This document shows, one piece after another, positions 1-64,000 of a stretch of 64,000 bases of DNA. This DNA comes from Steroidobacter agaridevorans (GTDB lineage: Bacteria; Pseudomonadota; Gammaproteobacteria; Steroidobacterales; Steroidobacteraceae). Each line of letters begins with the position of its first letter. Position 1 is the stretch's first letter. Under the pieces are notes generated by a model. It did no database searches and was not told where the DNA came from. It saw only the letters and a program-made list of their open reading frames with translations. Made by a program: the position numbers and the translations under genes. The stretch is taken from the NCBI RefSeq assembly GCF_009932555.1, contig NZ_BLJO01000006.1, positions 405,648-469,647 on the forward strand, read 5' to 3'.

Positions 1-631
1 GACGATCGCGACTCAGCCGCGCGTAGTTGCCGAGAATGTCGCCGAAGCTCACGGAAGTATCGCGAGTCACATGCGACTCCGTGAGCACCCGATGCATGGT
101 CAGCATCAGCGCCAGCGCAATTCCCACCTGCACAACAAAGGTCGCGCGCCAACCGAGGTATGTGACGATCACGCCGCCCACTGCCGGCGCAAAGACGGGT
201 CCTAGTGCGACAATCATCGTCAGCGTAGTAAAGGCGCGCGCCGCTTCGTGAGGCTCACACCGATCGCGCACGATCGCCCGGCCGATGACCAACCCCGCAC
301 AGCCGCCCAGCGCCTGCACGACGCGCATCACTGTCAGCATCGTCATATTGGCGGCCAACGCACAGCCCAGCGCGCCGACCATATAAACGGCGAAGCCGAC
401 ATACAGCGGCGGCTTGCGGCCGAAGCGATCGCTGATCGGGCCGTAGAACAGCTGCCCGACGGCGATGCCGATGATGAAAGCCGCCATCGTGACTTCGACA
501 CCACGGGTAGCGAACTCCCGCTCGATGTCGGGAAAGCCGGGCAAATACATGTCGATCGAGACCGGCCCGATGGCGGTCATCGCAGCGACAAGGATCAGCC
601 AGCTGGGTAGGCGGCGCGACGATCGGGTCAC
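1..631 (-). CDS. Bcr/CflA-type MFS drug/metabolite exporter (partial)
   Basis: This is a proton-driven inner-membrane exporter of the Bcr/CflA branch of the major facilitator superfamily; the gene runs off the left window edge. I translated it from the minus strand. The N-terminus has SIDMYLPGFPDI, typical of Bcr/CflA, followed by the loop motif GPISDRFGRKPPL of MFS proteins and several hydrophobic helices. I placed the start at a GTG inside GTGA, which overlaps the stop codon of the formylglutathione hydrolase gene by 4 nt; no ATG lies in frame just upstream. The overlap suggests translational coupling in a formaldehyde detoxification operon, so it may export a related toxic compound. The substrate cannot be told from sequence. 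Confidence 0.85.
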   Translation of the reverse strand, partial: MTRSSRRLPSWLILVAAMTAIGPVSIDMYLPGFPDIEREFATRGVEVTMAAFIIGIAVGQLFYGPISDRFGRKPPLYVGFAVYMVGALGCALAANMTMLTVMRVVQALGGCAGLVIGRAIVRDRCEPHEAARAFTTLTMIVALGPVFAPAVGGVIVTYLGWRATFVVQVGIALALMLTMHRVLTESHVTRDTSVSFGDILGNYARLSRDR

Positions 632-1473
632 GAAGGAGTCAGTTGCCTCGCGTGATGCCGCAGATGATCTTCCATGAAGGTGGCGATGAAGTAATAGCCG
701 TGGTCGTAACCCGGATGCATACGAAATTGCAGCTCACTGCCCGATTCACGCACAGCGTCCGCAAAAATATCCGGCTTCAACTGCTCGGTAAGGAATTTGT
801 CGCGAGCGCCCTGATCGATGAAGATTGGCCGCGCATAACGCTGCGTGCGGATCAGCTCGCTGGCGTCATATTGCTTCCATTGACTCTGATCCGCGCCCAG
901 ATAGCCGCCGAACGCTTTCTGCCCCCACGGACACTGCATGGGCGCCGAAATCGGCGCGAACGCCGAGACCGAGAGATACCGATCGGGATTCCGCAAAGCG
1001 CACACGAGCGCGCCATGCCCTCCCATCGAGTGACCAAAGATTCCCTGCCGATCGGCACGTCCCGAGTCGAGCGATTGAACGATCTCCGGCAGCTCCTTCG
1101 TCACATAGCTGTACATGCGATAGTTCTGCGACCACGGCGCCTGAGTGGAGTCGACATAGAACCCCGCGCCGAGCCCGAAATCCCAACTGGCGTCGTCGCC
1201 AGGCTGCCGCGCCTTGCGCGGGCTGGTGTCCGGCGCAACCAGCATCAAACCCAACTCAGCGGCAACACGCTGCGCGCCCGCTTTCATCATGAATGTTTCT
1301 TCGGTGCAGGTCAGGCCGGCGAGGTAGTACAACACCGGCACTTTGCCCTGCGCCGCTTGCGGCGGCACGTACACGGAAAAGCGCATCTCCGTCCGACACT
1401 CGCGCGACTCGTGCGAATAGAAACGCGTCCAGCCGCCGAAACAGGCATGCTCCGAAATCAGATTGAGTGTCAT
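628..1473 (-). CDS. fghA: S-formylglutathione hydrolase
   Basis: This cytosolic serine hydrolase cleaves S-formylglutathione to formate and glutathione, the second step of glutathione-dependent formaldehyde detoxification. The protein has 281 residues, normal for the family. The nucleophile lies in GHSMGGHGAL (Ser149), with Asp225 in QGARDKF and His258 in GYDHGYYF completing the esterase D triad. LAGLTCTEETF near residue 52 is also characteristic. It lies 27 nt downstream of the S-(hydroxymethyl)glutathione dehydrogenase gene and its TGA overlaps the GTG start of the MFS gene, so the three form one operon. Confidence 0.96.
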   Translation of the reverse strand: MTLNLISEHACFGGWTRFYSHESRECRTEMRFSVYVPPQAAQGKVPVLYYLAGLTCTEETFMMKAGAQRVAAELGLMLVAPDTSPRKARQPGDDASWDFGLGAGFYVDSTQAPWSQNYRMYSYVTKELPEIVQSLDSGRADRQGIFGHSMGGHGALVCALRNPDRYLSVSAFAPISAPMQCPWGQKAFGGYLGADQSQWKQYDASELIRTQRYARPIFIDQGARDKFLTEQLKPDIFADAVRESGSELQFRMHPGYDHGYYFIATFMEDHLRHHARQLTPS

Positions 1474-1500
1474 GACCGCGCCCTCGAATTCAGGGTTGAA

Positions 1501-2610
1501 TCAATAGATCACCACCGAGCGGATCGATTCGCCCGAATGCATCAGATCGAACGCCTTGTTGATGTCGTCGAGCGGCATCCGATGCGTGATCAGCTCATCG
1601 ATCTTGATCTTGCCGTCCATATACCAGTCGACGATCTTCGGCACATCGGTGCGGCCGCGCGCGCCACCGAACGCCGTGCCTTTCCACACGCGTCCCGTGA
1701 CCAGCTGGAACGGCCGCGTCTTGATTTCCTGACCCGCGCCGGCCACGCCGATGATGATCGACTCGCCCCAGCCGCGATGACAGCACTCCAGCGCCTGGCG
1801 CATCAGATCGACATTGCCGACGCACTCGAAACTATAGTCCGCGCCGCCATCGGTGAGCGCTACGAGATAAGGCACCAGGTCGCCCTGCACTTGCTTCGGG
1901 TTGACGAAGTGAGTCATGCCGAACTGTTCGGCCAGCGCCTTGCGGGCCGGATTGATGTCCACACCGACGATCTTGTTCGCGCCGGCCAGACGCGCGCCTT
2001 GAATCACATTCAAGCCGATGCCGCCCAAGCCGAACACGACGACGTTCGCGCCCGGCTCGACCTTGGCCGTGTTGATGACGGCGCCGATGCCAGTCGTGAC
2101 GCCGCAGCCGATGTAGCAAACCTTGTCGAACGGCGCGTCCTCGCGGATCTTCGCGAGCGCGATCTCCGGCATCACGGTGAAATTGGAGAACGTCGAGCAG
2201 CCCATGTAGTGATGCACCCTGTCCTTGCCGATGGAAAAGCGGCTGGTGCCGTCCGGCATCACGCCCTTGCCCTGCGTGGCGCGAATCGCCGTGCACAGGT
2301 TCGTCTTTTGGGACAGGCACGACTTACATTGCCGACACTCCGGCGTGTACAGCGGAATGACATGATCGCCCTTCTTCAGCGTGGTCACGCCGCGGCCGAC
2401 GTCGACCACGACACCGGCGCCTTCGTGACCGAAGATGGCCGGGAACAAACCTTCCGGGTCGGCGCCCGAGCGCGTGAATTCGTCGGTATGACAGACGCCC
2501 GACGCCTTGATCTCCACCAGCACTTCGCCATCGCGCGGCCCGTCCAGGTCCAGGGTCATGACTTCAAGGGGCTTGCCAGCGGCAAGAGCGACGGCGGCGC
2601 GGGTTTTCAT
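1501..2610 (-). CDS. frmA: S-(hydroxymethyl)glutathione dehydrogenase / class III alcohol dehydrogenase
   Basis: This zinc-dependent enzyme oxidises the glutathione-formaldehyde adduct to S-formylglutathione using NAD(P), the first detoxification step. The 369 residues match the family length. The catalytic zinc ligands are visible as Cys40, His62 in GHEGAG, and Cys169 in IGCGVTTG. The structural zinc lobe is CRQCKSC plus a later Cys106. A Rossmann glycine motif ([12 protein letters not shown]) lies near residue 195. It is the first gene of the frmA-fghA-MFS operon. No FrmR-type repressor is adjacent, but a perfect inverted repeat lies 25-45 bp upstream. Confidence 0.97.
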
Positions 2611-2634
2611 GTTCGGATTGCTGGTGTTATTGAT

Positions 2635-2655
2635 GAAGGAGGATTGTCCTCCTTC
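2635..2655 (-). promoter_or_regulatory. Perfect 9-bp inverted repeat upstream of frmA
   Basis: The arms GAAGGAGGA and TCCTCCTTC are separated by TTG. The repeat lies between the PAP2 stop codon and the frmA start, both on the minus strand. It could be a weak terminator for the PAP2 gene, an operator, or an mRNA hairpin. No T-run follows it, which argues against a standard intrinsic terminator. Confidence 0.5.
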
Positions 2656-2676
2656 GCGCGAGGCCGCGCCACCCGC

Positions 2677-3480
2677 CTAGAAGCGCATCTGCACCCGAAG
2701 CACCGCGCCTTCATCGACCACCTGCAACGCCAGCGCCGAATTCGACTCGGCCAGGCCCATGAAGGCGTCGTTGACGAACGATGCGATGAAATTGCCGAGC
2801 GCCATGCTGAAGAGCGTGTCCGCCGGATAGTGCCACCCCGCTTCGATGCGAGCCCACGACGTGCCGATGGTCAGCGCATGCAATCCAACGTCGAGGGTAG
2901 TGCGCGTGGCGTCGGACATTTCTATCGACTGCAGATTGCGAGACGCGAGTCGTGTGTGTACGGCGGACGAGGAGCTGTGGCCGGAGGGAAAACTTTCGCC
3001 ATCGGCGCCGTTCGGCCGCTCGCGATCGAACTCTTCTTTCATCAAGTTGGTGATCTGTCCCGTCGCGCTCACCGCGGCCACGCCGACCAATGTTCCTTTG
3101 AGCTTGTTGAACAGCCACTCGCCGGCCTCGTCGCCGCCCGGCGTCGCGAGAATGGTGGCGTAGTGAGCGACGCTGGAAGCGGAGCGCAGGTCATCGCTCC
3201 ATTGCTCGGCGCTGCTCTGTGAGCCGAACACCGGCGTGTGCTCACGCGCCCAATCGGAGGTGCGTCGGTCGAAGTCGTCGATTTGAAAAGCAGCGGCGCC
3301 GAGCAGCGGACCCCAGGTCCAGGGGTCCTTGGCCGCATTAACGGCAGATTCGCGGACGCGATCCCAGCCAGGCGTCAGCGTCGCCTCTTCTCCCCAACCC
3401 TTGCCGTCCGGCAACGTGCCGCAGGCGGACAACAGCAGTGCACACAAGATGATCGCAGAGCGTGATGGCATGACCGTCAC
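2677..3480 (-). CDS. PAP2-family phosphatase lipoprotein
   Basis: This is a predicted lipid- or phosphate-ester phosphatase exported as a lipoprotein. A signal peptide ends in the lipobox LLSAC (Cys20 from the first Met; the Met at residue 4 is an equally good start). The PAP2 motifs are present in order: KEEFDRERP at 148-156, PSGH at 165-168 and RIEAGWHYPAD at 211-221, which supplies the Arg, His and Asp of the third motif. There are few membrane helices, so it resembles soluble periplasmic class A-type PAP2 enzymes rather than the six-helix lipid phosphatases. It is 66 nt upstream of frmA; a functional link is not evident. Confidence 0.88.
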   Translation of the reverse strand: MTVMPSRSAIILCALLLSACGTLPDGKGWGEEATLTPGWDRVRESAVNAAKDPWTWGPLLGAAAFQIDDFDRRTSDWAREHTPVFGSQSSAEQWSDDLRSASSVAHYATILATPGGDEAGEWLFNKLKGTLVGVAAVSATGQITNLMKEEFDRERPNGADGESFPSGHSSSSAVHTRLASRNLQSIEMSDATRTTLDVGLHALTIGTSWARIEAGWHYPADTLFSMALGNFIASFVNDAFMGLAESNSALALQVVDEGAVLRVQMRF

Positions 3481-3498
3481 TCATCTGGATCCCTGCCG

Positions 3499-4710
3499 CT
3501 ACTCGTGTCGCAAAGCCTCGATGGGGTCGAGCTGCGCGGCGCGCCGTGCAGGGAAATAACCGAAGATGATGCCGACCGCCGCCGAGAAGCCGAAGGACAG
3601 CATCACGATGCCCATGTTGAGCACGAACGGCACATTGAACGCGTTGGTGGCGAGCGCACCGGCCGTCAATCCCAACGCGATTCCAATGATGCCGCCGAAC
3701 GCGGCTAGCGTGACCGCTTCGATCAGGAATTGCAGTAGTACATCTCGCGCCATGGCGCCCACCGCCAGGCGTGTACCGATTTCACGCGTTCGCTCGGTGA
3801 CGGACACGAGCATGATGTTCATGATGCCCACGCCGCCGACCAGCAAGCTGACCGCCGCGACGGCTGCCAGCAAGGTTGTGAGCACGCGTGTCGTCTGAGT
3901 CATCGCGCTGCTGATCTCCTTGAGATCGCGCACGTTGAAGTCGGGATCGGCGCCCGGGCGGATCTTGCGCCGCTCGCGCATCAGCGATTCGATGTCGGCC
4001 TGTACTTTCTCGGTCGACACGCCATCGCGCGCCGACACCATGATGGAGCTCACGTCGGAGTTGCCGACGATCCGTCGCTGCATGGTCCTGATCGGCACGA
4101 CCACCAGGTCGTCCTGATCCTGACCGAAACCCGACTGGCCCTTCGAGGACAAAGTGCCGATGACCTGGCACGACAGCTTGCCCAGGCGAATGCTCGTGCC
4201 GATCGGATCTTCCGCGCCGAACAGCTCGCGCTGAACCGTGGCGCCGAGAATGCACACTGCCGCGCCGGCGCGCAGCTCGGACTCGGAAAAGTTACGACCG
4301 TTGGCGAGCGGCCAGTCGCGCACCGAGATGTATTGATCGTCGGTGCCCTGTACCTGAGTGGCCCAGTTGGAATTTCCGTAGATGGCCTGAGCGCCGTTGC
4401 CTATGGTCGGCGCCGCCGTGCGGACGCCGGTAATTTCGTTCTTGATGGCTTCGACGTCGTCCATGGAAAACGGCGGAGCGGCCTGACGCGAACCGCCGCC
4501 GCCACCGAATCCCTGGCCGCGAAAGACCTGCAGCAGATTCGAGCCGAGCTTTTGAATGTCCGCCTGGACCTGCGCGGTCGCGCCTTCACCGATGGTGACC
4601 ATGGTGATGACCGCACCGACGCCGATGACGATGCCGAGAATAGTCAGCGTCGAACGCAGTACGTTCCGACGGATCTCTCGCAACGCGAGGATGATGGCGT
4701 TACCGAACAT
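3499..4710 (-). CDS. MacB-type ABC transporter permease
   Basis: This is an inner-membrane permease of the MacB/FtsX family. The N-terminal helix at about 20-44 (LTILGIVIGVGAVITMVTIG) is followed by a periplasmic MacB core domain to about residue 260, and then three helices of an FtsX domain (SLLVGGVGIMNIMLVSV and later). The end LDPIEALRHE is typical. The 403 residues fit a permease with a separately encoded ATPase. It overlaps the preceding ATPase gene by 1 nt and belongs to a four-gene efflux operon with the adaptor and outer-membrane channel genes. The substrate is unknown; macrolides, peptides or siderophores are usual for the family. Confidence 0.93.
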   Translation of the reverse strand: MFGNAIILALREIRRNVLRSTLTILGIVIGVGAVITMVTIGEGATAQVQADIQKLGSNLLQVFRGQGFGGGGGSRQAAPPFSMDDVEAIKNEITGVRTAAPTIGNGAQAIYGNSNWATQVQGTDDQYISVRDWPLANGRNFSESELRAGAAVCILGATVQRELFGAEDPIGTSIRLGKLSCQVIGTLSSKGQSGFGQDQDDLVVVPIRTMQRRIVGNSDVSSIMVSARDGVSTEKVQADIESLMRERRKIRPGADPDFNVRDLKEISSAMTQTTRVLTTLLAAVAAVSLLVGGVGIMNIMLVSVTERTREIGTRLAVGAMARDVLLQFLIEAVTLAAFGGIIGIALGLTAGALATNAFNVPFVLNMGIVMLSFGFSAAVGIIFGYFPARRAAQLDPIEALRHE

Positions 4711-5435
4711 CAGTGTTCCCGCACCGGCTCATTGGCCTGATCGCTTTCGATGTGGCCGTCGCGGAAGCGCACGATGCGACGGGTCCAGCCAGCGATGTCG
4801 GGCTCGTGCGTGACCATCGCGATGGTGATGCCGCGCTGCTCGTTCAAGCTGGTGAGCAGCTTCATGATCTCGACACTGGTGGCCGTATCGAGATTGCCGG
4901 TCGGCTCGTCGGCGAACAGCACTTGCGGCTGAGTCACGATGGCGCGCGCAATCGCGACGCGCTGCTGCTGACCGCCGGACAGCTGACTGGGGACGTGAGT
5001 CTCACGGCCGCCGAGTCCGACTTCCTGCAATGCCTTGTGTGCCAGCGCACGGCGCTCTTCTTTGGGAACGTGCCGATACACCAGCGGCAGCTCGACGTTT
5101 TCCAGCGCCGTCGTGCGACTCAACAGATTGAAGCCCTGGAACACGAAGCCGAGATAATTCCGGCGCAACAACGCACGTTGATCGGCATTCATGTTGCCGA
5201 CCGGCACGCCGAGAAATTTATAAGCCCCACCGCTCGGCGTATCGAGGCAGCCGAGAATGTTCATGCACGTCGATTTGCCGGAGCCGCTGGGCCCCATCAC
5301 CGCGACGAACTCACCCGCGTTGATGCGCAGATCGATGCCACGCAGCGCGCGCACCTCGCCTTCGCCGTGACCATAGATCTTGGTCACCTGCGACAGATCG
5401 ATGATAGGCGTCGGACCGGAAGGCATGCCGGTCAC
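4710..5435 (-). CDS. MacB/LolD-type ABC transporter ATP-binding protein
   Basis: This cytoplasmic ATPase powers the adjacent MacB-type permease. Walker A is GPSGSGKST (48-56), the signature LSGGQQQRVAIARAI starts at 152, and Walker B is VLFADEPTGNLD (172-183). The 241 residues match the LolD/MacB ATPase group. It overlaps the adaptor gene by 4 nt (ATGA) and touches the permease start, so the three genes are translationally coupled. In E. coli MacB, ATPase and permease are one polypeptide; here they are split. Confidence 0.95.
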   Translation of the reverse strand: MTGMPSGPTPIIDLSQVTKIYGHGEGEVRALRGIDLRINAGEFVAVMGPSGSGKSTCMNILGCLDTPSGGAYKFLGVPVGNMNADQRALLRRNYLGFVFQGFNLLSRTTALENVELPLVYRHVPKEERRALAHKALQEVGLGGRETHVPSQLSGGQQQRVAIARAIVTQPQVLFADEPTGNLDTATSVEIMKLLTSLNEQRGITIAMVTHEPDIAGWTRRIVRFRDGHIESDQANEPVREH

Positions 5436-6874
5436 GGCGCAGACGTCCCAGAGTCCGTAATGACCTTCGTGCCCGGCTCGAGCTTGCGCTCGAACGCCTT
5501 TTGCATTTCTTCCGGCGTCATGCCCGGAGGCGCATTGCCATTGCCGCCGCCCATGCGGACGGCGCCGCCTTCGGGAGCATTGGGCGGCCGCTCGAACGGC
5601 AGCACTTGAGTCATGCGGCCATCGGTTGCCCCCGCGCGGAACATCACCAACGCCGGCTTGCCCTCTTCGAGAATGTAGGCACGGCCCATGCGGCGGCCGG
5701 TGCCCTTCTGCTGTTGTCGGGGACCGCCGAATCGCATTCTCGGCATGATCGCCGACAACGGGCCGCCGCCTCGCGCGGCGTCGGCCGGCTCGGCGGTTTC
5801 CGGAGAGAAGCGCAGCGCCGCGTTGGGCACCAGCACGGCGTCTTCGATATTCGTTGTCACGATCTCAGCGGTTGCGGTCATGCCCGGACGCAGCAGCAAC
5901 TCGGGATTGTCCACTTCGAGCACGGTTTCGTAAGTCACAACGCCGGTCGAGGTCGCGCTCGCCTGGCTGGAGCTGCTCGAAGACGTCGACGCCTTGGTGT
6001 TGCTCGACGCAAAGTGAACCTGCGTGATGTGCGCCGAGAAGCGCCGGTTCGGATAGGCATCGACCGTGAACGAGGCTTCCTGGCCGACTTCGACCGAGCC
6101 CACGTCGGCTTCGTCCACCGACACGTGCAGCTCCATCTTCTTCAGGTCTTCCGCCATGATGAACAGCACCGGCGCTTGCAACGAAGCGGCGACGGTCTGA
6201 CCCGGCTCGACCGAGCGGACCAGAATCACTCCATTGATAGGAGAGCGGAGCTCGGTCTTGCCGAGATCGGTGCGCACGGCTTCCAGACTTGCACGCGACT
6301 GAGCGACTGCCGCTCTCGCAGCGGCGAGCTCGCCATCGGCACGCGCGACAGCAGCTTCCGCGACATCCATATCCTGCTGCGAAGGCAGCTTGTTGCCGCT
6401 CAACTCACGCACCTTCTGCAAGCGCGCGATGTTCGCTCGAGCTTCTTTGGCGCTGGCATCCGCCTGCAACACGCGCGCTTCGGCCGAAGCAAGCGAGCTT
6501 TCCTGCTGGAGCACCTGCGCTTTCAAACGAGTCGTGTCGAGCGACGCGAGCACCTGGCCCGCTTTGACCTCGTCGTTCACGTCGACATTCACTTTGGCGA
6601 CCGTGCCGGACAGCTCGCTGCCGATCTCGACCTGATTTCTCGGCTCGAGGTTGCCCGTGGCCGTGACAGTGACGGTCAGATCGCCTTTGACCACGTCCTG
6701 CGTGGTGTAGGTGACCGCCTTGCTGTCGCCACGCCCGAATGTGAAATAGGCAGCCGCGAGGATTACCAGCGCGATCGCTGCCCACTTGAGGTAGCGCTGC
6801 CACGCCGGCGCAGCGTCGAGCCCTTCTCGCAACGTGCGCGAGAGATCGGTGGAGTTGGTGGTTTCAGTATCCAT
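5432..6874 (-). CDS. Efflux periplasmic adaptor (HlyD/MacA family)
   Basis: This membrane fusion protein would connect the MacB-type pump to the outer-membrane channel. A single N-terminal helix at about 28-46 anchors it. It is followed by a lipoyl half-motif (VTVTATGNLEPRNQVEIGSELSGTV), a long alpha-helical hairpin rich in Ala, Gln and Arg (about 105-205), the second lipoyl half (LRSPINGVILVRSVEPGQTV) and a beta-barrel domain. The length of 480 is above average because of a Gly/Pro-rich C-terminal tail and a Ser-rich insert near residue 295. The gene order channel-adaptor-ATPase-permease is classic for tripartite MacAB-TolC pumps. Confidence 0.94.
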   Translation of the reverse strand: MDTETTNSTDLSRTLREGLDAAPAWQRYLKWAAIALVILAAAYFTFGRGDSKAVTYTTQDVVKGDLTVTVTATGNLEPRNQVEIGSELSGTVAKVNVDVNDEVKAGQVLASLDTTRLKAQVLQQESSLASAEARVLQADASAKEARANIARLQKVRELSGNKLPSQQDMDVAEAAVARADGELAAARAAVAQSRASLEAVRTDLGKTELRSPINGVILVRSVEPGQTVAASLQAPVLFIMAEDLKKMELHVSVDEADVGSVEVGQEASFTVDAYPNRRFSAHITQVHFASSNTKASTSSSSSSQASATSTGVVTYETVLEVDNPELLLRPGMTATAEIVTTNIEDAVLVPNAALRFSPETAEPADAARGGGPLSAIMPRMRFGGPRQQQKGTGRRMGRAYILEEGKPALVMFRAGATDGRMTQVLPFERPPNAPEGGAVRMGGGNGNAPPGMTPEEMQKAFERKLEPGTKVITDSGTSAP

Positions 6875-6917
6875 GCGGGCCTTGCAACTGCGCTGGGGCT
6901 ATAGATGAGATGCGGGA

Positions 6918-8414
6918 TCAACTGCCAGTGGTCGCAGCCGGGAACACCGACCAGCCACCGCCGAGCGCCTTGTACAAACGAATCAAATTGGATGTCATCT
7001 CGCCGTCGCTGACTGCGAGCGAATCTTCGAGCGAAATCAGCTGCCGGTCGGCGGTGAGCACGGTCTGGAAATCGACCAGACCGGAGTTGTATTGAACCAG
7101 CGCCAGTTCTGCCGCGCGCCGCGCGCTTCCGACCGCCTCGATCAGCGCTGCATGACGCCGTTGCTCGCTGGTCCAGGCATCCAACGCGTTCTCCGTTTCT
7201 TCATACGCGGCGAGTACGACAGACTCGTACGAGGCCAGCGCTTGATCGACCAGCGCATTCTGAACTCTGATGTTCTGACGAAGCGCTCCGCCGTTGAAGA
7301 TCGGCAAGCTCAAGGTCAACCCGCTGCGCTCGACCTTGGAGCCGTCGAGCAGATCGCTGGCCGTCAACGATTGCCAGGAGATGGAGCCATTCAGCGACAG
7401 GCTCGGATACAGCGCCGCCGTCGCGACGCCGACCTGCGCCGTCTGCGCCGCCAGTTGGCGTTCGGCACTGCGAATGTCCGGGCGACGTCGCAATACATCG
7501 GCAGGCACACCCGCGACGATATCGACCGGCGCAATCGGAATGGGTTTGCGCTGTTGAAGCACGGCTTCCAGCGCGCCCGGGGTCTGGCCCGTGAGCACGG
7601 CCAGCCGGTTCATGTTCTGGACCAGGCTCGATTCCAGTAACGGAATCTGCGAGCGCGTCTGTTGGTAGCTGGTATTCGCCGACTCGACATCGAGCACCGT
7701 CGTCAGACCGGCATCGGCCCGCCAGCGAGTGATGTCGAGCGCCTCGCGCTGTGATTCGAGATTGCGCTCGGCGAAATCGAGCCGCGATTGCGCGGTCCGC
7801 ACTCCAACGTAGCTCAACGCCACATCGCCGAGCAGAACGACCAGGACGTCCCGCAACTCAGCTTCCGTCGCGGCCAGCTGCGCAGTGGCCGCTTCGTACG
7901 AGCGCCGCTGACCGCCGAAAAGATCCAATTCCCAACTTGCTGACAGACCGGTGCTATAGCTCTCGCCCACCGTGCTGACCGCCTCGCCGCGCTCGTTGAA
8001 GTTCGACTCGGACTCGGTGCGGCTGGCCCCGGTCGACGCGCCGATGTTCGGCCAGAAACCTGAAGCAGCGATGGCGCGTTGAGCACGAGCCTGAACGACG
8101 CGGGCGTAAGCCTGCTTCACCGACTTATTCTCGGCGAGCGCCCGTTCGATGAATTCATTCAATTGCGGGTCGTTGAGCGTGGTCCACCAGGCGGCGAGCG
8201 ATGGCGCGTCGGGAGATTCCACGCGCACGCCGGTCGTCGGCAACTCGTGCCACTCGTCCGGCGTGGCTGTCTGAGGCGGGCGATAGTCCGGCCCCACGGC
8301 ACAGCCGGTCAGCGCCAGGGCAACAGCGCCGGCCACGACCGAGCGGAACGCGCCGACGCGGGATGCCGTTTTCGACGGCGACGGCAAGTGCAGGTGTGAG
8401 AGCGTTCTGGGCAT
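6918..8414 (-). CDS. NodT-family efflux outer-membrane lipoprotein
   Basis: This is the outer-membrane factor of the tripartite efflux system. With the start at 8414 the protein has 498 residues and begins with a signal peptide ending in LALTGC (lipid-modified Cys38), then AVGPDYRPPQ, the hallmark of NodT/OprM-type channels. Two internal repeats of long helices follow (RAQRAIAASGFWPNIGAS and ADVLRRRPDIRSAERQL), as in the OEP family. An in-frame Met lies 13 codons further upstream (8453), but the extension adds nothing to the signal peptide. It is the first gene of the operon, 43 nt before the adaptor. Confidence 0.93.
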   Translation of the reverse strand: MPRTLSHLHLPSPSKTASRVGAFRSVVAGAVALALTGCAVGPDYRPPQTATPDEWHELPTTGVRVESPDAPSLAAWWTTLNDPQLNEFIERALAENKSVKQAYARVVQARAQRAIAASGFWPNIGASTGASRTESESNFNERGEAVSTVGESYSTGLSASWELDLFGGQRRSYEAATAQLAATEAELRDVLVVLLGDVALSYVGVRTAQSRLDFAERNLESQREALDITRWRADAGLTTVLDVESANTSYQQTRSQIPLLESSLVQNMNRLAVLTGQTPGALEAVLQQRKPIPIAPVDIVAGVPADVLRRRPDIRSAERQLAAQTAQVGVATAALYPSLSLNGSISWQSLTASDLLDGSKVERSGLTLSLPIFNGGALRQNIRVQNALVDQALASYESVVLAAYEETENALDAWTSEQRRHAALIEAVGSARRAAELALVQYNSGLVDFQTVLTADRQLISLEDSLAVSDGEMTSNLIRLYKALGGGWSVFPAATTGS

Positions 8415-8685
8415 GCTGACGGCTTCAATCGTGATGGCCAGCCCTCGACACACATGGCCGGCCAGGAGCTGGCCTGCTGTTAGTTGCCGCGCCAGGATGC
8501 AAGTTCAGCACGGGGGCAGGCCAAGTAGTGTTAAACAATTGTAAGCATATGTATCTGAAAAGGCCGCGATTTTAGCTTCACGAAGCTGACGGCGCGCTGA
8601 CCGGTGACCTGCTTATAACCAGACGTGAGCGGCGCCGTACCAGTTGCGATATGCAGGCATAAGGGTGTTAACGCACAATTCTTCG

Positions 8686-9588
8686 ATGACCAGACTGACC
8701 CATTTACAAAGACTCGAAGCCGAGTCGATCCACATCCTCCGCGAGGTGGTAGCCGAGTGCGAGCGGCCGGTAATGCTGTACTCCATCGGCAAAGACAGCG
8801 CGGTGATGCTGCACCTGGCGATGAAGGCGTTCTATCCGGCCAAGCCGCCGTTTCCGCTGCTCCACGTCGACACCACGTGGAAATTCCGCGACATGATCGC
8901 GTTCCGCGACAAGATGGCCCAGGAGCTCGGTCTGCAGCTGCTGGTGCACATCAATCAGGACGGCCTCGATCGCGGCATCGGCCCGTTCACGCACGGCTCG
9001 GCCGTGCACACCGACGTGATGAAGACCCAGGGCCTGAAGCAGGCGCTGGATAAATACGGCTTCGACGCGGCCTTCGGCGGCGCCCGTCGCGACGAGGAGA
9101 AGTCGCGCGCCAAGGAGCGAGTGTTCTCGTTCCGCTCCGCGCAGCATCGCTGGGACCCGAAGCGTCAGCGCCCCGAGTTGTGGAGCCAATACAACGCCCG
9201 CAAGAACAAGGGCGAGAGCCTGCGCGTGTTCCCGCTCTCCAACTGGACCGAGCTGGACATCTGGCAGTACATCTATCTGGAAAACATTCCCATCGTGCCG
9301 CTGTATTTCGCCGCCATGCGCCCGGTGGTCCGGCGCGACGGCACGCTGATCATGGTCGATGACGACCGCATGCCGCTCAAGCCCGGCGAACGGCCGGAAA
9401 TGAGGTCGGTGCGTTTCCGCACGCTCGGCTGCTACCCGCTGACCGGCGCCATCGAGAGCGAGGCCGCGACCTTGCCCGCGATCATCCAGGAAATGCTGTT
9501 GACGACCAGCTCCGAGCGACAGGGCCGCGTGATCGATCACGACAGCGCCGCGTCGATGGAGAAGAAGAAGCAGGAAGGTTACTTTTAA
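8686..9588 (+). CDS. cysD: Sulfate adenylyltransferase subunit 2
   Basis: This is the catalytic small subunit of ATP sulfurylase, which makes adenosine 5'-phosphosulfate from ATP and sulfate. The start at 8686 gives 300 residues beginning [21 protein letters not shown], as in other CysD proteins; a Met 14 codons upstream extends it without conservation. The PP-loop SIGKDS is at 33-38. Later segments such as [21 protein letters not shown] and [12 protein letters not shown] are typical. It is followed after 2 nt by the CysN-CysC gene, its GTPase partner. Confidence 0.97.
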
Positions 9589-9590
9589 TC

Positions 9591-11516
9591 GTGGCTCACA
9601 AATCCGATCTCATCGCCACCGACATTCAGGCCTACCTGAAGTCGCACGAGCACAAGAGCCTGCTGCGGTTCATCACCTGCGGCAGCGTCGATGACGGCAA
9701 GTCGACCCTGATCGGCCGGCTGCTGTACGAATCCAAGATGATCTTCGAGGACCAGCTGAGCACGCTGGAAGCCGACTCCAAGAAAGTCGGCACGCAGGGC
9801 GGCGAGCTGGATTTCGCCTTGCTGGTCGATGGCCTCGCCGCCGAGCGCGAGCAAGGCATCACCATCGACGTTGCGTACCGGTTCTTCTCCACCGATCGAC
9901 GCAAGTTCATCGTCGCCGACACGCCGGGCCACGAGCAATACACGCGCAACATGGTGACCGGCGCTTCGACCGCCGACGTCGCCGTGATCCTGATCGATGC
10001 TCGTAAAGGCGTGCTGACTCAGACACGTCGGCACAGCTACATCGTGTCTCTGATCGGCATCAAACATGTCGTGCTGGCCATCAACAAGATGGACCTGGTC
10101 GGCTATTCGCAGCAGATCTTCGACACCATCGTCACCGAATATCGCGAGTTCGCGTCCCAGATCGGGCTCGAAAACATCGTGCCCGTGCCGTTGTCCGCTT
10201 TGCGCGGCGACAACATGCTGGAGCGCAGCTCCGCGACGCCCTGGTATCAGGGCCCGACGCTGATGGAGTATCTCGAAAGCGTCGAGATCGAAGACGATCT
10301 GCAGCACCGGCCGTTCCGACTGCCCGTGCAGTGGGTGAATCGTCCGAATCAGGACTTCCGTGGTTTCGCCGGCACCATCGCCAGCGGCGTGATCCGCAAG
10401 GGCGACACGATCCGCGCGTTGCCGTCAGGACGCACCAGCAAGGTCGCCCGTATCGTCACTCACAACGGCGATCTGGAGCAGGCAGTCGCAGGACAATCGA
10501 TCACACTCACTCTGACCGATGAAGTCGACATCAGCCGAGGCGACGTGATCGCCGCAGCGGCCTCGCCGCCGGCCGTCGCCGATCAGTTCCAGGCGACCAT
10601 CATCTGGATGCACGAGGAAGCGATGCTTCCCGGCCGTCCGTATCTCATCAAGCTCGGCTCGCGCACCGTCACCGGCAGCATCACTGCGCCGAAGTACAAG
10701 GTGAACGTGAACACGCTGGAGCATCTGGCCGCGAAGCAGCTGGAGCTCAACGAGATCGGCGTGTGCAATCTCAGCCTGGACCGCGCCGTCGCGTTCGATC
10801 CGTACACGGACAATCGCGAAACCGGCGGCTTCATCCTGATCGACAAGATCTCGAATGACACCGTCGGCGCGGGCCTGCTCAGCTTCGCGCTGCGTCGTGC
10901 GGAGAACATCCATTGGCAGGCGCTCGATGTGAACAAACATGCGCGCGCAGGATTGAAGGGTCAGCGCGCCTGCGTGCTGTGGTTCACGGGCTTGTCGGGC
11001 GCTGGCAAGTCGACGATCGCGAATCTGGTGGAGAAGCGCCTGCATTCGCTCGGTCGACACACGTACACGCTCGACGGCGATAACGTGCGTCACGGCCTGA
11101 ACAAGGACCTCGGCTTCACCGATGCGGACCGCGTCGAGAACATCCGTCGCGTCGCCGAAGTTTCCAAGCTGATGGTGGACGCGGGCCTGATCGTGCTCGT
11201 GTCGTTCATCTCGCCGTTCCGTTCAGAGCGGCGTTTGGCGCGCGAGCTGATGCAACCGGGCGAGTTCCTGGAAGTGTTCGTCGATACGCCGCTGGAAGAA
11301 GCCGAGAAGCGCGACCCGAAGGGCCTGTACAAGAAGGCCCGTCGCGGCGAGCTGCAAAACTTCACCGGCATCGATTCTCCATACGAAGCGCCGGAGAAGC
11401 CGGAGATTCATTTGCGGACCGCACTCTCGTCCCCGGAAGCCGCGGCCGAGGACATCATGAACAAGCTGCGCGACGCCGGTATGCTGTATCCGGCGGACGA
11501 GTTGTCCGGCCTGTAA
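9591..11516 (+). CDS. cysNC: Bifunctional sulfate adenylyltransferase subunit 1 / adenylylsulfate kinase
   Basis: This fusion joins the regulatory GTPase of ATP sulfurylase (CysN) to APS kinase (CysC), giving PAPS. It starts with GTG 2 nt after cysD. The CysN part has the P-loop GSVDDGKST (31-39), the G3 motif [11 protein letters not shown] and NKMD. The C-terminal kinase has the P-loop GLSGAGKS (467-474), then [15 protein letters not shown] and the lid [13 protein letters not shown]. The 641 residues fit the fused form found in many proteobacteria. The genes ahead and behind (cysD, cysQ) support a sulfate activation operon. Confidence 0.97.
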
Positions 11517-11526
11517 GGAAACCGTC

Positions 11527-12327
<801 letters not shown>

Positions 12328-12336
12328 TCCCTTGCT

Positions 12337-12504
12337 CTAGGCGATCTGCTCGATCGTCACCGTCGCACGCTTGCCCATCGTTTCAAACGAGCCGCTGCTG
12401 AGCGACGGATTCAGCAACACGGCCGTCACCACGACGGTCATGACCGCCAGCGTAGAAAGAATAATGGCATCGAAAGCGCCAACGAGCCTGGTATGAATGT
12501 TCAC
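12337..12504 (-). CDS. Small single-helix membrane protein, hypothetical
   Basis: This is an unrecognised 55-residue protein with one membrane helix (about 9-32, DAIILSTLAVMTVVVTAVLL) and a polar tail. I chose the GTG at 12504 because GGAG lies 8 nt upstream; the longer frame to 12597 has an Arg-rich N-terminus that looks non-coding. It is convergent with cysQ, 9 nt away. No family is recognised. Confidence 0.5.
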   Translation of the reverse strand: MNIHTRLVGAFDAIILSTLAVMTVVVTAVLLNPSLSSGSFETMGKRATVTIEQIA

Positions 12505-12626
12505 GAGTCGTACTCCACAGTTGTAAAACCTGTCCAGAGCGGCTCCAGGTGCGCGACATGAGCGCTTCAGCAACCGAAGGCGCGGCCATGCAGTCATGCA
12601 ATGAGTGTCTGGTTTTCATGCTGGCG

Positions 12627-12655
12627 ACTTTGCCGCCGCATCGTGACGGCAAAGT
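12627..12655. repeat. Inverted repeat with 9-bp perfect arms
   Basis: The arms ACTTTGCCG and CGGCAAAGT are separated by 11 nt. It lies in the 218-nt gap between the small membrane protein and the secreted hypothetical protein, both on the minus strand. It may be an operator or an mRNA hairpin; no T-run follows on either strand. Confidence 0.45.
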
Positions 12656-12722
12656 GATAGCGCGCGTGAAGAACGCGTGAAATTTGCGGTCCGCCCGATA
12701 GGGCAATACCCGCTAACGGACT

Positions 12723-13280
12723 TTAGGGAATGTCCGCGGCGGCCGGGTCGTTTGTTTTGTTCGGATCGCTCACCCGCAAGTACACTTGCGCGCCGCGCGT
12801 GCTGCCATCGCTTGCCGGCAACATGCTGGTGAGGCGCACCGGATATTCACCGGCTGCGGTCGGTTGCAAACAAATATCTCGCTTGCTTCGCTTTAGGCCC
12901 AGACGAGGCTTTTGATCTTGTCGCACGGAGATCGATAGCGGCGCTCCGCCGACCTTCTCCTTGCCGGGCCCGAGCGTCCGGATGCTCATCTTCGCGAGAC
13001 ACAGTCGCTGCCCTATGGCGAGCTCGTTGACGACGGGCTCGACTTCGACGTGCTCGATGCGCACGTTGGCGAGGCTCCTGGAGACCAGGTCGGAGGCCAT
13101 GAATAATTGGCGTCCAGCATATGCCGGACCTGTGTCGGAGCCGCTGGACGCCTCGCCGATCACCACCCAGACGATCTGGAAAGGCCCTTCCTGGCTCGCG
13201 GCCGGCTGAAACACCGCCAGCACCAGGGCCATCAAGCCCATCCTCCAAAGGCTGAACCGAGGATTGGTCCGTTGCACCAT
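12723..13280 (-). CDS. Secreted hypothetical protein
   Basis: This is an unrecognised protein of 185 residues. From the Met at 13280 it has a basic N-terminus, a hydrophobic core (MGLMALVLAVF) and a likely signal peptidase site at AAS, so it is probably periplasmic. The mature part contains two or three Cys and ends with a beta-rich segment (GEYPVRLTSMLPASDG). A Met at 13397 would add 39 residues but would put the signal peptide inside the protein and would overlap the leuA leader region. It is divergent from leuA. Confidence 0.55.
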   Translation of the reverse strand: MVQRTNPRFSLWRMGLMALVLAVFQPAASQEGPFQIVWVVIGEASSGSDTGPAYAGRQLFMASDLVSRSLANVRIEHVEVEPVVNELAIGQRLCLAKMSIRTLGPGKEKVGGAPLSISVRQDQKPRLGLKRSKRDICLQPTAAGEYPVRLTSMLPASDGSTRGAQVYLRVSDPNKTNDPAAADIP

Positions 13281-13358
13281 ATCCAACCAACCCAGGGCCC
13301 CGGGGAGCAGTTCCCCTACCCCGAGGGGACGCCGATAACGGATTGCCGCAGGAACTCC

Positions 13359-13388
13359 TTGCGTTTCGCGCAAGTGCCCTGCTAGATT
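13359..13388 (+). promoter_or_regulatory. Candidate promoter for the leuA leader
   Basis: TTGCGT (13359-13364) and TAGATT (13383-13388) are separated by 18 nt. Transcription would begin near 13395, at the ATG of a small Leu-rich reading frame. The -35 overlaps a short hairpin (CTTGCG / CGCAAG). The match to consensus is moderate. Confidence 0.4.
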
Positions 13389-13395
13389 CATGCAC

Positions 13396-13476
13396 ATGCG
13401 TACGATCCAGCAAATGTCTGCTCTGCCCCCCCATGGCAGTGGGCTGCTGCGTGCGCGCCTGCACCTGCGTCGCTAG
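13396..13476 (+). CDS. Possible leuA leader peptide
   Basis: A 26-residue reading frame ends 132 nt before leuA. Its second half is rich in Leu and Arg (GLLRARLHLRR then TAG), as expected for ribosome-mediated attenuation of a leucine gene. There is no Shine-Dalgarno site, but the predicted transcription start coincides with the ATG, so it could be leaderless. I do not see a clear T-run terminator between it and leuA, so the mechanism is uncertain. The rest of the 328-nt gap before leuA (13281-13608) shows only a GGA-rich ribosome site just ahead of leuA. Confidence 0.35.
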   Translation: MRTIQQMSALPPHGSGLLRARLHLRR

Positions 13477-13548
13477 ACGCAACAAATCACACCCCCGCCT
13501 CCCCCTCTGAAATGAGATTCGGGACTGGCGCAAAAAACAAGCTTCTAG

Positions 13549-15306
<1,758 letters not shown>

Positions 15307-15324
15307 GCAGCCAAACGGCAACCA

Positions 15325-15753
15325 TTACCCAGCGATGTAACGTTCCAGCTGGGTGATGGTTTGCTGTTGCTCTTCGATCACCGCCTTCACCAGGTCGCCG
15401 ATCGAGATCATTCCCACCAGCCGGTTCTTTTCCATGACCGGCAGGTGGCGGATGCGCAGTTCCGTCATCAGCTCCATGCAACGGTGGACTCCTTCATCGG
15501 GAGAGACCGTCGTCACTGGCGAGCTCATGATCTGCCAGACCGGGGTGTCGGAGCTGGAGCGGCCCAGCAGGATCACTTTGCGGGCGTAGTCGCGTTCCGA
15601 GACGATGCCGACCAGTTCCTCATCGCGCATCACTGGCAGGGCGCCGATGTGCTTGTCGGCCATCAGCTGAATGGCCTCCAGCACCGGCTCTTCCGGACCG
15701 ATGGTCCAGACGGTCTTGTTCTTGAAGGCAAGCAGGTAACTAACGCGTAGCAT
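15325..15753 (-). CDS. CBS-domain protein
   Basis: This small cytosolic protein (142 residues) consists of two CBS domains (about 12-65 and 75-135), which bind adenine nucleotides as a pair. Typical segments are LMADKHIGALPVMRDEELVGIVSERDYARK and LMTELRIRHLPVMEKNRLVGMISIGDLVKAV. Such stand-alone proteins often sense the energy state, but its target is unknown. It is convergent with leuA, 18 nt away. Confidence 0.9.
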   Translation of the reverse strand: MLRVSYLLAFKNKTVWTIGPEEPVLEAIQLMADKHIGALPVMRDEELVGIVSERDYARKVILLGRSSSDTPVWQIMSSPVTTVSPDEGVHRCMELMTELRIRHLPVMEKNRLVGMISIGDLVKAVIEEQQQTITQLERYIAG

Positions 15754-15822
15754 CGCGGCCCTCCTTCGTATGCGAGGACCAGCCTACTCCCAAAAGCGGA
15801 TGCGATGAAATGCGTGCAGACG

Positions 15823-16092
15823 TCAGCCGTACAGCTTGGCGTGCACGGCGCGCTCGGCCTCCAGCCAGTCGTCCAGCTCGTGACCCGGGGAGAAATTACG
15901 AGCTGCCGCCAGGTAGTAAGCGGCCGTCGCAATCATGCCGCCCACATCTTCCGGTGTCGGCTCGGGCGTGGCGGCGACTACAGCAGCTGTAGCTGTCGGT
16001 GATTTGCGAGCAGCGCGCGGTTTTTTTGCCGCTGCTGGCTTGGGCTGGGCGCGGCTGCGCTTGGCGGGTGAGGAATCAGGGGTGAATTCCAT
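15823..16092 (-). CDS. DUF2934-domain protein
   Basis: This short protein (89 residues from the start at 16092) has a basic, Ala/Lys/Pro-rich N-terminal half and a C-terminal DUF2934 segment (IATAAYYLAAARNFSPGHELDDWLEAE). The function of DUF2934 is not known. I chose the second Met because GAGGA lies 7 nt upstream of it, whereas the first Met is only 1 nt from that site. An inverted repeat (16111-16128) lies just upstream. Confidence 0.75.
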   Translation of the reverse strand: MEFTPDSSPAKRSRAQPKPAAAKKPRAARKSPTATAAVVAATPEPTPEDVGGMIATAAYYLAAARNFSPGHELDDWLEAERAVHAKLYG

Positions 16093-16110
16093 CGACATTT
16101 CCTCGAACCG

Positions 16111-16128
16111 TGAGGGATGACTCCCTCA
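16111..16128. repeat. Inverted repeat upstream of the DUF2934 gene
   Basis: The arms TGAGGGA and TCCCTCA are perfect, with a TGAC spacer. The repeat is 19 bp upstream of the chosen start and could be an operator or a 5' leader hairpin. Confidence 0.45.
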
Positions 16129-16292
16129 ATTAAGCATGGAATGTGCCACCGAGGCGGCGCCATTCTACGGTGCGGATATGACCGGGAAATGTCGGAAAAT
16201 CGCGATCAACGAAGCTGCCGATCGCGACCCGGCTGGTGCGGGATCTCCGGCGTACGCACGCCGATAGTGCGCACGCCGCGGCGATTCGTCAG

Positions 16293-16775
16293 TTAGTGAT
16301 GATGCCCGCCCGGACCATGCACATGGCCGTGCGACAGCTCTTCTTCGGTCGCGGCACGCACGCCGACGATCTCGACCTTGAAGTTCAGATTCTTACCGGC
16401 GAGCGGGTGATTGCCGTCGAGCGTCACCATGTCACCCTGCATGTGGGTGATGGTCACGGCGCGCACGCCATGCTCCGATTGAGCATGCAACTGCATGCCG
16501 ACATGAAGATTCCCTACACCCTTGAGCGCCCGGCGCGGCACCTGCTGGATCAGCGCCTTGTCGAATTCGCCATAGCCGTCGGCCGGCGTGATTTTCACGT
16601 CCAGCTTGTCGCCCTCGCCCTTGCCTTCGAGCTCGCGCTCCAGGCCCGGGATCAGATTGCCGTTGCCATGAATGTAGGCGAGCGGCTCGCCGCCGGCCGA
16701 GCTGTCGATGGTCTTGCCCTCATCGTCGGTCAGCGTGTAGTGGATCAGTGCGACGGCGTCTTTGGTGATTTGCAT
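16293..16775 (-). CDS. slyD: FKBP-type peptidyl-prolyl isomerase SlyD
   Basis: This is a cytosolic prolyl isomerase, chaperone and metallochaperone (160 residues). The FKBP core is interrupted by an insert-in-flap chaperone domain (about 70-125; NPLAGKNLNFKVEIVGVRAAT closes it). The C-terminus ends in a short His-rich tail (GHVHGPGGHHH) that can bind nickel, as in E. coli SlyD but shorter. It is divergent from the cytochrome c gene. Confidence 0.95.
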   Translation of the reverse strand: MQITKDAVALIHYTLTDDEGKTIDSSAGGEPLAYIHGNGNLIPGLERELEGKGEGDKLDVKITPADGYGEFDKALIQQVPRRALKGVGNLHVGMQLHAQSEHGVRAVTITHMQGDMVTLDGNHPLAGKNLNFKVEIVGVRAATEEELSHGHVHGPGGHHH

Positions 16776-16909
16776 GACAGGGCCCGAAAGTCAGGTGGCC
16801 GAAACCCGGCATTATGGACCATCGAGGGCGCAAACGCATCGCCGACCCGGGACAGCCGCGGCAGGTTGGATATACTCCGGCGCCGTCTGGGGCGACGGTA
16901 GGTGTCTGA

Positions 16910-17317
16910 ATGTCTGTGCCGAAGTTGAATCGATCCTGGTTGCTGGCCTGTGCTCTGCCGCTGGTTTTGTCGGCGTGCGGCTCGAAAGGTGGCGATGCAG
17001 CTCGCGGCCGCGAGCTGTACACCAAGGAATGCGCCGCCTGCCACTCGCTCTCCGCCAGCACCGAAAACGCACCGATGCACTGTGGCCTGTTCGGCCGCAA
17101 AGCCGGCACCGTCCCTGGATTTCCTTATTCCGAAGCGATGCGCGCGTCCGGCTGGGTCTGGAACGAGCAGACGCTCGATGAGTTCCTCACCGCGCCGTAT
17201 CTCACCTTGCCTGGCACGATCATGGGCTTCCCGGGATTTTCCCAAGAGGCCGATCGCCGCGACGTGATCGCGTATCTGCAAGAGTCGAGCAAGGATCCGA
17301 GTCAGTGCAAGAAGTGA
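16910..17317 (+). CDS. c-type cytochrome lipoprotein
   Basis: This is a small electron-transfer protein of 135 residues. A signal peptide ends in the lipobox LVLSAC (Cys23), so it is probably membrane-tethered in the periplasm. The haem motif CAACH is at 41-45 and the likely distal ligand is Met105 in PGTIMGFPGF, as in mitochondrial-type class I cytochromes (the GLFGRKAGTVPGFPYSEAM stretch is characteristic of cytochrome c2). The redox partner is unknown. Confidence 0.93.
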   Translation: MSVPKLNRSWLLACALPLVLSACGSKGGDAARGRELYTKECAACHSLSASTENAPMHCGLFGRKAGTVPGFPYSEAMRASGWVWNEQTLDEFLTAPYLTLPGTIMGFPGFSQEADRRDVIAYLQESSKDPSQCKK

Positions 17318-17333
17318 GGCCGATCCTCAGCTG

Positions 17334-17819
17334 ATGGCGGTCTGGCAATTCACCATCGTATTTCTGCCGCAAGACTGGCTCGACGCCGACGGCGACGTGC
17401 TGTCTTTGTCCGCAGAAGGAACGTTCGACGCCAGCCCGGCGTGGTCGTCATATCGTCATCCGAAGCTGGAGGAAATCCTTGGCCGCGCCTTGAGCAAAGG
17501 CAAGTCGTGGCACTCGGAGCTCACGATCTGGGGCAGCGAGCAGACGGACGACATCCAGTTGTTCCGTAGCAAAGGCCGGGTGGACTCGATCCTCGTACGC
17601 TTCGATCTGCGCCAGCCGAACATGGCGCTTTTCCAACAAGTGATTCGCATCGCGCAGGAACTGCGCCTCGCGATCGTGACGCTTGAAACGATGACCGTCG
17701 TGCCGCGGGATGTCCTGCAACTGCTGCGGGCTGCCGCCGAATCGCGAGCCGCGCATTTCGTACTCGATCCGGCGTCGTTTCTATCGCAGATGGAATCGGC
17801 GAACACCCGCCCCACGTAG
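17334..17819 (+). CDS. Hypothetical protein
   Basis: This is an unrecognised soluble protein of 161 residues with no signal peptide or membrane helix. It reads as a mixed alpha/beta fold with a central segment VDSILVRFDLRQPNMALFQQVIRIAQEL. It starts 16 nt after the cytochrome gene and may be cotranscribed. Its stop is 4 nt from the convergent livF stop. Confidence 0.7.
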   Translation: MAVWQFTIVFLPQDWLDADGDVLSLSAEGTFDASPAWSSYRHPKLEEILGRALSKGKSWHSELTIWGSEQTDDIQLFRSKGRVDSILVRFDLRQPNMALFQQVIRIAQELRLAIVTLETMTVVPRDVLQLLRAAAESRAAHFVLDPASFLSQMESANTRPT

Positions 17820-17823
17820 CGGC

Positions 17824-18534
17824 TCAATCGCCCAGGTAAGCGCGTCTCACTTCCGGATGATCCAGCAGCGCGCTGCTTTCGCCAGAGAACACGATCTGCC
17901 CCTGGCGCAGCACGTAGGCGAAATCGGTGGAGCGCAGGCTCAGCTGTACGTTCTGCTCGACCAGCAGCAAACTGAAGCCGCTCTTCGCCAGGCGGCCCAG
18001 GACATCGAAAATCTCGGCGACGACTTTCGGCGCGAGGCCGATCGAAGGCTCATCGAGGATGAGCAGCCGCGGCCGAGTCATCAGAGCGCGGCCGATGGCG
18101 ACCATCTGTTGCTCGCCACCCGAAAGTGTTCCCACCGTCTGCTTCGACCGCTCATGCAGGCGTGGAAACAACTCGAACACCGTCTCCAGACTTTGCGTGC
18201 GATGAGCTTTCGGTTCGCCGTACGTCGCGGCAGCAATCAAGTTCTCGAGCACCGTGCATTCCGGAAACAGCAGCCGCCCTTCCGGCACCGTTGCGATGCC
18301 GGCACGCGTGCGCTGAGGGGCGCTCGAGGAACTGATGGACTCGCCGCCCCACTCGAGGCGGCCCTCACGCAACGGTAGCAATCCATTGATCGCCCGCACG
18401 AGCGTGCTCTTGCCCGCACCATTCGATCCGACGAGCGCAACCCGCTGACCGGGGGCGATGTCGAGATCGATGCCACGAACCACGTCGATAGGGCCGTAGC
18501 CGGTGCAGACATTCTTCAGCCGGAGCGCGCTCAT
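17824..18534 (-). CDS. livF: Liv-type ABC transporter ATP-binding protein LivF
   Basis: This is one of two ATPases of a hydrophobic amino acid/amide uptake (HAAT) ABC transporter. Walker A is GSNGAGKST (36-44), the signature LSGGEQQMVAIGRAL lies near 135, and Walker B is LLILDEPSIGLAP. The 236 residues match LivF. The start overlaps the livG stop by 4 nt (ATGA). It is the last gene of a catabolic cluster that begins at 32.6 kb, so its substrate is likely a compound or intermediate handled there rather than leucine itself. Confidence 0.94.
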   Translation of the reverse strand: MSALRLKNVCTGYGPIDVVRGIDLDIAPGQRVALVGSNGAGKSTLVRAINGLLPLREGRLEWGGESISSSSAPQRTRAGIATVPEGRLLFPECTVLENLIAAATYGEPKAHRTQSLETVFELFPRLHERSKQTVGTLSGGEQQMVAIGRALMTRPRLLILDEPSIGLAPKVVAEIFDVLGRLAKSGFSLLLVEQNVQLSLRSTDFAYVLRQGQIVFSGESSALLDHPEVRRAYLGD

Positions 18535-19253
18535 GACTGTGCGTTACCCAGATACGCTTCCTGCACACGCGGGTTAGCGATGACCTCGCATGTAGAACCC
18601 TGGGTAAGAACTTTCCCAAAGCATAGAACCACCGCCCGAGCACAAAGGCTGGTGACCACCGGAATCGAATGCTCGACGACGATCACCGCGATTCCAGCGC
18701 GCGGCAGCTGACGAATGCGCTCGCACATCGCCGTCGACTCTGTCGGAGTCAGCCCGGCCAACATCTCATCGAGCAACAACAGCTGCGGCTCCGTCGCCAG
18801 CGCTCGCGCAATCTCGAGCTGGCGCAGCTGCGCGACATTCAACGTTTCAGCATCGTGCTCCGCCAGACCCGCCATGCCGATGCGATCGAGCACGGCCCGT
18901 GCCGCCGCCGTCGCCTGTTTCGTTGAGGGATATCGAGAAAATGCCGCGACCTTGACGTTCTCCAGCACTGTCATGCCACGGAACGGCTTCACGAGCTGAA
19001 ACGTCCGCGCAAGACCACGACGGCAAATCTCATGCGGCGGTCGGCCGTCGATGCGCTGCCCGCCGAGGCGAATCGCACCTGACGTGAGCGTCGCCGCGCC
19101 GGCAAGGCAGTTGAACAAAGTCGTCTTGCCAGCACCGTTTGGTCCGATGACGGCGAATATTTCGCCAGCTCCGACTTCAAAGCTGACATCGCTGAGCGCG
19201 TGCAAGCCACCGAACGACTTGCTGACCCTTTGAACTTCGAGCAGCGACGTCAT
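18531..19253 (-). CDS. livG: Liv-type ABC transporter ATP-binding protein LivG
   Basis: This is the second ATPase of the HAAT transporter. The start at 19253 (MTSLLEVQRVSKSFGGL) overlaps the livM stop by ATGA; the longer frame adds an unconserved stretch. Walker A is GPNGAGKTT (37-45). The signature is atypical: LNVAQLRQLEIARAL stands where LSYGQQRRLEIARAL is usual, and Walker B is LLLLDEMLAGL. Such loss of the signature glycine occurs in one LivG branch as I recall it, so it need not mean inactivity. Confidence 0.93.
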   Translation of the reverse strand: MTSLLEVQRVSKSFGGLHALSDVSFEVGAGEIFAVIGPNGAGKTTLFNCLAGAATLTSGAIRLGGQRIDGRPPHEICRRGLARTFQLVKPFRGMTVLENVKVAAFSRYPSTKQATAAARAVLDRIGMAGLAEHDAETLNVAQLRQLEIARALATEPQLLLLDEMLAGLTPTESTAMCERIRQLPRAGIAVIVVEHSIPVVTSLCARAVVLCFGKVLTQGSTCEVIANPRVQEAYLGNAQS

Positions 19254-20242
19254 GAAACGACTTCCGCCGTTCGGCTGGCTCGACGAGCTAGCCGGCGCCG
19301 CTGCCACCGGGCAACGAACCAACCGGCGATACCTTGCGGCAGCACCAGTGCCAGCACGGCAAGCAACACCGCATAGACAACGATGTCGCTACCTGGAATC
19401 GCGCTGTAGTCGCGCAACAGAATGCTGAATGGCACAAGCACCGCCGCGCCGATCAAGGGTCCCCACAACAGCGACATGCCGCCAACAATCGAATACACGA
19501 GCATCTGAATCGACAACTCCACGCCGAGCACCGAGCGCGGATCGACGAAAGCGACATAGTTCGCATAGAACGCGCCGCAGAGCGCCGAAATGCCGGCGCT
19601 GAGCATGAAACATCGCAGCTTGAACGCGCGCGCATTCACACCCAGCGCTTCCGCCGCCTGCTCGTTGTCACGCAACGCACGCCAGTAATAGCCCGTGCGC
19701 GACTTCATCAGCGCCTCGCCGATAGCGATAGTGCCGATCAGAATGGTCATGATGATCAGCGCATACGGCCATTTCTCGAAAAACTGCAGCTGCCCAGGAA
19801 TGTCTTCCGCGGAGATCGGCATGATCATCCCATCCGAGCGGCCCAACGCTTCGGTCGCGGACACCGTGAAGAACGCGACCTCGCCAAACGCCAGCGTCGC
19901 GATGGCAAAGAAGTAGCCGCGCAATCCATAGCGAAAGCAAAGCATTCCAATAGCGGCCGCAGCCGCCACAGCAAGGCCCACGCCCAGCGGCCACGTCACA
20001 AGGGGCGACCATCCGTGCACCGATAGTCCCCACGCGACGCTGTATGCTCCGATGCCGACGAACAGCGCGTGACCGAGCGACATGAGCCCGGTCAGCCCAG
20101 CCATCATGTTCCAGCAGACGGCGAGCGTCCCGTAGAAGCAGGTGAAGATGAAGATGTCCATGAAGTAGCGATCGCCGCTCACCGCCGCAAAGGCGACAAG
20201 GAGCACGCCGGCCACGATCGTCGCAGTCCGAAAATTGCTCAT
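19250..20242 (-). CDS. livM: Liv-type ABC transporter permease LivM
   Basis: This is an inner-membrane permease of the HAAT transporter with 330 residues and about eight to ten helices. GLTGLMSLGHALFVGIGAYS and the motif LRDNEQAAEALGVNARAFKLRCFMLSAGISALCGAFYA are typical of LivM. The start at 20242 overlaps the livH stop (ATGA). The frame is open for 236 codons upstream, but that part is a shadow of livH. Confidence 0.94.
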   Translation of the reverse strand: MSNFRTATIVAGVLLVAFAAVSGDRYFMDIFIFTCFYGTLAVCWNMMAGLTGLMSLGHALFVGIGAYSVAWGLSVHGWSPLVTWPLGVGLAVAAAAAIGMLCFRYGLRGYFFAIATLAFGEVAFFTVSATEALGRSDGMIMPISAEDIPGQLQFFEKWPYALIIMTILIGTIAIGEALMKSRTGYYWRALRDNEQAAEALGVNARAFKLRCFMLSAGISALCGAFYANYVAFVDPRSVLGVELSIQMLVYSIVGGMSLLWGPLIGAAVLVPFSILLRDYSAIPGSDIVVYAVLLAVLALVLPQGIAGWFVARWQRRRLARRASRTAEVVS

Positions 20243-21114
20243 GCTCGGACGCTCCGATTCATCAGTCCCTCCGGTCGCGTCAGCAGGATCAGGATCAGAA
20301 TCACGAATGGCACGGCCGCGGCAATCGAAGCAGAGAACCATGCACCGGCGATGCTCTCGGCCAAGCCAACCACCAACGCTCCCACTAGCGCACCCGTGAA
20401 GCTCCCCAGGCCACCCAGGATCACGATCACAAAAGCCTTCAAGGTGAACAACGCACCGACATGCGGATTCACATACAGAAGGGACACGAGCAGCGGCCCG
20501 GCCACACCGAGCGTGCCGATGCCCACCGCCACCGCCCATTTGTAAACGCCAGTCACATCGATGCCGGACAGCGCCGCGCCATCGCGCGACTGCGCAACCG
20601 CCCGCATGATCAAACCGAAGTCCGTACGTTGCAGAACTACATACAACGCGCCGAGCAGCACAATCGAAATTCCGCAAGCGATGAGTTGATTGACCTGCAC
20701 GACGACGGGCCCAAGTTCCACACCCGCAATCGCACGCGCTTGAGTCACCAGCATGTTGTCGCCAGTGAACGCAACCAACGCCAGATGCTGGAGCAGCAAC
20801 GACAGCCCGAGTGTCGCTGCCATCTGATTGATCTCCGGCACGCGCAACGCGAATCGCATGACCGAGCTGTACAGCAGCGCACCCAGAACCATCAGCACCG
20901 GCGTCACCAGGGCAATCGCGACAATGGGATCGATGCCCAACAACGACCACGCGAAGTAGCCCGCATACATCGCGATCATCAGAAATTCGCCGTGAGCGAA
21001 GTTGATGATGCGCATCACGCCGAACACCAGCGTCAGCCCCACCGCGATCAATGCATAAAGCGCCGCGTTTGCGAGGCCGCCGACAATGGCTTGCAGGAAG
21101 ATTTCGAACGACAT
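20239..21114 (-). CDS. livH: Liv-type ABC transporter permease LivH
   Basis: This is the partner permease (291 residues) with the LivH features GLANAALYALIAVGLTLVFGVMRIINFAHGEF near the N-terminus and QSRDGAALSGIDVTGVYKWAVAVGIGTLGVAGPLL as the cytoplasmic coupling loop. Its ATG overlaps the last base of the upstream binding-protein stop codon. The order binding protein-H-M-G-F is standard. Confidence 0.95.
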   Translation of the reverse strand: MSFEIFLQAIVGGLANAALYALIAVGLTLVFGVMRIINFAHGEFLMIAMYAGYFAWSLLGIDPIVAIALVTPVLMVLGALLYSSVMRFALRVPEINQMAATLGLSLLLQHLALVAFTGDNMLVTQARAIAGVELGPVVVQVNQLIACGISIVLLGALYVVLQRTDFGLIMRAVAQSRDGAALSGIDVTGVYKWAVAVGIGTLGVAGPLLVSLLYVNPHVGALFTLKAFVIVILGGLGSFTGALVGALVVGLAESIAGAWFSASIAAAVPFVILILILLTRPEGLMNRSVRA

Positions 21115-22313
21115 CAGCGCGTCAACCTGAGGGGCTGGCTCGCGACAGCTTCCGGCCAGATGGTGACGAAGCGACCGCCGATGACCTGTGAGATCACGTT
21201 GCCGACGTTGTTCTGGCCCGCCGCATCGAAATCCAAAGCATCGTTGGGCAATAACGATGCCGGCCCGTTATCGAGCCGCAGGGCTCGCAACGAATCGCGC
21301 AGCTTGATGGGATCCCGAGTTCGGGCAGCATCGGCGGCAAGCGCCACGGCCCAAGTCGCGGCGTATGCCTGAGCCGCATTGCTCAGAGGCATCTCGCCGT
21401 ACGCCGCCTTGTAAGCTTTGGCGAACTGTTCGGTCGCGGCCTTCTTCAGATCGGGCATCCATTCGACGATGCCAAACGCACCTTCGACCATCGGCCCGAG
21501 TTGCAGCAACGTCGGATGCACATGTCCGCCGCCGTAGCCCAACACCATCGGCTTGTAGCGCTGAGCCGCGAGCGCTCGAAGCAGAACGACCTCATCGTCG
21601 ACATAACAGACGATCAGCACGAGGTCGGCGCCGGTCGCCTTCAGTTTGGCAGCCTGCGTGGACATGTCGGGCGACCCGGTGCGGAAGGTTTCCTCGCCGA
21701 CGATCCGAATGCCTTGCGCGGGCAGACCTTTCTTATAGCCTTTCGACACGGCCTGACCGAACGGGCCGTCCTCGTACGCAAGCGCCACCTTATCGATCGC
21801 GGCGCCTTTGCTGCGCAGATAATTGATGAAGCCGCCGACGTCCCGCGCCGCCCAGCTGCCCTTAGGCGACACGCGAAACACGAACTGCAGATTGCGTTCG
21901 GTGATCGAATCGGTAACGGCGCTGGTGACAATGAACGGCGTGCGATAGCGCTCGGCCACTTGCATCGAAGGCATCGTGACCGCCGATGCCCAGGCTCCGA
22001 GCAGCGCACTGACCTCATCGCGTGCTATCAGGCGCTCGGCGGCGTGTCGTCCGACTTCTGGTTTCGATTGAGTATCGGCGATCAGCAGCTCGACTTTCGC
22101 GCCGTCCAACCCCGCAATACCGCCGGCAGCGTTGATCTCCCTGGCCGCGAGCTGATGCGCCTTCAGCAATCTCGCACCGTCCGCCGCCGTCGCGCCTGTG
22201 ATGGGCGCCAATACGCCGATCTTGAGCGGCTCCGTTGCGTGTGCGGACATGTAGCACACTGCCGCCACCACGCCGGCGAGCCGCAGCAGTAGTTGTTTGT
22301 TCAATCGGGCCAA
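21114..22313 (-). CDS. Periplasmic substrate-binding protein of the Liv-type transporter
   Basis: This is a type I periplasmic binding protein (Peripla_BP_6 family, 399 residues). A signal peptide (LLLRLAGVVAAVCYMSAHA) precedes EPLKIGVLAPITGATAADG and AAREINAAGGI, the standard opening of this family. It starts with TTG, supported by GGAGGGGG 7 nt upstream. The ligand cannot be assigned; the family takes branched-chain amino acids, amides, urea and aromatic acids. It sits between the dehydrogenase genes and the permeases. Confidence 0.92.
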   Translation of the reverse strand: MARLNKQLLLRLAGVVAAVCYMSAHATEPLKIGVLAPITGATAADGARLLKAHQLAAREINAAGGIAGLDGAKVELLIADTQSKPEVGRHAAERLIARDEVSALLGAWASAVTMPSMQVAERYRTPFIVTSAVTDSITERNLQFVFRVSPKGSWAARDVGGFINYLRSKGAAIDKVALAYEDGPFGQAVSKGYKKGLPAQGIRIVGEETFRTGSPDMSTQAAKLKATGADLVLIVCYVDDEVVLLRALAAQRYKPMVLGYGGGHVHPTLLQLGPMVEGAFGIVEWMPDLKKAATEQFAKAYKAAYGEMPLSNAAQAYAATWAVALAADAARTRDPIKLRDSLRALRLDNGPASLLPNDALDFDAAGQNNVGNVISQVIGGRFVTIWPEAVASQPLRLTR

Positions 22314-22333
22314 CGCGAGTCCCCCTCCATGGA

Positions 22334-23104
22334 TCAGCGCGCGGTGAAACCTCCGTCCACGGGAAGCGCCACTCCAGTAACAAAAGACGAGTCATTGGAG
22401 GCGAGCCACAGCGCGGCATGCGCCACTTCTTCGGCCTTGCAGAGCCGTCCCATCGGAACATTCGCGAGCAATCGCGTCTGATTCGCCGCCGCTTCCTCGG
22501 GGTCGCCCGAACGTCCGGTGAAGCCGCTTTTCATCGGCGTATCCGCAAGGCCTGGGCACACAACATTGACTCGCACGTTGTCCGCCGCGAATCGAAGCGC
22601 GAGCGATTTGGTCAGCCCTACCACCGCGAATTTGGCGGCTGAGTAGATGGGACTGAACATCGAACCGACGAGACCGGAGACCGACGCAGTGAAGATCAGT
22701 GAGCCACCGCCGCGCTTGCGCATATAACCGATGACTTCGCCAGCACCGAGGACAGCCGAAGTCACATTCAGCATCATCGCCTTCTCGTACTCGGCCAGAT
22801 CCATGCCCTCGACGTTGCCGGGGCCGGGAGTGCCCGCGTGTGCCCAGAGCGCATCGATGCCGCCGAGCTTCGCCGCGGCATCGTTGATCGAGCGACGACA
22901 TTCCTCCGGCCGCGACAGATCGGCCTGCACTGTTTCGATAGTGTGGCCTCGCTGCTTCATCTCCGCAGCGAGCTCTGCGAGCGCACCGGCATTGATATCG
23001 ATAGCTGCGACCTTGGCGCCTTCACGCAGAAACAGCTCGATGCCCGCCCGTCCCATTCCCGAAGCTGCCGCCGTGATGACGGCGAGTTTGCCTGCAAGGC
23101 GCAT
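22334..23104 (-). CDS. Short-chain dehydrogenase/reductase
   Basis: This is a classical SDR oxidoreductase of 256 residues that probably uses NAD(H). The nucleotide motif is TAAASGMG (11-18), Asp36-Ile37 after the second strand (AAIDIN) favours NAD over NADP, and the catalytic residues are Ser141, Tyr154 and Lys158 (YSAAK). The usual NNAG is HAG here. The C-terminal VTGVALPVDGGFTA is family-typical. It is 20 nt upstream of the binding-protein gene and 56 nt after the aldehyde dehydrogenase gene, consistent with sequential oxidation of an alcohol and an aldehyde. Confidence 0.93.
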   Translation of the reverse strand: MRLAGKLAVITAAASGMGRAGIELFLREGAKVAAIDINAGALAELAAEMKQRGHTIETVQADLSRPEECRRSINDAAAKLGGIDALWAHAGTPGPGNVEGMDLAEYEKAMMLNVTSAVLGAGEVIGYMRKRGGGSLIFTASVSGLVGSMFSPIYSAAKFAVVGLTKSLALRFAADNVRVNVVCPGLADTPMKSGFTGRSGDPEEAAANQTRLLANVPMGRLCKAEEVAHAALWLASNDSSFVTGVALPVDGGFTAR

Positions 23105-23160
23105 GAATCCCCCTTCCCGAATCTTGGGCCCGGCGCGCAGTCGCGGCGCCGGCGAGTTGT

Positions 23161-24648
23161 TTACTGAGCGTAGGCGTCTGGAAAGCGACCGGCGGTGCTG
23201 ATGACGGTGGTGCGTGTTTCCAGATACGCGTCGAAACCTTCCAGCCCGTTCTCGCGACCCCAGCCGCTGGCTTTGAAACCGCCGTAGGGCGTCGACCAGC
23301 GAATGAAGCGATAGGTGTTGACCCAAACGATGCCCGCTTCGATGCGCGACGAAACCCGCAGCGATCGACCGACATCGCGCGTCCACAGCCCGGCCGCGAG
23401 ACCATAGGAACTGTCATTGGCGAGCGCGATGGCTTCGTCTTCGCCATCGAACGGGATCAACGCCGCCACCGGACCGAAGATTTCCTCGCGAGCGATCCGC
23501 ATGTCGTTGCGAACGTTCGCGAACACCGTCGGCTCGATGAAGTAGCCGGCAGCGAGCTCGCCTTCCTGCAACCGCCGACCGCCGGCGACCAACTTCGCAC
23601 CCTCATTGCGACCGATATCGATGTACGAAAGCGTCTTTGCAAGCTGTTCGGAGTGCGCCTGCGGGCCCATATGCGTACTTTCCTGCAGCGGCATTCCGAC
23701 ACGCACACGTTTGGCGCGGCGAGAGAATTCAGCGACGACTTGATCGTAGATGGGCCGCTCGACCAGAACACGCGAACCCAAGGCGCAGCTCTGGCCGCAC
23801 AGCGCCCAAGCAGAGCCAGTCGCGGCATTGAGCGCCTGCTCGACATCCGCATCGGCGAAGATGATGTGCGGCGCTTTGCCGCCAAGTTCGAAGGTGAAAC
23901 GTTTGAGCGTATCCGCCCCTGCGCGCAGGATGGCTTGCGCCGTCGTGCCTTCGCCGGTGAACGCAATCTTGTTCACATCCGGATGTTGAACGAGCCGCTC
24001 GCCCGCGCCGCCCTTGCCGTAACCTGGCACGATGTTCACGACACCGGCTGGGAATCCGGCTTCTTCGAACAGCTTGCCCAGCTCCAATGAAGTCACGGGC
24101 GTTTGTTCGGCAGGCTTCAGCACGACGGTGCAGCCTGCAGCCAGCGCCGGGCCGAGCTTCCACATCGCCGCCATCATCGGCACGTTCCACGGCGTGATCG
24201 CACCGACAACACCGACCGGCACGCGTGTAGTGAAGGCGTGAACACTGTCGTCGATCGGAATGGTTCGGCCGCCGTTCTTGTCGGCCATCGACGCGTACCA
24301 GTGATAGGCAGTGGCATGACCGCCAATATCGACGCGCGATTCGCGGAGCGCGCGTCCGTTGTCACGCGTCTCCAAGACCGCCAACTCAGGTGCTCGCGCA
24401 CGATATATATCGGCGAACCGGCGCATCAGCGCGGCGCGTTCATGCCCAGGCATCCGACTCCAGGGACCAAACGCCTGGCGTGCAGCAGCCACGGCTTTGT
24501 CGATGTCCTTCGCTCCACCGTAGGCGACCAACGCCCACGGCCTGCCAGTGGAGGGGTCGATGCTCTCCAGCATTCCGCCGTCTTCCGGCGCGACCCATGC
24601 GCCACCGATAAAGAGATTGCGATACTCGACCAGCTTGTCCGCAGTCAC
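23161..24648 (-). CDS. NAD(P)-dependent aldehyde dehydrogenase
   Basis: This is a classical ALDH (495 residues) converting an aldehyde to a carboxylic acid. The catalytic Cys288 is in GQSC, the general base Glu254 in FELGGK, and Asn155 in PWN. The SDR-type cofactor fold motif FTGEGTTAQ is near 230. It starts with GTG, with GGAG 8 nt upstream. It lies 5 nt after the amidohydrolase gene. The substrate is unknown; the neighbourhood suggests a degradation intermediate. Confidence 0.95.
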   Translation of the reverse strand: MTADKLVEYRNLFIGGAWVAPEDGGMLESIDPSTGRPWALVAYGGAKDIDKAVAAARQAFGPWSRMPGHERAALMRRFADIYRARAPELAVLETRDNGRALRESRVDIGGHATAYHWYASMADKNGGRTIPIDDSVHAFTTRVPVGVVGAITPWNVPMMAAMWKLGPALAAGCTVVLKPAEQTPVTSLELGKLFEEAGFPAGVVNIVPGYGKGGAGERLVQHPDVNKIAFTGEGTTAQAILRAGADTLKRFTFELGGKAPHIIFADADVEQALNAATGSAWALCGQSCALGSRVLVERPIYDQVVAEFSRRAKRVRVGMPLQESTHMGPQAHSEQLAKTLSYIDIGRNEGAKLVAGGRRLQEGELAAGYFIEPTVFANVRNDMRIAREEIFGPVAALIPFDGEDEAIALANDSSYGLAAGLWTRDVGRSLRVSSRIEAGIVWVNTYRFIRWSTPYGGFKASGWGRENGLEGFDAYLETRTTVISTAGRFPDAYAQ

Positions 24649-24653
24649 CGCGC

Positions 24654-26453
24654 TTACTCCGGATGAGCCGCCCGGCCTAGAGCAGCCGAGGCGTTTTCGA
24701 CAGGTGCGGGCACAAGAGCGAGATCGCCATGCACGGCTTCGCCAGCGAACATCGTCAGCAATACTTTGGTCTTGGCGATCTCGTTCGCGGGAATCCTGAA
24801 CAGATCGTGATCGAGCACGACCAGGTCGGCGCTCTTGCCGACCACGAGCGAGCCGCTGCGATCGTCCAAGTGAGATGCGTACGCCGAGTCGATGGTGTAA
24901 CTCTGGATCGCCTGCTCGAGCGTTACACGCTCATCCGGAGCAAGCATTTCGCCGCTGGTTGTGCCCGGAGCAAGCCGGGTCAATGCGACTTCGATGCCTT
25001 CGAGCGGATTGGCGGATGCGACCGGCCAATCGGATCCGTACGCAACCTTTCCTCCCGCCTTCAGCAGGCTCATGACGGGATACATATGCTCCATGCGAGT
25101 CGGCCCGACCCGATCGCGCACCAGGACCATGTAATCGTCCATGCACGCCCACAGCGGCTGGAAGATCACGACGACGCCCAGATCCTTGAAGCGCGGCAGA
25201 TCCTCTTTAGAGATCAGATTCACATGCGACAGCAGGTGCCGATGATCCTTCGCGCCGTTCTTGTCGCGAGCCTGCGTGAATGCATCCAATGCTGTGCGCA
25301 CCGCTTGATCGCCAATCGCGTGGATATGCACCTGGAAACCTTCGGCATCGAGGCGCGTCACCGCATCCTTCAGCACGGCTGGCTCGATGTGCAGATCGCC
25401 TTTGAAATTCGGCATGTCGGAGTACGGCTCGATCAGCGCGGCAGTCCGCTGTGCCGGCACGCCGTCCAATAGAAACTTCACTGACTTCGCGGACACGCCG
25501 GCCGCCGACAGCTTGTCCGCGGCCGCGATCAAATCTGCAACCTGTTCGACGCCGCGCTTCGCATCCCATGCGAGCGCCAGACGCACGTGGCCTTTCAGCG
25601 CGCCGTTCTTCGCCATCGTCGCGTAGGTCTCAGGCACGCCCGGCGGAATCGATTGGCCGGCCTCACCGCCGCCAATCGGCACGAGCGCGTCATGCCAACC
25701 GACGATGCCGTTGCTGTTGAAGTAATCGCGCGCGTAGCCGAGAGCCTGCTCGCGCGCCTTGTCCGAAGGCGGCGGCAATTTATCGACGATCAACTTGACC
25801 GCCGCTTCCTGGAACGAACCGATCGGGTCGCCCTTCTTGTCGCGATCGATACGGCCGTTCTGCGGGTCCTTGGTGGCGCGAGTGATGCCTGCGACCTCGA
25901 GCGCTTTGGAGTTCACCCAAATGCCGTGTCCGCCGACATTCGTGAAGGCCACCGGCCGATTCGGCACGACCGCATCGAGCAACTTTTTATCCGGCACGCC
26001 GTCGGGCGGAAACAACCCGTCCTTCCAGCCCGAGCCGTAGATCCAGCCGTCGCCCGGCTCCTCGGCCGCGCATTTGGCGACGATCTTCTGATAGTCCTCG
26101 GGCGAGTTGCCGTCGTAGAGATTGCAGCCGCTGTGACTCAACCCACCCCACACCGGATGGGTATGCGCATCGTGAAAGGCTGGCAACAACAGCTTGCCTT
26201 GCAGATCGATCACGCGAGTGTCGGGTCCGATGAGCGCTTGGGTCGTTTCGTCGTTGCCGAGCGCGGCGATCTTCCCGCCACTGACTGCAATCCAGGTCGC
26301 CGTCGGCGACGCAGGATCCACGGTGTAGATGTGGCCGTTCTTGAAAACGATATCTGCGGCCGCGGCGCTCGCAGCGGGCGGCTCTTGTTTCGAGCACGCC
26401 GCCGCCAGACCCGCAATCGCCAGCACCAGGAGCCGCGTTGCTTGCACTCTCAT
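24654..26453 (-). CDS. Amidohydrolase-3 family lipoprotein (YtcJ-like)
   Basis: This metal-dependent hydrolase of 599 residues is exported as a lipoprotein: the signal peptide ends in LAAAC (Cys20). The metal-binding HAHTHP-like motif is AFHDAHTHP (His97 and His99), with IHAIGDQAVRTALDAF and GSDWPVASANP as the later ligand segments of the YtcJ group. These enzymes cleave amide or cyclic amide bonds, but substrates are rarely known. A lipoprotein anchor places it in the periplasm between the TonB receptor and the inner-membrane transporters encoded beside it, 18 nt downstream of the receptor gene. Confidence 0.92.
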   Translation of the reverse strand: MRVQATRLLVLAIAGLAAACSKQEPPAASAAAADIVFKNGHIYTVDPASPTATWIAVSGGKIAALGNDETTQALIGPDTRVIDLQGKLLLPAFHDAHTHPVWGGLSHSGCNLYDGNSPEDYQKIVAKCAAEEPGDGWIYGSGWKDGLFPPDGVPDKKLLDAVVPNRPVAFTNVGGHGIWVNSKALEVAGITRATKDPQNGRIDRDKKGDPIGSFQEAAVKLIVDKLPPPSDKAREQALGYARDYFNSNGIVGWHDALVPIGGGEAGQSIPPGVPETYATMAKNGALKGHVRLALAWDAKRGVEQVADLIAAADKLSAAGVSAKSVKFLLDGVPAQRTAALIEPYSDMPNFKGDLHIEPAVLKDAVTRLDAEGFQVHIHAIGDQAVRTALDAFTQARDKNGAKDHRHLLSHVNLISKEDLPRFKDLGVVVIFQPLWACMDDYMVLVRDRVGPTRMEHMYPVMSLLKAGGKVAYGSDWPVASANPLEGIEVALTRLAPGTTSGEMLAPDERVTLEQAIQSYTIDSAYASHLDDRSGSLVVGKSADLVVLDHDLFRIPANEIAKTKVLLTMFAGEAVHGDLALVPAPVENASAALGRAAHPE

Positions 26454-26471
26454 CGAACCTTCACACCTGCT

Positions 26472-28574
26472 TCAAAACTTTTTGCTGACCGTGCCGAGGA
26501 TGCTGCGCGTCTGGCCCGGCGTGCACATGCCGTCGAACGGCACGGCCCACGCGGCGCAGGTGGCGTAGTACTCCTTGTCGGCCAGGTTGTTCACATTGAG
26601 CGACAGGCTCCAATCCCTGTAAGTCGCTTCGGCGCTCGCATCCACCAGCGTCACCGCCGGCGTCTTCTGGATCTGGTAGTAATCCAGCTTGTCGCCCACG
26701 CGACGCACGCCTGCGCCGAAGCGCATCGTGAGATCGTTGTTGACGTAGAGCATCTGGCTCAACCACAGCGAGGCGAGATGATTCGGCAGGTCCTCGATGC
26801 GATCGCCGGCCGGATGCGACGACGTGCCTTCGATCACTTCGGCGTCGGTGTAGCTCCAGCTGGCGTTGACCCGCAGGCCCATGTCGAAACTCACCTCCGC
26901 TTCCAGCTCGACGCCCTTGGAGCCGATCACGCCGCTTTGAATGAAGTTCTGCAGGTTGGTCGGATCGCTGGTGAGAAAGTTGCTGTCTTCGATGTCGAAG
27001 TAGGTCGCCGTGATCAAGCTGTTCCGGAACGGCTGCCATTTGATGCCGGCTTCGTACTGCTCGCCTTCCTGCGGCTTGTAGGGATTGCCGTAGAAGTCGC
27101 CGCCGAAGATCGGCGAGAACGATTCGGAGTAGCTCGCAAAGGGCGAGAACCCTTTGAACACTTCGGCAATCACGCCGACCTTGAAGGTGGTCGCATCCAC
27201 CGTGTCCTTCGGGCTCAAGGTCGCTTCGGACGTGGCGCGGTCACGACGCACGCCCAGTACGAACGAAACGCGGTCGCCGACCTTCATCTGATCCTGCAGA
27301 TACACGCCTAGCTGAGTGCTGCGGCTGTCGAACCCATTGCTGTAGCCATAGTTGAACGCCTGTCCGTACACCGGGTTGTAGACGTTCAGCGGGATCGTCA
27401 TCGCCTCGAAGCAGCCCGGGTAGTAGGCGACGCACGAATAGCCCTCGCGCCGATCCTGTTCGAACAAGGTGTAGTCGATGCCGACCAGCACCTTGTGCGA
27501 GAACGGGCCCGTGTCGAAATCGAACTGCGCGTGATTGTCGGAATTGACGATGGTGTACGAGTCGTCGAGCAGATAGAACGCGCGCGACAACGTCGTCCGC
27601 TCCGGATCGATGAAGGTATCGACGCCGAAGTTGAAGGTCGGATACACCTCGCCGTAGTCCACCTTCTGATCCAGATAACGGGTGTTGCTCGACACCGCGA
27701 GCAGATCGTTGAAGCGATGGTTCACCAGCAGCGTGATGGCGTACTGATCCGTCTTCATGTGGTTGAAGCCCGGCTCGCCGGCGAAGAAATCGATGGGAAT
27801 CTTCGGATTGTCGGCATTGGCTTGCAGCGTCTTCGACATGGGCAGATAGGTCTGCGTGCCCATGTCTTCCTTCTGATACAAGCCGATCAGCGTCACGTCG
27901 GTATTCTCGCCGGGCTTCCAGGTGAGCGACGGCATGGCGACGTATTTGTCGTTGGCCTGACCTTCCCACATCAGATCGCCGTCGCGGACCACGCCGACGA
28001 AGCGGGCGGCGAATTCATCGCTCAGCGGGCCGGTGAAATCCGCCTGTAATTGCTTGCGGTCCCAGTTGCCGGCCTGCAGGCCGATCTCACCGCCAGCTTC
28101 CCACTGCGGCCGTTTGCTGACCGCGTTCAGCAAACCGCCCGAGCTGCCGGCGCCATACAACACCGCCGACGGGCCGCGCAGAACTTCGGCTCGCTCCAAC
28201 GTGAATACTTCCGTGGTCGAGCCATACAAACCCTTCGGCGTTTTGTTGAGCCCATCCAGAAACTGTTTCAGCGCAAAGCCACGGGCTGCGAAGTAGTCCG
28301 AGCGAGTGTCGCCACCGGAGAGCTCGGTCGCGACACCGGCCGAGTAACGAAATACTTCCTGATAGCTGGTCGCGCCGCGCTCCATGATCTGCTCGGCGGT
28401 CACGACGCTGATGGACTGTGGAATCTCGACGAGCAATGTGTCTGTTTTGGTCGCGGCGCCGGCGCGATCCGCGAGGACAGTCACTTCCTCGAGCGTTTCG
28501 CCTTCGGCGGCCTGCGTGCGCTGCGCCGACGCTAGTGCCAGCGCGCAGGCAACGGCCATGGAAATCTTGTTCAT
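26472..28574 (-). CDS. TonB-dependent receptor, siderophore-receptor type
   Basis: This is an outer-membrane active transporter of 700 residues with a signal peptide (ACALALASAQRTQA), a TonB-box-like segment (LEEVTVLAD), a plug domain (IPQSISVVTAEQIMERG and ERAEVLRGPSAVLYGAGSSGGLLNAVSKRP) and a 22-strand barrel ending in Phe (SKKF). The plug resembles the siderophore receptor subfamily, but its place in a catabolic cluster and the downstream amidohydrolase suggest uptake of an organic substrate or its metal chelate. Paired GATGGGTAG-type repeats lie 84-113 bp upstream of its start. Confidence 0.95.
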   Translation of the reverse strand: MNKISMAVACALALASAQRTQAAEGETLEEVTVLADRAGAATKTDTLLVEIPQSISVVTAEQIMERGATSYQEVFRYSAGVATELSGGDTRSDYFAARGFALKQFLDGLNKTPKGLYGSTTEVFTLERAEVLRGPSAVLYGAGSSGGLLNAVSKRPQWEAGGEIGLQAGNWDRKQLQADFTGPLSDEFAARFVGVVRDGDLMWEGQANDKYVAMPSLTWKPGENTDVTLIGLYQKEDMGTQTYLPMSKTLQANADNPKIPIDFFAGEPGFNHMKTDQYAITLLVNHRFNDLLAVSSNTRYLDQKVDYGEVYPTFNFGVDTFIDPERTTLSRAFYLLDDSYTIVNSDNHAQFDFDTGPFSHKVLVGIDYTLFEQDRREGYSCVAYYPGCFEAMTIPLNVYNPVYGQAFNYGYSNGFDSRSTQLGVYLQDQMKVGDRVSFVLGVRRDRATSEATLSPKDTVDATTFKVGVIAEVFKGFSPFASYSESFSPIFGGDFYGNPYKPQEGEQYEAGIKWQPFRNSLITATYFDIEDSNFLTSDPTNLQNFIQSGVIGSKGVELEAEVSFDMGLRVNASWSYTDAEVIEGTSSHPAGDRIEDLPNHLASLWLSQMLYVNNDLTMRFGAGVRRVGDKLDYYQIQKTPAVTLVDASAEATYRDWSLSLNVNNLADKEYYATCAAWAVPFDGMCTPGQTRSILGTVSKKF

Positions 28575-28657
28575 CCTTCACTCCCCATGCTGATCTTTGG
28601 AAATATCGCCAGCGTTGAAATGGAAGCTATGGCTGGAAGCCGACGGTGGCTAGCCCA

Positions 28658-28687
28658 CTACCCATCGCGTGTCACGAACTACCCATG
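28658..28687 (-). promoter_or_regulatory. Two direct repeats (CATGGGTAG, CGATGGGTAG) 21 bp apart upstream of the TonB receptor gene
   Basis: Read on the minus strand, CATGGGTAG (28687-28679) and CGATGGGTAG (28667-28658) point toward the receptor gene with a 21-bp period. The same repeat pair with the same 21-bp spacing lies upstream of the cluster regulator at 32697-32727. This suggests binding sites for the MalT-like regulator. Confidence 0.55.
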
Positions 28688-28697
28688 CAGGCGGCGC

Positions 28698-29951
28698 TCA
28701 TACCCGCCCACGCCGCGACCAGATGCCGTAAATCAATGACGCAACGAGCGTTGCATCGAGCGCGGGCACCGTGGTCAACGTGAAGTAACCTGAATTGGCG
28801 AGCAGCGCGATGCCGGCCGACACCGCCCAGGTGACGATTGCCGGCCAATGCACCGACGCCTGTGTGCTGTTCGAGCGGAACGCATCGATGACGTAGATGG
28901 CGGCGATCGGTGGAATGATCGCGCCGAGCAACAGCAGGAACGACACGAACGCGTCCAGAATGCCGCCGACCGCCAGCAGCGAGCCCAATACGCCGGCGAC
29001 CATTGTGAATTTCCACTGCGGAACGCTGGGGAAAGTCGCGGTGAGGCTGAGACTCGCCGAATAGAGATTCGCGGAATTGATGGTCCAGGTGGACAGAATC
29101 AGCACCAGCAGAGCCGGCACACCGAGACCGAAGCCCATGATCAGCTTCATGATGTCGATTTCACCCGTGGCCAACACCGGGATGGCCGCCGCCATCGTGA
29201 GCAGCGGCGTTGCTACCGGAAACGACAGCACCATGCCCAACACCGACTGACCGGCGGTGCGGATATAGCGAGTGAGATCGGGCATTGCCGCCACGGTCAG
29301 CATGTTGCCGCCGATCAGTGCGGACAGCGCGATACCGAACGTCATCGGCTCCGGCGGCGTGGGGTCGGGCGCGGATACGACGCCGTAACGGCGCACGGCC
29401 ATCACGACCACCGCGCCCAAAATCAGTGCAAGGATCGGAACTGCGATCAATGCCAATCGGTCGAGCGCGCGGAATCCGTAAATCGTCGTGATTGCCATGA
29501 GCAGGCCGCCGACCACAACGAACGCTGCGAACGGTCCCGACACACCCAGGACTTCTTGCGTGCCCGCGACCATCGCATCACCGAAGAACGACGCGTTCAC
29601 GCCGAACCAGCCGAAGTGCACAAAGGCGATCGCGATGTTTACTAACGCCGCGCCCCGGACGCCGAACGACCGCTGCACGAGCAGATAGGTAGTGAGCCGG
29701 GTGCGAACGCTGACCAACGCAGTAAGACATCCCATCGCGCACAGAATCAATCCGGCGGCGAGGCCGACTACCACCGCATCGCGCATTCCCAACGCGGTGG
29801 ATATCTGCGCGCTACTGAGAAAGCTTGGCAGCGAGATCGCGAAGCCAATCAGGATCAGCGCGACTCGCCAGCCACCGACGGTCTCGCTTTCCGGCACTGG
29901 CTCATTGGCGAAATGCTCGGTCGGCTTGGATTCGGTGACGGCGCTGACCAT
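28698..29951 (-). CDS. NCS1-family cytosine/purine-type permease
   Basis: This is an inner-membrane nucleobase-cation symporter (417 residues, about 12 helices) of the CodB/cytosine permease branch. The early segment VALILIGFAISLPSFLSSAQISTALGMRDAVV and the pattern GWFGVNASFFGDAM are typical. The family imports cytosine, hydantoins, allantoin, thiamine or related rings. It is 4 nt after the DUF917 gene, in a HyuA-DUF917-permease unit, so a hydantoin-like or lactam substrate is a fair inference. Confidence 0.92.
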   Translation of the reverse strand: MVSAVTESKPTEHFANEPVPESETVGGWRVALILIGFAISLPSFLSSAQISTALGMRDAVVVGLAAGLILCAMGCLTALVSVRTRLTTYLLVQRSFGVRGAALVNIAIAFVHFGWFGVNASFFGDAMVAGTQEVLGVSGPFAAFVVVGGLLMAITTIYGFRALDRLALIAVPILALILGAVVVMAVRRYGVVSAPDPTPPEPMTFGIALSALIGGNMLTVAAMPDLTRYIRTAGQSVLGMVLSFPVATPLLTMAAAIPVLATGEIDIMKLIMGFGLGVPALLVLILSTWTINSANLYSASLSLTATFPSVPQWKFTMVAGVLGSLLAVGGILDAFVSFLLLLGAIIPPIAAIYVIDAFRSNSTQASVHWPAIVTWAVSAGIALLANSGYFTLTTVPALDATLVASLIYGIWSRRGRV

Positions 29952-29955
29952 GGGA

Positions 29956-31077
29956 TTACCAGCCGTTGAGCTCGGCGATCGAGCGATAGGGCCCGGGGAG
30001 CCCGAAAGCGTCGGGTCCCAGAACAGCCAAAGCCTGCGGTGAACGCAACGCCTGCGGAGCGCTCGCTCCGACGACCTTGACGCGCTGACCGTATTTCAAA
30101 CATTCGGTGACGATGGTCTCGGCCGTCTCGCGGTCGAGGATGCTGATGATGTCGGGCACCAGCGCGCGTACTTCGCCGTTCAGGCGCGCGATCAGATTTT
30201 CGTTCTTGAATTCCACTTCGAGGCGCTGCCCGCCGCCGAACGCATCGATCACGGCGCGACCGACGGAGAATCCGTTGCGAGTCTCGCGCTTCAGGTCGAC
30301 GATCTTGCCGTCGAACAGCACGCCGGCCTTGTCGAACTGTCGCGACGTCTTCAGCGCGTCGAACAATGCTTCGAAAGGATCGCGCCCGCCCTCGCGCGCA
30401 ATGCGAATGCTTCTGCCGATGGCGAGCGCATCGGAGATCGTGCCGCGCAGGGCGTTCGCTTTCATGTCGCGAGCAAACGCGGAATATTCGATGAGATGGC
30501 ACGAGCCGCCGAGCGTCACCGCCACGGAACGCGCCAGGCGCTCCTCGCTGACGTTATCGACCGTCTCGAGCACGACGCAATTGCCCTTGTCATCGGTGAG
30601 GATGGCGGGACAGGCCTTCTGGCCGCGGATATTGAAAATCACCATTTGCGATTCGGGGAATGCACGGCCCATGCCGTCGCAGTCCACGACTGGAACGCCG
30701 GCCCGCAGCGCCAATACCAGCGCGGCGAGCCCGTTGCTGCCGCCGACTTCGACGGGCAGCACGGCGTCTACCCGGCGGCCGGAAATTGACTCCAGCCTGC
30801 GCAGTCCTTGCAACGCCTCGCGTCCGCTCGGCAACTTCTCCGCTGAAATCGTCGGCGCACCGATCCAGCCGCACGGGGCGAGGAACGCGTCGTCGGGCAG
30901 TGAAGTCACATCGATCAGCTCGATGACATTGCCATCGGCCAGCGCCGCCTCGATTTCCATGAATGCCGTGTGCGGATCGCCGCCGCCGCCCGAGCCGAGG
31001 AAGGCGCAGCCGCGCGCCAGATCGGCCACGTCGTCGAGACTCAGCGTCCTGCCTTGAAGTTTGGGTGAGGCGCTCAT
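29956..31077 (-). CDS. DUF917 family protein
   Basis: This protein of 373 residues matches DUF917: LARGCAFLGSGGGGDPH near the N-terminus, LPVEVGGSNGLAALVLALRAGVPVVDCDGMGRAFPE in the middle and RVKVVGASAPQALRSPQALAVLGPDAFGL at the end. It is cytosolic. Its start overlaps the HyuA stop by 4 nt. Pairing of DUF917 with hydantoinase/oxoprolinase proteins, sometimes as a fusion, is common, and it is taken to be a partner subunit or an enzyme in the same pathway. No reaction has been assigned with certainty. Confidence 0.93.
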   Translation of the reverse strand: MSASPKLQGRTLSLDDVADLARGCAFLGSGGGGDPHTAFMEIEAALADGNVIELIDVTSLPDDAFLAPCGWIGAPTISAEKLPSGREALQGLRRLESISGRRVDAVLPVEVGGSNGLAALVLALRAGVPVVDCDGMGRAFPESQMVIFNIRGQKACPAILTDDKGNCVVLETVDNVSEERLARSVAVTLGGSCHLIEYSAFARDMKANALRGTISDALAIGRSIRIAREGGRDPFEALFDALKTSRQFDKAGVLFDGKIVDLKRETRNGFSVGRAVIDAFGGGQRLEVEFKNENLIARLNGEVRALVPDIISILDRETAETIVTECLKYGQRVKVVGASAPQALRSPQALAVLGPDAFGLPGPYRSIAELNGW

Positions 31078-32633
31078 GCGGCACTCACCGCCAGATCTCC
31101 TACCACCTTTGCACGCAGCTGCACGGTGTTCCCGGGAAGATAAGAAAGGAAGGTTTCTTCGACATCGACCAATCGAACGGTGCTCGCATCGGCGCCGGCG
31201 GCGATTGCGCGCTCTGCCGCCTCGCGCTCTATGTCTTGAAGCGCCTCATCGCGATTCTGGTTGTCGTAGGCGACGATGCGGTCCACTTCGGCGCCCACTT
31301 GAGCGATGGCCGCGCCGACGGCGTTCGCGACCGCGGCGTGATCGGGCTTGACCACTCGCGACGCGCCCTTCAATTCCGGCGGCACCAGAATGCTGCCACC
31401 GCCGACCAGCACGACGGGTACATCGCCGGCCGACGTTTTCATGCGATCGATGCCGTCCTCGAATATGGAGCGGAAGCGCGCGAGGATTTGTTCGGTCACG
31501 CCCGCTTTGAGCGATGGAATGTTCTCTGGATTGCCGAAACGCGCCAGTCCCGCCTTCACAGCGATATCGCTCGCGGTGAGCGTCGAGCCGCCGAACAGGT
31601 AAGCCTCTTCCGGCAAGCGATAGCCCACCGAGTCGGGTCCGATGGCGCTCGGCCAACCGTCCCTATCTAAATGAATGCGTGTACCGCCGCCCAGGCCGAT
31701 CGACAGGATGTCGGGCATGCGGAAGTTGGTGCGGACCCCGCCGATGTTGACCGCGATGGAAGATTCGCGCGGGAAGCCATTCACCAGCGCGCCAATGTCA
31801 GTCGTCGTGCCGCCTACGTCCATGACGATGGCGTCCTGAATGCCGGTCAGAAACGCTGCGCCTCGCATGCTGTTGGTCGGGCCGGAGCCCAGCGTGAGCA
31901 CGGGATACTGCGCGGCGTACTTCGCTGAGATCAATGTGCCGTCGTTCTGGCTCACGTACAGCGGCGCGTGAATGCCCATCTCGGAGAAGGCGGCGGTGAA
32001 CGACGCCATCACATGGCGAGCCATGCGAGAGAGCGAGGCATTCAAGATGGTCGCGTTCTCACGCTCCAGAAAGCCAATGCGGCCGAGCGCGCTCGACACT
32101 GTGACCGAAATGTCCGGCGCGACCTCCTTGACCAGCTGCGCCGCCCGCTGCTCCATCGATCGATTGATCGGCGAGAACACGCATGAGATGGCGACGGACT
32201 GCAGCCCTTTCCGGCGCAATTGCAGGGCGGCGTTGCGGACCGCGGTCTCGTTGAACGCCGTGTTTTCCTGGCCGTCGAACTCGTAGCCGCCGGGCAGCTG
32301 AAAGCTCACGCCGCCGATGCAACGCTTCAGGTCGTCGGGCCAGCCGCTCATCGGCGGCAAGGCTTCGCCGGCTGCACCCGCGAGACGCAGTACGCCGACA
32401 CCGAGCAGCCCCTTGCGCTCGACCAGTGCATTGACGAAGTGCGTGGTGCCGATCATCACGCCTTCGATCTCCGCCGCCTGAACGGCGGCAGCATCGAGCA
32501 CGGCGCGAGTCGCGCTCACAATGCCGCTGCTCACGTCGCCGGTGGTCGGCCGCTTTGCCGAGGCCAACACGGTCCGTCCTGAAATCAGAACGGCATCCGT
32601 ATTCGTGCCTCCTACATCGATACCCAGTCGCAT
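31074..32633 (-). CDS. Hydantoinase/oxoprolinase family protein (HyuA-type)
   Basis: This is an ATP-dependent ring-opening enzyme subunit of 519 residues. The N-terminus MRLGIDVGGTNTDAVLI is the ATP-binding motif of the Hydantoinase_A/oxoprolinase family; VMDVGGTTTDIGAL and ILSIGLGGGTRIHLD follow near residues 265 and 305. I chose the Met at 32633 because it begins this motif directly; the longer frame to 32663 adds ten residues. The usual HyuB partner is absent and DUF917 takes its place. It is the first gene of the operon, divergent from the regulator. Confidence 0.94.
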   Translation of the reverse strand: MRLGIDVGGTNTDAVLISGRTVLASAKRPTTGDVSSGIVSATRAVLDAAAVQAAEIEGVMIGTTHFVNALVERKGLLGVGVLRLAGAAGEALPPMSGWPDDLKRCIGGVSFQLPGGYEFDGQENTAFNETAVRNAALQLRRKGLQSVAISCVFSPINRSMEQRAAQLVKEVAPDISVTVSSALGRIGFLERENATILNASLSRMARHVMASFTAAFSEMGIHAPLYVSQNDGTLISAKYAAQYPVLTLGSGPTNSMRGAAFLTGIQDAIVMDVGGTTTDIGALVNGFPRESSIAVNIGGVRTNFRMPDILSIGLGGGTRIHLDRDGWPSAIGPDSVGYRLPEEAYLFGGSTLTASDIAVKAGLARFGNPENIPSLKAGVTEQILARFRSIFEDGIDRMKTSAGDVPVVLVGGGSILVPPELKGASRVVKPDHAAVANAVGAAIAQVGAEVDRIVAYDNQNRDEALQDIEREAAERAIAAGADASTVRLVDVEETFLSYLPGNTVQLRAKVVGDLAVSAA

Positions 32634-32674
32634 GGCCGGCAGTCTACGTGGGCCACGGCGCACGCCCAGCCCTA

Positions 32675-32727
32675 AGACGGGTAAGACTGGCGACGCCGAT
32701 GGGCAGTCGGGGCGCGACGATGGGTAG
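32675..32727 (+). promoter_or_regulatory. Tandem GATGGGTAG-type repeats between the HyuA operon and its regulator
   Basis: CGATGGGCAG (32697-32706) and CGATGGGTAG (32718-32727) are direct repeats with a 21-bp period; a weaker copy, AGACGGGTAA, lies at 32675-32684. A -10-like TATGCT follows at 32742-32747, so the last repeat would overlap the -35 position, as for a class II activator. Similar repeats with the same spacing precede the TonB receptor gene. They are candidate sites for the LuxR/MalT-like protein. Confidence 0.55.
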
Positions 32728-32770
32728 CGCTGTTGATTTGCTATGCTCGACCGAACCCCCGACCGTTACC

Positions 32771-35452
32771 ATGGCACCCGTGAACAGCCTCGGTGATCCG
32801 ATACTCACCAAGATCGCGCCTTCGGCCCGGCCGAGCCAGCACGTACCGCGCGATCTGCTGATTCAGCGCCTCGCCGACGTGGTTTCGCGCCGGCTCACCC
32901 TTCTGCATGCGCCGGCCGGCTATGGCAAGACCAGCTTGCTCGCGCAGTGGCATCGGCTGCTGGTAGAGCGCGGCGTTGAGGTCGCCTGGCTCACGCTCGA
33001 AGAAGAAGAGTCCGACGCGGCCCGCTTCGCCGAGTACCTGATGGTGGCGATCGGCGGCGGCGCCAGCGGCGAGAGCATGCCCACGCGCGCCGCACTGTCC
33101 GCCATCGTGAACCGGCTTTCGAATGCCGAACGCGACACTGTCCTGATCCTCGATGACTTCCACCGCGCCGAGAGCGAGGACGTTCTTCATTTCATGCGTG
33201 GGCTGATCAAGCTCGCGCCCGCCCGACTGCACATCGTGATCGCCTCACGCGATTACCCCAAGCTGGGACAAGCCGTGCTCGCGGCGAATGAAGATCTGGT
33301 CGAGATCGGCGTCGACGATCTGAAGTTCACGCTCGACGAGGCGCAGGTGCTGCTGAATCGTGCGGCGTCCGAGCAACTCGCCGATGACGACGTCGCGCGC
33401 CTCGTGAAACGCACGGAAGGCTGGCCGATTGCGCTACAGATGACTGCATTGTCCTTGCGCAAAGGTTGTGACCGCGCGGAGCTGATCGCAAATTTCTCCG
33501 GTCCGGCGTGGGAGCTCGCGAGTTACCTTTCGGAGCAAGTGCTGGCGAGTCTGCCGCCCGAGATCGAGAACATCATCGCGCGCACCGCCATCCTGGAGCG
33601 GTTGAACGGCGACCTGGTCAATCTGCTGTGTGAGCGCACCGATGGCCAGATGATGTTGGAGCAGTTGGAGAAGCAGCATCTGTTTCTGATGCCGCTGGAC
33701 TCGCAACATCTCACCTATCGCTATCACCAGCTGTTCGCCCAGATCCTGCGCGATCGGCTCGCCCGCCGCGATCCGGCGATGTTCCGACAGCTGCATCGGC
33801 AGGCGGCGAACTGGTTCAGCTCGCATGGACAGATGGCCGAAGGAGTGGCTCATGCGATCGGCGCGGCCGACGAAGAGTTTCTCGCCGTCATTCTCGACGA
33901 TGCCGGCGGCTGGCGCATGATTCCGGAAGGAAGAATCGAGACGCTGCTCGCCGGACTCACTCATGTGTCCAGCGCGACTATCGCGCGTTATCCGCGACTC
34001 ACGCTGGCGAATGTTTATCGCTTGATCAAGCAAGGCGAGATGACGACGGCGCGCGCCAGTTACGATCTGTTCCGCAACTCGGTGGATCGCGCCAGCCTGT
34101 CGCCGGATCTTTGGACCGAAGTCAATCTGGTCGGCGAAGTGCTGTCGGGCTACGAGAACGCGCCGGTGAAGCGCGAAGACCTGCTCGCCAAGGAAGCGCT
34201 GATCCTCAGCCTGCCGTCGAACGATCACCTGATGCTCTCCAACGTCTGCGAGACGTTGGGGGAGAAATATTGCGATTGCGGCTGGCTCGAGCGAGCGGTC
34301 GAGCCGACCCGACGCGCTCGCGAACATCATCGTGCGCTGGGCTCGCTTTATGGAGAGATGTTTACTCGCCTGCTCGAAGCACGGATCCGGCTCGCGCAAG
34401 GTCGACTCGATGAGGCTCAAGTCGTATTGAAAGAAGCCGCCGCGGACATCCATCACGCGTACGGGCCGCGATCCGATCTCGCCGCGAACTGCGCTGTGTA
34501 TCAGGCGGAGGCTCTGTTCGAACGGGATTCCATCGATGAAGCGATGGCGCTGCTCGATTGGGCGTTGCCTCACATGGAGCAGTCCGACGGCTGGTTCGAG
34601 ATCTATGCCTCAGGATTCTGTACCGCCATTCGCGCGGCGTTCGGCAAGAGCCCGGCGGATGCGGAGCGGTTGATCGCGGGGATGCGAGCGATCGCGGATC
34701 GGCGTCATCTGAAGCAGTTGCAGATGCTGGCGGATATCTATGAAGTCGAGGCGCTGATCCACGCCGGACGCAACGACTCGGCGAGCCAGCGCGCACAGGA
34801 CATCGGCATTCATGAGCTGGCGGCAGCGATGCAGGAAGAGATTCCTGCTTACCGACATGTCGCGCTCGCGGCGTCTGTGTGTCTCGCGAAGATTCATCTG
34901 TGCAGCGGCGATCATCAGGCTGCCCTGGCGGAAATCGACAGCACCGAGCGCTGGGCCCGGCAACATGGTCACGGCCGGCTGCTGATAACGTTATGTATTC
35001 TCGCCGCGCATGCGCATCGGCTCGCGAAAGAGCCCGAGCCGGCGATCGCCCGCTTCGACGAAGCGGTCGGCATGTCCATGTTCCAGGGCTTCATCGGGCC
35101 GTTCCTCGATTGCTGGCGCTTCATCAGCCTGTCCGCCACCATCGACGCGCGTCACAGCACGATGCGCAACACCGATCGTTTTCGCGAAAATTTCCTGCGC
35201 CGCCTGCGCAAATCCCTCGAGCGACATTCCGCTCAAAGCCGCGAGTCGACGCTGCTGAGCGCGCCGGAGCTGTCGACGCTCAAGCATCTCGATCAAGGCT
35301 ACACAAACAAAGAGATCGCGCGCCTGCTCAAGATCTCGCCGAACACGGTGAAGTATCACTTGAAATCGCTTTACGAAAAGCTAGGCGTAAATTCACGGAG
35401 AGATGCTGTGCGCTTGTCGCGAGAGCAGAAGCTGCTGGATCGCACGTTATGA
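32771..35452 (+). CDS. MalT-like LuxR-family transcriptional regulator
   Basis: This is a large STAND-type ATP-dependent activator of 893 residues. Walker A is APAGYGKTS (47-55), Walker B is TVLILDDFH (near 124), a TPR-like helical region spans about 440-800, and the LuxR helix-turn-helix is at the C-terminus (STLKHLDQGYTNKEIARLLKISPNTVKYHLKSLYEKLGV). MalT relatives bind an inducer and ATP, then oligomerise on tandem sites. I chose the ATG at 32771; another Met at 32720 lies within the repeat region. It is divergent from the HyuA operon and probably controls the catabolic cluster. Confidence 0.92.
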   Translation: MAPVNSLGDPILTKIAPSARPSQHVPRDLLIQRLADVVSRRLTLLHAPAGYGKTSLLAQWHRLLVERGVEVAWLTLEEEESDAARFAEYLMVAIGGGASGESMPTRAALSAIVNRLSNAERDTVLILDDFHRAESEDVLHFMRGLIKLAPARLHIVIASRDYPKLGQAVLAANEDLVEIGVDDLKFTLDEAQVLLNRAASEQLADDDVARLVKRTEGWPIALQMTALSLRKGCDRAELIANFSGPAWELASYLSEQVLASLPPEIENIIARTAILERLNGDLVNLLCERTDGQMMLEQLEKQHLFLMPLDSQHLTYRYHQLFAQILRDRLARRDPAMFRQLHRQAANWFSSHGQMAEGVAHAIGAADEEFLAVILDDAGGWRMIPEGRIETLLAGLTHVSSATIARYPRLTLANVYRLIKQGEMTTARASYDLFRNSVDRASLSPDLWTEVNLVGEVLSGYENAPVKREDLLAKEALILSLPSNDHLMLSNVCETLGEKYCDCGWLERAVEPTRRAREHHRALGSLYGEMFTRLLEARIRLAQGRLDEAQVVLKEAAADIHHAYGPRSDLAANCAVYQAEALFERDSIDEAMALLDWALPHMEQSDGWFEIYASGFCTAIRAAFGKSPADAERLIAGMRAIADRRHLKQLQMLADIYEVEALIHAGRNDSASQRAQDIGIHELAAAMQEEIPAYRHVALAASVCLAKIHLCSGDHQAALAEIDSTERWARQHGHGRLLITLCILAAHAHRLAKEPEPAIARFDEAVGMSMFQGFIGPFLDCWRFISLSATIDARHSTMRNTDRFRENFLRRLRKSLERHSAQSRESTLLSAPELSTLKHLDQGYTNKEIARLLKISPNTVKYHLKSLYEKLGVNSRRDAVRLSREQKLLDRTL

Positions 35453-35574
35453 CAAGCACGCATGCATTATGTTTTGAGCGCTTTGGCGGAGTGTGTCGAG
35501 AGAGCTAACGGCGACACTTGCGATGCCGATGTCCTCTTAGCGTAATCCTTTGAAAACGCGAACATCGACCCGGC

Positions 35575-35589
35575 TGGCTCAGTTCTTGC
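35575..35589 (+). promoter_or_regulatory. Sigma-54-type promoter for the PEP-CTERM gene
   Basis: TGGC (35575-35578) and TTGC (35586-35589) are separated by exactly 7 nt, the -24/-12 arrangement of RpoN promoters. Transcription would begin near 35601, 20 nt before the start codon, leaving room for the ribosome site GGAGG at 35612-35616. PEP-CTERM genes in floc-forming bacteria are known to use RpoN with the PrsK/PrsR system, which fits. Confidence 0.6.
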
Positions 35590-35620
35590 TGATCCTATTT
35601 TGCAATTGACCGGAGGTCGT

Positions 35621-36403
35621 ATGTCCGCAAATAGGAAGAAGACACTTTTCATCGCACTCGGAAGCCTGCTGGCTTCATCCACTGCCGTGGCGGTGCTGAC
35701 GTTCCACACCGACGCTGGCCCCGACGCCGACGCGGCTACCTCCGGATCGACGCCGCAGACCTTGCCTGCACAGATGGCTGAGAACGTCGACGTGGCCGGG
35801 CACACAGATCAAACCTTGGCGCTTCTCCATCCCGTCAGCGGTGAGTCCGGGCGCTACTCAGATGCATTCACTCTGCCTGCCGAAGACAACGACGCGCCGG
35901 CCGGCGGCACCGACTCCACGGGCGACGCGCCGTCTGAAACCGGTTCGGGGCCTTCCGCTGCAGTCGAAACCACGAATAGCTCGGCGGCGCCCTCGAGTTT
36001 CAACGCTGGGTTTGGCACGGCCGAGTCGATCCTTGCGCTCAATCAGCGCTCTTTCGGCGGCGGCGGTGGCGGTGGCGGCATGCCAGGCCCGCAAAGTCCG
36101 TTTGAGCCCGGCGCCTCTACGCCGGAGGATCCGTTGGATGTCGAACCGTTGCTGCCGCCCGATTCGCCCTCCAACCGGCCGGATCCCAGCGACGTCGGCA
36201 CCGACCCTGAAGACGGAGGCTGCGATGTTTTCACGGGCTGCGGTGGCTTGGACAACCCCCCGGGCACTGTCCCCGGCGGTGACTCCCCCAACGGAGAACC
36301 GCCCGCCACCCCCGTGCCGGAACCCGGCAGCCTGGGCCTGCTCGCGTTCGGTGTGGCGCTTGGCGCATTCCTGGGGCGGCGCCGTCGGCGCGCCCCGATT
36401 TGA
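35621..36403 (+). CDS. PEP-CTERM sorting-domain protein
   Basis: This is an exported low-complexity protein of 260 residues. It has an N-terminal signal helix (KKTLFIALGSLLASSTAVAVL), an acidic, Pro/Gly/Ser-rich body with a run of eight glycines after RSFG, and a C-terminal sorting signal from about residue 232: VPEPGSLGLLAFGVALGAF followed by basic residues. In PEP-CTERM systems an exosortase (EpsH) removes the tail and the protein joins the extracellular matrix or cell surface. No exosortase gene lies in this window. The start has GGAGG 4 nt upstream. Confidence 0.9.
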   Translation: MSANRKKTLFIALGSLLASSTAVAVLTFHTDAGPDADAATSGSTPQTLPAQMAENVDVAGHTDQTLALLHPVSGESGRYSDAFTLPAEDNDAPAGGTDSTGDAPSETGSGPSAAVETTNSSAAPSSFNAGFGTAESILALNQRSFGGGGGGGGMPGPQSPFEPGASTPEDPLDVEPLLPPDSPSNRPDPSDVGTDPEDGGCDVFTGCGGLDNPPGTVPGGDSPNGEPPATPVPEPGSLGLLAFGVALGAFLGRRRRRAPI

Positions 36404-36468
36404 TTTGACCCAACTCGAAGCGGCGGCGACCTTGGCTTAGCAAGCCAGGTCGCCCGCAAATACCGCTG

Positions 36469-38304
36469 TTATTCCACCGTCACCGACTTCGCCAGGTTTC
36501 GCGGCTGATCCACGTCCGTGCCCTTGAGGATGGCGCAGTGATACGCCAGTAGCTGCAGCGGCACGGTGTAGACCGCGGAAGCCTGGAAGTGGCTGACATG
36601 CTTCGGCATGGTGATGACGGTGACGCCTTCGGAGGGCTGGAAGCCGGAATCCGGATCGGCGAATACATATAACTCACCGCCGCGGGCGCGCACTTCCTGC
36701 AGGTTCGATTTCAACTTTTCCAGCAGGTCGTTGTTCGGGGCGACGGCGATGACCGGCATGTCGGCATCGACCAGCGCGAGCGGGCCGTGTTTGAGCTCGC
36801 CGGCCGGATAGGCTTCGGCGTGGATGTATGAAATCTCTTTGAGCTTCAGCGCGCCTTCCATTGCGATCGGATGCATCTGGCCGCGGCCGAGGAACAGCGC
36901 GTGATGCTTGTCGGCGAAGCGTTCGGCCAGCTTCTTGATGGTCTCATCGAGATGCAGGGTCTTCTCGATCAGGCCGGGGATTTCGATCAAGCGTTGCACC
37001 AGGCCGCGCTCGCGCTCCGGATCGGTGCCATGAAATTTGGCGAGCGCGATGACCAGCATGCCCAGCGCGCACAGCTGGGTCGTGAACGCCTTGGTCGACG
37101 CGACGCCGATTTCCGGGCCGGCGCGCGTCAGCAGCACCAGCTCGGATTCGCGCACCAGGGAGCTTTCCGGAACGTTACAGATCGACAGCGTCGAGAGATA
37201 ACCGGACTGCTTGGCCATGCGCAGCGCGGCCAGCGTGTCGGCGGTCTCGCCGGACTGCGAGATCGAAACAAACAACGTGTTCTTGGGCACGACCGGATTG
37301 CGGTAGCGATATTCGCTCGCGATCTCGACCCAGCAAGGCAGACGCGCAATCTGCTCGATGTAGTACTTGGCAACCGCGCCGGCGTGATAACTCGTGCCGC
37401 ACGCGACGATCTGCACGGCCTCGCAGCGACGGAACACTTCGGTCGCGAGCGGACCGAACGCGGCTTCGAGCAGTTTGCCGCCGGCGACGCGTTCTTCCAG
37501 CGTCTGAGCGATGGCGCGGGGCTGCTCGTGAATTTCCTTGAGCATGTAGTGCGCGTACTCGCCCTTCTCGGCCGCATCGGCGGACAGCGAGCTTTCGCGA
37601 ACTTCGCGCTGGGCGTTGTTGCCTTCGTGATCGACGATGCGCACGCTGGTGCGACGGATCTCGGCGAGATCGCCTTCGTCGAGGAAGATGAACTTGCGAG
37701 TCACCGGCAGCAACGCGGCGACGTCGGAGGCGACGAAGTTTTCGTTGTTGCCGACACCGATGACCACAGGGCAACCGGCACGGGCGAGGATCATGCTGTC
37801 GGGCGCATCTTCGGAAACGACGGCGAGCGCATAGGCGCCTTCCAACTCCGCGACCGTAGCCCGAACCGCGCGGAAGATGTCACCGAGCTTCTGCTTGTGG
37901 AAGTGAATGCGGTGCGCGATCACTTCGGTATCGGTCTCGGAGGTGAACTGATAGCCGAGCTTGCTCAGCTCCTCACGCAACTCTTCATGATTCTCGATGA
38001 TGCCGTTGTGAACGATGGCAATGCCGTCCCGCGAGATATGCGGGTGGGCGTTGCGCTCGGACGGCACGCCATGGGTCGCCCAGCGGGTGTGCGCGATACC
38101 CAGGTGGCCTTCGACCGGGGTCTCGGCCAGGGCATCCTGCAATTTACGAACTTTGCCGACAGTGCGCAGCCGGCGCAGGTGGCCGGTGCCATTCAGAATG
38201 GCGAGGCCGGCCGAGTCATAACCTCGATACTCCAGGCGTCGCAAGCCTTCGATCAGGATGGGAACGATGTTGCGATCCGCAATCGCGCCGACGATGCCGC
38301 ACAT
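36469..38304 (-). CDS. glmS: Glutamine-fructose-6-phosphate aminotransferase (isomerising)
   Basis: This enzyme makes glucosamine-6-phosphate from fructose-6-phosphate and glutamine, the first step toward UDP-GlcNAc. The 611 residues fit. The N-terminal glutaminase domain starts MCGIVGAI with the catalytic Cys2, and the two SIS isomerase domains follow ([17 protein letters not shown] and [38 protein letters not shown]). The gene lies 135 nt downstream of glmU; the usual neighbour atpC is 16 kb away. In related bacteria glmS mRNA is subject to small-RNA control, but no such element is evident here. Confidence 0.98.
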
Positions 38305-38410
38305 GGGGGATAAGGATCCGTTTGAGTCGCAGGTTTATGAAAAAGTGAGTGTAGCCGACCGGGGTTCCCAGCGGCTGCGGAAAGTCTCACAACTCGGCTG
38401 GCGGCCGGGA

Positions 38411-38428
38411 AGCGCCCTTAAGGGCGCT
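38411..38428 (-). terminator. 18-bp palindrome after glmU
   Basis: AGCGCCCTTAAGGGCGCT is a perfect palindrome 12 nt downstream of the glmU stop. It could fold into a strong stem and act as a partial terminator or processing site between glmU and glmS. It lacks a following T-run, so it is not a full intrinsic terminator. Confidence 0.5.
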
Positions 38429-38439
38429 CGCTACCGCCC

Positions 38440-39810
38440 CTACTCCTTGGGCTTTTTCTGGGGCCGTTTCCAGCCCTCGATGGTGACCTGGCGGGCGCGG
38501 GCCAGGGTCAGCTTGCCTTCCGGGGCGTCCTTGGTGATGGTCGAGCCGGCGCCGGTGTTGGCGTTCGGCCCGATCTTGACCGGGGCGATCAGCATGGAGC
38601 CGGACCCCACGAAGGCGCCGTCGCCGATTTCGGTGCGGTGTTTGTTCACGCCGTCGTAGTTCACGGTGACCGTGCCGGCGCCGACGTTGACCTTGCTGCC
38701 GACGGTGGCGTCGCCCAGGTAGGTCAGATGGTTGGCCTTGCTGCCCTGACCGATCTCGCTCTTTTTCACCTCGACGAAATTGCCGATGTGCACGTCGCCG
38801 TGCAGGACGCTTTCCGGGCGCAGGCGGGCGAACGGGCCGATGACATTGCGCGGCCCGACCACAGCACGATCGATGACACAGTTCGGATGGATCTCCGTGT
38901 CGGCGGCGATGCGACAGTCCTTCAAGTAACAATTCGGCCCGATGCGGACGCGATCGCCCAACTCGACATCGCCGACGAGCACCGCATTCACATCGATGAA
39001 AACATCGCGGCCGACAGTGACCTTGCCGCGAATGTCGATGCGCGCCGGATCGGCCAGCGTAACGCCATTGATCATCAGCTCACGCGCACGCTCGGCGCGC
39101 AACGAGCCTTCGAGCTGAGCGAGCTGCACTTTGTCATTGACCCCGAGCACTTCCATTTCCGTCGGCGCGATCACCGCGTTCACCTTCATGCCGGCGCGCA
39201 CGGCCATGACGATGATGTCGGTGAGGTAATACTCGCCCTGTGAGTTGTCGTTCTTCAGCTCGGCGAGCCACTTGCGCAGCGAGGCTGCGGGCACGGCCAT
39301 GAGGCCGGTGTTGATCTCACCGATGGCGCGCTCTTTGGTGTTCGCATCCTTCTGTTCGACGATGCGCACGACATTGCCGGCGTTGTCACGAACCACGCGG
39401 CCATAGCCGGTCGGATCGGCGAGCACGACCGTGAGCACGCCCATGGCCTTGGCGTTGCATTGCTCGAGCAATGTTTGCAAGGTCGGCTGACGAACCAACG
39501 GCACGTCGCCATACAGAATCAGCACATCGTGATCGTCGGGGATCGCCGGCATGGCCTGCGCCACTGCGTGCCCGGTGCCGAGTTGCTCGGCCTGCAGCAC
39601 CCACTTCACCGGCTCGGCCGCGAGCGCCTTTTGCACCTGTTCGCCGCCGTGGCCGTACACGATATGAATGGCGTCGGCGTTGAACTGTTTGGCGGTATCC
39701 AGCACGTGCGACAGGATGGGCCGACCGGCCAGGGGCTGCAGCACCTTGGGCAGGTCCGATTTCATGCGTTTGCCCTGGCCGGCGGCCAGGATGACGATGG
39801 ACAAGGGCAT
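38440..39810 (-). CDS. glmU: Bifunctional UDP-N-acetylglucosamine pyrophosphorylase / glucosamine-1-phosphate acetyltransferase
   Basis: This enzyme acetylates glucosamine-1-phosphate and then transfers UMP to give UDP-GlcNAc for peptidoglycan and LPS. The N-terminal uridyltransferase has LAAGQGKRMKSDLPKVLQPLAGRP (8-31). The C-terminal domain is a left-handed beta-helix of hexapeptide repeats from about residue 250, with the catalytic NFVEVKKS and HLTYLGDATVG. The 456 residues match the E. coli enzyme. It precedes glmS on the same strand. Confidence 0.98.
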   Translation of the reverse strand: MPLSIVILAAGQGKRMKSDLPKVLQPLAGRPILSHVLDTAKQFNADAIHIVYGHGGEQVQKALAAEPVKWVLQAEQLGTGHAVAQAMPAIPDDHDVLILYGDVPLVRQPTLQTLLEQCNAKAMGVLTVVLADPTGYGRVVRDNAGNVVRIVEQKDANTKERAIGEINTGLMAVPAASLRKWLAELKNDNSQGEYYLTDIIVMAVRAGMKVNAVIAPTEMEVLGVNDKVQLAQLEGSLRAERARELMINGVTLADPARIDIRGKVTVGRDVFIDVNAVLVGDVELGDRVRIGPNCYLKDCRIAADTEIHPNCVIDRAVVGPRNVIGPFARLRPESVLHGDVHIGNFVEVKKSEIGQGSKANHLTYLGDATVGSKVNVGAGTVTVNYDGVNKHRTEIGDGAFVGSGSMLIAPVKIGPNANTGAGSTITKDAPEGKLTLARARQVTIEGWKRPQKKPKE

Positions 39811-39881
39811 GGGCGATTGAACGGTGGCAGGCCAATGCGGCCAGGGTAGGGCCGCATTATCGGGACATGCGCCCGCTATCG

Positions 39882-42800
39882 CTAGTGGACGGGCGGGCCG
39901 TCGACGCCGAACCAGGGCTGCTCGAGCGGCCGCTGGCGTGGCCAGAGCTCGTCGAGCGTATTGGCGTCATAAAGGCGGCCGTTCTTCATGACGAACCCGA
40001 TATCCCGACTGCGCCGGATATCGTCCCGCGGATCGGCATTGAGCACGACCAGATCCGCGAACTTGCCCGGCTCGATGCTGCCGAATTCGTCGCGCCGACC
40101 TATCGCCTCCGCTCCGCCGATAGTGCCGGCACGCAGAGCCTCGAGCGGAGTCATGCCGCCCTCCACATGCGCCTCCAGCTCCCAATGGAATCCCGGCCCT
40201 TGAATCTCACCATGCGAGCCCATCGCGGTGACGCCGCCGGCGCGTTGAATGCGAGCCACGTCGCCACCGATGCGTGGATAAAGCAGGGTCGACGGCTCGA
40301 TCCATTCCCGCGCCAATGTCTGCTGAGCTGCGATGTAATACGGCCGGAAGCGGCGATACTTCTCATCCATGAAGGGCCGATCGCGAGCGACGAAGTTATC
40401 CTGCGCGCCGGGACCGCCGTTCTTGATCTGCAACGTGGCGTCGTAACTCGTGCCACTGCGCGCGACGAATTGGATGACGTCGTTATACAGCGGCGTCGGC
40501 AAAGCGTGTTCGCTGCCGGAATAGCCGTCCATGATCTGAGACAGATCGAGCTTCAAGGACAGCGAGCCTTCGGTGGTCGGCATCACACCGACTTGCTTCG
40601 CGGCCTGCGCCAGCCATTGCCGTTGCTGCCGGTTGCCGATCAGATATTGCTTCACGTTCCGGGTGCGATAGTGATCTCGATAGCGAGTCAGCAGCGCACG
40701 CGCCTCATCCACCGAAGACAAGCGGTTGAACGAGAACATCGCCGTTCCCGTGCTCGGCACGCGCGAGCCGACCAGAATGCCAGCATCGCCCAGGTCCTGA
40801 TAAGCAAACATATCGATGCTGAGCGAGGACGGATCGAATGCGGTCGTGACGCCATAAGCCAGTCGCGCACGCAGGCCCCAGCTCTCCATCGCAATCACAT
40901 CGCGACGAATGTCGGCCACATGATCGTGCACGTCGATGAACCCGGGCACGACGGTCTTGCCTGTGACATCGCGAACTTCCGTGTCGGCCGGGAGCTTGAG
41001 CGAGCCACTCGGGCCGACGGCAGCGATGCGGCCGTCGTGGATCAACACATCGGCATTCTCGATCACTTCCGAGTCGCGCATGGTGATCACGCGAGCGCCA
41101 CGAAGCACCAGGCTGCCGCGAGGATCGTCGCGTGGCACTTCGACAACTGCTGGAAACGAATCCAGGCCGCGCTTCGAAACATCGGCGCTCCAACCAGGCT
41201 TCGTCGCGGGATTCAGTTCGATGTCTGCGAGCGAGCGACGGTAGAACGTCGATCCCACCGACCAGGTGACTGTCTTGCCGCCGTCGGCCCACTCGATGAA
41301 GTCGGCCCCCACATCGGTGATGCGACGATGTTCGCGCCCCGGATTGAGCAGATCGACGGTCTCTCCGGGCTTGGGCGCAGCGACGATGTGAGCCTGCTGC
41401 GCAATGATGGCCAGCACCCACTTGCCATCGGGACTCAAACGACTGTCATCCACCTGCGCGAGATTCTCGGCGAAATACCAGTTCGGGCCCTGCACATCCA
41501 CTGCAGGTTGGATTTCACCGTTGCCGAGATCGACGCTGCTCAGACCGGCAGCCTGGCGCAGGTAAACGAGATTCGGGCTTGCCGAGAAATGCGGCTTGCC
41601 ACCGAACGTGCCGGTCGCAACGACCTTCGCCACCCCGCCTTCGACCGGCAGCGATATCAGCGCGGCGTCGCGAACATGCTGCCCGAATTCCATCGAACTG
41701 CGCAGGCGCGCCTCATTCTCCGATCGCACGACCAGCACCGACTTGCCATCGGGCGTGAAGATCGGATGTGAGTAATAGCCGGCGACGCTCGTGATCTGTC
41801 GAGGCGCGCCGCCGTTCGCGTCGACGATCCACACCTGCCCGGCTTGCTTCGCGGTCCAGGTGATGAAAACGATCTGTTTGCCGTCCGGCGACCAGCTCGG
41901 ATGAAACTCCGGCGTCTCGCTCGAGGTCAGCCGCCGCGGTTTCGCGCCGTCGACAAGAGGCATGACATACACGTGACCCAGCGATGAGAACGCGACGAGC
42001 TTGCCATCGGGCGATTGCTCCGGCGCTTGTATGAGACGCGCACGCACCGGACCTGTTTCCTGCTTCACGGCAACGCGCGTCAGCGGCCCTAGCGGAACAT
42101 CGACGGTCGCAGTGAATGGGATTGCAGCGCTGGCGCCGCCATCGACCGACAGTTTTTCGAGTTTGCCGTTACGGCTGAGAATCACCGATCGACCATCGCG
42201 AGTGAACGCATAGCGCGGCACGAGGTCCTGCCAGCTCTGAGCATGGATCTGATCGTGCTCGATCGGGAACGCCAGCCAGCGATCTTCGTTGGTTTTCAGA
42301 TTGCGGAGTCGCAAGCCCGTGCGGCCTTCGAAACGCGTGGCATACGCCAGCAACTTGCCATCGGCCGAAAGCGCCGGCCGAAAATACGCGCCGTTCGGGC
42401 GGCCGCGCCCTGCCGGCGTGGGCACCAGCGTTTGCTCGGCGCCGCTCTCGATCTCGCGACGAACGATGGACCACTCGTCAACCTTGCGATCGTTCGAGGT
42501 GCCATTGCGACGCGCGAAGTAGATGTACTTGCCATCGGGAGAAGCGACCGCGCCAAGTGAGCTTTGTCCTTTGTCACGCGGTTGGCCGGGCGCCTTGATC
42601 GGCACGACCAATGTTTCCGTGCCGTCCAGGTCGTAACGCCACAGCTGATAGCTGTCAGCGCTCCACAGGAATCGGCTCACATAGATGGCTTTGCCATCGG
42701 CGCTCCATGCGGGAGACACCAATACACTATCGTCGCCGCCCAAACTGATCTGCCGGGCGTCGGAGCCATCGAGCCGCATGACCCAGACATTCTCGGCGCC

Positions 42801-43202
42801 GGAGCGGTCGCTGACGAATGCAATCCAGGCGCCGTCGGGAGAATAGGTCGGTTGAGTATCGAACCCCATGCCGCGTGCGATTGCGGTTGCCTTCCCGCCC
42901 GCGGCGCTCAGCGTGTAAATGTCGCCAAGCATGTCGAACACGACGCGCTTGCTATCGGGTGACACATCGACGGATAGCCACGTGCCTTCGTCGGTATCGA
43001 ATTTGATCTGACGCGTGGGCTGCAGCGGCAGCGTCTGATCGCGTTCCTGCCTGGGGCGAACCAGGTTGGAAGCGGCGCCCGCTTCGGAAGGCATGCCTTG
43101 CGCGAGCATGGGAAAGAACATTTCATCTTCGTGCGCTGGCGTAGCGACCGAGGTTAATACCAGGCAGAGTCCCAGAACCGCAGCCTTCACAGGCTCCTTC
43201 AT
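39882..43202 (-). CDS. Exported beta-propeller amidohydrolase
   Basis: This is a secreted protein of 1106 residues. A signal peptide (KAAVLGLCLVLTSVATPA) is followed by many WD40-like/PD40 repeats of the TolB type (for example GMGFDTQPTYSPDGAWIAFVSDRSGAENVWVM, PEFHPSWSPDGKQIVFITW). From about residue 710 comes an amidohydrolase domain with the metal-binding FIDVHDHVAD (about residue 753). Its C-terminus has GSIEPGKFADLVVLNADP. Such proteins are thought to be periplasmic peptidases or amide hydrolases. The start at 43202 avoids a 99-codon extension that overlaps the TonB receptor gene. It is probably coexpressed with that receptor. Confidence 0.9.
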   Translation of the reverse strand: MKEPVKAAVLGLCLVLTSVATPAHEDEMFFPMLAQGMPSEAGAASNLVRPRQERDQTLPLQPTRQIKFDTDEGTWLSVDVSPDSKRVVFDMLGDIYTLSAAGGKATAIARGMGFDTQPTYSPDGAWIAFVSDRSGAENVWVMRLDGSDARQISLGGDDSVLVSPAWSADGKAIYVSRFLWSADSYQLWRYDLDGTETLVVPIKAPGQPRDKGQSSLGAVASPDGKYIYFARRNGTSNDRKVDEWSIVRREIESGAEQTLVPTPAGRGRPNGAYFRPALSADGKLLAYATRFEGRTGLRLRNLKTNEDRWLAFPIEHDQIHAQSWQDLVPRYAFTRDGRSVILSRNGKLEKLSVDGGASAAIPFTATVDVPLGPLTRVAVKQETGPVRARLIQAPEQSPDGKLVAFSSLGHVYVMPLVDGAKPRRLTSSETPEFHPSWSPDGKQIVFITWTAKQAGQVWIVDANGGAPRQITSVAGYYSHPIFTPDGKSVLVVRSENEARLRSSMEFGQHVRDAALISLPVEGGVAKVVATGTFGGKPHFSASPNLVYLRQAAGLSSVDLGNGEIQPAVDVQGPNWYFAENLAQVDDSRLSPDGKWVLAIIAQQAHIVAAPKPGETVDLLNPGREHRRITDVGADFIEWADGGKTVTWSVGSTFYRRSLADIELNPATKPGWSADVSKRGLDSFPAVVEVPRDDPRGSLVLRGARVITMRDSEVIENADVLIHDGRIAAVGPSGSLKLPADTEVRDVTGKTVVPGFIDVHDHVADIRRDVIAMESWGLRARLAYGVTTAFDPSSLSIDMFAYQDLGDAGILVGSRVPSTGTAMFSFNRLSSVDEARALLTRYRDHYRTRNVKQYLIGNRQQRQWLAQAAKQVGVMPTTEGSLSLKLDLSQIMDGYSGSEHALPTPLYNDVIQFVARSGTSYDATLQIKNGGPGAQDNFVARDRPFMDEKYRRFRPYYIAAQQTLAREWIEPSTLLYPRIGGDVARIQRAGGVTAMGSHGEIQGPGFHWELEAHVEGGMTPLEALRAGTIGGAEAIGRRDEFGSIEPGKFADLVVLNADPRDDIRRSRDIGFVMKNGRLYDANTLDELWPRQRPLEQPWFGVDGPPVH

Positions 43203-43306
43203 GCGCACACTTCCGCTAGCGAACGTTCCGAGCCGTATTGTGGGCGTGCTCGCGCCAGGAGAGAAGCGGCCGCCGCCGAACACGGCGACCGCATCGAACA
43301 TCGAGG

Positions 43307-45544
43307 TTAGAAATCGAGCGAGGCCGACAGCACGAATGTGCGAGGCGAGCCGAGCACGAGGTAATTCGAACCCGCCGAACCGCCCACCGAGGCCCAGTAG
43401 TTCTTGTCCGTGACGTTGTCGAGGCGGGCGCGGAAGGTCAGCGTTCTCGTTTCGCCCAGCTCCAGCTCGTAACGCGCACCGAGATCCAGGCGCGTCCACG
43501 ACGGAATGCTCAGCGTGTTGGTCAGGTTGGCTTCCTGCGAGCTGGTGTAGACGACGCGTCCGTCGACGCTCAAGCCTCTCGCCACATCCAGCTCCAGGCC
43601 GACGTTCGCTTGAATCTCCGGCACGCCGATGACGGTGTTGCCCTCGTTCCGCCCGAACTCCGTCTTGCGATATTCGGCGTCGAGGTACGTCACGCCGCCG
43701 AGCAGACGCAGGCTTTCGGCCGCCTGGCCGTAAGCGCTGAACTCGATGCCTCGATTGAGCTGCTCACCGTCATCGCGGACCACGTCGCCGGCCAGAATCG
43801 CCGTCGGCATGTTCACCCGGAACATGGACAGCGTGGCTCCGATCGAGCCGCCGTCGTACTTGGCGCCGATCTCATATTGCGTCGACACGAACGGGTCCAG
43901 CGTCTGACCGCCGTTGACCGGAGTGACGACGCCACTCGGCGTACTGACCGTGGTCGGGACCTGCGTCCCCTGCAGCAGACCTTCCGCGTAGTTCGCGTAC
44001 AGCGAGAACTGATCCGCGATCTTGAACACAACCGCACCGATTGGCGTCACGACGTTTTCATCGTAGCCGCAGACGGGCGTCGCGCCCGGACGCGGAGTCA
44101 CGCAGTTTTCTGCCCCGGTGTTGTAGTTGAAGGTGTGCTGCTCGATGATCTGATAGCGCGCACCGAGCGTGACGAGCACGCGCTCATCGGCGAATGCCAG
44201 CGTGTCGGCGGCCGCGATGCTCTTCGTCGTCGTCTCGGTGGTCGTGCGCGGATCGGACAGCACGCCGCCAAAGAATGTGCCGTCCGGACGCGCAGCCTGC
44301 ACCGGATTGCGCAGATCGGTGACGATGCGGTCGGCCGGCAGCGCCATGACATAGGCATTCTTCGAATCCAGATCGAAGTACGAGCCCGACACGCTGACCC
44401 GATGGCCGACCGGGCCGGTATCGAACTCGAAACGGATGCCCGTATCGCCGGTGAGCACCAGGTCTTCGCGATAGTTTTCGAACAAGTACGTGGTGATACG
44501 ATCCGGCGCGGCTGCCGTCGGGCTGAACGTCGGATTCGCCAACGCATTGTGTTCTTCGCTGTCGCGGATGCCGACGGCGGCCCAAACATCGATGTTGTCG
44601 CTGATGTCGTACTCGCCACGCGCGACCCCGAAGAAATCCTTCTCGCTGCTGAACGTCCAGTCCTGCGCATAGTTCTTCGACGAATCCGGCGCCCGCGGAA
44701 TCGCCGTCAGCGATGGCGTCACGCTCGGACGAGGCGCATCGATATTGTGATCCTGCCAGCCGAAGTCGGCCGAGAAGCGCGCCTTCTCGCCGCGATAATC
44801 GACACCGAGCGAGAACATCGTGAGCTGCCGCTCCTGATCTTCGATCGACATCTCGCCATCGCGACGCACAGCGTTGGCGCGAAGGCCGAAGCTGTCGTCA
44901 CCGCCAAAGCGGCGCCCGAAATCGGCGGCAGCGTAAGCCTGGCCATCGTTCTCGTAGCCCAGCGTCATCCGATTCAGATCCGCGTCGGGCGCGCGCTTCG
45001 GGACCAGATTGAATGAACCGCCGACGCCGCTGCCATTGGGCGCAGCGCCATTGAGGAAACTATTGGCGCCCCGGAACACTTCCACGCGCTCGAGGAATTC
45101 GGCGGCGACGTACTGACGCGGCAGCAATCCATACAAACCGTTGTAACCCATGTCGTCCGAGTACACCGGGAAGCCGCGCACGACGTACAACTCCTGAAAG
45201 TTGCCGAAGCCTCGAGCCACGCGCACGCCGGGATCGCTCTGCACGACATCGGCTACGCTTCGCGCCTGCAAGTTGCGCATGAATTCGGCGGTAAAGTTCG
45301 TGCTGTTGAATGGCGTATCCATGACATCGAGATTGCCGAACAAACCTACGCGTCCGCCGCGGGCGACCTGCCCGCCGGCGTACTCGGGCGGCAGCGATAC
45401 TTGCGAGCCCGTGACGATCACGTAATCGATGATGTCGTCGTCGGCTTTGGACGAGGTCGCCTCCTGAGCGGCAACGTTTTGGGCGGCAATCAGAGCAGGG
45501 ATCGCGAGGCTCGATAGCAACAATGAGCGGCGGACGGCCAGCAT
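43307..45544 (-). CDS. TonB-dependent receptor, siderophore-receptor type
   Basis: This is an outer-membrane transporter of 745 residues. From the Met at 45544 it has a signal peptide (SLLLSSLAIPALIAAQNVAAQ) and a plug with FGNLDVMDTPFNSTNFTAEFMRNLQARSVADVVQSDPGVRVARGFG and FLERVEVFRGANSFLNGAAPNGSGVGGSFNLVPKRA. The barrel ends in the aromatic LDF. GAGGAG lies 8 nt upstream of the start. It is 104 nt upstream of the beta-propeller amidohydrolase, suggesting import of a peptide- or amide-containing ligand. A palindrome and an FNR/CRP-like box precede the gene. Confidence 0.94.
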   Translation of the reverse strand: MLAVRRSLLLSSLAIPALIAAQNVAAQEATSSKADDDIIDYVIVTGSQVSLPPEYAGGQVARGGRVGLFGNLDVMDTPFNSTNFTAEFMRNLQARSVADVVQSDPGVRVARGFGNFQELYVVRGFPVYSDDMGYNGLYGLLPRQYVAAEFLERVEVFRGANSFLNGAAPNGSGVGGSFNLVPKRAPDADLNRMTLGYENDGQAYAAADFGRRFGGDDSFGLRANAVRRDGEMSIEDQERQLTMFSLGVDYRGEKARFSADFGWQDHNIDAPRPSVTPSLTAIPRAPDSSKNYAQDWTFSSEKDFFGVARGEYDISDNIDVWAAVGIRDSEEHNALANPTFSPTAAAPDRITTYLFENYREDLVLTGDTGIRFEFDTGPVGHRVSVSGSYFDLDSKNAYVMALPADRIVTDLRNPVQAARPDGTFFGGVLSDPRTTTETTTKSIAAADTLAFADERVLVTLGARYQIIEQHTFNYNTGAENCVTPRPGATPVCGYDENVVTPIGAVVFKIADQFSLYANYAEGLLQGTQVPTTVSTPSGVVTPVNGGQTLDPFVSTQYEIGAKYDGGSIGATLSMFRVNMPTAILAGDVVRDDGEQLNRGIEFSAYGQAAESLRLLGGVTYLDAEYRKTEFGRNEGNTVIGVPEIQANVGLELDVARGLSVDGRVVYTSSQEANLTNTLSIPSWTRLDLGARYELELGETRTLTFRARLDNVTDKNYWASVGGSAGSNYLVLGSPRTFVLSASLDF

Positions 45545-45600
45545 GGGAGTGACTCCTCTTGACGGGAACAGGCCAGATCGGCGCGGGACCAGCCGCGCCA

Positions 45601-45616
45601 CCTACCCGAGGGTAGG
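45601..45616. promoter_or_regulatory. Palindrome CCTACCC/GGGTAGG upstream of the TonB receptor gene
   Basis: The perfect 7-bp arms CCTACCC and GGGTAGG are separated by GA, 56 bp upstream of the receptor start. The arms share GGGTAG with the direct repeats near 28.7 and 32.7 kb, but here they are inverted. It is a candidate operator or 5' leader hairpin. Confidence 0.5.
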
Positions 45617-45621
45617 ATTAC

Positions 45622-45637
45622 TGTGATGCGGATCAAA
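45622..45637. promoter_or_regulatory. FNR/CRP-like box
   Basis: TGTGATGCGGATCAAA contains GTGAT-N4-ATCAA, one mismatch from the FNR/Anr consensus TTGAT-N4-ATCAA, and also TGTGA-N6-TCAAA, close to a CRP site. It lies immediately upstream of the palindrome and about 80 bp from the receptor start. The family member that would bind is not known. Confidence 0.4.
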
Positions 45638-45783
45638 GTTATAAGGATATGAGTATCGTGGCGTGCTCAGGCGTGCACGCGTGACCGGGCCCATTCCTTG
45701 TGCATGCGGGCCCTTGAAATGCGCCCGTCAGTTTTTCGTCAGCTTTGGCGTTCGCTCGATCTGAGAAGCGCGTCGTGATGGAA

Positions 45784-45820
45784 CTGGGAGGTCGGACACC
45801 TTGTGGCCTCAACCTCCCAG
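45784..45820 (+). promoter_or_regulatory. Long hairpin upstream of the MCP gene
   Basis: The arms CTGGGAGGT and ACCTCCCAG are perfect and enclose a second, imperfect stem (CAC-CTT-GTG). It lies 52 nt before the chemoreceptor start. It is not followed by a T-run. It might be a 5' leader element or an operator. The rest of the 327-nt gap (45545-45871) holds the sites of the divergent receptor gene and nothing else I can identify. Confidence 0.45.
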
Positions 45821-45871
45821 CGCCGGCGGACGACATAGTGGATTCACATTTGCCAGTTCCCGCGCTCCGCG

Positions 45872-47395
45872 ATGTCAACTGCTCAACCCCGCCCTGCCAT
45901 GCACGCCATTCACGTCCGAGCCGATCGCCTGATGGTCGGAGTGCTGGCCGGCTTGTTGGTCCTCACCTTCGCGCTCGCGCCTCGCTACGACACCTGGCAG
46001 TGGGCCTTGCTGGTCGGTCTGCCGGCCGCGCTGATCCCGGGTGCGTTCGCCTTCATCTACCCCGGCTCGCTGCTGACGCGCATGAGCGTCGCGACGTCGC
46101 TGATGGTGTTTTGCGCGCTCAATATTCACCAAGCTTACGGTCTCACGGAGCTGCACTTCGGTATCTTCGTGCTGCTCGCCTTCCTGCTCTGCTATCGCGA
46201 CTGGCGGCCCATCGTCATGGCCGCCGGCGTGGCGGCGACCCATCACCTGTCGTTCTACTATTTTCAGCAGTGGGGCTACGGCGTCATGTGCTTCACCAAG
46301 CCCAGCCTGGGCATCGTGCTGGTCCATGCGTCCTATGTGATCGCGGAGACTGTGGTCCTTTCCTATCTGGCGCATCTGATGCGCGCCGAAAGCCTGCAAG
46401 CGGCGGAGCTGCAACGGCTCGTGGAAGCCATGGATCGGCAGGGCACGATCGACCTGCGCGAATCGGACGGCACCGTCGTCAGTCCTGCCGGTCGGGCTTT
46501 GAATAGCGTCATCACTCGCCTGCGCGACACTATCGCAGCACTCACCGACGGGACTCAGCTGGTCACCGCGGCCGCGCGTGAAAGCGCTAGCGACAGTGCG
46601 GAGCTCGCCGATCGCAACCGCACGCAGACCGACGCGCTTGCCGAAACCGGCGATGCTGTGCGGCAGTTGGGCGATATCGTCGCTCGCAACGCAGAGCAGG
46701 CCCGCGAAGCGAACCAGCTAGTGGATTCGGCGGTCACGATCGCAGCCAAAGGCGGCGATGTCGTCTCGCGCGTGGTGTCGACGATGGGTGAGATCAGCTC
46801 GTCGTCACGCAAGATCGTGGACATCATCGGCGTCATCGACGAGATCGCGTTTCAGACGAACCTGCTGGCGCTGAATGCAGCCGTTGAAGCGGCGCGTGCC
46901 GGCGAGCATGGCCGCGGCTTTGCCGTCGTCGCTTCGGAAGTGCGCAGCCTCGCGCAGCGCAGCGCTACCGCCGCGAAAGAAATCAAACAACTCATCGAGA
47001 ACTCGGTCGACAACGTCGCTGCCGGCAGCACGTTGGTCGGCGAAGCGGGCGTCACGATGAACGACCTGGTTGCCGGTGTGCGCGGCATTGCCGACATCAT
47101 GGACAAGCTGCAGGCTTCGTTTGCTCACGAGACCGGCGGCCTGCAACAGGTCGATCAGTCGTTGCAGAAGATGGACGCGGTCACGCAGAGCAACGGCGAG
47201 CTGGTGCGCTCCATGGCCGCGACCGCGGAAAACCTCAATGAGCGCGGCGAAGAGCTCAGCGCTGCCGTCAGCGTATTCGAGCTGGGAAAACGGCCTTTTC
47301 GGGCGATATGTGCGCCACTTCGCACCCGCTCCGGGAGCCGGCTCACAGAAACGACAAGCGCATTAACGCTAGTGGCGGCGGGAGGAGTACCGTAG
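45872..47395 (+). CDS. Methyl-accepting chemotaxis protein with polytopic membrane sensor
   Basis: This chemoreceptor of 507 residues has five or six N-terminal membrane helices (about 20-180) instead of a large periplasmic domain. The membrane part contains a histidine-rich region (ELHFG and [11 protein letters not shown]), seen in a recurring MCP membrane sensor. The cytoplasmic signalling tip is intact: [45 protein letters not shown] (about 330-375). There is no C-terminal NWETF-type CheR tether. It is followed 28 nt later by a response regulator gene; no other che genes are near. Confidence 0.92.
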
Positions 47396-47423
47396 CCGCA
47401 TCTCACATAAGAACCCTCTCGAC

Positions 47424-48383
47424 ATGAGCGCTTCGCCTGATTTCTCGCCGCCCCGCCGCGTCCTGATCGTGGACGCCGATGTGGGCATGCGCGAGTCGGC
47501 GGCGGCACTGCTCAAGCTGCAGGGGTTCGAAGTCGCGGCCGCCGCCGACGGCGTCGAAGCGCTCACGATGTTCGCCCGCGAGTGGTTCCCCGTCGTCATC
47601 ACCGACAGCGCCGTGCCGGCGGTCGATGACATCGAGTTCATCGCGCGGCTGCGCATTCTTTCCTTGGCGCCCGTCTACGTCATCATGCTCACGGAAATCG
47701 CGGACGTGCGATTTCAAGAGCGGGGCTATTGCATGGGCGTTGATCAGTACTTGATGCGTCAGAACGCGCTCGTCGAGATCGTGGGTCGCGTGCAGGCTGG
47801 CGTGGTAGCCATTCGCCGTCGCCAGTCCTCGAAGACTGGTCGTGCTCACGAGCCGGCTACCGTCGATTTGGAGAACGGCGCGCACACGGCGCGTCATTTG
47901 GTGGGCCGCTTGCGTGCGGAAATCGTTCAGGCGGGCCGCTCCAAGAAACCGTTGCAGTTACTGAGCGTCGGACTCGATGCGGCCGATGTCGCTGCGTTCA
48001 ACCAGCACACCACGACAGGAACGATTTCAGACACGCTACTCAGCGCCGCGCACGACGCCATGCGGCCAAAGCTCGATTGGGTCGTACGACTGCCCGCGCC
48101 GGTCAATACGTGCCGGCTGGTCGTCGTCATGCCGGAGAGCGGGCCGATCGAAGCCGGTGCGATGGAACAAACCATTCGCAATGCGTTCGTTCACTGGGGC
48201 CTGAGCTCCGCCGCCAGCGGCATTCGGCTCTCGACTGGCCTGGCCGCATTCGCGGGTGACGAGGACGCGCCTGCTGCCCTCGAGCTGCTCGGCCAGGCGG
48301 AGCGCAGCCGTCGTACTAACGACATGATGTCGAGGTCATCGGCCGCTCGCTCGGAGTCGGTTCCGGCGCAAGACGCGGCGTGA
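47424..48383 (+). CDS. Response regulator with degenerate C-terminal domain
   Basis: This protein has 319 residues. The N-terminal receiver domain (11-125) has the acid pair Asp17 and Asp19, the phospho-acceptor Asp61 in ITDSAVP and Thr90, but the conserved Lys is replaced by Arg112 (DQYLMRQN), so signalling may be altered. A C-terminal region (about 155-300) resembles a GGDEF domain in length and layout but lacks a GGDEF or GGEEF motif. It may be an inactive or ligand-binding relative. It lies 28 nt after the chemoreceptor gene and likely works with it. Confidence 0.8.
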   Translation: MSASPDFSPPRRVLIVDADVGMRESAAALLKLQGFEVAAAADGVEALTMFAREWFPVVITDSAVPAVDDIEFIARLRILSLAPVYVIMLTEIADVRFQERGYCMGVDQYLMRQNALVEIVGRVQAGVVAIRRRQSSKTGRAHEPATVDLENGAHTARHLVGRLRAEIVQAGRSKKPLQLLSVGLDAADVAAFNQHTTTGTISDTLLSAAHDAMRPKLDWVVRLPAPVNTCRLVVVMPESGPIEAGAMEQTIRNAFVHWGLSSAASGIRLSTGLAAFAGDEDAPAALELLGQAERSRRTNDMMSRSSAARSESVPAQDAA

Positions 48384-48390
48384 TCGCGTC

Positions 48391-49857
48391 TCAAGTCCCG
48401 CAGAAGGTCTTGTATTTCTGATCTGACGACGGCGGCGGTTGCGTGTATTCCGCGGCGTCCGGTTGTCGCTCGTAAGGCCGCTGCAGAATTCCAAGCAGAT
48501 CGTTGAAGGGCTGCATGTCGCCTGCGGTTGCGGCTTGTAACGCTGCCTCGACGCGATGATTGCGAGGAAGGTACTCGGGATTGGCGAGGCGCATTGTTTC
48601 CGCTCGCTCAGCGGGCGTTTGCGGGTCTAGCACTAGCCGTGCGCGCCAGGCTTTGAGCCAGCCATCGATGTCCGCGGGTGTGTTGAACAGTTCGTGCACG
48701 GTGGCGTCGTCGCTTGGGTTGTCTGCGACGCGTGACAGCTTGCTGAACGTCAGCGTGAAATCGGTCTGAGCCTTTTGCATGGCCGCCAATAGCAAAGAGA
48801 TCAGATCGGCATCGCCCTCCTCGGCGGAAGCAAGACCGATCTTCCGGCGCATGTGCGCGAGAAACGCAGTCTCGAATTGGGCCACGAAGCCTTCGATCGC
48901 TTCGGTCGCGAGCTCGATCGATTTTTTTTCGTCGGAGTCGATCAGCGGAAGCAATGTTTCCGCCAGTCGCGCGAGATTCCATTGCGCGATGCCGGGCTGG
49001 TTCGTATAGGAATAGCGGCCGCCGAGGTCGATGGAGCTGAAGACGGTGCTCGGGTCATATCGATCCATGAAGGCACAGGGACCGTAGTCGATCGTCTCGC
49101 CCGACAGCGCCATGTTGTCTGTATTCATGACGCCGTGGATGAAACCGACGCGCATCCAATCGGCAATCAGTGCCGCCTGCCGCGCCGTGATCGCCTTGAG
49201 CACTGCGAGCGCGGGCACGTCGGCATTTTTTGCGTCGGGATAATGGCGTGCGATCACATAGTTCAGCAGCTCCTGCAGCGCTTCTTGATCGCCACGCGCG
49301 GCGAAGTATTGAAACGTTCCCACTCGGATGTGACTTGCGGCGACTCGCGTCAATATCGCGCCGGGCAGGATTTCGGTTCGATATACCTGTTCGCCGGTTG
49401 TGACTACCGCGAGCGACCGCGTGGTCGGGATACCCAAGGCGTGCATCGCCTCGCTGATCAAATACTCTCGAAGCATCGGCCCAATCGCCGCGCGACCGTC
49501 GCCGCCCCGGGAGAACGGCGTGCGGCCGGAGCCTTTTAGTTGGACATCGCGCAGGACGCCCTGACGGTCTCGGATTTCTCCCAGAAGAATCGCCCGACCA
49601 TCGCCGAGTTGCGGCACGAACGAGCCGAACTGATGGCCGGCGTATGCCATCGCGATCGGCATCGAATCCTCCGCCAATTCATTCCCAGAGAACACCGCCG
49701 CGGCCTGGCGGGCGTCCATGTCGGGATCCAATCGCAGCTCGGCGGCCAGCGCGCGATTGAAAATGACCACCTGCGGATCGGTAACCTTCGCAGGTTCGAC
49801 GCGTGCGTAGAACCTTGCGGGCAGGGTCGCGTAGCTGTGTTCGAAGCCAAGTTTCAT
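48391..49857 (-). CDS. selO: Protein adenylyltransferase SelO
   Basis: This pseudokinase-fold enzyme transfers AMP to Ser, Thr or Tyr residues of proteins involved in redox homeostasis. The 488 residues fit bacterial SelO (YdiU). Recognisable segments are YAGHQFGSFVPQLGDGRAILLGE, LKGSGRTPFSRGGDGRAAIGPMLREYLISEAMHALGIPTTRSLAVV and GVMNTDNMALSGETIDYGPCAFMDRYDP. The C-terminus ends KYKTFCGT, with a Cys where eukaryotic SelO has selenocysteine nearby. It is convergent with the response regulator (7 nt) and divergent from the isochorismatase-NADAR gene. Confidence 0.97.
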   Translation of the reverse strand: MKLGFEHSYATLPARFYARVEPAKVTDPQVVIFNRALAAELRLDPDMDARQAAAVFSGNELAEDSMPIAMAYAGHQFGSFVPQLGDGRAILLGEIRDRQGVLRDVQLKGSGRTPFSRGGDGRAAIGPMLREYLISEAMHALGIPTTRSLAVVTTGEQVYRTEILPGAILTRVAASHIRVGTFQYFAARGDQEALQELLNYVIARHYPDAKNADVPALAVLKAITARQAALIADWMRVGFIHGVMNTDNMALSGETIDYGPCAFMDRYDPSTVFSSIDLGGRYSYTNQPGIAQWNLARLAETLLPLIDSDEKKSIELATEAIEGFVAQFETAFLAHMRRKIGLASAEEGDADLISLLLAAMQKAQTDFTLTFSKLSRVADNPSDDATVHELFNTPADIDGWLKAWRARLVLDPQTPAERAETMRLANPEYLPRNHRVEAALQAATAGDMQPFNDLLGILQRPYERQPDAAEYTQPPPSSDQKYKTFCGT

Positions 49858-49974
49858 TCGTGCATCGTACCGCGCACTTCGATCTCCTGCATGCGCACAT
49901 GTATGACACTCGGGCGTTCATTTACACTTGGGCTCATCTCGAATTTCAGGCTTCGGCGCTCCAGCCAGCACGCT

Positions 49975-51111
49975 ATGAACACACCTTTGCCGACACTCCT
50001 CATCATCGACATGCAGAAGGGCATGGCGAGCCCGGCCGCCGGGCCCAGGAACAATCCGAATGCGGAAGGGAATATCGCGGCGTTGCTGAAGGCCTGGCGG
50101 GGTGTTGGCGCGACCGTGGTGCACGTTCGGCACATCTCGAGAACGCCTGGCTCGCCGTTCTGGCCGGGTCAGCCGGGCGTTGAGTTTCAGGAGGCGCTCG
50201 CGCCGCTGCCGGGCGAGCATGTTGTCGAGAAGAATGTGCCGGATGCGCTGGTGAATACCGGGCTCGAGAAATGGCTGCGCGTGCGAGGAGTCTCTCAGCT
50301 GGTGATCGTCGGCGTCAGTACGAACAACTCAGTCGAGGCGACGGCGCGAACGGCAGGTAATCTTGGATTCCAAACGCAGGTCGTCGCGGACGCAACCTTT
50401 GCGTTCGATAAGGTCGACTATCACGGAACGAAGCGCGCGGCGGAGGAGGTCCACGCAATGGCGCTCGCCAATCTCAATGGCGAATATGCGACTATTACAA
50501 CCACTGATCGACTGCTGCCCCAAAACAAGACCGAGAGGGTCGCAACGGTGGCGAAAGCTACCGTGACGAATGACAGCCAGCATGTCGAGAACCTGCGTTC
50601 TCGTTTCAACGCTGGCGAGCCCATGGAATTTCTGTTCTTCTGGGGACGCAAGACCAGCAACAAGCAAGTGACCGCGGCGTGCTTCAGTCAGTGGTATGAG
50701 GCTGCGTTCGTTGTGGACACAGAGCGCTATTTGACCGCCGAGCACTTCATGATGGCAGAGAAGGCTGCTCTATTCGGCGACCAGGAGACGAGAGCGCAGA
50801 TTCTCCAGGCCGCAAATCCCGGCGCTGCGAAAGCGCTCGGCCGTAAGGTGCGCGGCTTCGATGATGCCGTGTGGGCGGAGCACAGGTTTGGCATCGTTGT
50901 GCGGGCCAACCAAGCCAAGTTTTCTCAGAATCCTGCGTTGCGCCAGTTTCTGGAGAGCACCGGTTCTCGGATTCTGGTCGAGGCGAGCCCGGTCGACAGG
51001 ATCTGGGGCATCGGGATGGCGAAGGATCACGATCGCGCCAATGATCCGAACTCGTGGCGTGGACTCAATCTGCTCGGCTTCGCTCTCATGCAAGTACGCC
51101 ACGACGTGTGA
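49975..51111 (+). CDS. Isochorismatase-like / NADAR domain fusion protein
   Basis: This protein of 378 residues joins two domains. Residues 1-185 form an isochorismatase-like hydrolase with Asp12 (IIDMQKG) and Lys86 (VVEKNVPDAL), but the usual catalytic Cys is Ser119 (STNNSVEATAR). Residues 205-378 are a NADAR domain: FFWGRK (221-226), FSQWY, LTAEHFMMAEK with Glu256, and EASPVDRIWGIGMAKD (336-351). NADAR enzymes cleave N-glycosidic bonds in ADP-ribosylated guanine or riboflavin intermediates (YbiA); isochorismatase relatives include nicotinamidases. The start at 49975 excludes a 145-codon upstream shadow frame over selO. Confidence 0.9.
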   Translation: MNTPLPTLLIIDMQKGMASPAAGPRNNPNAEGNIAALLKAWRGVGATVVHVRHISRTPGSPFWPGQPGVEFQEALAPLPGEHVVEKNVPDALVNTGLEKWLRVRGVSQLVIVGVSTNNSVEATARTAGNLGFQTQVVADATFAFDKVDYHGTKRAAEEVHAMALANLNGEYATITTTDRLLPQNKTERVATVAKATVTNDSQHVENLRSRFNAGEPMEFLFFWGRKTSNKQVTAACFSQWYEAAFVVDTERYLTAEHFMMAEKAALFGDQETRAQILQAANPGAAKALGRKVRGFDDAVWAEHRFGIVVRANQAKFSQNPALRQFLESTGSRILVEASPVDRIWGIGMAKDHDRANDPNSWRGLNLLGFALMQVRHDV

Positions 51112-51668
51112 TGAAGCTCATCCTCGCCCTGACGCTCCTCGCGGCGCCGTTGCTTGCCGGCGGCCAGCAGTTCACCGCATTCGAACCCGATCTTTCGCCG
51201 GTCGGCCTCTTTGTGGCGCACGGTCGCGAGCTCACGCCCTTGAACCTGGCAGGGGGTCGCGGCAATTTCTTCATGAAGCCCAACGGGGTCTTTGTCGTCA
51301 CTAAGACCGGACCGCAGATCGTCAGGTCAACGAAGTATTCTGCGCCAGCAACCGGAGTGTTACTTGCCACTCAATCGGGGCCGCTGCTGCTGGAAGGAGG
51401 CGCCATCAACCCGGCTTTCAATCCCGCCTCCAAATCGAAGCACATTCGCAATGGCGTCGGCGTGCGCGGCAGCGAAGCGATCTTTGTGATCAGCAATGCG
51501 CCCGTGACCTTCTACGAGTTCGCAGCCTACTTCAAAGACCAGCTGCACTGCCGGGACGCCCTCTATTTCGATGGCGTGGTTTCGTCTCTATTTGCTCCAG
51601 ACCAGGGGCGGAAAGATTCAAGCGTCGACCTCGGCCCTATGATCGCGGTGGTGGAAACAGGCCTGTAA
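51111..51668 (+). CDS. Phosphodiester glycosidase family protein (DUF2233/NAGPA), N-terminally short
   Basis: This exported protein of 185 residues has a signal peptide (LILALTLLAAPLLAGG) and the C-terminal core of DUF2233: DLSPVGLFVAHGRELTPLNLAGGRGNFFMKPNGVF and FYEFAAYFKDQLHCRDALYFDGVVSSLF. The usual N-terminal part, with the AMNAGMY segment just before the DLSPVGL motif, is missing, and the signal peptide is joined almost directly to the core. Its ATG overlaps the TGA of the isochorismatase-NADAR gene. It may be inactive or a shortened variant. Confidence 0.85.
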   Translation: MKLILALTLLAAPLLAGGQQFTAFEPDLSPVGLFVAHGRELTPLNLAGGRGNFFMKPNGVFVVTKTGPQIVRSTKYSAPATGVLLATQSGPLLLEGGAINPAFNPASKSKHIRNGVGVRGSEAIFVISNAPVTFYEFAAYFKDQLHCRDALYFDGVVSSLFAPDQGRKDSSVDLGPMIAVVETGL

Positions 51669-51674
51669 ATTAAT

Positions 51675-51700
51675 GGCGGCGGCCATGCGGCATTGCCGCC
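51675..51700. terminator. Hairpin between convergent genes
   Basis: GGCGGC (51675-51680) pairs with GCCGCC (51695-51700) 7 nt after the DUF2233 stop. It could serve as a terminator for either converging gene; there is no T-run, so confidence is low. Confidence 0.3.
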
Positions 51701-51778
51701 CTGCTCTTCGAGGCGTATGGGCGGTTCGATATCGAAGGGCGCAAAGCAGGCGTCCTGCTGTGCCGAAGTTGAATCGCT

Positions 51779-52657
51779 TCAAACATCCACGTCGAAGCAG
51801 GCCCGCCCACCGCTGCCTGCGGCCTTCGCGAGCGTTGCGCTCAAGCTGGCAAGGATCTCGAGCACCTGCTTCTTCGATGCGATCTTGTGAGCGCCGCTCT
51901 CGATGGCGGCGATCAGAGCTCGAACCGTCGTCAGTATCTCGGACGCGGCGGCTCCCGCCGTTTCTCCTTCCTCATCGAAGGCAATGAATGCCGAGAGCGG
52001 TTGAACGCCGAGAGACTGGGACAAAGCGTCGAGTTTGTTCCAGACCTTGCCCAGCGCCGCCGCAGTTTCGTCATTCATCACGTCGGACTCAGGATACGTG
52101 ACAAGGTACATCGGCCGGCTCGCTGTTCGAAACATCATCACGGCTTCGCGCTGAAGCTCACGCATTTCATTCACGAAGCTCAAGTCGCCGATTGCGTCGA
52201 TCCAGGCCCGAGCGAATGATTCTTCGTGCTCTTGCATCTCGCGCGCGGATTCAGCGATGCCATCGGGCATCAGCGCCAGGCTAAGGCGTTTCGATACCAG
52301 ACCCGAAGCGAAGTGAGTACGTGCGTGCGCTCGCAAGACGTCTTCGGAGGTGCCCTGCTCCAGGTACAGGCCCTTCACATTCGAATCCATTTCCTCGCGG
52401 CTTGGCGCAAGCGCATTGATCGCCGCCACGCGCGCTTTGGAATAAATCTCTCCACGCGCGTGACGCTTCGCAGTGGCTTCCTTCGAGTGCGCCTGCCGAT
52501 GTTCCATCAGAGCGTCCCGAAGACTCGCGAGGTGCTCGATCTTGGCCTGCTCCTCGGGCGTCCTGACCATTGCGAGCGCAATGGCCAGGGCGCGTTCCTC
52601 CATGTAGTACTCCAGGGAGGTGTCGATGGGCGACTCGTCCACGAGGGCGGCGTTCAT
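51779..52657 (-). CDS. Hypothetical protein
   Basis: This is an unrecognised soluble protein of 292 residues, mostly helical, with no signal peptide or membrane segment. The N-terminal half is rich in Ala, Glu and Arg. A segment near 185-235 reads MYLVTYPESDVMNDET and PLSAFIAFDEEGE, suggesting a beta-containing domain. It is convergent with the DUF2233 gene and lies 37 nt downstream of mddA on the same strand. Confidence 0.7.
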   Translation of the reverse strand: MNAALVDESPIDTSLEYYMEERALAIALAMVRTPEEQAKIEHLASLRDALMEHRQAHSKEATAKRHARGEIYSKARVAAINALAPSREEMDSNVKGLYLEQGTSEDVLRAHARTHFASGLVSKRLSLALMPDGIAESAREMQEHEESFARAWIDAIGDLSFVNEMRELQREAVMMFRTASRPMYLVTYPESDVMNDETAAALGKVWNKLDALSQSLGVQPLSAFIAFDEEGETAGAAASEILTTVRALIAAIESGAHKIASKKQVLEILASLSATLAKAAGSGGRACFDVDV

Positions 52658-52694
52658 AATGGTGCGCGATATATCACAGCACTCGCAGCCAGAA

Positions 52695-53459
52695 TCACGA
52701 CTGTTTCACGCCGTCGGCGAGACCGGTCACTCGTCGCCCTTTGGTGAAGGGAATCAGTGCCGGCACCCTGCGACGGTAGCTCGCATATTCGGGGAAGGCA
52801 CGAATCAGATCGCGCTCCTCGAGCTGAATGGCGATCAAAATATAGGCCGTGGTCATCAGCGCAAACAGCAGGTGAGCGGCCGTCATCGTCGGCGTGCACC
52901 AGAAGATGAGCAGCCAGCCCACATAGAGCGGATGGCGCACCACCTTGTAGAGGCTGGGCGTGCGGAACGCGATATCCGTATAAGGACGGCCGCGAAAATA
53001 CAGCCACGACTGGCGCAGCCCGAACAGATCGAAATGATTGATCAGGAACGTCGAGGTCAACAGCAGAATCCAGCCGGATGCATAGCCGGCATACAACAGG
53101 CCCTTGCCGAGCGCGCTATCGACCTGCCAGATCACGGCGCCGATCGGTTGCCACAGCGCGAACAGCAGGATCAATGCCAGGCTGGACAACAACACATAGG
53201 TGCTGCGCTCGGCGGCGACGGGCACGAATTGCGTCCACCATCGCTTGAAAGCCGGCCGCGCCATGATGCTGTGCTGAAGCGCAAATACCGCCAGCAGCCC
53301 GATATTGATGGCAATCGCCTGGCCGACGCCGCGGCCGGGGGCGGCATCGATGGCATTGTCGATCAGGAAATTGCCAAGAAAGGCAATGGCATAGAGAAAG
53401 GTGGCGAAGAACACGGCGTAGCACGCGACTCCGTACAGCAACACCAGCGTGCGTTTCAT
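52695..53459 (-). CDS. mddA: Methanethiol S-methyltransferase (MddA)
   Basis: This membrane enzyme of 254 residues methylates methanethiol with S-adenosylmethionine to give dimethyl sulfide. It has five to six helices and the NnrU/ICMT-like C-terminus. Characteristic segments are FAVFALQHSIMARPAFKRWWTQFVP-like AVFALQHSIMARPAFKRWW, AERSTYVLLSSLALILLF, FGLRQSWLYFRGRPYT and YKVVRHPLYVGWLLIFWCTPTMTAAHLLFAL. The start at 53459 excludes a long upstream shadow frame across the divergent gene. TGTCCCGA repeats lie in the shared promoter region. Confidence 0.9.
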   Translation of the reverse strand: MKRTLVLLYGVACYAVFFATFLYAIAFLGNFLIDNAIDAAPGRGVGQAIAINIGLLAVFALQHSIMARPAFKRWWTQFVPVAAERSTYVLLSSLALILLFALWQPIGAVIWQVDSALGKGLLYAGYASGWILLLTSTFLINHFDLFGLRQSWLYFRGRPYTDIAFRTPSLYKVVRHPLYVGWLLIFWCTPTMTAAHLLFALMTTAYILIAIQLEERDLIRAFPEYASYRRRVPALIPFTKGRRVTGLADGVKQS

Positions 53460-53528
53460 GGGAGCCTCCGAGGGTGTGTGGAGGCCTCGTAGCATGGTCC
53501 TGCCGGGCGCCGCGAAACAGATGAAGGA

Positions 53529-53578
53529 TGTCCCGAACGCAGGCATCATCGCCCGGGCGGCGGGGACATTTGTCCCGA
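53529..53578. promoter_or_regulatory. TGTCCCGA repeats between mddA and its divergent regulator
   Basis: TGTCCCGA occurs at 53529-53536 and 53571-53578, 42 bp apart (four helical turns). The second copy is half of the inverted repeat GGGACA-TT-TGTCCC (53563-53576). The block is 20 bp before the regulator start and 70 bp before the mddA start. A further copy lies inverted at 54733-54740 after the regulator gene. These are candidate sites for the hydrolase-LuxR protein. Confidence 0.5.
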
Positions 53579-53597
53579 CTCCGCAGAAAGGGCACGT

Positions 53598-54683
53598 ATG
53601 GGGAATCAAACGATTCGTCAGTCCATCCGGTACGTGAGATCCAACGACGGAGTACGACTCGCGTGGGCCTCGACCGGCAGCGGGCCGCCCCTGGTCAAGG
53701 CAGCGAACTGGCTGACCCATCTGCAATACGATCTGGAAAGCCCGGTGTGGCGACACTGGATCGAATTCTTCGCCGAACATTTTCATTTCATCCGCTACGA
53801 CGAGCGCGGCTGCGGCATGTCGCAGTGGGAAGTCCCGGAAGTTTCTTTGCCGCGCTGGGTCGACGATCTCACTGCGGTTATCGATGCGGCCGATTGCGAT
53901 GAGCCGATGACGTTGCTTGGCATCTCGCAAGGCGCATCGGCTTGTATTGCGTATGCAGTACAGCACCCGGATCGTGTGTCGCACCTGATTCTTTACGGCG
54001 GTTACGCGACCGGTTGGGCGAAGCGCGGCGATCCGCAAGGCTTGCGGCGCTTCCAGGCGATCGTCGAGTTGATTCGCCTGGGCTGGGGCACGGACACCGT
54101 CGCCTTTCGTCAGGTGTTCACTTCGCGCTTCGCGCCGGGCGCCAGTCAGCAGCAGCTCGAATGGTTCAATGAGCTCTGCCGCCGGACCACGACGCCCGAA
54201 ATCGCCGCGCATCTGATGCTGGCCCGTTCTGAAGTGGACGTTAGAGAGTTGTTGTCGCAACTGAAGGTGCCGACACTCGTCATTCATCCTGTCGACGATC
54301 AAGTCACTCCGCTCAGCGCCAGTCGCGAGCTGGCGGCCGAGATTCCCAACGCGGAGTTCGTGCAGCTGGAGTCGCGCAATCACGTGCTGCTCGAGCACGA
54401 GCCGGCGTGGGCGCACTTCAAGGAGATCGTGCTCGAGTTCACCGGACGCGGCGGCAGGGAACACTCAGCTGACCGTTTCGGCGAGCTGTCACCTCGGGAA
54501 CGCGACGTACTGGGCGGCCTGGCCGCCGGTCACAGCAATGCGCAGATCGCGACGAGCCTGCACCTCAGCGAGAAGACGGTTCGTAACATCGTGTCGCGAA
54601 TCTTCGAGAAGCTCGATGTCGAATCGCGCACGCAGGCGGCGATGCTCGCGCGGGATCATGGCTTCAAAGCTGAACCGACCTGA
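53598..54683 (+). CDS. Alpha/beta hydrolase-LuxR fusion regulator
   Basis: This protein of 361 residues joins an N-terminal alpha/beta hydrolase domain to a C-terminal LuxR-type DNA-binding domain. The hydrolase part has nucleophile Ser110 in GISQGAS, Asp233 or Asp234 in HPVDDQ and His262 in SRNHVLLEHE, so it may retain activity or bind an ester-like ligand. The DNA-binding part (about 295-358) has LSPRERDVLGGLAAGHSNAQIATSLHLSEKTVRNIVSRIFEKLDV. It is divergent from mddA and probably controls it. AAAGGG lies 5 nt upstream of the start. Confidence 0.92.
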   Translation: MGNQTIRQSIRYVRSNDGVRLAWASTGSGPPLVKAANWLTHLQYDLESPVWRHWIEFFAEHFHFIRYDERGCGMSQWEVPEVSLPRWVDDLTAVIDAADCDEPMTLLGISQGASACIAYAVQHPDRVSHLILYGGYATGWAKRGDPQGLRRFQAIVELIRLGWGTDTVAFRQVFTSRFAPGASQQQLEWFNELCRRTTTPEIAAHLMLARSEVDVRELLSQLKVPTLVIHPVDDQVTPLSASRELAAEIPNAEFVQLESRNHVLLEHEPAWAHFKEIVLEFTGRGGREHSADRFGELSPRERDVLGGLAAGHSNAQIATSLHLSEKTVRNIVSRIFEKLDVESRTQAAMLARDHGFKAEPT

Positions 54684-54715
54684 CATATTTCCCAAAATAA
54701 CGAGCGCGGGGTGTG

Positions 54716-54740
54716 CCGAATGATCGTATTATTCGGGACA
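54716..54740. promoter_or_regulatory. Inverted repeat with a TGTCCCGA half-site
   Basis: CCGAAT (54716-54721) and ATTCGG (54731-54736) are inverted arms 9 nt apart. The right arm overlaps TCGGGACA (54733-54740), the complement of the TGTCCCGA motif found upstream of the hydrolase-LuxR gene. It lies 107 nt before the next gene, so the same regulator might control that gene. Confidence 0.4.
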
Positions 54741-54847
54741 TAACGATTACTCAGCGGTGTTTTGGTGTGGAAGCAACTTGCGCTGGATCGCATTGATCTG
54801 ACGGCGCTCGTCTGTGGGCTGGCGGTCAAAGGACCGCCGGAGTCGAC

Positions 54848-55183
54848 GTGAATTCGACGATTCAAGGCGCCCTCGACATGGCGCCCCGACTCGCTGCCGT
54901 GGAGCTGCTTTTCCTGGTCCTCTGGCAATCCCGTTTTTGGGTTTTGGCGCGGCAGGGTTTCAGCGGCAACCCCTTCGACCATGGCCCATGGTGGAGCGTC
55001 GCGTTCTTCCGCATCTGGGCAGCGTGGCATCTGCCCGTGCTGCTGCTTCAGACCGGTGTCTCCGCTATGTTTCGCAAGCCGAGTTTCGCGGTACGCGTGC
55101 CGCTGCTCGCTGTTTCGCTCCTGCTGCACGCGGTCAATCTGGTCCTGACTGTTCTGATCGCCTGGTTCTTCACGCGCCGGTAG
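54848..55183 (+). CDS. Small membrane protein, hypothetical
   Basis: This is an unrecognised protein of 111 residues with about three membrane helices (near 15-35, 58-75 and 82-108). It starts with GTG, with GGAG 5 nt upstream; an ATG ten codons in is the alternative. It lies 164 nt after the hydrolase-LuxR gene, behind the candidate operator at 54716-54740. Confidence 0.6.
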   Translation: MNSTIQGALDMAPRLAAVELLFLVLWQSRFWVLARQGFSGNPFDHGPWWSVAFFRIWAAWHLPVLLLQTGVSAMFRKPSFAVRVPLLAVSLLLHAVNLVLTVLIAWFFTRR

Positions 55184-55266
55184 GCCCGTGCTTTTCGCCA
55201 ACCAATTCCTAGGGCAGGACGGCCTCGCTGTGATATTCCGTCGCCGTCACGGAGAGGAGCTACGGA

Positions 55267-55587
55267 ATGCCCACCAGCCTGGTTATCGTCAAAACACCCT
55301 ACTCGCCCGAGGGCGCCATCGATCCTCTGGATCTCGATAACGATCCCAGTTTCAAGAGCGGCGACTACCGCGCTTTAGCGGAACGCATTGTCAGTGCCAT
55401 CGTCTGGAGTGACGACGAGGGACAGGGAGAGATCGGAGGCCATGCTGCCTCTTTGATAGCCACGGACGCTTGTTTGTTTATCAACTTCGACGACGACGTT
55501 GCGACCGACGTCGTGCGGAACCTCACGGTTCAGATGCTCGAGCTCGGCGCAGTCGTTCTGGATGCGGACAGCGCAGAAACGCTTTGA
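55267..55587 (+). CDS. Hypothetical protein
   Basis: This is an unrecognised small acidic protein of 106 residues with no signal peptide. It has an N-terminal strand (SLVIVKTPYSP) and a C-terminal helix (VVRNLTVQMLELGAVVLD). GAGGAG lies upstream of the ATG, so translation is well supported. It is followed 1 nt later by a membrane protein gene and both are probably cotranscribed. The domain reads like an immunity or stress protein, but no family is recognised. Confidence 0.65.
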   Translation: MPTSLVIVKTPYSPEGAIDPLDLDNDPSFKSGDYRALAERIVSAIVWSDDEGQGEIGGHAASLIATDACLFINFDDDVATDVVRNLTVQMLELGAVVLDADSAETL

Positions 55588-55588
55588 A

Positions 55589-56149
55589 ATGGAACGAGAG
55601 CAACAGGAGTACGCCCCGCGATACTCGCTGCGAGAGCGGATCAGACACGCCATCGTCGGCGTAGGCTGCGTCTCGATCTTCTTCGCATTCTGGCAATGGT
55701 GGGCGTTACCGCAATGGAGCGAGTTCGCGCGAACTGCGCACTGCCGGACGGTGCTTGGCTTTGCCGGCAGCAGCGTGATGCTGTACGTAGTGTTTGTTGC
55801 CGTTCCGTTGGCGATCGCCATCTCCCTCGGCGCGTTCATGGTTCCAGCTGCGCTGCGTTCGATTCGCGCCCGGCAATATCCGCCGCCCGGGCAGAAGGTG
55901 CATGGAAAAGTCAGGATCCGCACCGGCCGGATAGCGGTGGTGTCGGCGGCGGGCGATCTGGCGTTGATTGCTGCCTTCGTGGGTATCGCGCTCTGGGGTA
56001 GCCAGCAACCTCGCCAGATCCTCGAACAAGCCCAACCGAAGCGTGATGCAACGTGCTCCGGCGTGCGTTCGGAGTCCCCAAAAGCAATCGCCTCGCTGGA
56101 TGGCGAGGCGATGCGTGAAGGAACATTGTCAGCGGGCGACACCCGCTAG
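55589..56149 (+). CDS. Two-helix membrane protein, hypothetical
   Basis: This is an unrecognised protein of 186 residues with membrane helices at about 20-42 (AIVGVGCVSIFFAFWQWW), 58-85 and 117-140. The start at 55589 is 1 nt after the preceding stop; a longer frame overlaps that gene. The C-terminus ends 4 nt from the convergent atpC stop. Confidence 0.6.
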   Translation: MEREQQEYAPRYSLRERIRHAIVGVGCVSIFFAFWQWWALPQWSEFARTAHCRTVLGFAGSSVMLYVVFVAVPLAIAISLGAFMVPAALRSIRARQYPPPGQKVHGKVRIRTGRIAVVSAAGDLALIAAFVGIALWGSQQPRQILEQAQPKRDATCSGVRSESPKAIASLDGEAMREGTLSAGDTR

Positions 56150-56153
56150 CGGA

Positions 56154-56573
56154 TCACTGCTTGATCTTGCGCAGCTTCTCGATCGCCTTGATCTGAGCGA
56201 CGGCGCGAGCCAGCTCGGCTTGAGCTTCGGCGACGTCGATCTTGCCGGCGCGATCCTTCAGAGCTTCTTCCGCACGCTGCTTGGCTTGCAGAGCGGCGGC
56301 TTCGTCGATGTCCTTGGCGCGCAGAGCAGTGTCGGCGAGCACGGTGACGAGATGCGGCTGGATTTCGATGGCGCCGCCGCCAACGAAGAAGAACTGCTCT
56401 TCACCGCCCGGCAGTTGCACGCGCACTTCACCCGGCTTGAGCGTCGTCAGCAACGGCGCGTGACGAGGCGCGATACCGATCTCGCCCATGGCGGCCGGCG
56501 CGAAAACCATAGCGGCTTCGCCCGAGAAGATCTGGCCTTCGGCGCTGACGATATCGACGTGAATAGTTGCCAT
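56154..56573 (-). CDS. atpC: ATP synthase F1 subunit epsilon
   Basis: This is the central-stalk subunit that contacts gamma and the c-ring and can inhibit ATP hydrolysis. The 139 residues consist of the N-terminal beta-sandwich ([47 protein letters not shown]) and a C-terminal helical hairpin. It is the last gene of the atp operon, separated from atpD by 125 nt with three hairpins. Confidence 0.97.
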
Positions 56574-56592
56574 GTGCTCTCACTGCTCCATT

Positions 56593-56689
56593 GCGGAAAA
56601 ATCGCTCGCGGCGCTTTTCCGCCTCGCTTGCGAAAGGCGCGACTTTCGCCGCGCGAGTTCGCTTCGATGGGCGGCCGATGAAGGCCGCC
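56593..56689 (-). repeat. Three tandem hairpins between atpD and atpC
   Basis: Three perfect stems follow one another: GCGGAAAA/TTTTCCGC (56593-56622), GCGAAAG/CTTTCGC (56630-56649) and GGCGGCC/GGCCGCC (56670-56689). None has a T-run. They fill the atpD-atpC gap, which is unusually long at 125 nt, and may set the relative expression of atpC or stabilise upstream mRNA. Confidence 0.55.
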
Positions 56690-56698
56690 GCCTGACAA

Positions 56699-59019
<2,321 letters not shown>

Positions 59020-59041
59020 TTACGTTCTCGGTAAACGAGCG

Positions 59042-60583
<1,542 letters not shown>

Positions 60584-60622
60584 GCTCAATCCTCGGTCAA
60601 TTCTGTGTAAGGGCCGGCGCTA

Positions 60623-61159
60623 TCAATGACTCATCTCGACCGCCAACCGGTCGAGGCGCGCCTTCAGCGATCCATCGATGACGAAATCGCCCGCGCGCAC
60701 GATGGCGCCGCCGATCAGCGATGCGTCCACTTCGCAATGCAAGCGCACTTCGCGCTGCAAACGTTTCTTCAGGGCCGACGCGAGGCGCTGCTTCTGCGCC
60801 TCGTTCAGCTCCACCGCCGAAACCACCTGCACATCGGCGGTGTTCTCGGCTTCGGCCCGCAGTCCCTCGTACATTGAGGCAATTTCCGGCAGCAGCACCA
60901 GTCGGCGATTGCTCGCCAGCGTGGCCAGGAAATTGCGGGTCTGCTCGTCCAGATCGCTGCCGACGATGTCCGCGATCAAGCCGGAGAGTTGCTCCGGCGT
61001 GACACGCGGGCTCGACAGCAGTCCGGCAACGCGCTCGTCCTGCACCACCGACGAGGCGGTTGCCAGCACCTTGGACCAGCGTTCCAGCGCGTGGTGTTGA
61101 CGCGCCGATTCGAACGCAGCCTTGGCGTAGGGGCGGGCGATGGTGGCTTTTTCGGCCAT
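60623..61159 (-). CDS. atpH: ATP synthase F1 subunit delta
   Basis: This is the peripheral-stalk subunit linking b subunits to the top of F1 (178 residues). It begins TIARPYAKAAFESARQ and ends with the strand pattern CEVDASLIGGAIVRAGDFVIDGSLKARLDRL, both characteristic. It lies 24 nt after atpF. Confidence 0.97.
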   Translation of the reverse strand: MAEKATIARPYAKAAFESARQHHALERWSKVLATASSVVQDERVAGLLSSPRVTPEQLSGLIADIVGSDLDEQTRNFLATLASNRRLVLLPEIASMYEGLRAEAENTADVQVVSAVELNEAQKQRLASALKKRLQREVRLHCEVDASLIGGAIVRAGDFVIDGSLKARLDRLAVEMSH

Positions 61160-61183
61160 GAGTGCTCCGTTGCGACGAGCGCG

Positions 61184-61663
61184 TTAACCGCGCTCGATCT
61201 CCAGCGCCAGCTTGTCGAGCAAGTCGGCGTGGGCCTTGGCGTCGATCTCACGACCGAGCAGCTTGCTGGCGCCGAACACCGCCAGATTGGCGGCGTCGCG
61301 ACGCAGCTCTTCGCGGGCGCGAGTCGATTCCAGTGCGGCTTCCTGGCGCGCACCGGCAATCAGACGCTCGGCTTCCGCCGATGCGACACCGCGAGCTTCC
61401 TCGGCCATTTCCACCGAGCGGCGATTGGCCTGTTCGACGATCTTCGCGGCGCGCGCGTGCGCTTCCTTGATGATGTCGTTGGCCGAGTTCTTGGCTTCCG
61501 CCAAGCTCTTTTCGCCCTTCTCGGCAGCCGCGAGACCCTCGGCAATCTTCTTCTGCCGATCCTCGATGGCCGCGATGATGTGCGGCCAACCGAACTTCAT
61601 GACCATCCAGGCCACCGCGAAGAACGCGATGCCCTGGACGACGATGGTTATTGTGGGATCCAT
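61184..61663 (-). CDS. atpF: ATP synthase Fo subunit b
   Basis: This is the peripheral stalk: one N-terminal membrane helix (ITIVVQGIAFFAVAWMVMKFGWP) followed by a long charged coiled-coil (about 30-159, 159 residues in all). It lies 78 nt after atpE and is cotranscribed with the other atp genes. Confidence 0.97.
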   Translation of the reverse strand: MDPTITIVVQGIAFFAVAWMVMKFGWPHIIAAIEDRQKKIAEGLAAAEKGEKSLAEAKNSANDIIKEAHARAAKIVEQANRRSVEMAEEARGVASAEAERLIAGARQEAALESTRAREELRRDAANLAVFGASKLLGREIDAKAHADLLDKLALEIERG

Positions 61664-61741
61664 GCTTGCTCCGATTCACTTGTGGCGGCCCAGACCTTGG
61701 GTCTTGACACCGCCTGGCCGATCGAACTTTCGGTCGGCGAA

Positions 61742-62047
<306 letters not shown>

Positions 62048-62073
62048 TTAGTAATCAAACGATCGAAACGAAA

Positions 62074-62937
<864 letters not shown>

Positions 62938-63306
62938 CTATTTGAAGATTCCCATTGCGACCCAGAACCCGGACTGCGCGGCCAATAAGCCGATCAGCAG
63001 GGGCAGCGGTTCCATACCGCCGCGAGTCAAAGCCAGCGCAAATGCGCCGATCACCCAAATCCACTTCAACAATTCGCCTGCGTAGAACCCGCGCGCCGCG
63101 CTGGCCGCCGGCCAGTCTGTGGCGAACAACCGCCATGCGAACACGAGAGTCCCCAACGCGATGATCAAACCACCCGCGACTGCCGAGCGGGCCGCGTTCC
63201 AGCCGCTCGACATCAAGAACACGAGTGCTGCCAGACCCGTGCATGCCAGCTGTATGGCGGCGAATTTCAACGCCAGGAGCTTGCCGCGGCGCGCAGTGAC
63301 GTTCAC
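62938..63306 (-). CDS. atpI: ATP synthase subunit I
   Basis: This is a small accessory membrane protein (122 residues, four helices) that helps assemble the c-ring. GGLIIALGTLVFAWRLF and FYAGELLKWIWVIGAFALAL are typical of AtpI. It is the first gene of the atp operon; the promoter lies about 47 bp upstream. Confidence 0.93.
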   Translation of the reverse strand: MNVTARRGKLLALKFAAIQLACTGLAALVFLMSSGWNAARSAVAGGLIIALGTLVFAWRLFATDWPAASAARGFYAGELLKWIWVIGAFALALTRGGMEPLPLLIGLLAAQSGFWVAMGIFK

Positions 63307-63352
63307 GTGTTTGGCACGTATTGGATTACCGCCCGGCCTGAAACGGCGGCGA

Positions 63353-63381
63353 ATTATACGCAGCGTTTTGCAGTGCTACAA
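63353..63381 (-). promoter_or_regulatory. Promoter of the atp operon
   Basis: On the minus strand TTGTAG (63381-63376) and a perfect TATAAT (63358-63353) are separated by 17 nt, close to the sigma-70 consensus. Transcription would start near 63346, about 40 nt before the atpI start. The rest of the 207-nt gap is AT-richer than its surroundings. Confidence 0.75.
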
Positions 63382-63513
63382 GGAAGATGAAGCGTGTCTT
63401 ATCGTGAATTATGACTATAGGTCTGCGTTGACACCGTGCGGGTGGTGCATTTTGTCTCAGGGTCTTGACAGCAGCAGCCACCTACACCACTCGGCGCGTC
63501 ACCCACGCCAGAA

Positions 63514-64000
63514 TTACAACTTGTAGCGGAGCTTGATCAGGAACTGATCGGCGTCCCGCACATCGGTCATGTCACGGAACAACTGGCTCACGCCGCGCTC
63601 GTCTTCGTCGATGAAATTGTAACCGCCGCGGGCGTAGACCAGAAACAGTTCCGACATCGGCCCGATCTCGTACCGGTAACGGATCTGCAGACCGAGATTG
63701 TTGACGGTGAAGGGCGCGACCGGGTCGCTGCTGGGTAACAGGTTGCCCGCGGCATCGGTGCGATAGGCGCTGCGCAGATCGGCGTCGATGCCGATCCACT
63801 GCCATTTGACGCGCAACTCATGGCGCGGCGCGGGAATCCAGTCCAGGCGGAAGTCGTAGTCGAAGCGCTTGGCGCGGTACGAGCCAAACAGATTGCTGTC
63901 CTCCCAGACCAGCCAGTCGGCGGAATATTGCGGCAATAAATCCACCCGCAGCGTCAGTTTCTCGGTCGGGTACCAGGCGGCCAGGAATTGCAGCCAGCCC
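63514..64000 (-). CDS. Outer-membrane beta-barrel protein, DUF5916-like (C-terminal part)
   Basis: The gene runs off the right window edge; the C-terminal 161 residues are visible. They are rich in alternating hydrophobic strands (WLQFLAAWYPTEKLTLRVDLLPQY, GLQIRYRYEIGPMSELFLVYARG) and end KLRYKL, as expected for a barrel terminus. The pattern recalls the C-terminus of DUF5916 proteins, but without the N-terminal domain this is tentative. The reading frame is open to the window end; the GTG 18 codons in from the edge is only an internal Val. It lies 207 nt upstream of atpI, where parB is usual in other gammaproteobacteria. Confidence 0.7.
   Translation of the reverse strand, partial: GWLQFLAAWYPTEKLTLRVDLLPQYSADWLVWEDSNLFGSYRAKRFDYDFRLDWIPAPRHELRVKWQWIGIDADLRSAYRTDAAGNLLPSSDPVAPFTVNNLGLQIRYRYEIGPMSELFLVYARGGYNFIDEDERGVSQLFRDMTDVRDADQFLIKLRYKL

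Follow-up and report, generated by a model that had tools for sequence, protein, structure and literature searches.

Enzymes of the HyuAB family, which include the CapAB caprolactamase, 5-oxoprolinase and N-methylhydantoinase, share a HyuA fold and two phosphate-binding motifs with the HyuA protein described here, and a GxxPGP adenosine motif has been reported for ATP-dependent relatives. HyuA genes also occur in two-gene modules, annotated as 'hydantoinase/oxoprolinase family protein' and 'DUF917 domain-containing protein', with the same close spacing as the pair studied here. These modules are often accompanied by an NCS1 permease, a TonB receptor or ABC importer, and a LuxR/MalT or PucR regulator, and some carry Lrp/AsnC or other regulators. 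A search of the literature found no reaction assigned to the HyuA–DUF917 pair. By its Pfam name and by weak model matches, the DUF917 protein studied here falls in a two-domain family together with the thiohydantoin and S-methyl thiohydantoin desulfurases, and the solved DUF917-type protein CV_3147 (PDB 2o3i), 25% identical to ours, has an entry title that names no activity.

In this paper we examine such a pair in a 64,000-nucleotide stretch of the genome of Steroidobacter agaridevorans, a soil bacterium of the Steroidobacteraceae (the window). Twelve minus-strand genes and a divergent MalT-like regulator occupy positions 17824–35452, as the first-pass annotation had described, and their domains and order are those of a catabolic cluster spanning the outer membrane to the cytoplasm, with HyuA and DUF917 as its central pair. 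We consider it somewhat better than an even chance (probability about 0.55) that the cluster is an inducible operon which imports a small cyclic amide, imide or hydantoin-like compound and opens its ring with the help of a nucleotide; this substrate class, proposed earlier, is still the most likely one. The features are listed with the regulator and candidate operator first and then the minus-strand genes in order of transcription.

32771..35452, plus strand: MalT-like STAND/LuxR activator, divergent from hyuA (GerE, TPR_MalT and AAA domains)
32676..32726, minus strand: candidate operator, three direct repeats TRCCCRTC at 32719-32726, 32698-32705 and 32676-32683
31074..32633, minus strand: hyuA-like gene, short subfamily, 519 aa (PF05378 and PF01968), likely nucleotide-dependent ring-amide activator
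29956..31077, minus strand: DUF917 / S-Me-THD-like protein, 373 aa, likely second half of the ring-opening enzyme
28698..29951, minus strand: NCS1 permease (PF02133), likely importer of a small ring compound
26472..28574, minus strand: TonB-dependent receptor, siderophore-receptor class (TIGR01783)
24654..26453, minus strand: Amidohydro_3 (AH3) metal-dependent hydrolase, exported, probably a lipoprotein (PF07969)
23161..24648, minus strand: aldehyde dehydrogenase (ALDH), accessory (PF00171)
22334..23104, minus strand: SDR-family oxidoreductase, accessory (PF13561)
21114..22313, minus strand: LivK-like binding protein, narrow addition (PF13458)
20239..21114, minus strand: LivH-like permease, narrow addition (PF02653)
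19250..20242, minus strand: LivM-like permease, narrow addition (PF02653)
18531..19253, minus strand: LivG-like ATPase, narrow addition (PF00005; PF12399 slightly under its cut-off)
17824..18534, minus strand: LivF-like ATPase, narrow addition (PF00005)

The start of HyuA is most likely at 32633. With trimmed starts, spacing between the open reading frames ranges from 4-bp overlaps (HyuA/DUF917, LivH/LivM and LivG/LivF) to a 123-bp gap between the NCS1 and TonB genes, and HyuA and DUF917 are adjacent genes, as in the modules known elsewhere. Terminator-like sites between 17000 and 36500 number 11 against a shuffle mean of 13.9, and since they are no commoner than in shuffled sequence a single transcript is possible.

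Gene neighbourhoods were compared in 72 loci chosen by similarity to HyuA or DUF917, excluding four HyuA-free loci (L040-L043), and in 20 control stretches, which were taken from 13 of the genomes at round coordinates (one is only 8.6 kb long, and none matches the plasmid loci). Presence was counted by tblastn (E <= 1e-8, coverage >20%), an insensitive method, because a greedy gene caller gave wrong-strand frames in G+C-rich DNA, and loci cut by contig ends were retained in every count. DUF917 and HyuA were each present in 72/72 loci, the NCS1 permease in 38/72 and a MalT/LuxR gene in 29/72, with 0/20 controls for each. The last two counts are lower bounds, since the search missed the annotated cytosine permeases of L050 and L058 and the annotated LuxR-type gene of L051, and the LuxR-type genes of L054 and L056 gave matches only under the coverage filter. 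DUF917 accompanied HyuA in 31/31 loci newly fetched by HyuA similarity, and HyuA was found in 16/20 loci fetched from relatives by DUF917 similarity. The pair is met from Listeria and Rhizobium to Haloferax, and also on plasmids of Firmicutes, Actinobacteria and one haloarchaeon. Short HyuA genes were present in at least 35 of 296 sampled genomes of the order and at least 6 of 249 of the phylum, where both figures include the genome of the window and no more than five to six candidates were scored per genome; the order survey gave 41 HyuA rows, 13 of them in loci already fetched and one the window itself, a partial match (G310) being left out.

The linkage of HyuA with DUF917 is thus conserved among bacteria and archaea alike. 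No HyuB gene was found in the cluster, and the sole match in the genome assembly lies on another contig beside a long HyuA. The replacement of HyuB by DUF917 had been taken for a peculiarity of this cluster, but HyuA–DUF917 without HyuB proves to be general.

Window HyuA matches the HyuA domains of HyuAB, caprolactamase and 5-oxoprolinase enzymes, and its model matches N-methylhydantoinase, acetone carboxylase and caprolactamase A. Both DxGGT phosphate motifs are retained. The GxxPGP motif is absent from window HyuA and from all 75 short HyuA rows (one of them a 21-residue fragment), and is present in 3/3 long HyuA genes in which the motif region is covered; a fourth long HyuA, which is cut, shows none. 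Not counted among the 75 are four rows that are divergent or long (L046_5205, L048_18974, L030_17141 and the cut L059_16). The first of these, of 464 aa, adjoins a DUF917 gene and lacks GxxPGP and, by the pattern used, the first phosphate motif. The DUF917-paired HyuA is a distinct short subfamily that has the two phosphate motifs and lacks GxxPGP, so ATP use is not assured and the earlier description of the reaction as ATP-dependent goes too far, although both phosphate motifs remain.

Membership of the window's DUF917 protein in the DUF917 / S-Me-THD-like family is clear (PF06032 at 187.7 bits and PF20906 at 186.3 bits, gathering score 27), and no HyuB-like His/Asp metal site was seen in its sequence. 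The current Pfam domain name and matches to both NCBIfam desulfurase models might suggest that DUF917 works without a partner, as a thiohydantoin or S-methyl thiohydantoin desulfurase of the kind active in ergothioneine breakdown. This we regard as very improbable. The scores are 89.7 bits against a cut-off of 450 for the S-methyl thiohydantoin desulfurase model NF058532 and 76.6 against 440 for NF058529, and as 10 further DUF917s (four HyuA-free, six from HyuA loci) also score only 38.6 to 120.5 bits, the low values mean only that none is close to the named desulfurases. The HyuA-paired and HyuA-free proteins, however, are split in the tree with support 100/100, and substitutions at invariant or nearly invariant positions (N115 to S/T, G113 to P or E) separate the paired ones from the four that are HyuA-free.

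In the DUF917 tree the window falls within a nine-row clade (support 100/98). The exported amidohydrolase is present at 7/8 loci of the other rows; the eighth, L011, has an amidase, and its contig ends just past that gene. The regulator, HyuA, DUF917, the NCS1 permease, the TonB receptor and the amidohydrolase make up a recurrent set, and this core of six genes is what distinguishes the cluster; all six were found in 6/72 other loci (L005, L006, L007, L008, L010 and L049), including those of an Alteromonadaceae bacterium and a Novosphingobium plasmid (L049). NCS1, TonB receptor and amidohydrolase are recurrent partners of the pair, as had been supposed. At L008 the receptor and permease are only 39% alike and the permease is cut by the end of the stretch; at L009 tblastn detected no NCS1 gene. 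The amidohydrolase is probably a lipoprotein, by its N terminus: an N-terminal cysteine motif was seen by eye in 5/8 N termini (window, L005, L006, L007 and L010), those of L009 and L049 resemble ordinary signal peptides, and that of L008 is not clearly of either kind. A second, distant Amidohydro_3-type gene lies near the pair in five further loci (one of the five checked against Pfam) and in 0/20 controls.

The receptor scores 310.5 bits on the siderophore-receptor model TIGR01783 (cut-off 223.5), and among solved proteins it comes closest to the enantio-pyochelin receptor 3qlb, followed by CntO, FoxA and FhuA. This class could point to another cargo, namely a metal chelate imported through the receptor, with cleavage of its amide bonds and rings supplying carbon and nitrogen. 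Siderophore-class TonB receptors also serve non-siderophore cargoes, however, and none of the window's 13 genes is a flavin-type reductase or known siderophore permease, which makes chelator breakdown most improbable.

The NCS1 permease passes the PF02133 cut-off only, scoring 182.5 against 326 on the CodB cytosine-permease equivalog model; it is nearest to cytosine permease and then to hydantoin permease (7qoa, 119 bits; Mhp1, 43), which suggests a small ring. The same likeness argues against a cyclic dipeptide (diketopiperazine) or other peptide-derived ring, opened by HyuA–DUF917 to a dipeptide that peptidases would finish, as does the lack of any peptidase or peptide importer among the window's 13 genes. 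Elsewhere there are hints of such a substrate: L051 has an Opp-type importer, an isoaspartyl peptidase and a dipeptidase, L029 an isoaspartyl-peptidase relative and DUF885, and L028 a prolyl oligopeptidase. One report describes an over-representation of DUF917, hydantoin racemase and dipeptide transporters in cyclodipeptide-oxidase clusters (PMC11055893). For the window we find a peptide-derived ring rather unlikely. Among the HyuA loci an Asp/Glu/hydantoin racemase occurs in 12/72 (0/20 controls) and transporters are also frequent partners; since the importers at other loci are Pot/Opp-type peptide or polyamine ABC systems, the substrates may be of more than one class or of a broader one. Among the annotated genes of the plasmid loci no N-carbamoylase was noticed.

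Some neighbouring genes are recent, optional additions. Liv genes have relatives (LivK/H/M) at 1/72 other HyuA–DUF917 loci, with LivH and LivM found in L005 only. Among three sister genomes examined a LivK match occurred in G002 only, and none (E <= 1e-40) in two draft Steroidobacter genomes that keep HyuA-DUF917-NCS1-TonB-AH3. LivK itself scores 83.6 against 477 on the LivJ/LivK NCBIfam subfamily model. One point in favour of Liv import is a different Peripla_BP_6 binding-protein gene, which L013 carries 4.7 kb past DUF917 on the opposite strand. Found only in the window and its nearest relative, the Liv system is unlikely to import the hydrolase product, the role first given to it, and the NCS1 permease is a more likely importer.

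The aldehyde dehydrogenase and SDR genes are optional. They lie beside the pair in L005 and in the more distant L008 and L009, and tblastn did not find them there in L006, L007, L010 or L049. The observation that the first-pass annotation named as refuting, Liv genes or dehydrogenases never travelling with the pair, is half borne out: Liv genes hardly ever do so and the dehydrogenases sometimes do. Two unrelated units could in principle stand side by side, a HyuA-DUF917-NCS1-TonB-AH3 operon and an ALDH-SDR-Liv block with a role of its own. In L006 and L007 ALDH, SDR and Liv are missing, LeuA comes about 2 kb after AH3, and no LivK (E <= 1e-40) or ALDH (E <= 1e-150) match was found in these draft genomes; ALDH and SDR relatives also turn up in 2/20 and 3/20 controls. 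Against this, ALDH-SDR directly follows AH3 in L008 and L009 as well, at 72-79% identity, and the gaps in the window are 5-56 bp with no clear terminator, so we think separate units unlikely, if worth serious thought.

The regulator has a MalT-like domain order and scores 337.3 bits against 537 on the MalT NCBIfam equivalog model. Its start is probably 32771 and not 32555, the start of the longest frame, though L007 has no ATG at that place and the assignment is unsure. The direct repeats, which follow one another at about two helical turns and lie 42 bp before the hyuA start, are a likely operator. Their paired form, a pattern set after the alignment was viewed, occurs once in 64 kb (expected 0.01); repeat pairs also lie upstream of hyuA in L005-L008, with none there in L009-L013 or L049, and a less strict pattern matches twice in the 389 kb of the control stretches.

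In the operon that we favour, the compound or a larger conjugate would cross the outer membrane through the TonB receptor and be trimmed by the exported amidohydrolase, and the NCS1 permease would carry the ring into the cytoplasm. By analogy with their families, short HyuA would use a nucleotide to activate the ring amide, and DUF917, from the gene overlapping hyuA, would complete its hydrolytic opening. In some strains ALDH and SDR may oxidise a side chain or a carbon product, and the Liv transporter would be an add-on that widens uptake, outside the core pathway. The MalT-like activator would sense the compound and bind the direct repeats upstream of hyuA. Because the cluster comes with a regulator, a candidate operator and importers of its own, its substrate can be tested by growth and induction, and the answer would provide a function for DUF917 pairs whose annotation now stops at the family.

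A further step, tentative and in our estimate short of an even chance, would make short HyuA and DUF917 a separate class of ring-opening enzyme, in which HyuA binds its nucleotide in a manner unlike 5-oxoprolinase (no GxxPGP), DUF917, which shows no sequence relationship to HyuB and lacks its metal tetrad, resolves the activated ring, and the window's clade is a dedicated scavenging system feeding the enzyme from the outer membrane.

Compared with known systems, window HyuA is about 175 aa shorter than CapA, and in contrast to the HyuAB family it has neither GxxPGP nor a HyuB partner, its DUF917 lacking a recognisable Asp-His-Asp-His metal site. Unlike the thiohydantoin desulfurases, that DUF917 lies far under both cut-offs and is paired with HyuA. 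Among HyuA–DUF917 modules, the window's clade, in which no racemase was found, is set apart by its own exported Amidohydro_3 hydrolase and siderophore-type receptor.

The window comes from an 8.0-Mb Steroidobacteraceae genome, and its cluster at 17824–35452 consists of twelve genes on the minus strand and one divergent regulator on the plus strand, as described in the first-pass annotation. We regard it as a real catabolic operon, built around a widespread HyuA–DUF917 enzyme pair and probably under regulation. The core idea of that annotation stands. The window's gene is the only match to PF06032 found in the genome, and its DUF917 orthologues occur in Peristeroidobacter soli (94%), a Steroidobacter MAG (89%) and Steroidobacter gossypii (87%). 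The genome's second HyuA is a long form that adjoins the sole HyuB match on a different contig from the window. Other features are as follows.

Window 35600-36403, plus strand: PEP-CTERM protein gene, next after the MalT-like gene
Window 39882-43499, minus strand: 1205-aa protein that combines PD40 propeller repeats with an amidohydrolase region at its C terminus
G000:C2:492674-495895 (L002, L004): a 5-oxoprolinase-type pair of long HyuA and HyuB; in this assembly an in-frame TGA lies within the HyuB match

Stretches around HyuA and/or DUF917 genes in other genomes were collected by DUF917 similarity (L005-L013, L024-L043) and by HyuA similarity (L060-L090), and sixteen plasmid loci (L044-L059) were chosen among records that matched HyuA (842) or DUF917 (137). 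As controls we took 20 stretches from other positions, most of them on contigs that also carry the loci. Partner genes were counted by tblastn in 72 HyuA loci and the 20 controls, with the HyuA-free loci L040-L043 (n=4) excluded. Because the locus sets share kinship, the partner figures are counts and not independent events.

DUF917 was present in all 31 loci of the HyuA-similarity set, and HyuA in 16 of 20 loci selected by DUF917 among relatives; the pair is the fixed point of the gene neighbourhood. In L032 the two genes are 2.2 kb apart with a TonB gene in between, and elsewhere the gap exceeds 300 bases in L056 only (337). DUF917 had been proposed to stand in for HyuB in this cluster. Pairing without HyuB is indeed seen, but, as the 31 loci indicate, it is general and not special to this cluster. 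One relative carries two back-to-back HyuA-DUF917 pairs (L024, 6659-13559). Tandem DUF917 genes lie beside a single HyuA in L044, L045, L047, L052 and L054, with two copies in Rhizobium, Aureimonas, Aminobacter and Qingshengfaniella and three in Haloferax, which would fit a hetero-oligomeric partner of HyuA.

A DUF917 tree of 90 rows groups the window with L005-L011 and L049 as one clade of nine rows (support 100/98) and separates the four HyuA-free rows from the other 86 (support 100/100, midpoint root). The HyuA-free DUF917 proteins of L040-L043 score below the cut-off of both desulfurase models, the desulfurase members of the family being taken from Pfam and NCBIfam names alone.

Partner genes in HyuA loci and controls (tblastn)
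NCS1 permease: at least 38/72 vs 0/20
MalT/LuxR regulator: at least 29/72 vs 0/20
TonB receptor: 31/72 vs 1/20
Pot/Opp-type ABC parts: 13/72 vs 0/20
Asp/Glu/hydantoin racemase: 12/72 vs 0/20
Amidohydro_3 of the window's type: 7/72 vs 0/20
SDR: 6/72 vs 3/20
ALDH: 5/72 vs 2/20
Amidase: 3/72 vs 1/20
PucR: 2/72 vs 0/20
LivK/H/M: 1/72 vs 0/20

NCS1 and MalT/LuxR genes recur with HyuA–DUF917 and were not found in the controls. In L031, L064, L068, L082 and L083, and in 0/20 controls, a further amidohydrolase gene, distantly related to the window's, lies about 4 kb from HyuA; that of L064, the one locus of the five checked, is an Amidohydro_3.

The full core of regulator, HyuA, DUF917, NCS1 permease, TonB receptor and exported Amidohydro_3 is found in L005, L006, L007, L010 and L049. 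L008 has the six genes by name, its TonB receptor and its NCS1 (cut by the end of the collected stretch) being only 39% alike to the window's. In L008 and L009, from two MAGs, the regulator, the pair, Amidohydro_3, ALDH and SDR are contiguous, with an MFS transporter after SDR; in L011 NCS1 is followed by an amidase, just past which the contig ends. ALDH, SDR and Liv are absent from L006 and L007, where LeuA lies about 2 kb past Amidohydro_3, and no match to the window's ALDH (E <= 1e-150) or LivK (E <= 1e-40) was found in G008 and G010, the draft genomes that correspond to these two loci. ALDH and SDR, neither enriched over the whole set given the counts in controls, form an optional module seen repeatedly within the window's clade.

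The expectation that the Liv genes and dehydrogenases travel with HyuA/DUF917 held in part: ALDH–SDR accompany the pair in L005, L008 and L009 of the clade but were not found beside it in L006, L007, L010 and L049, and Liv was found in one of the 72 loci. That distribution and the drafts without a LivK match speak against the proposal that Liv imports the product of the hydrolase. The absence of Liv from these sister genomes suggests that the transporter was either gained narrowly, in common with P. soli, or lost by the sisters. The protein most similar to LivK is a binding protein of the Leu/Ile/Val type, and LivK scores well under the LivJ/K cut-off. In L013, a locus outside the clade, a different Peripla_BP_6 binding protein is encoded nearby on the opposite strand. 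AT skew at window 18001-22000, roughly over the Liv genes, is 0.176 and 0.195, above that of the other 2-kb steps.

Among the import proteins, NCS1 is closest to the cytosine permease 7qoa (119 bits), followed by the hydantoin permease Mhp1 (43 bits). The TonB receptor scores above the siderophore-receptor model cut-off, and its nearest solved relative is the enantio-pyochelin receptor.

The hyuA–malT gap, roughly 137 bp long, contains three TRCCCRTC direct repeats spaced 21–22 bp, first spotted when six upstream regions were aligned. The paired pattern, defined after this alignment had been viewed, has 1 match in 64 kb against 0.01 expected. Looser pairs occur at the same position in L005-L008, were not found upstream of hyuA in L009-L013 or L049, and have two matches over 389 kb of control stretches. 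The repeats are our best candidate, and only a candidate, for an operator of the MalT-like regulator. A TAGACT hexamer (window 32633-32646, minus strand), by eye kept in L005-L007 and replaced by TAGGAT in L008 and L009, lies just some 7 bases ahead of the hyuA ATG, a spacing that would fit a leaderless transcript.

Our literature search, with most subscription papers outside its reach, found no publication on the HyuA–DUF917 reaction. In PMC11055893, DUF917 proteins are described as without experimental characterisation and are linked to cyclodipeptide-oxidase clusters. In a Clostridioides difficile transcriptome (PMC12915319), a permease, DUF917 and a hydantoinase with consecutive locus tags change in the same direction, and in Lactobacillus rhamnosus a cytosine permease, DUF917 and a hydantoinase stand at consecutive accessions (PMC7513527).
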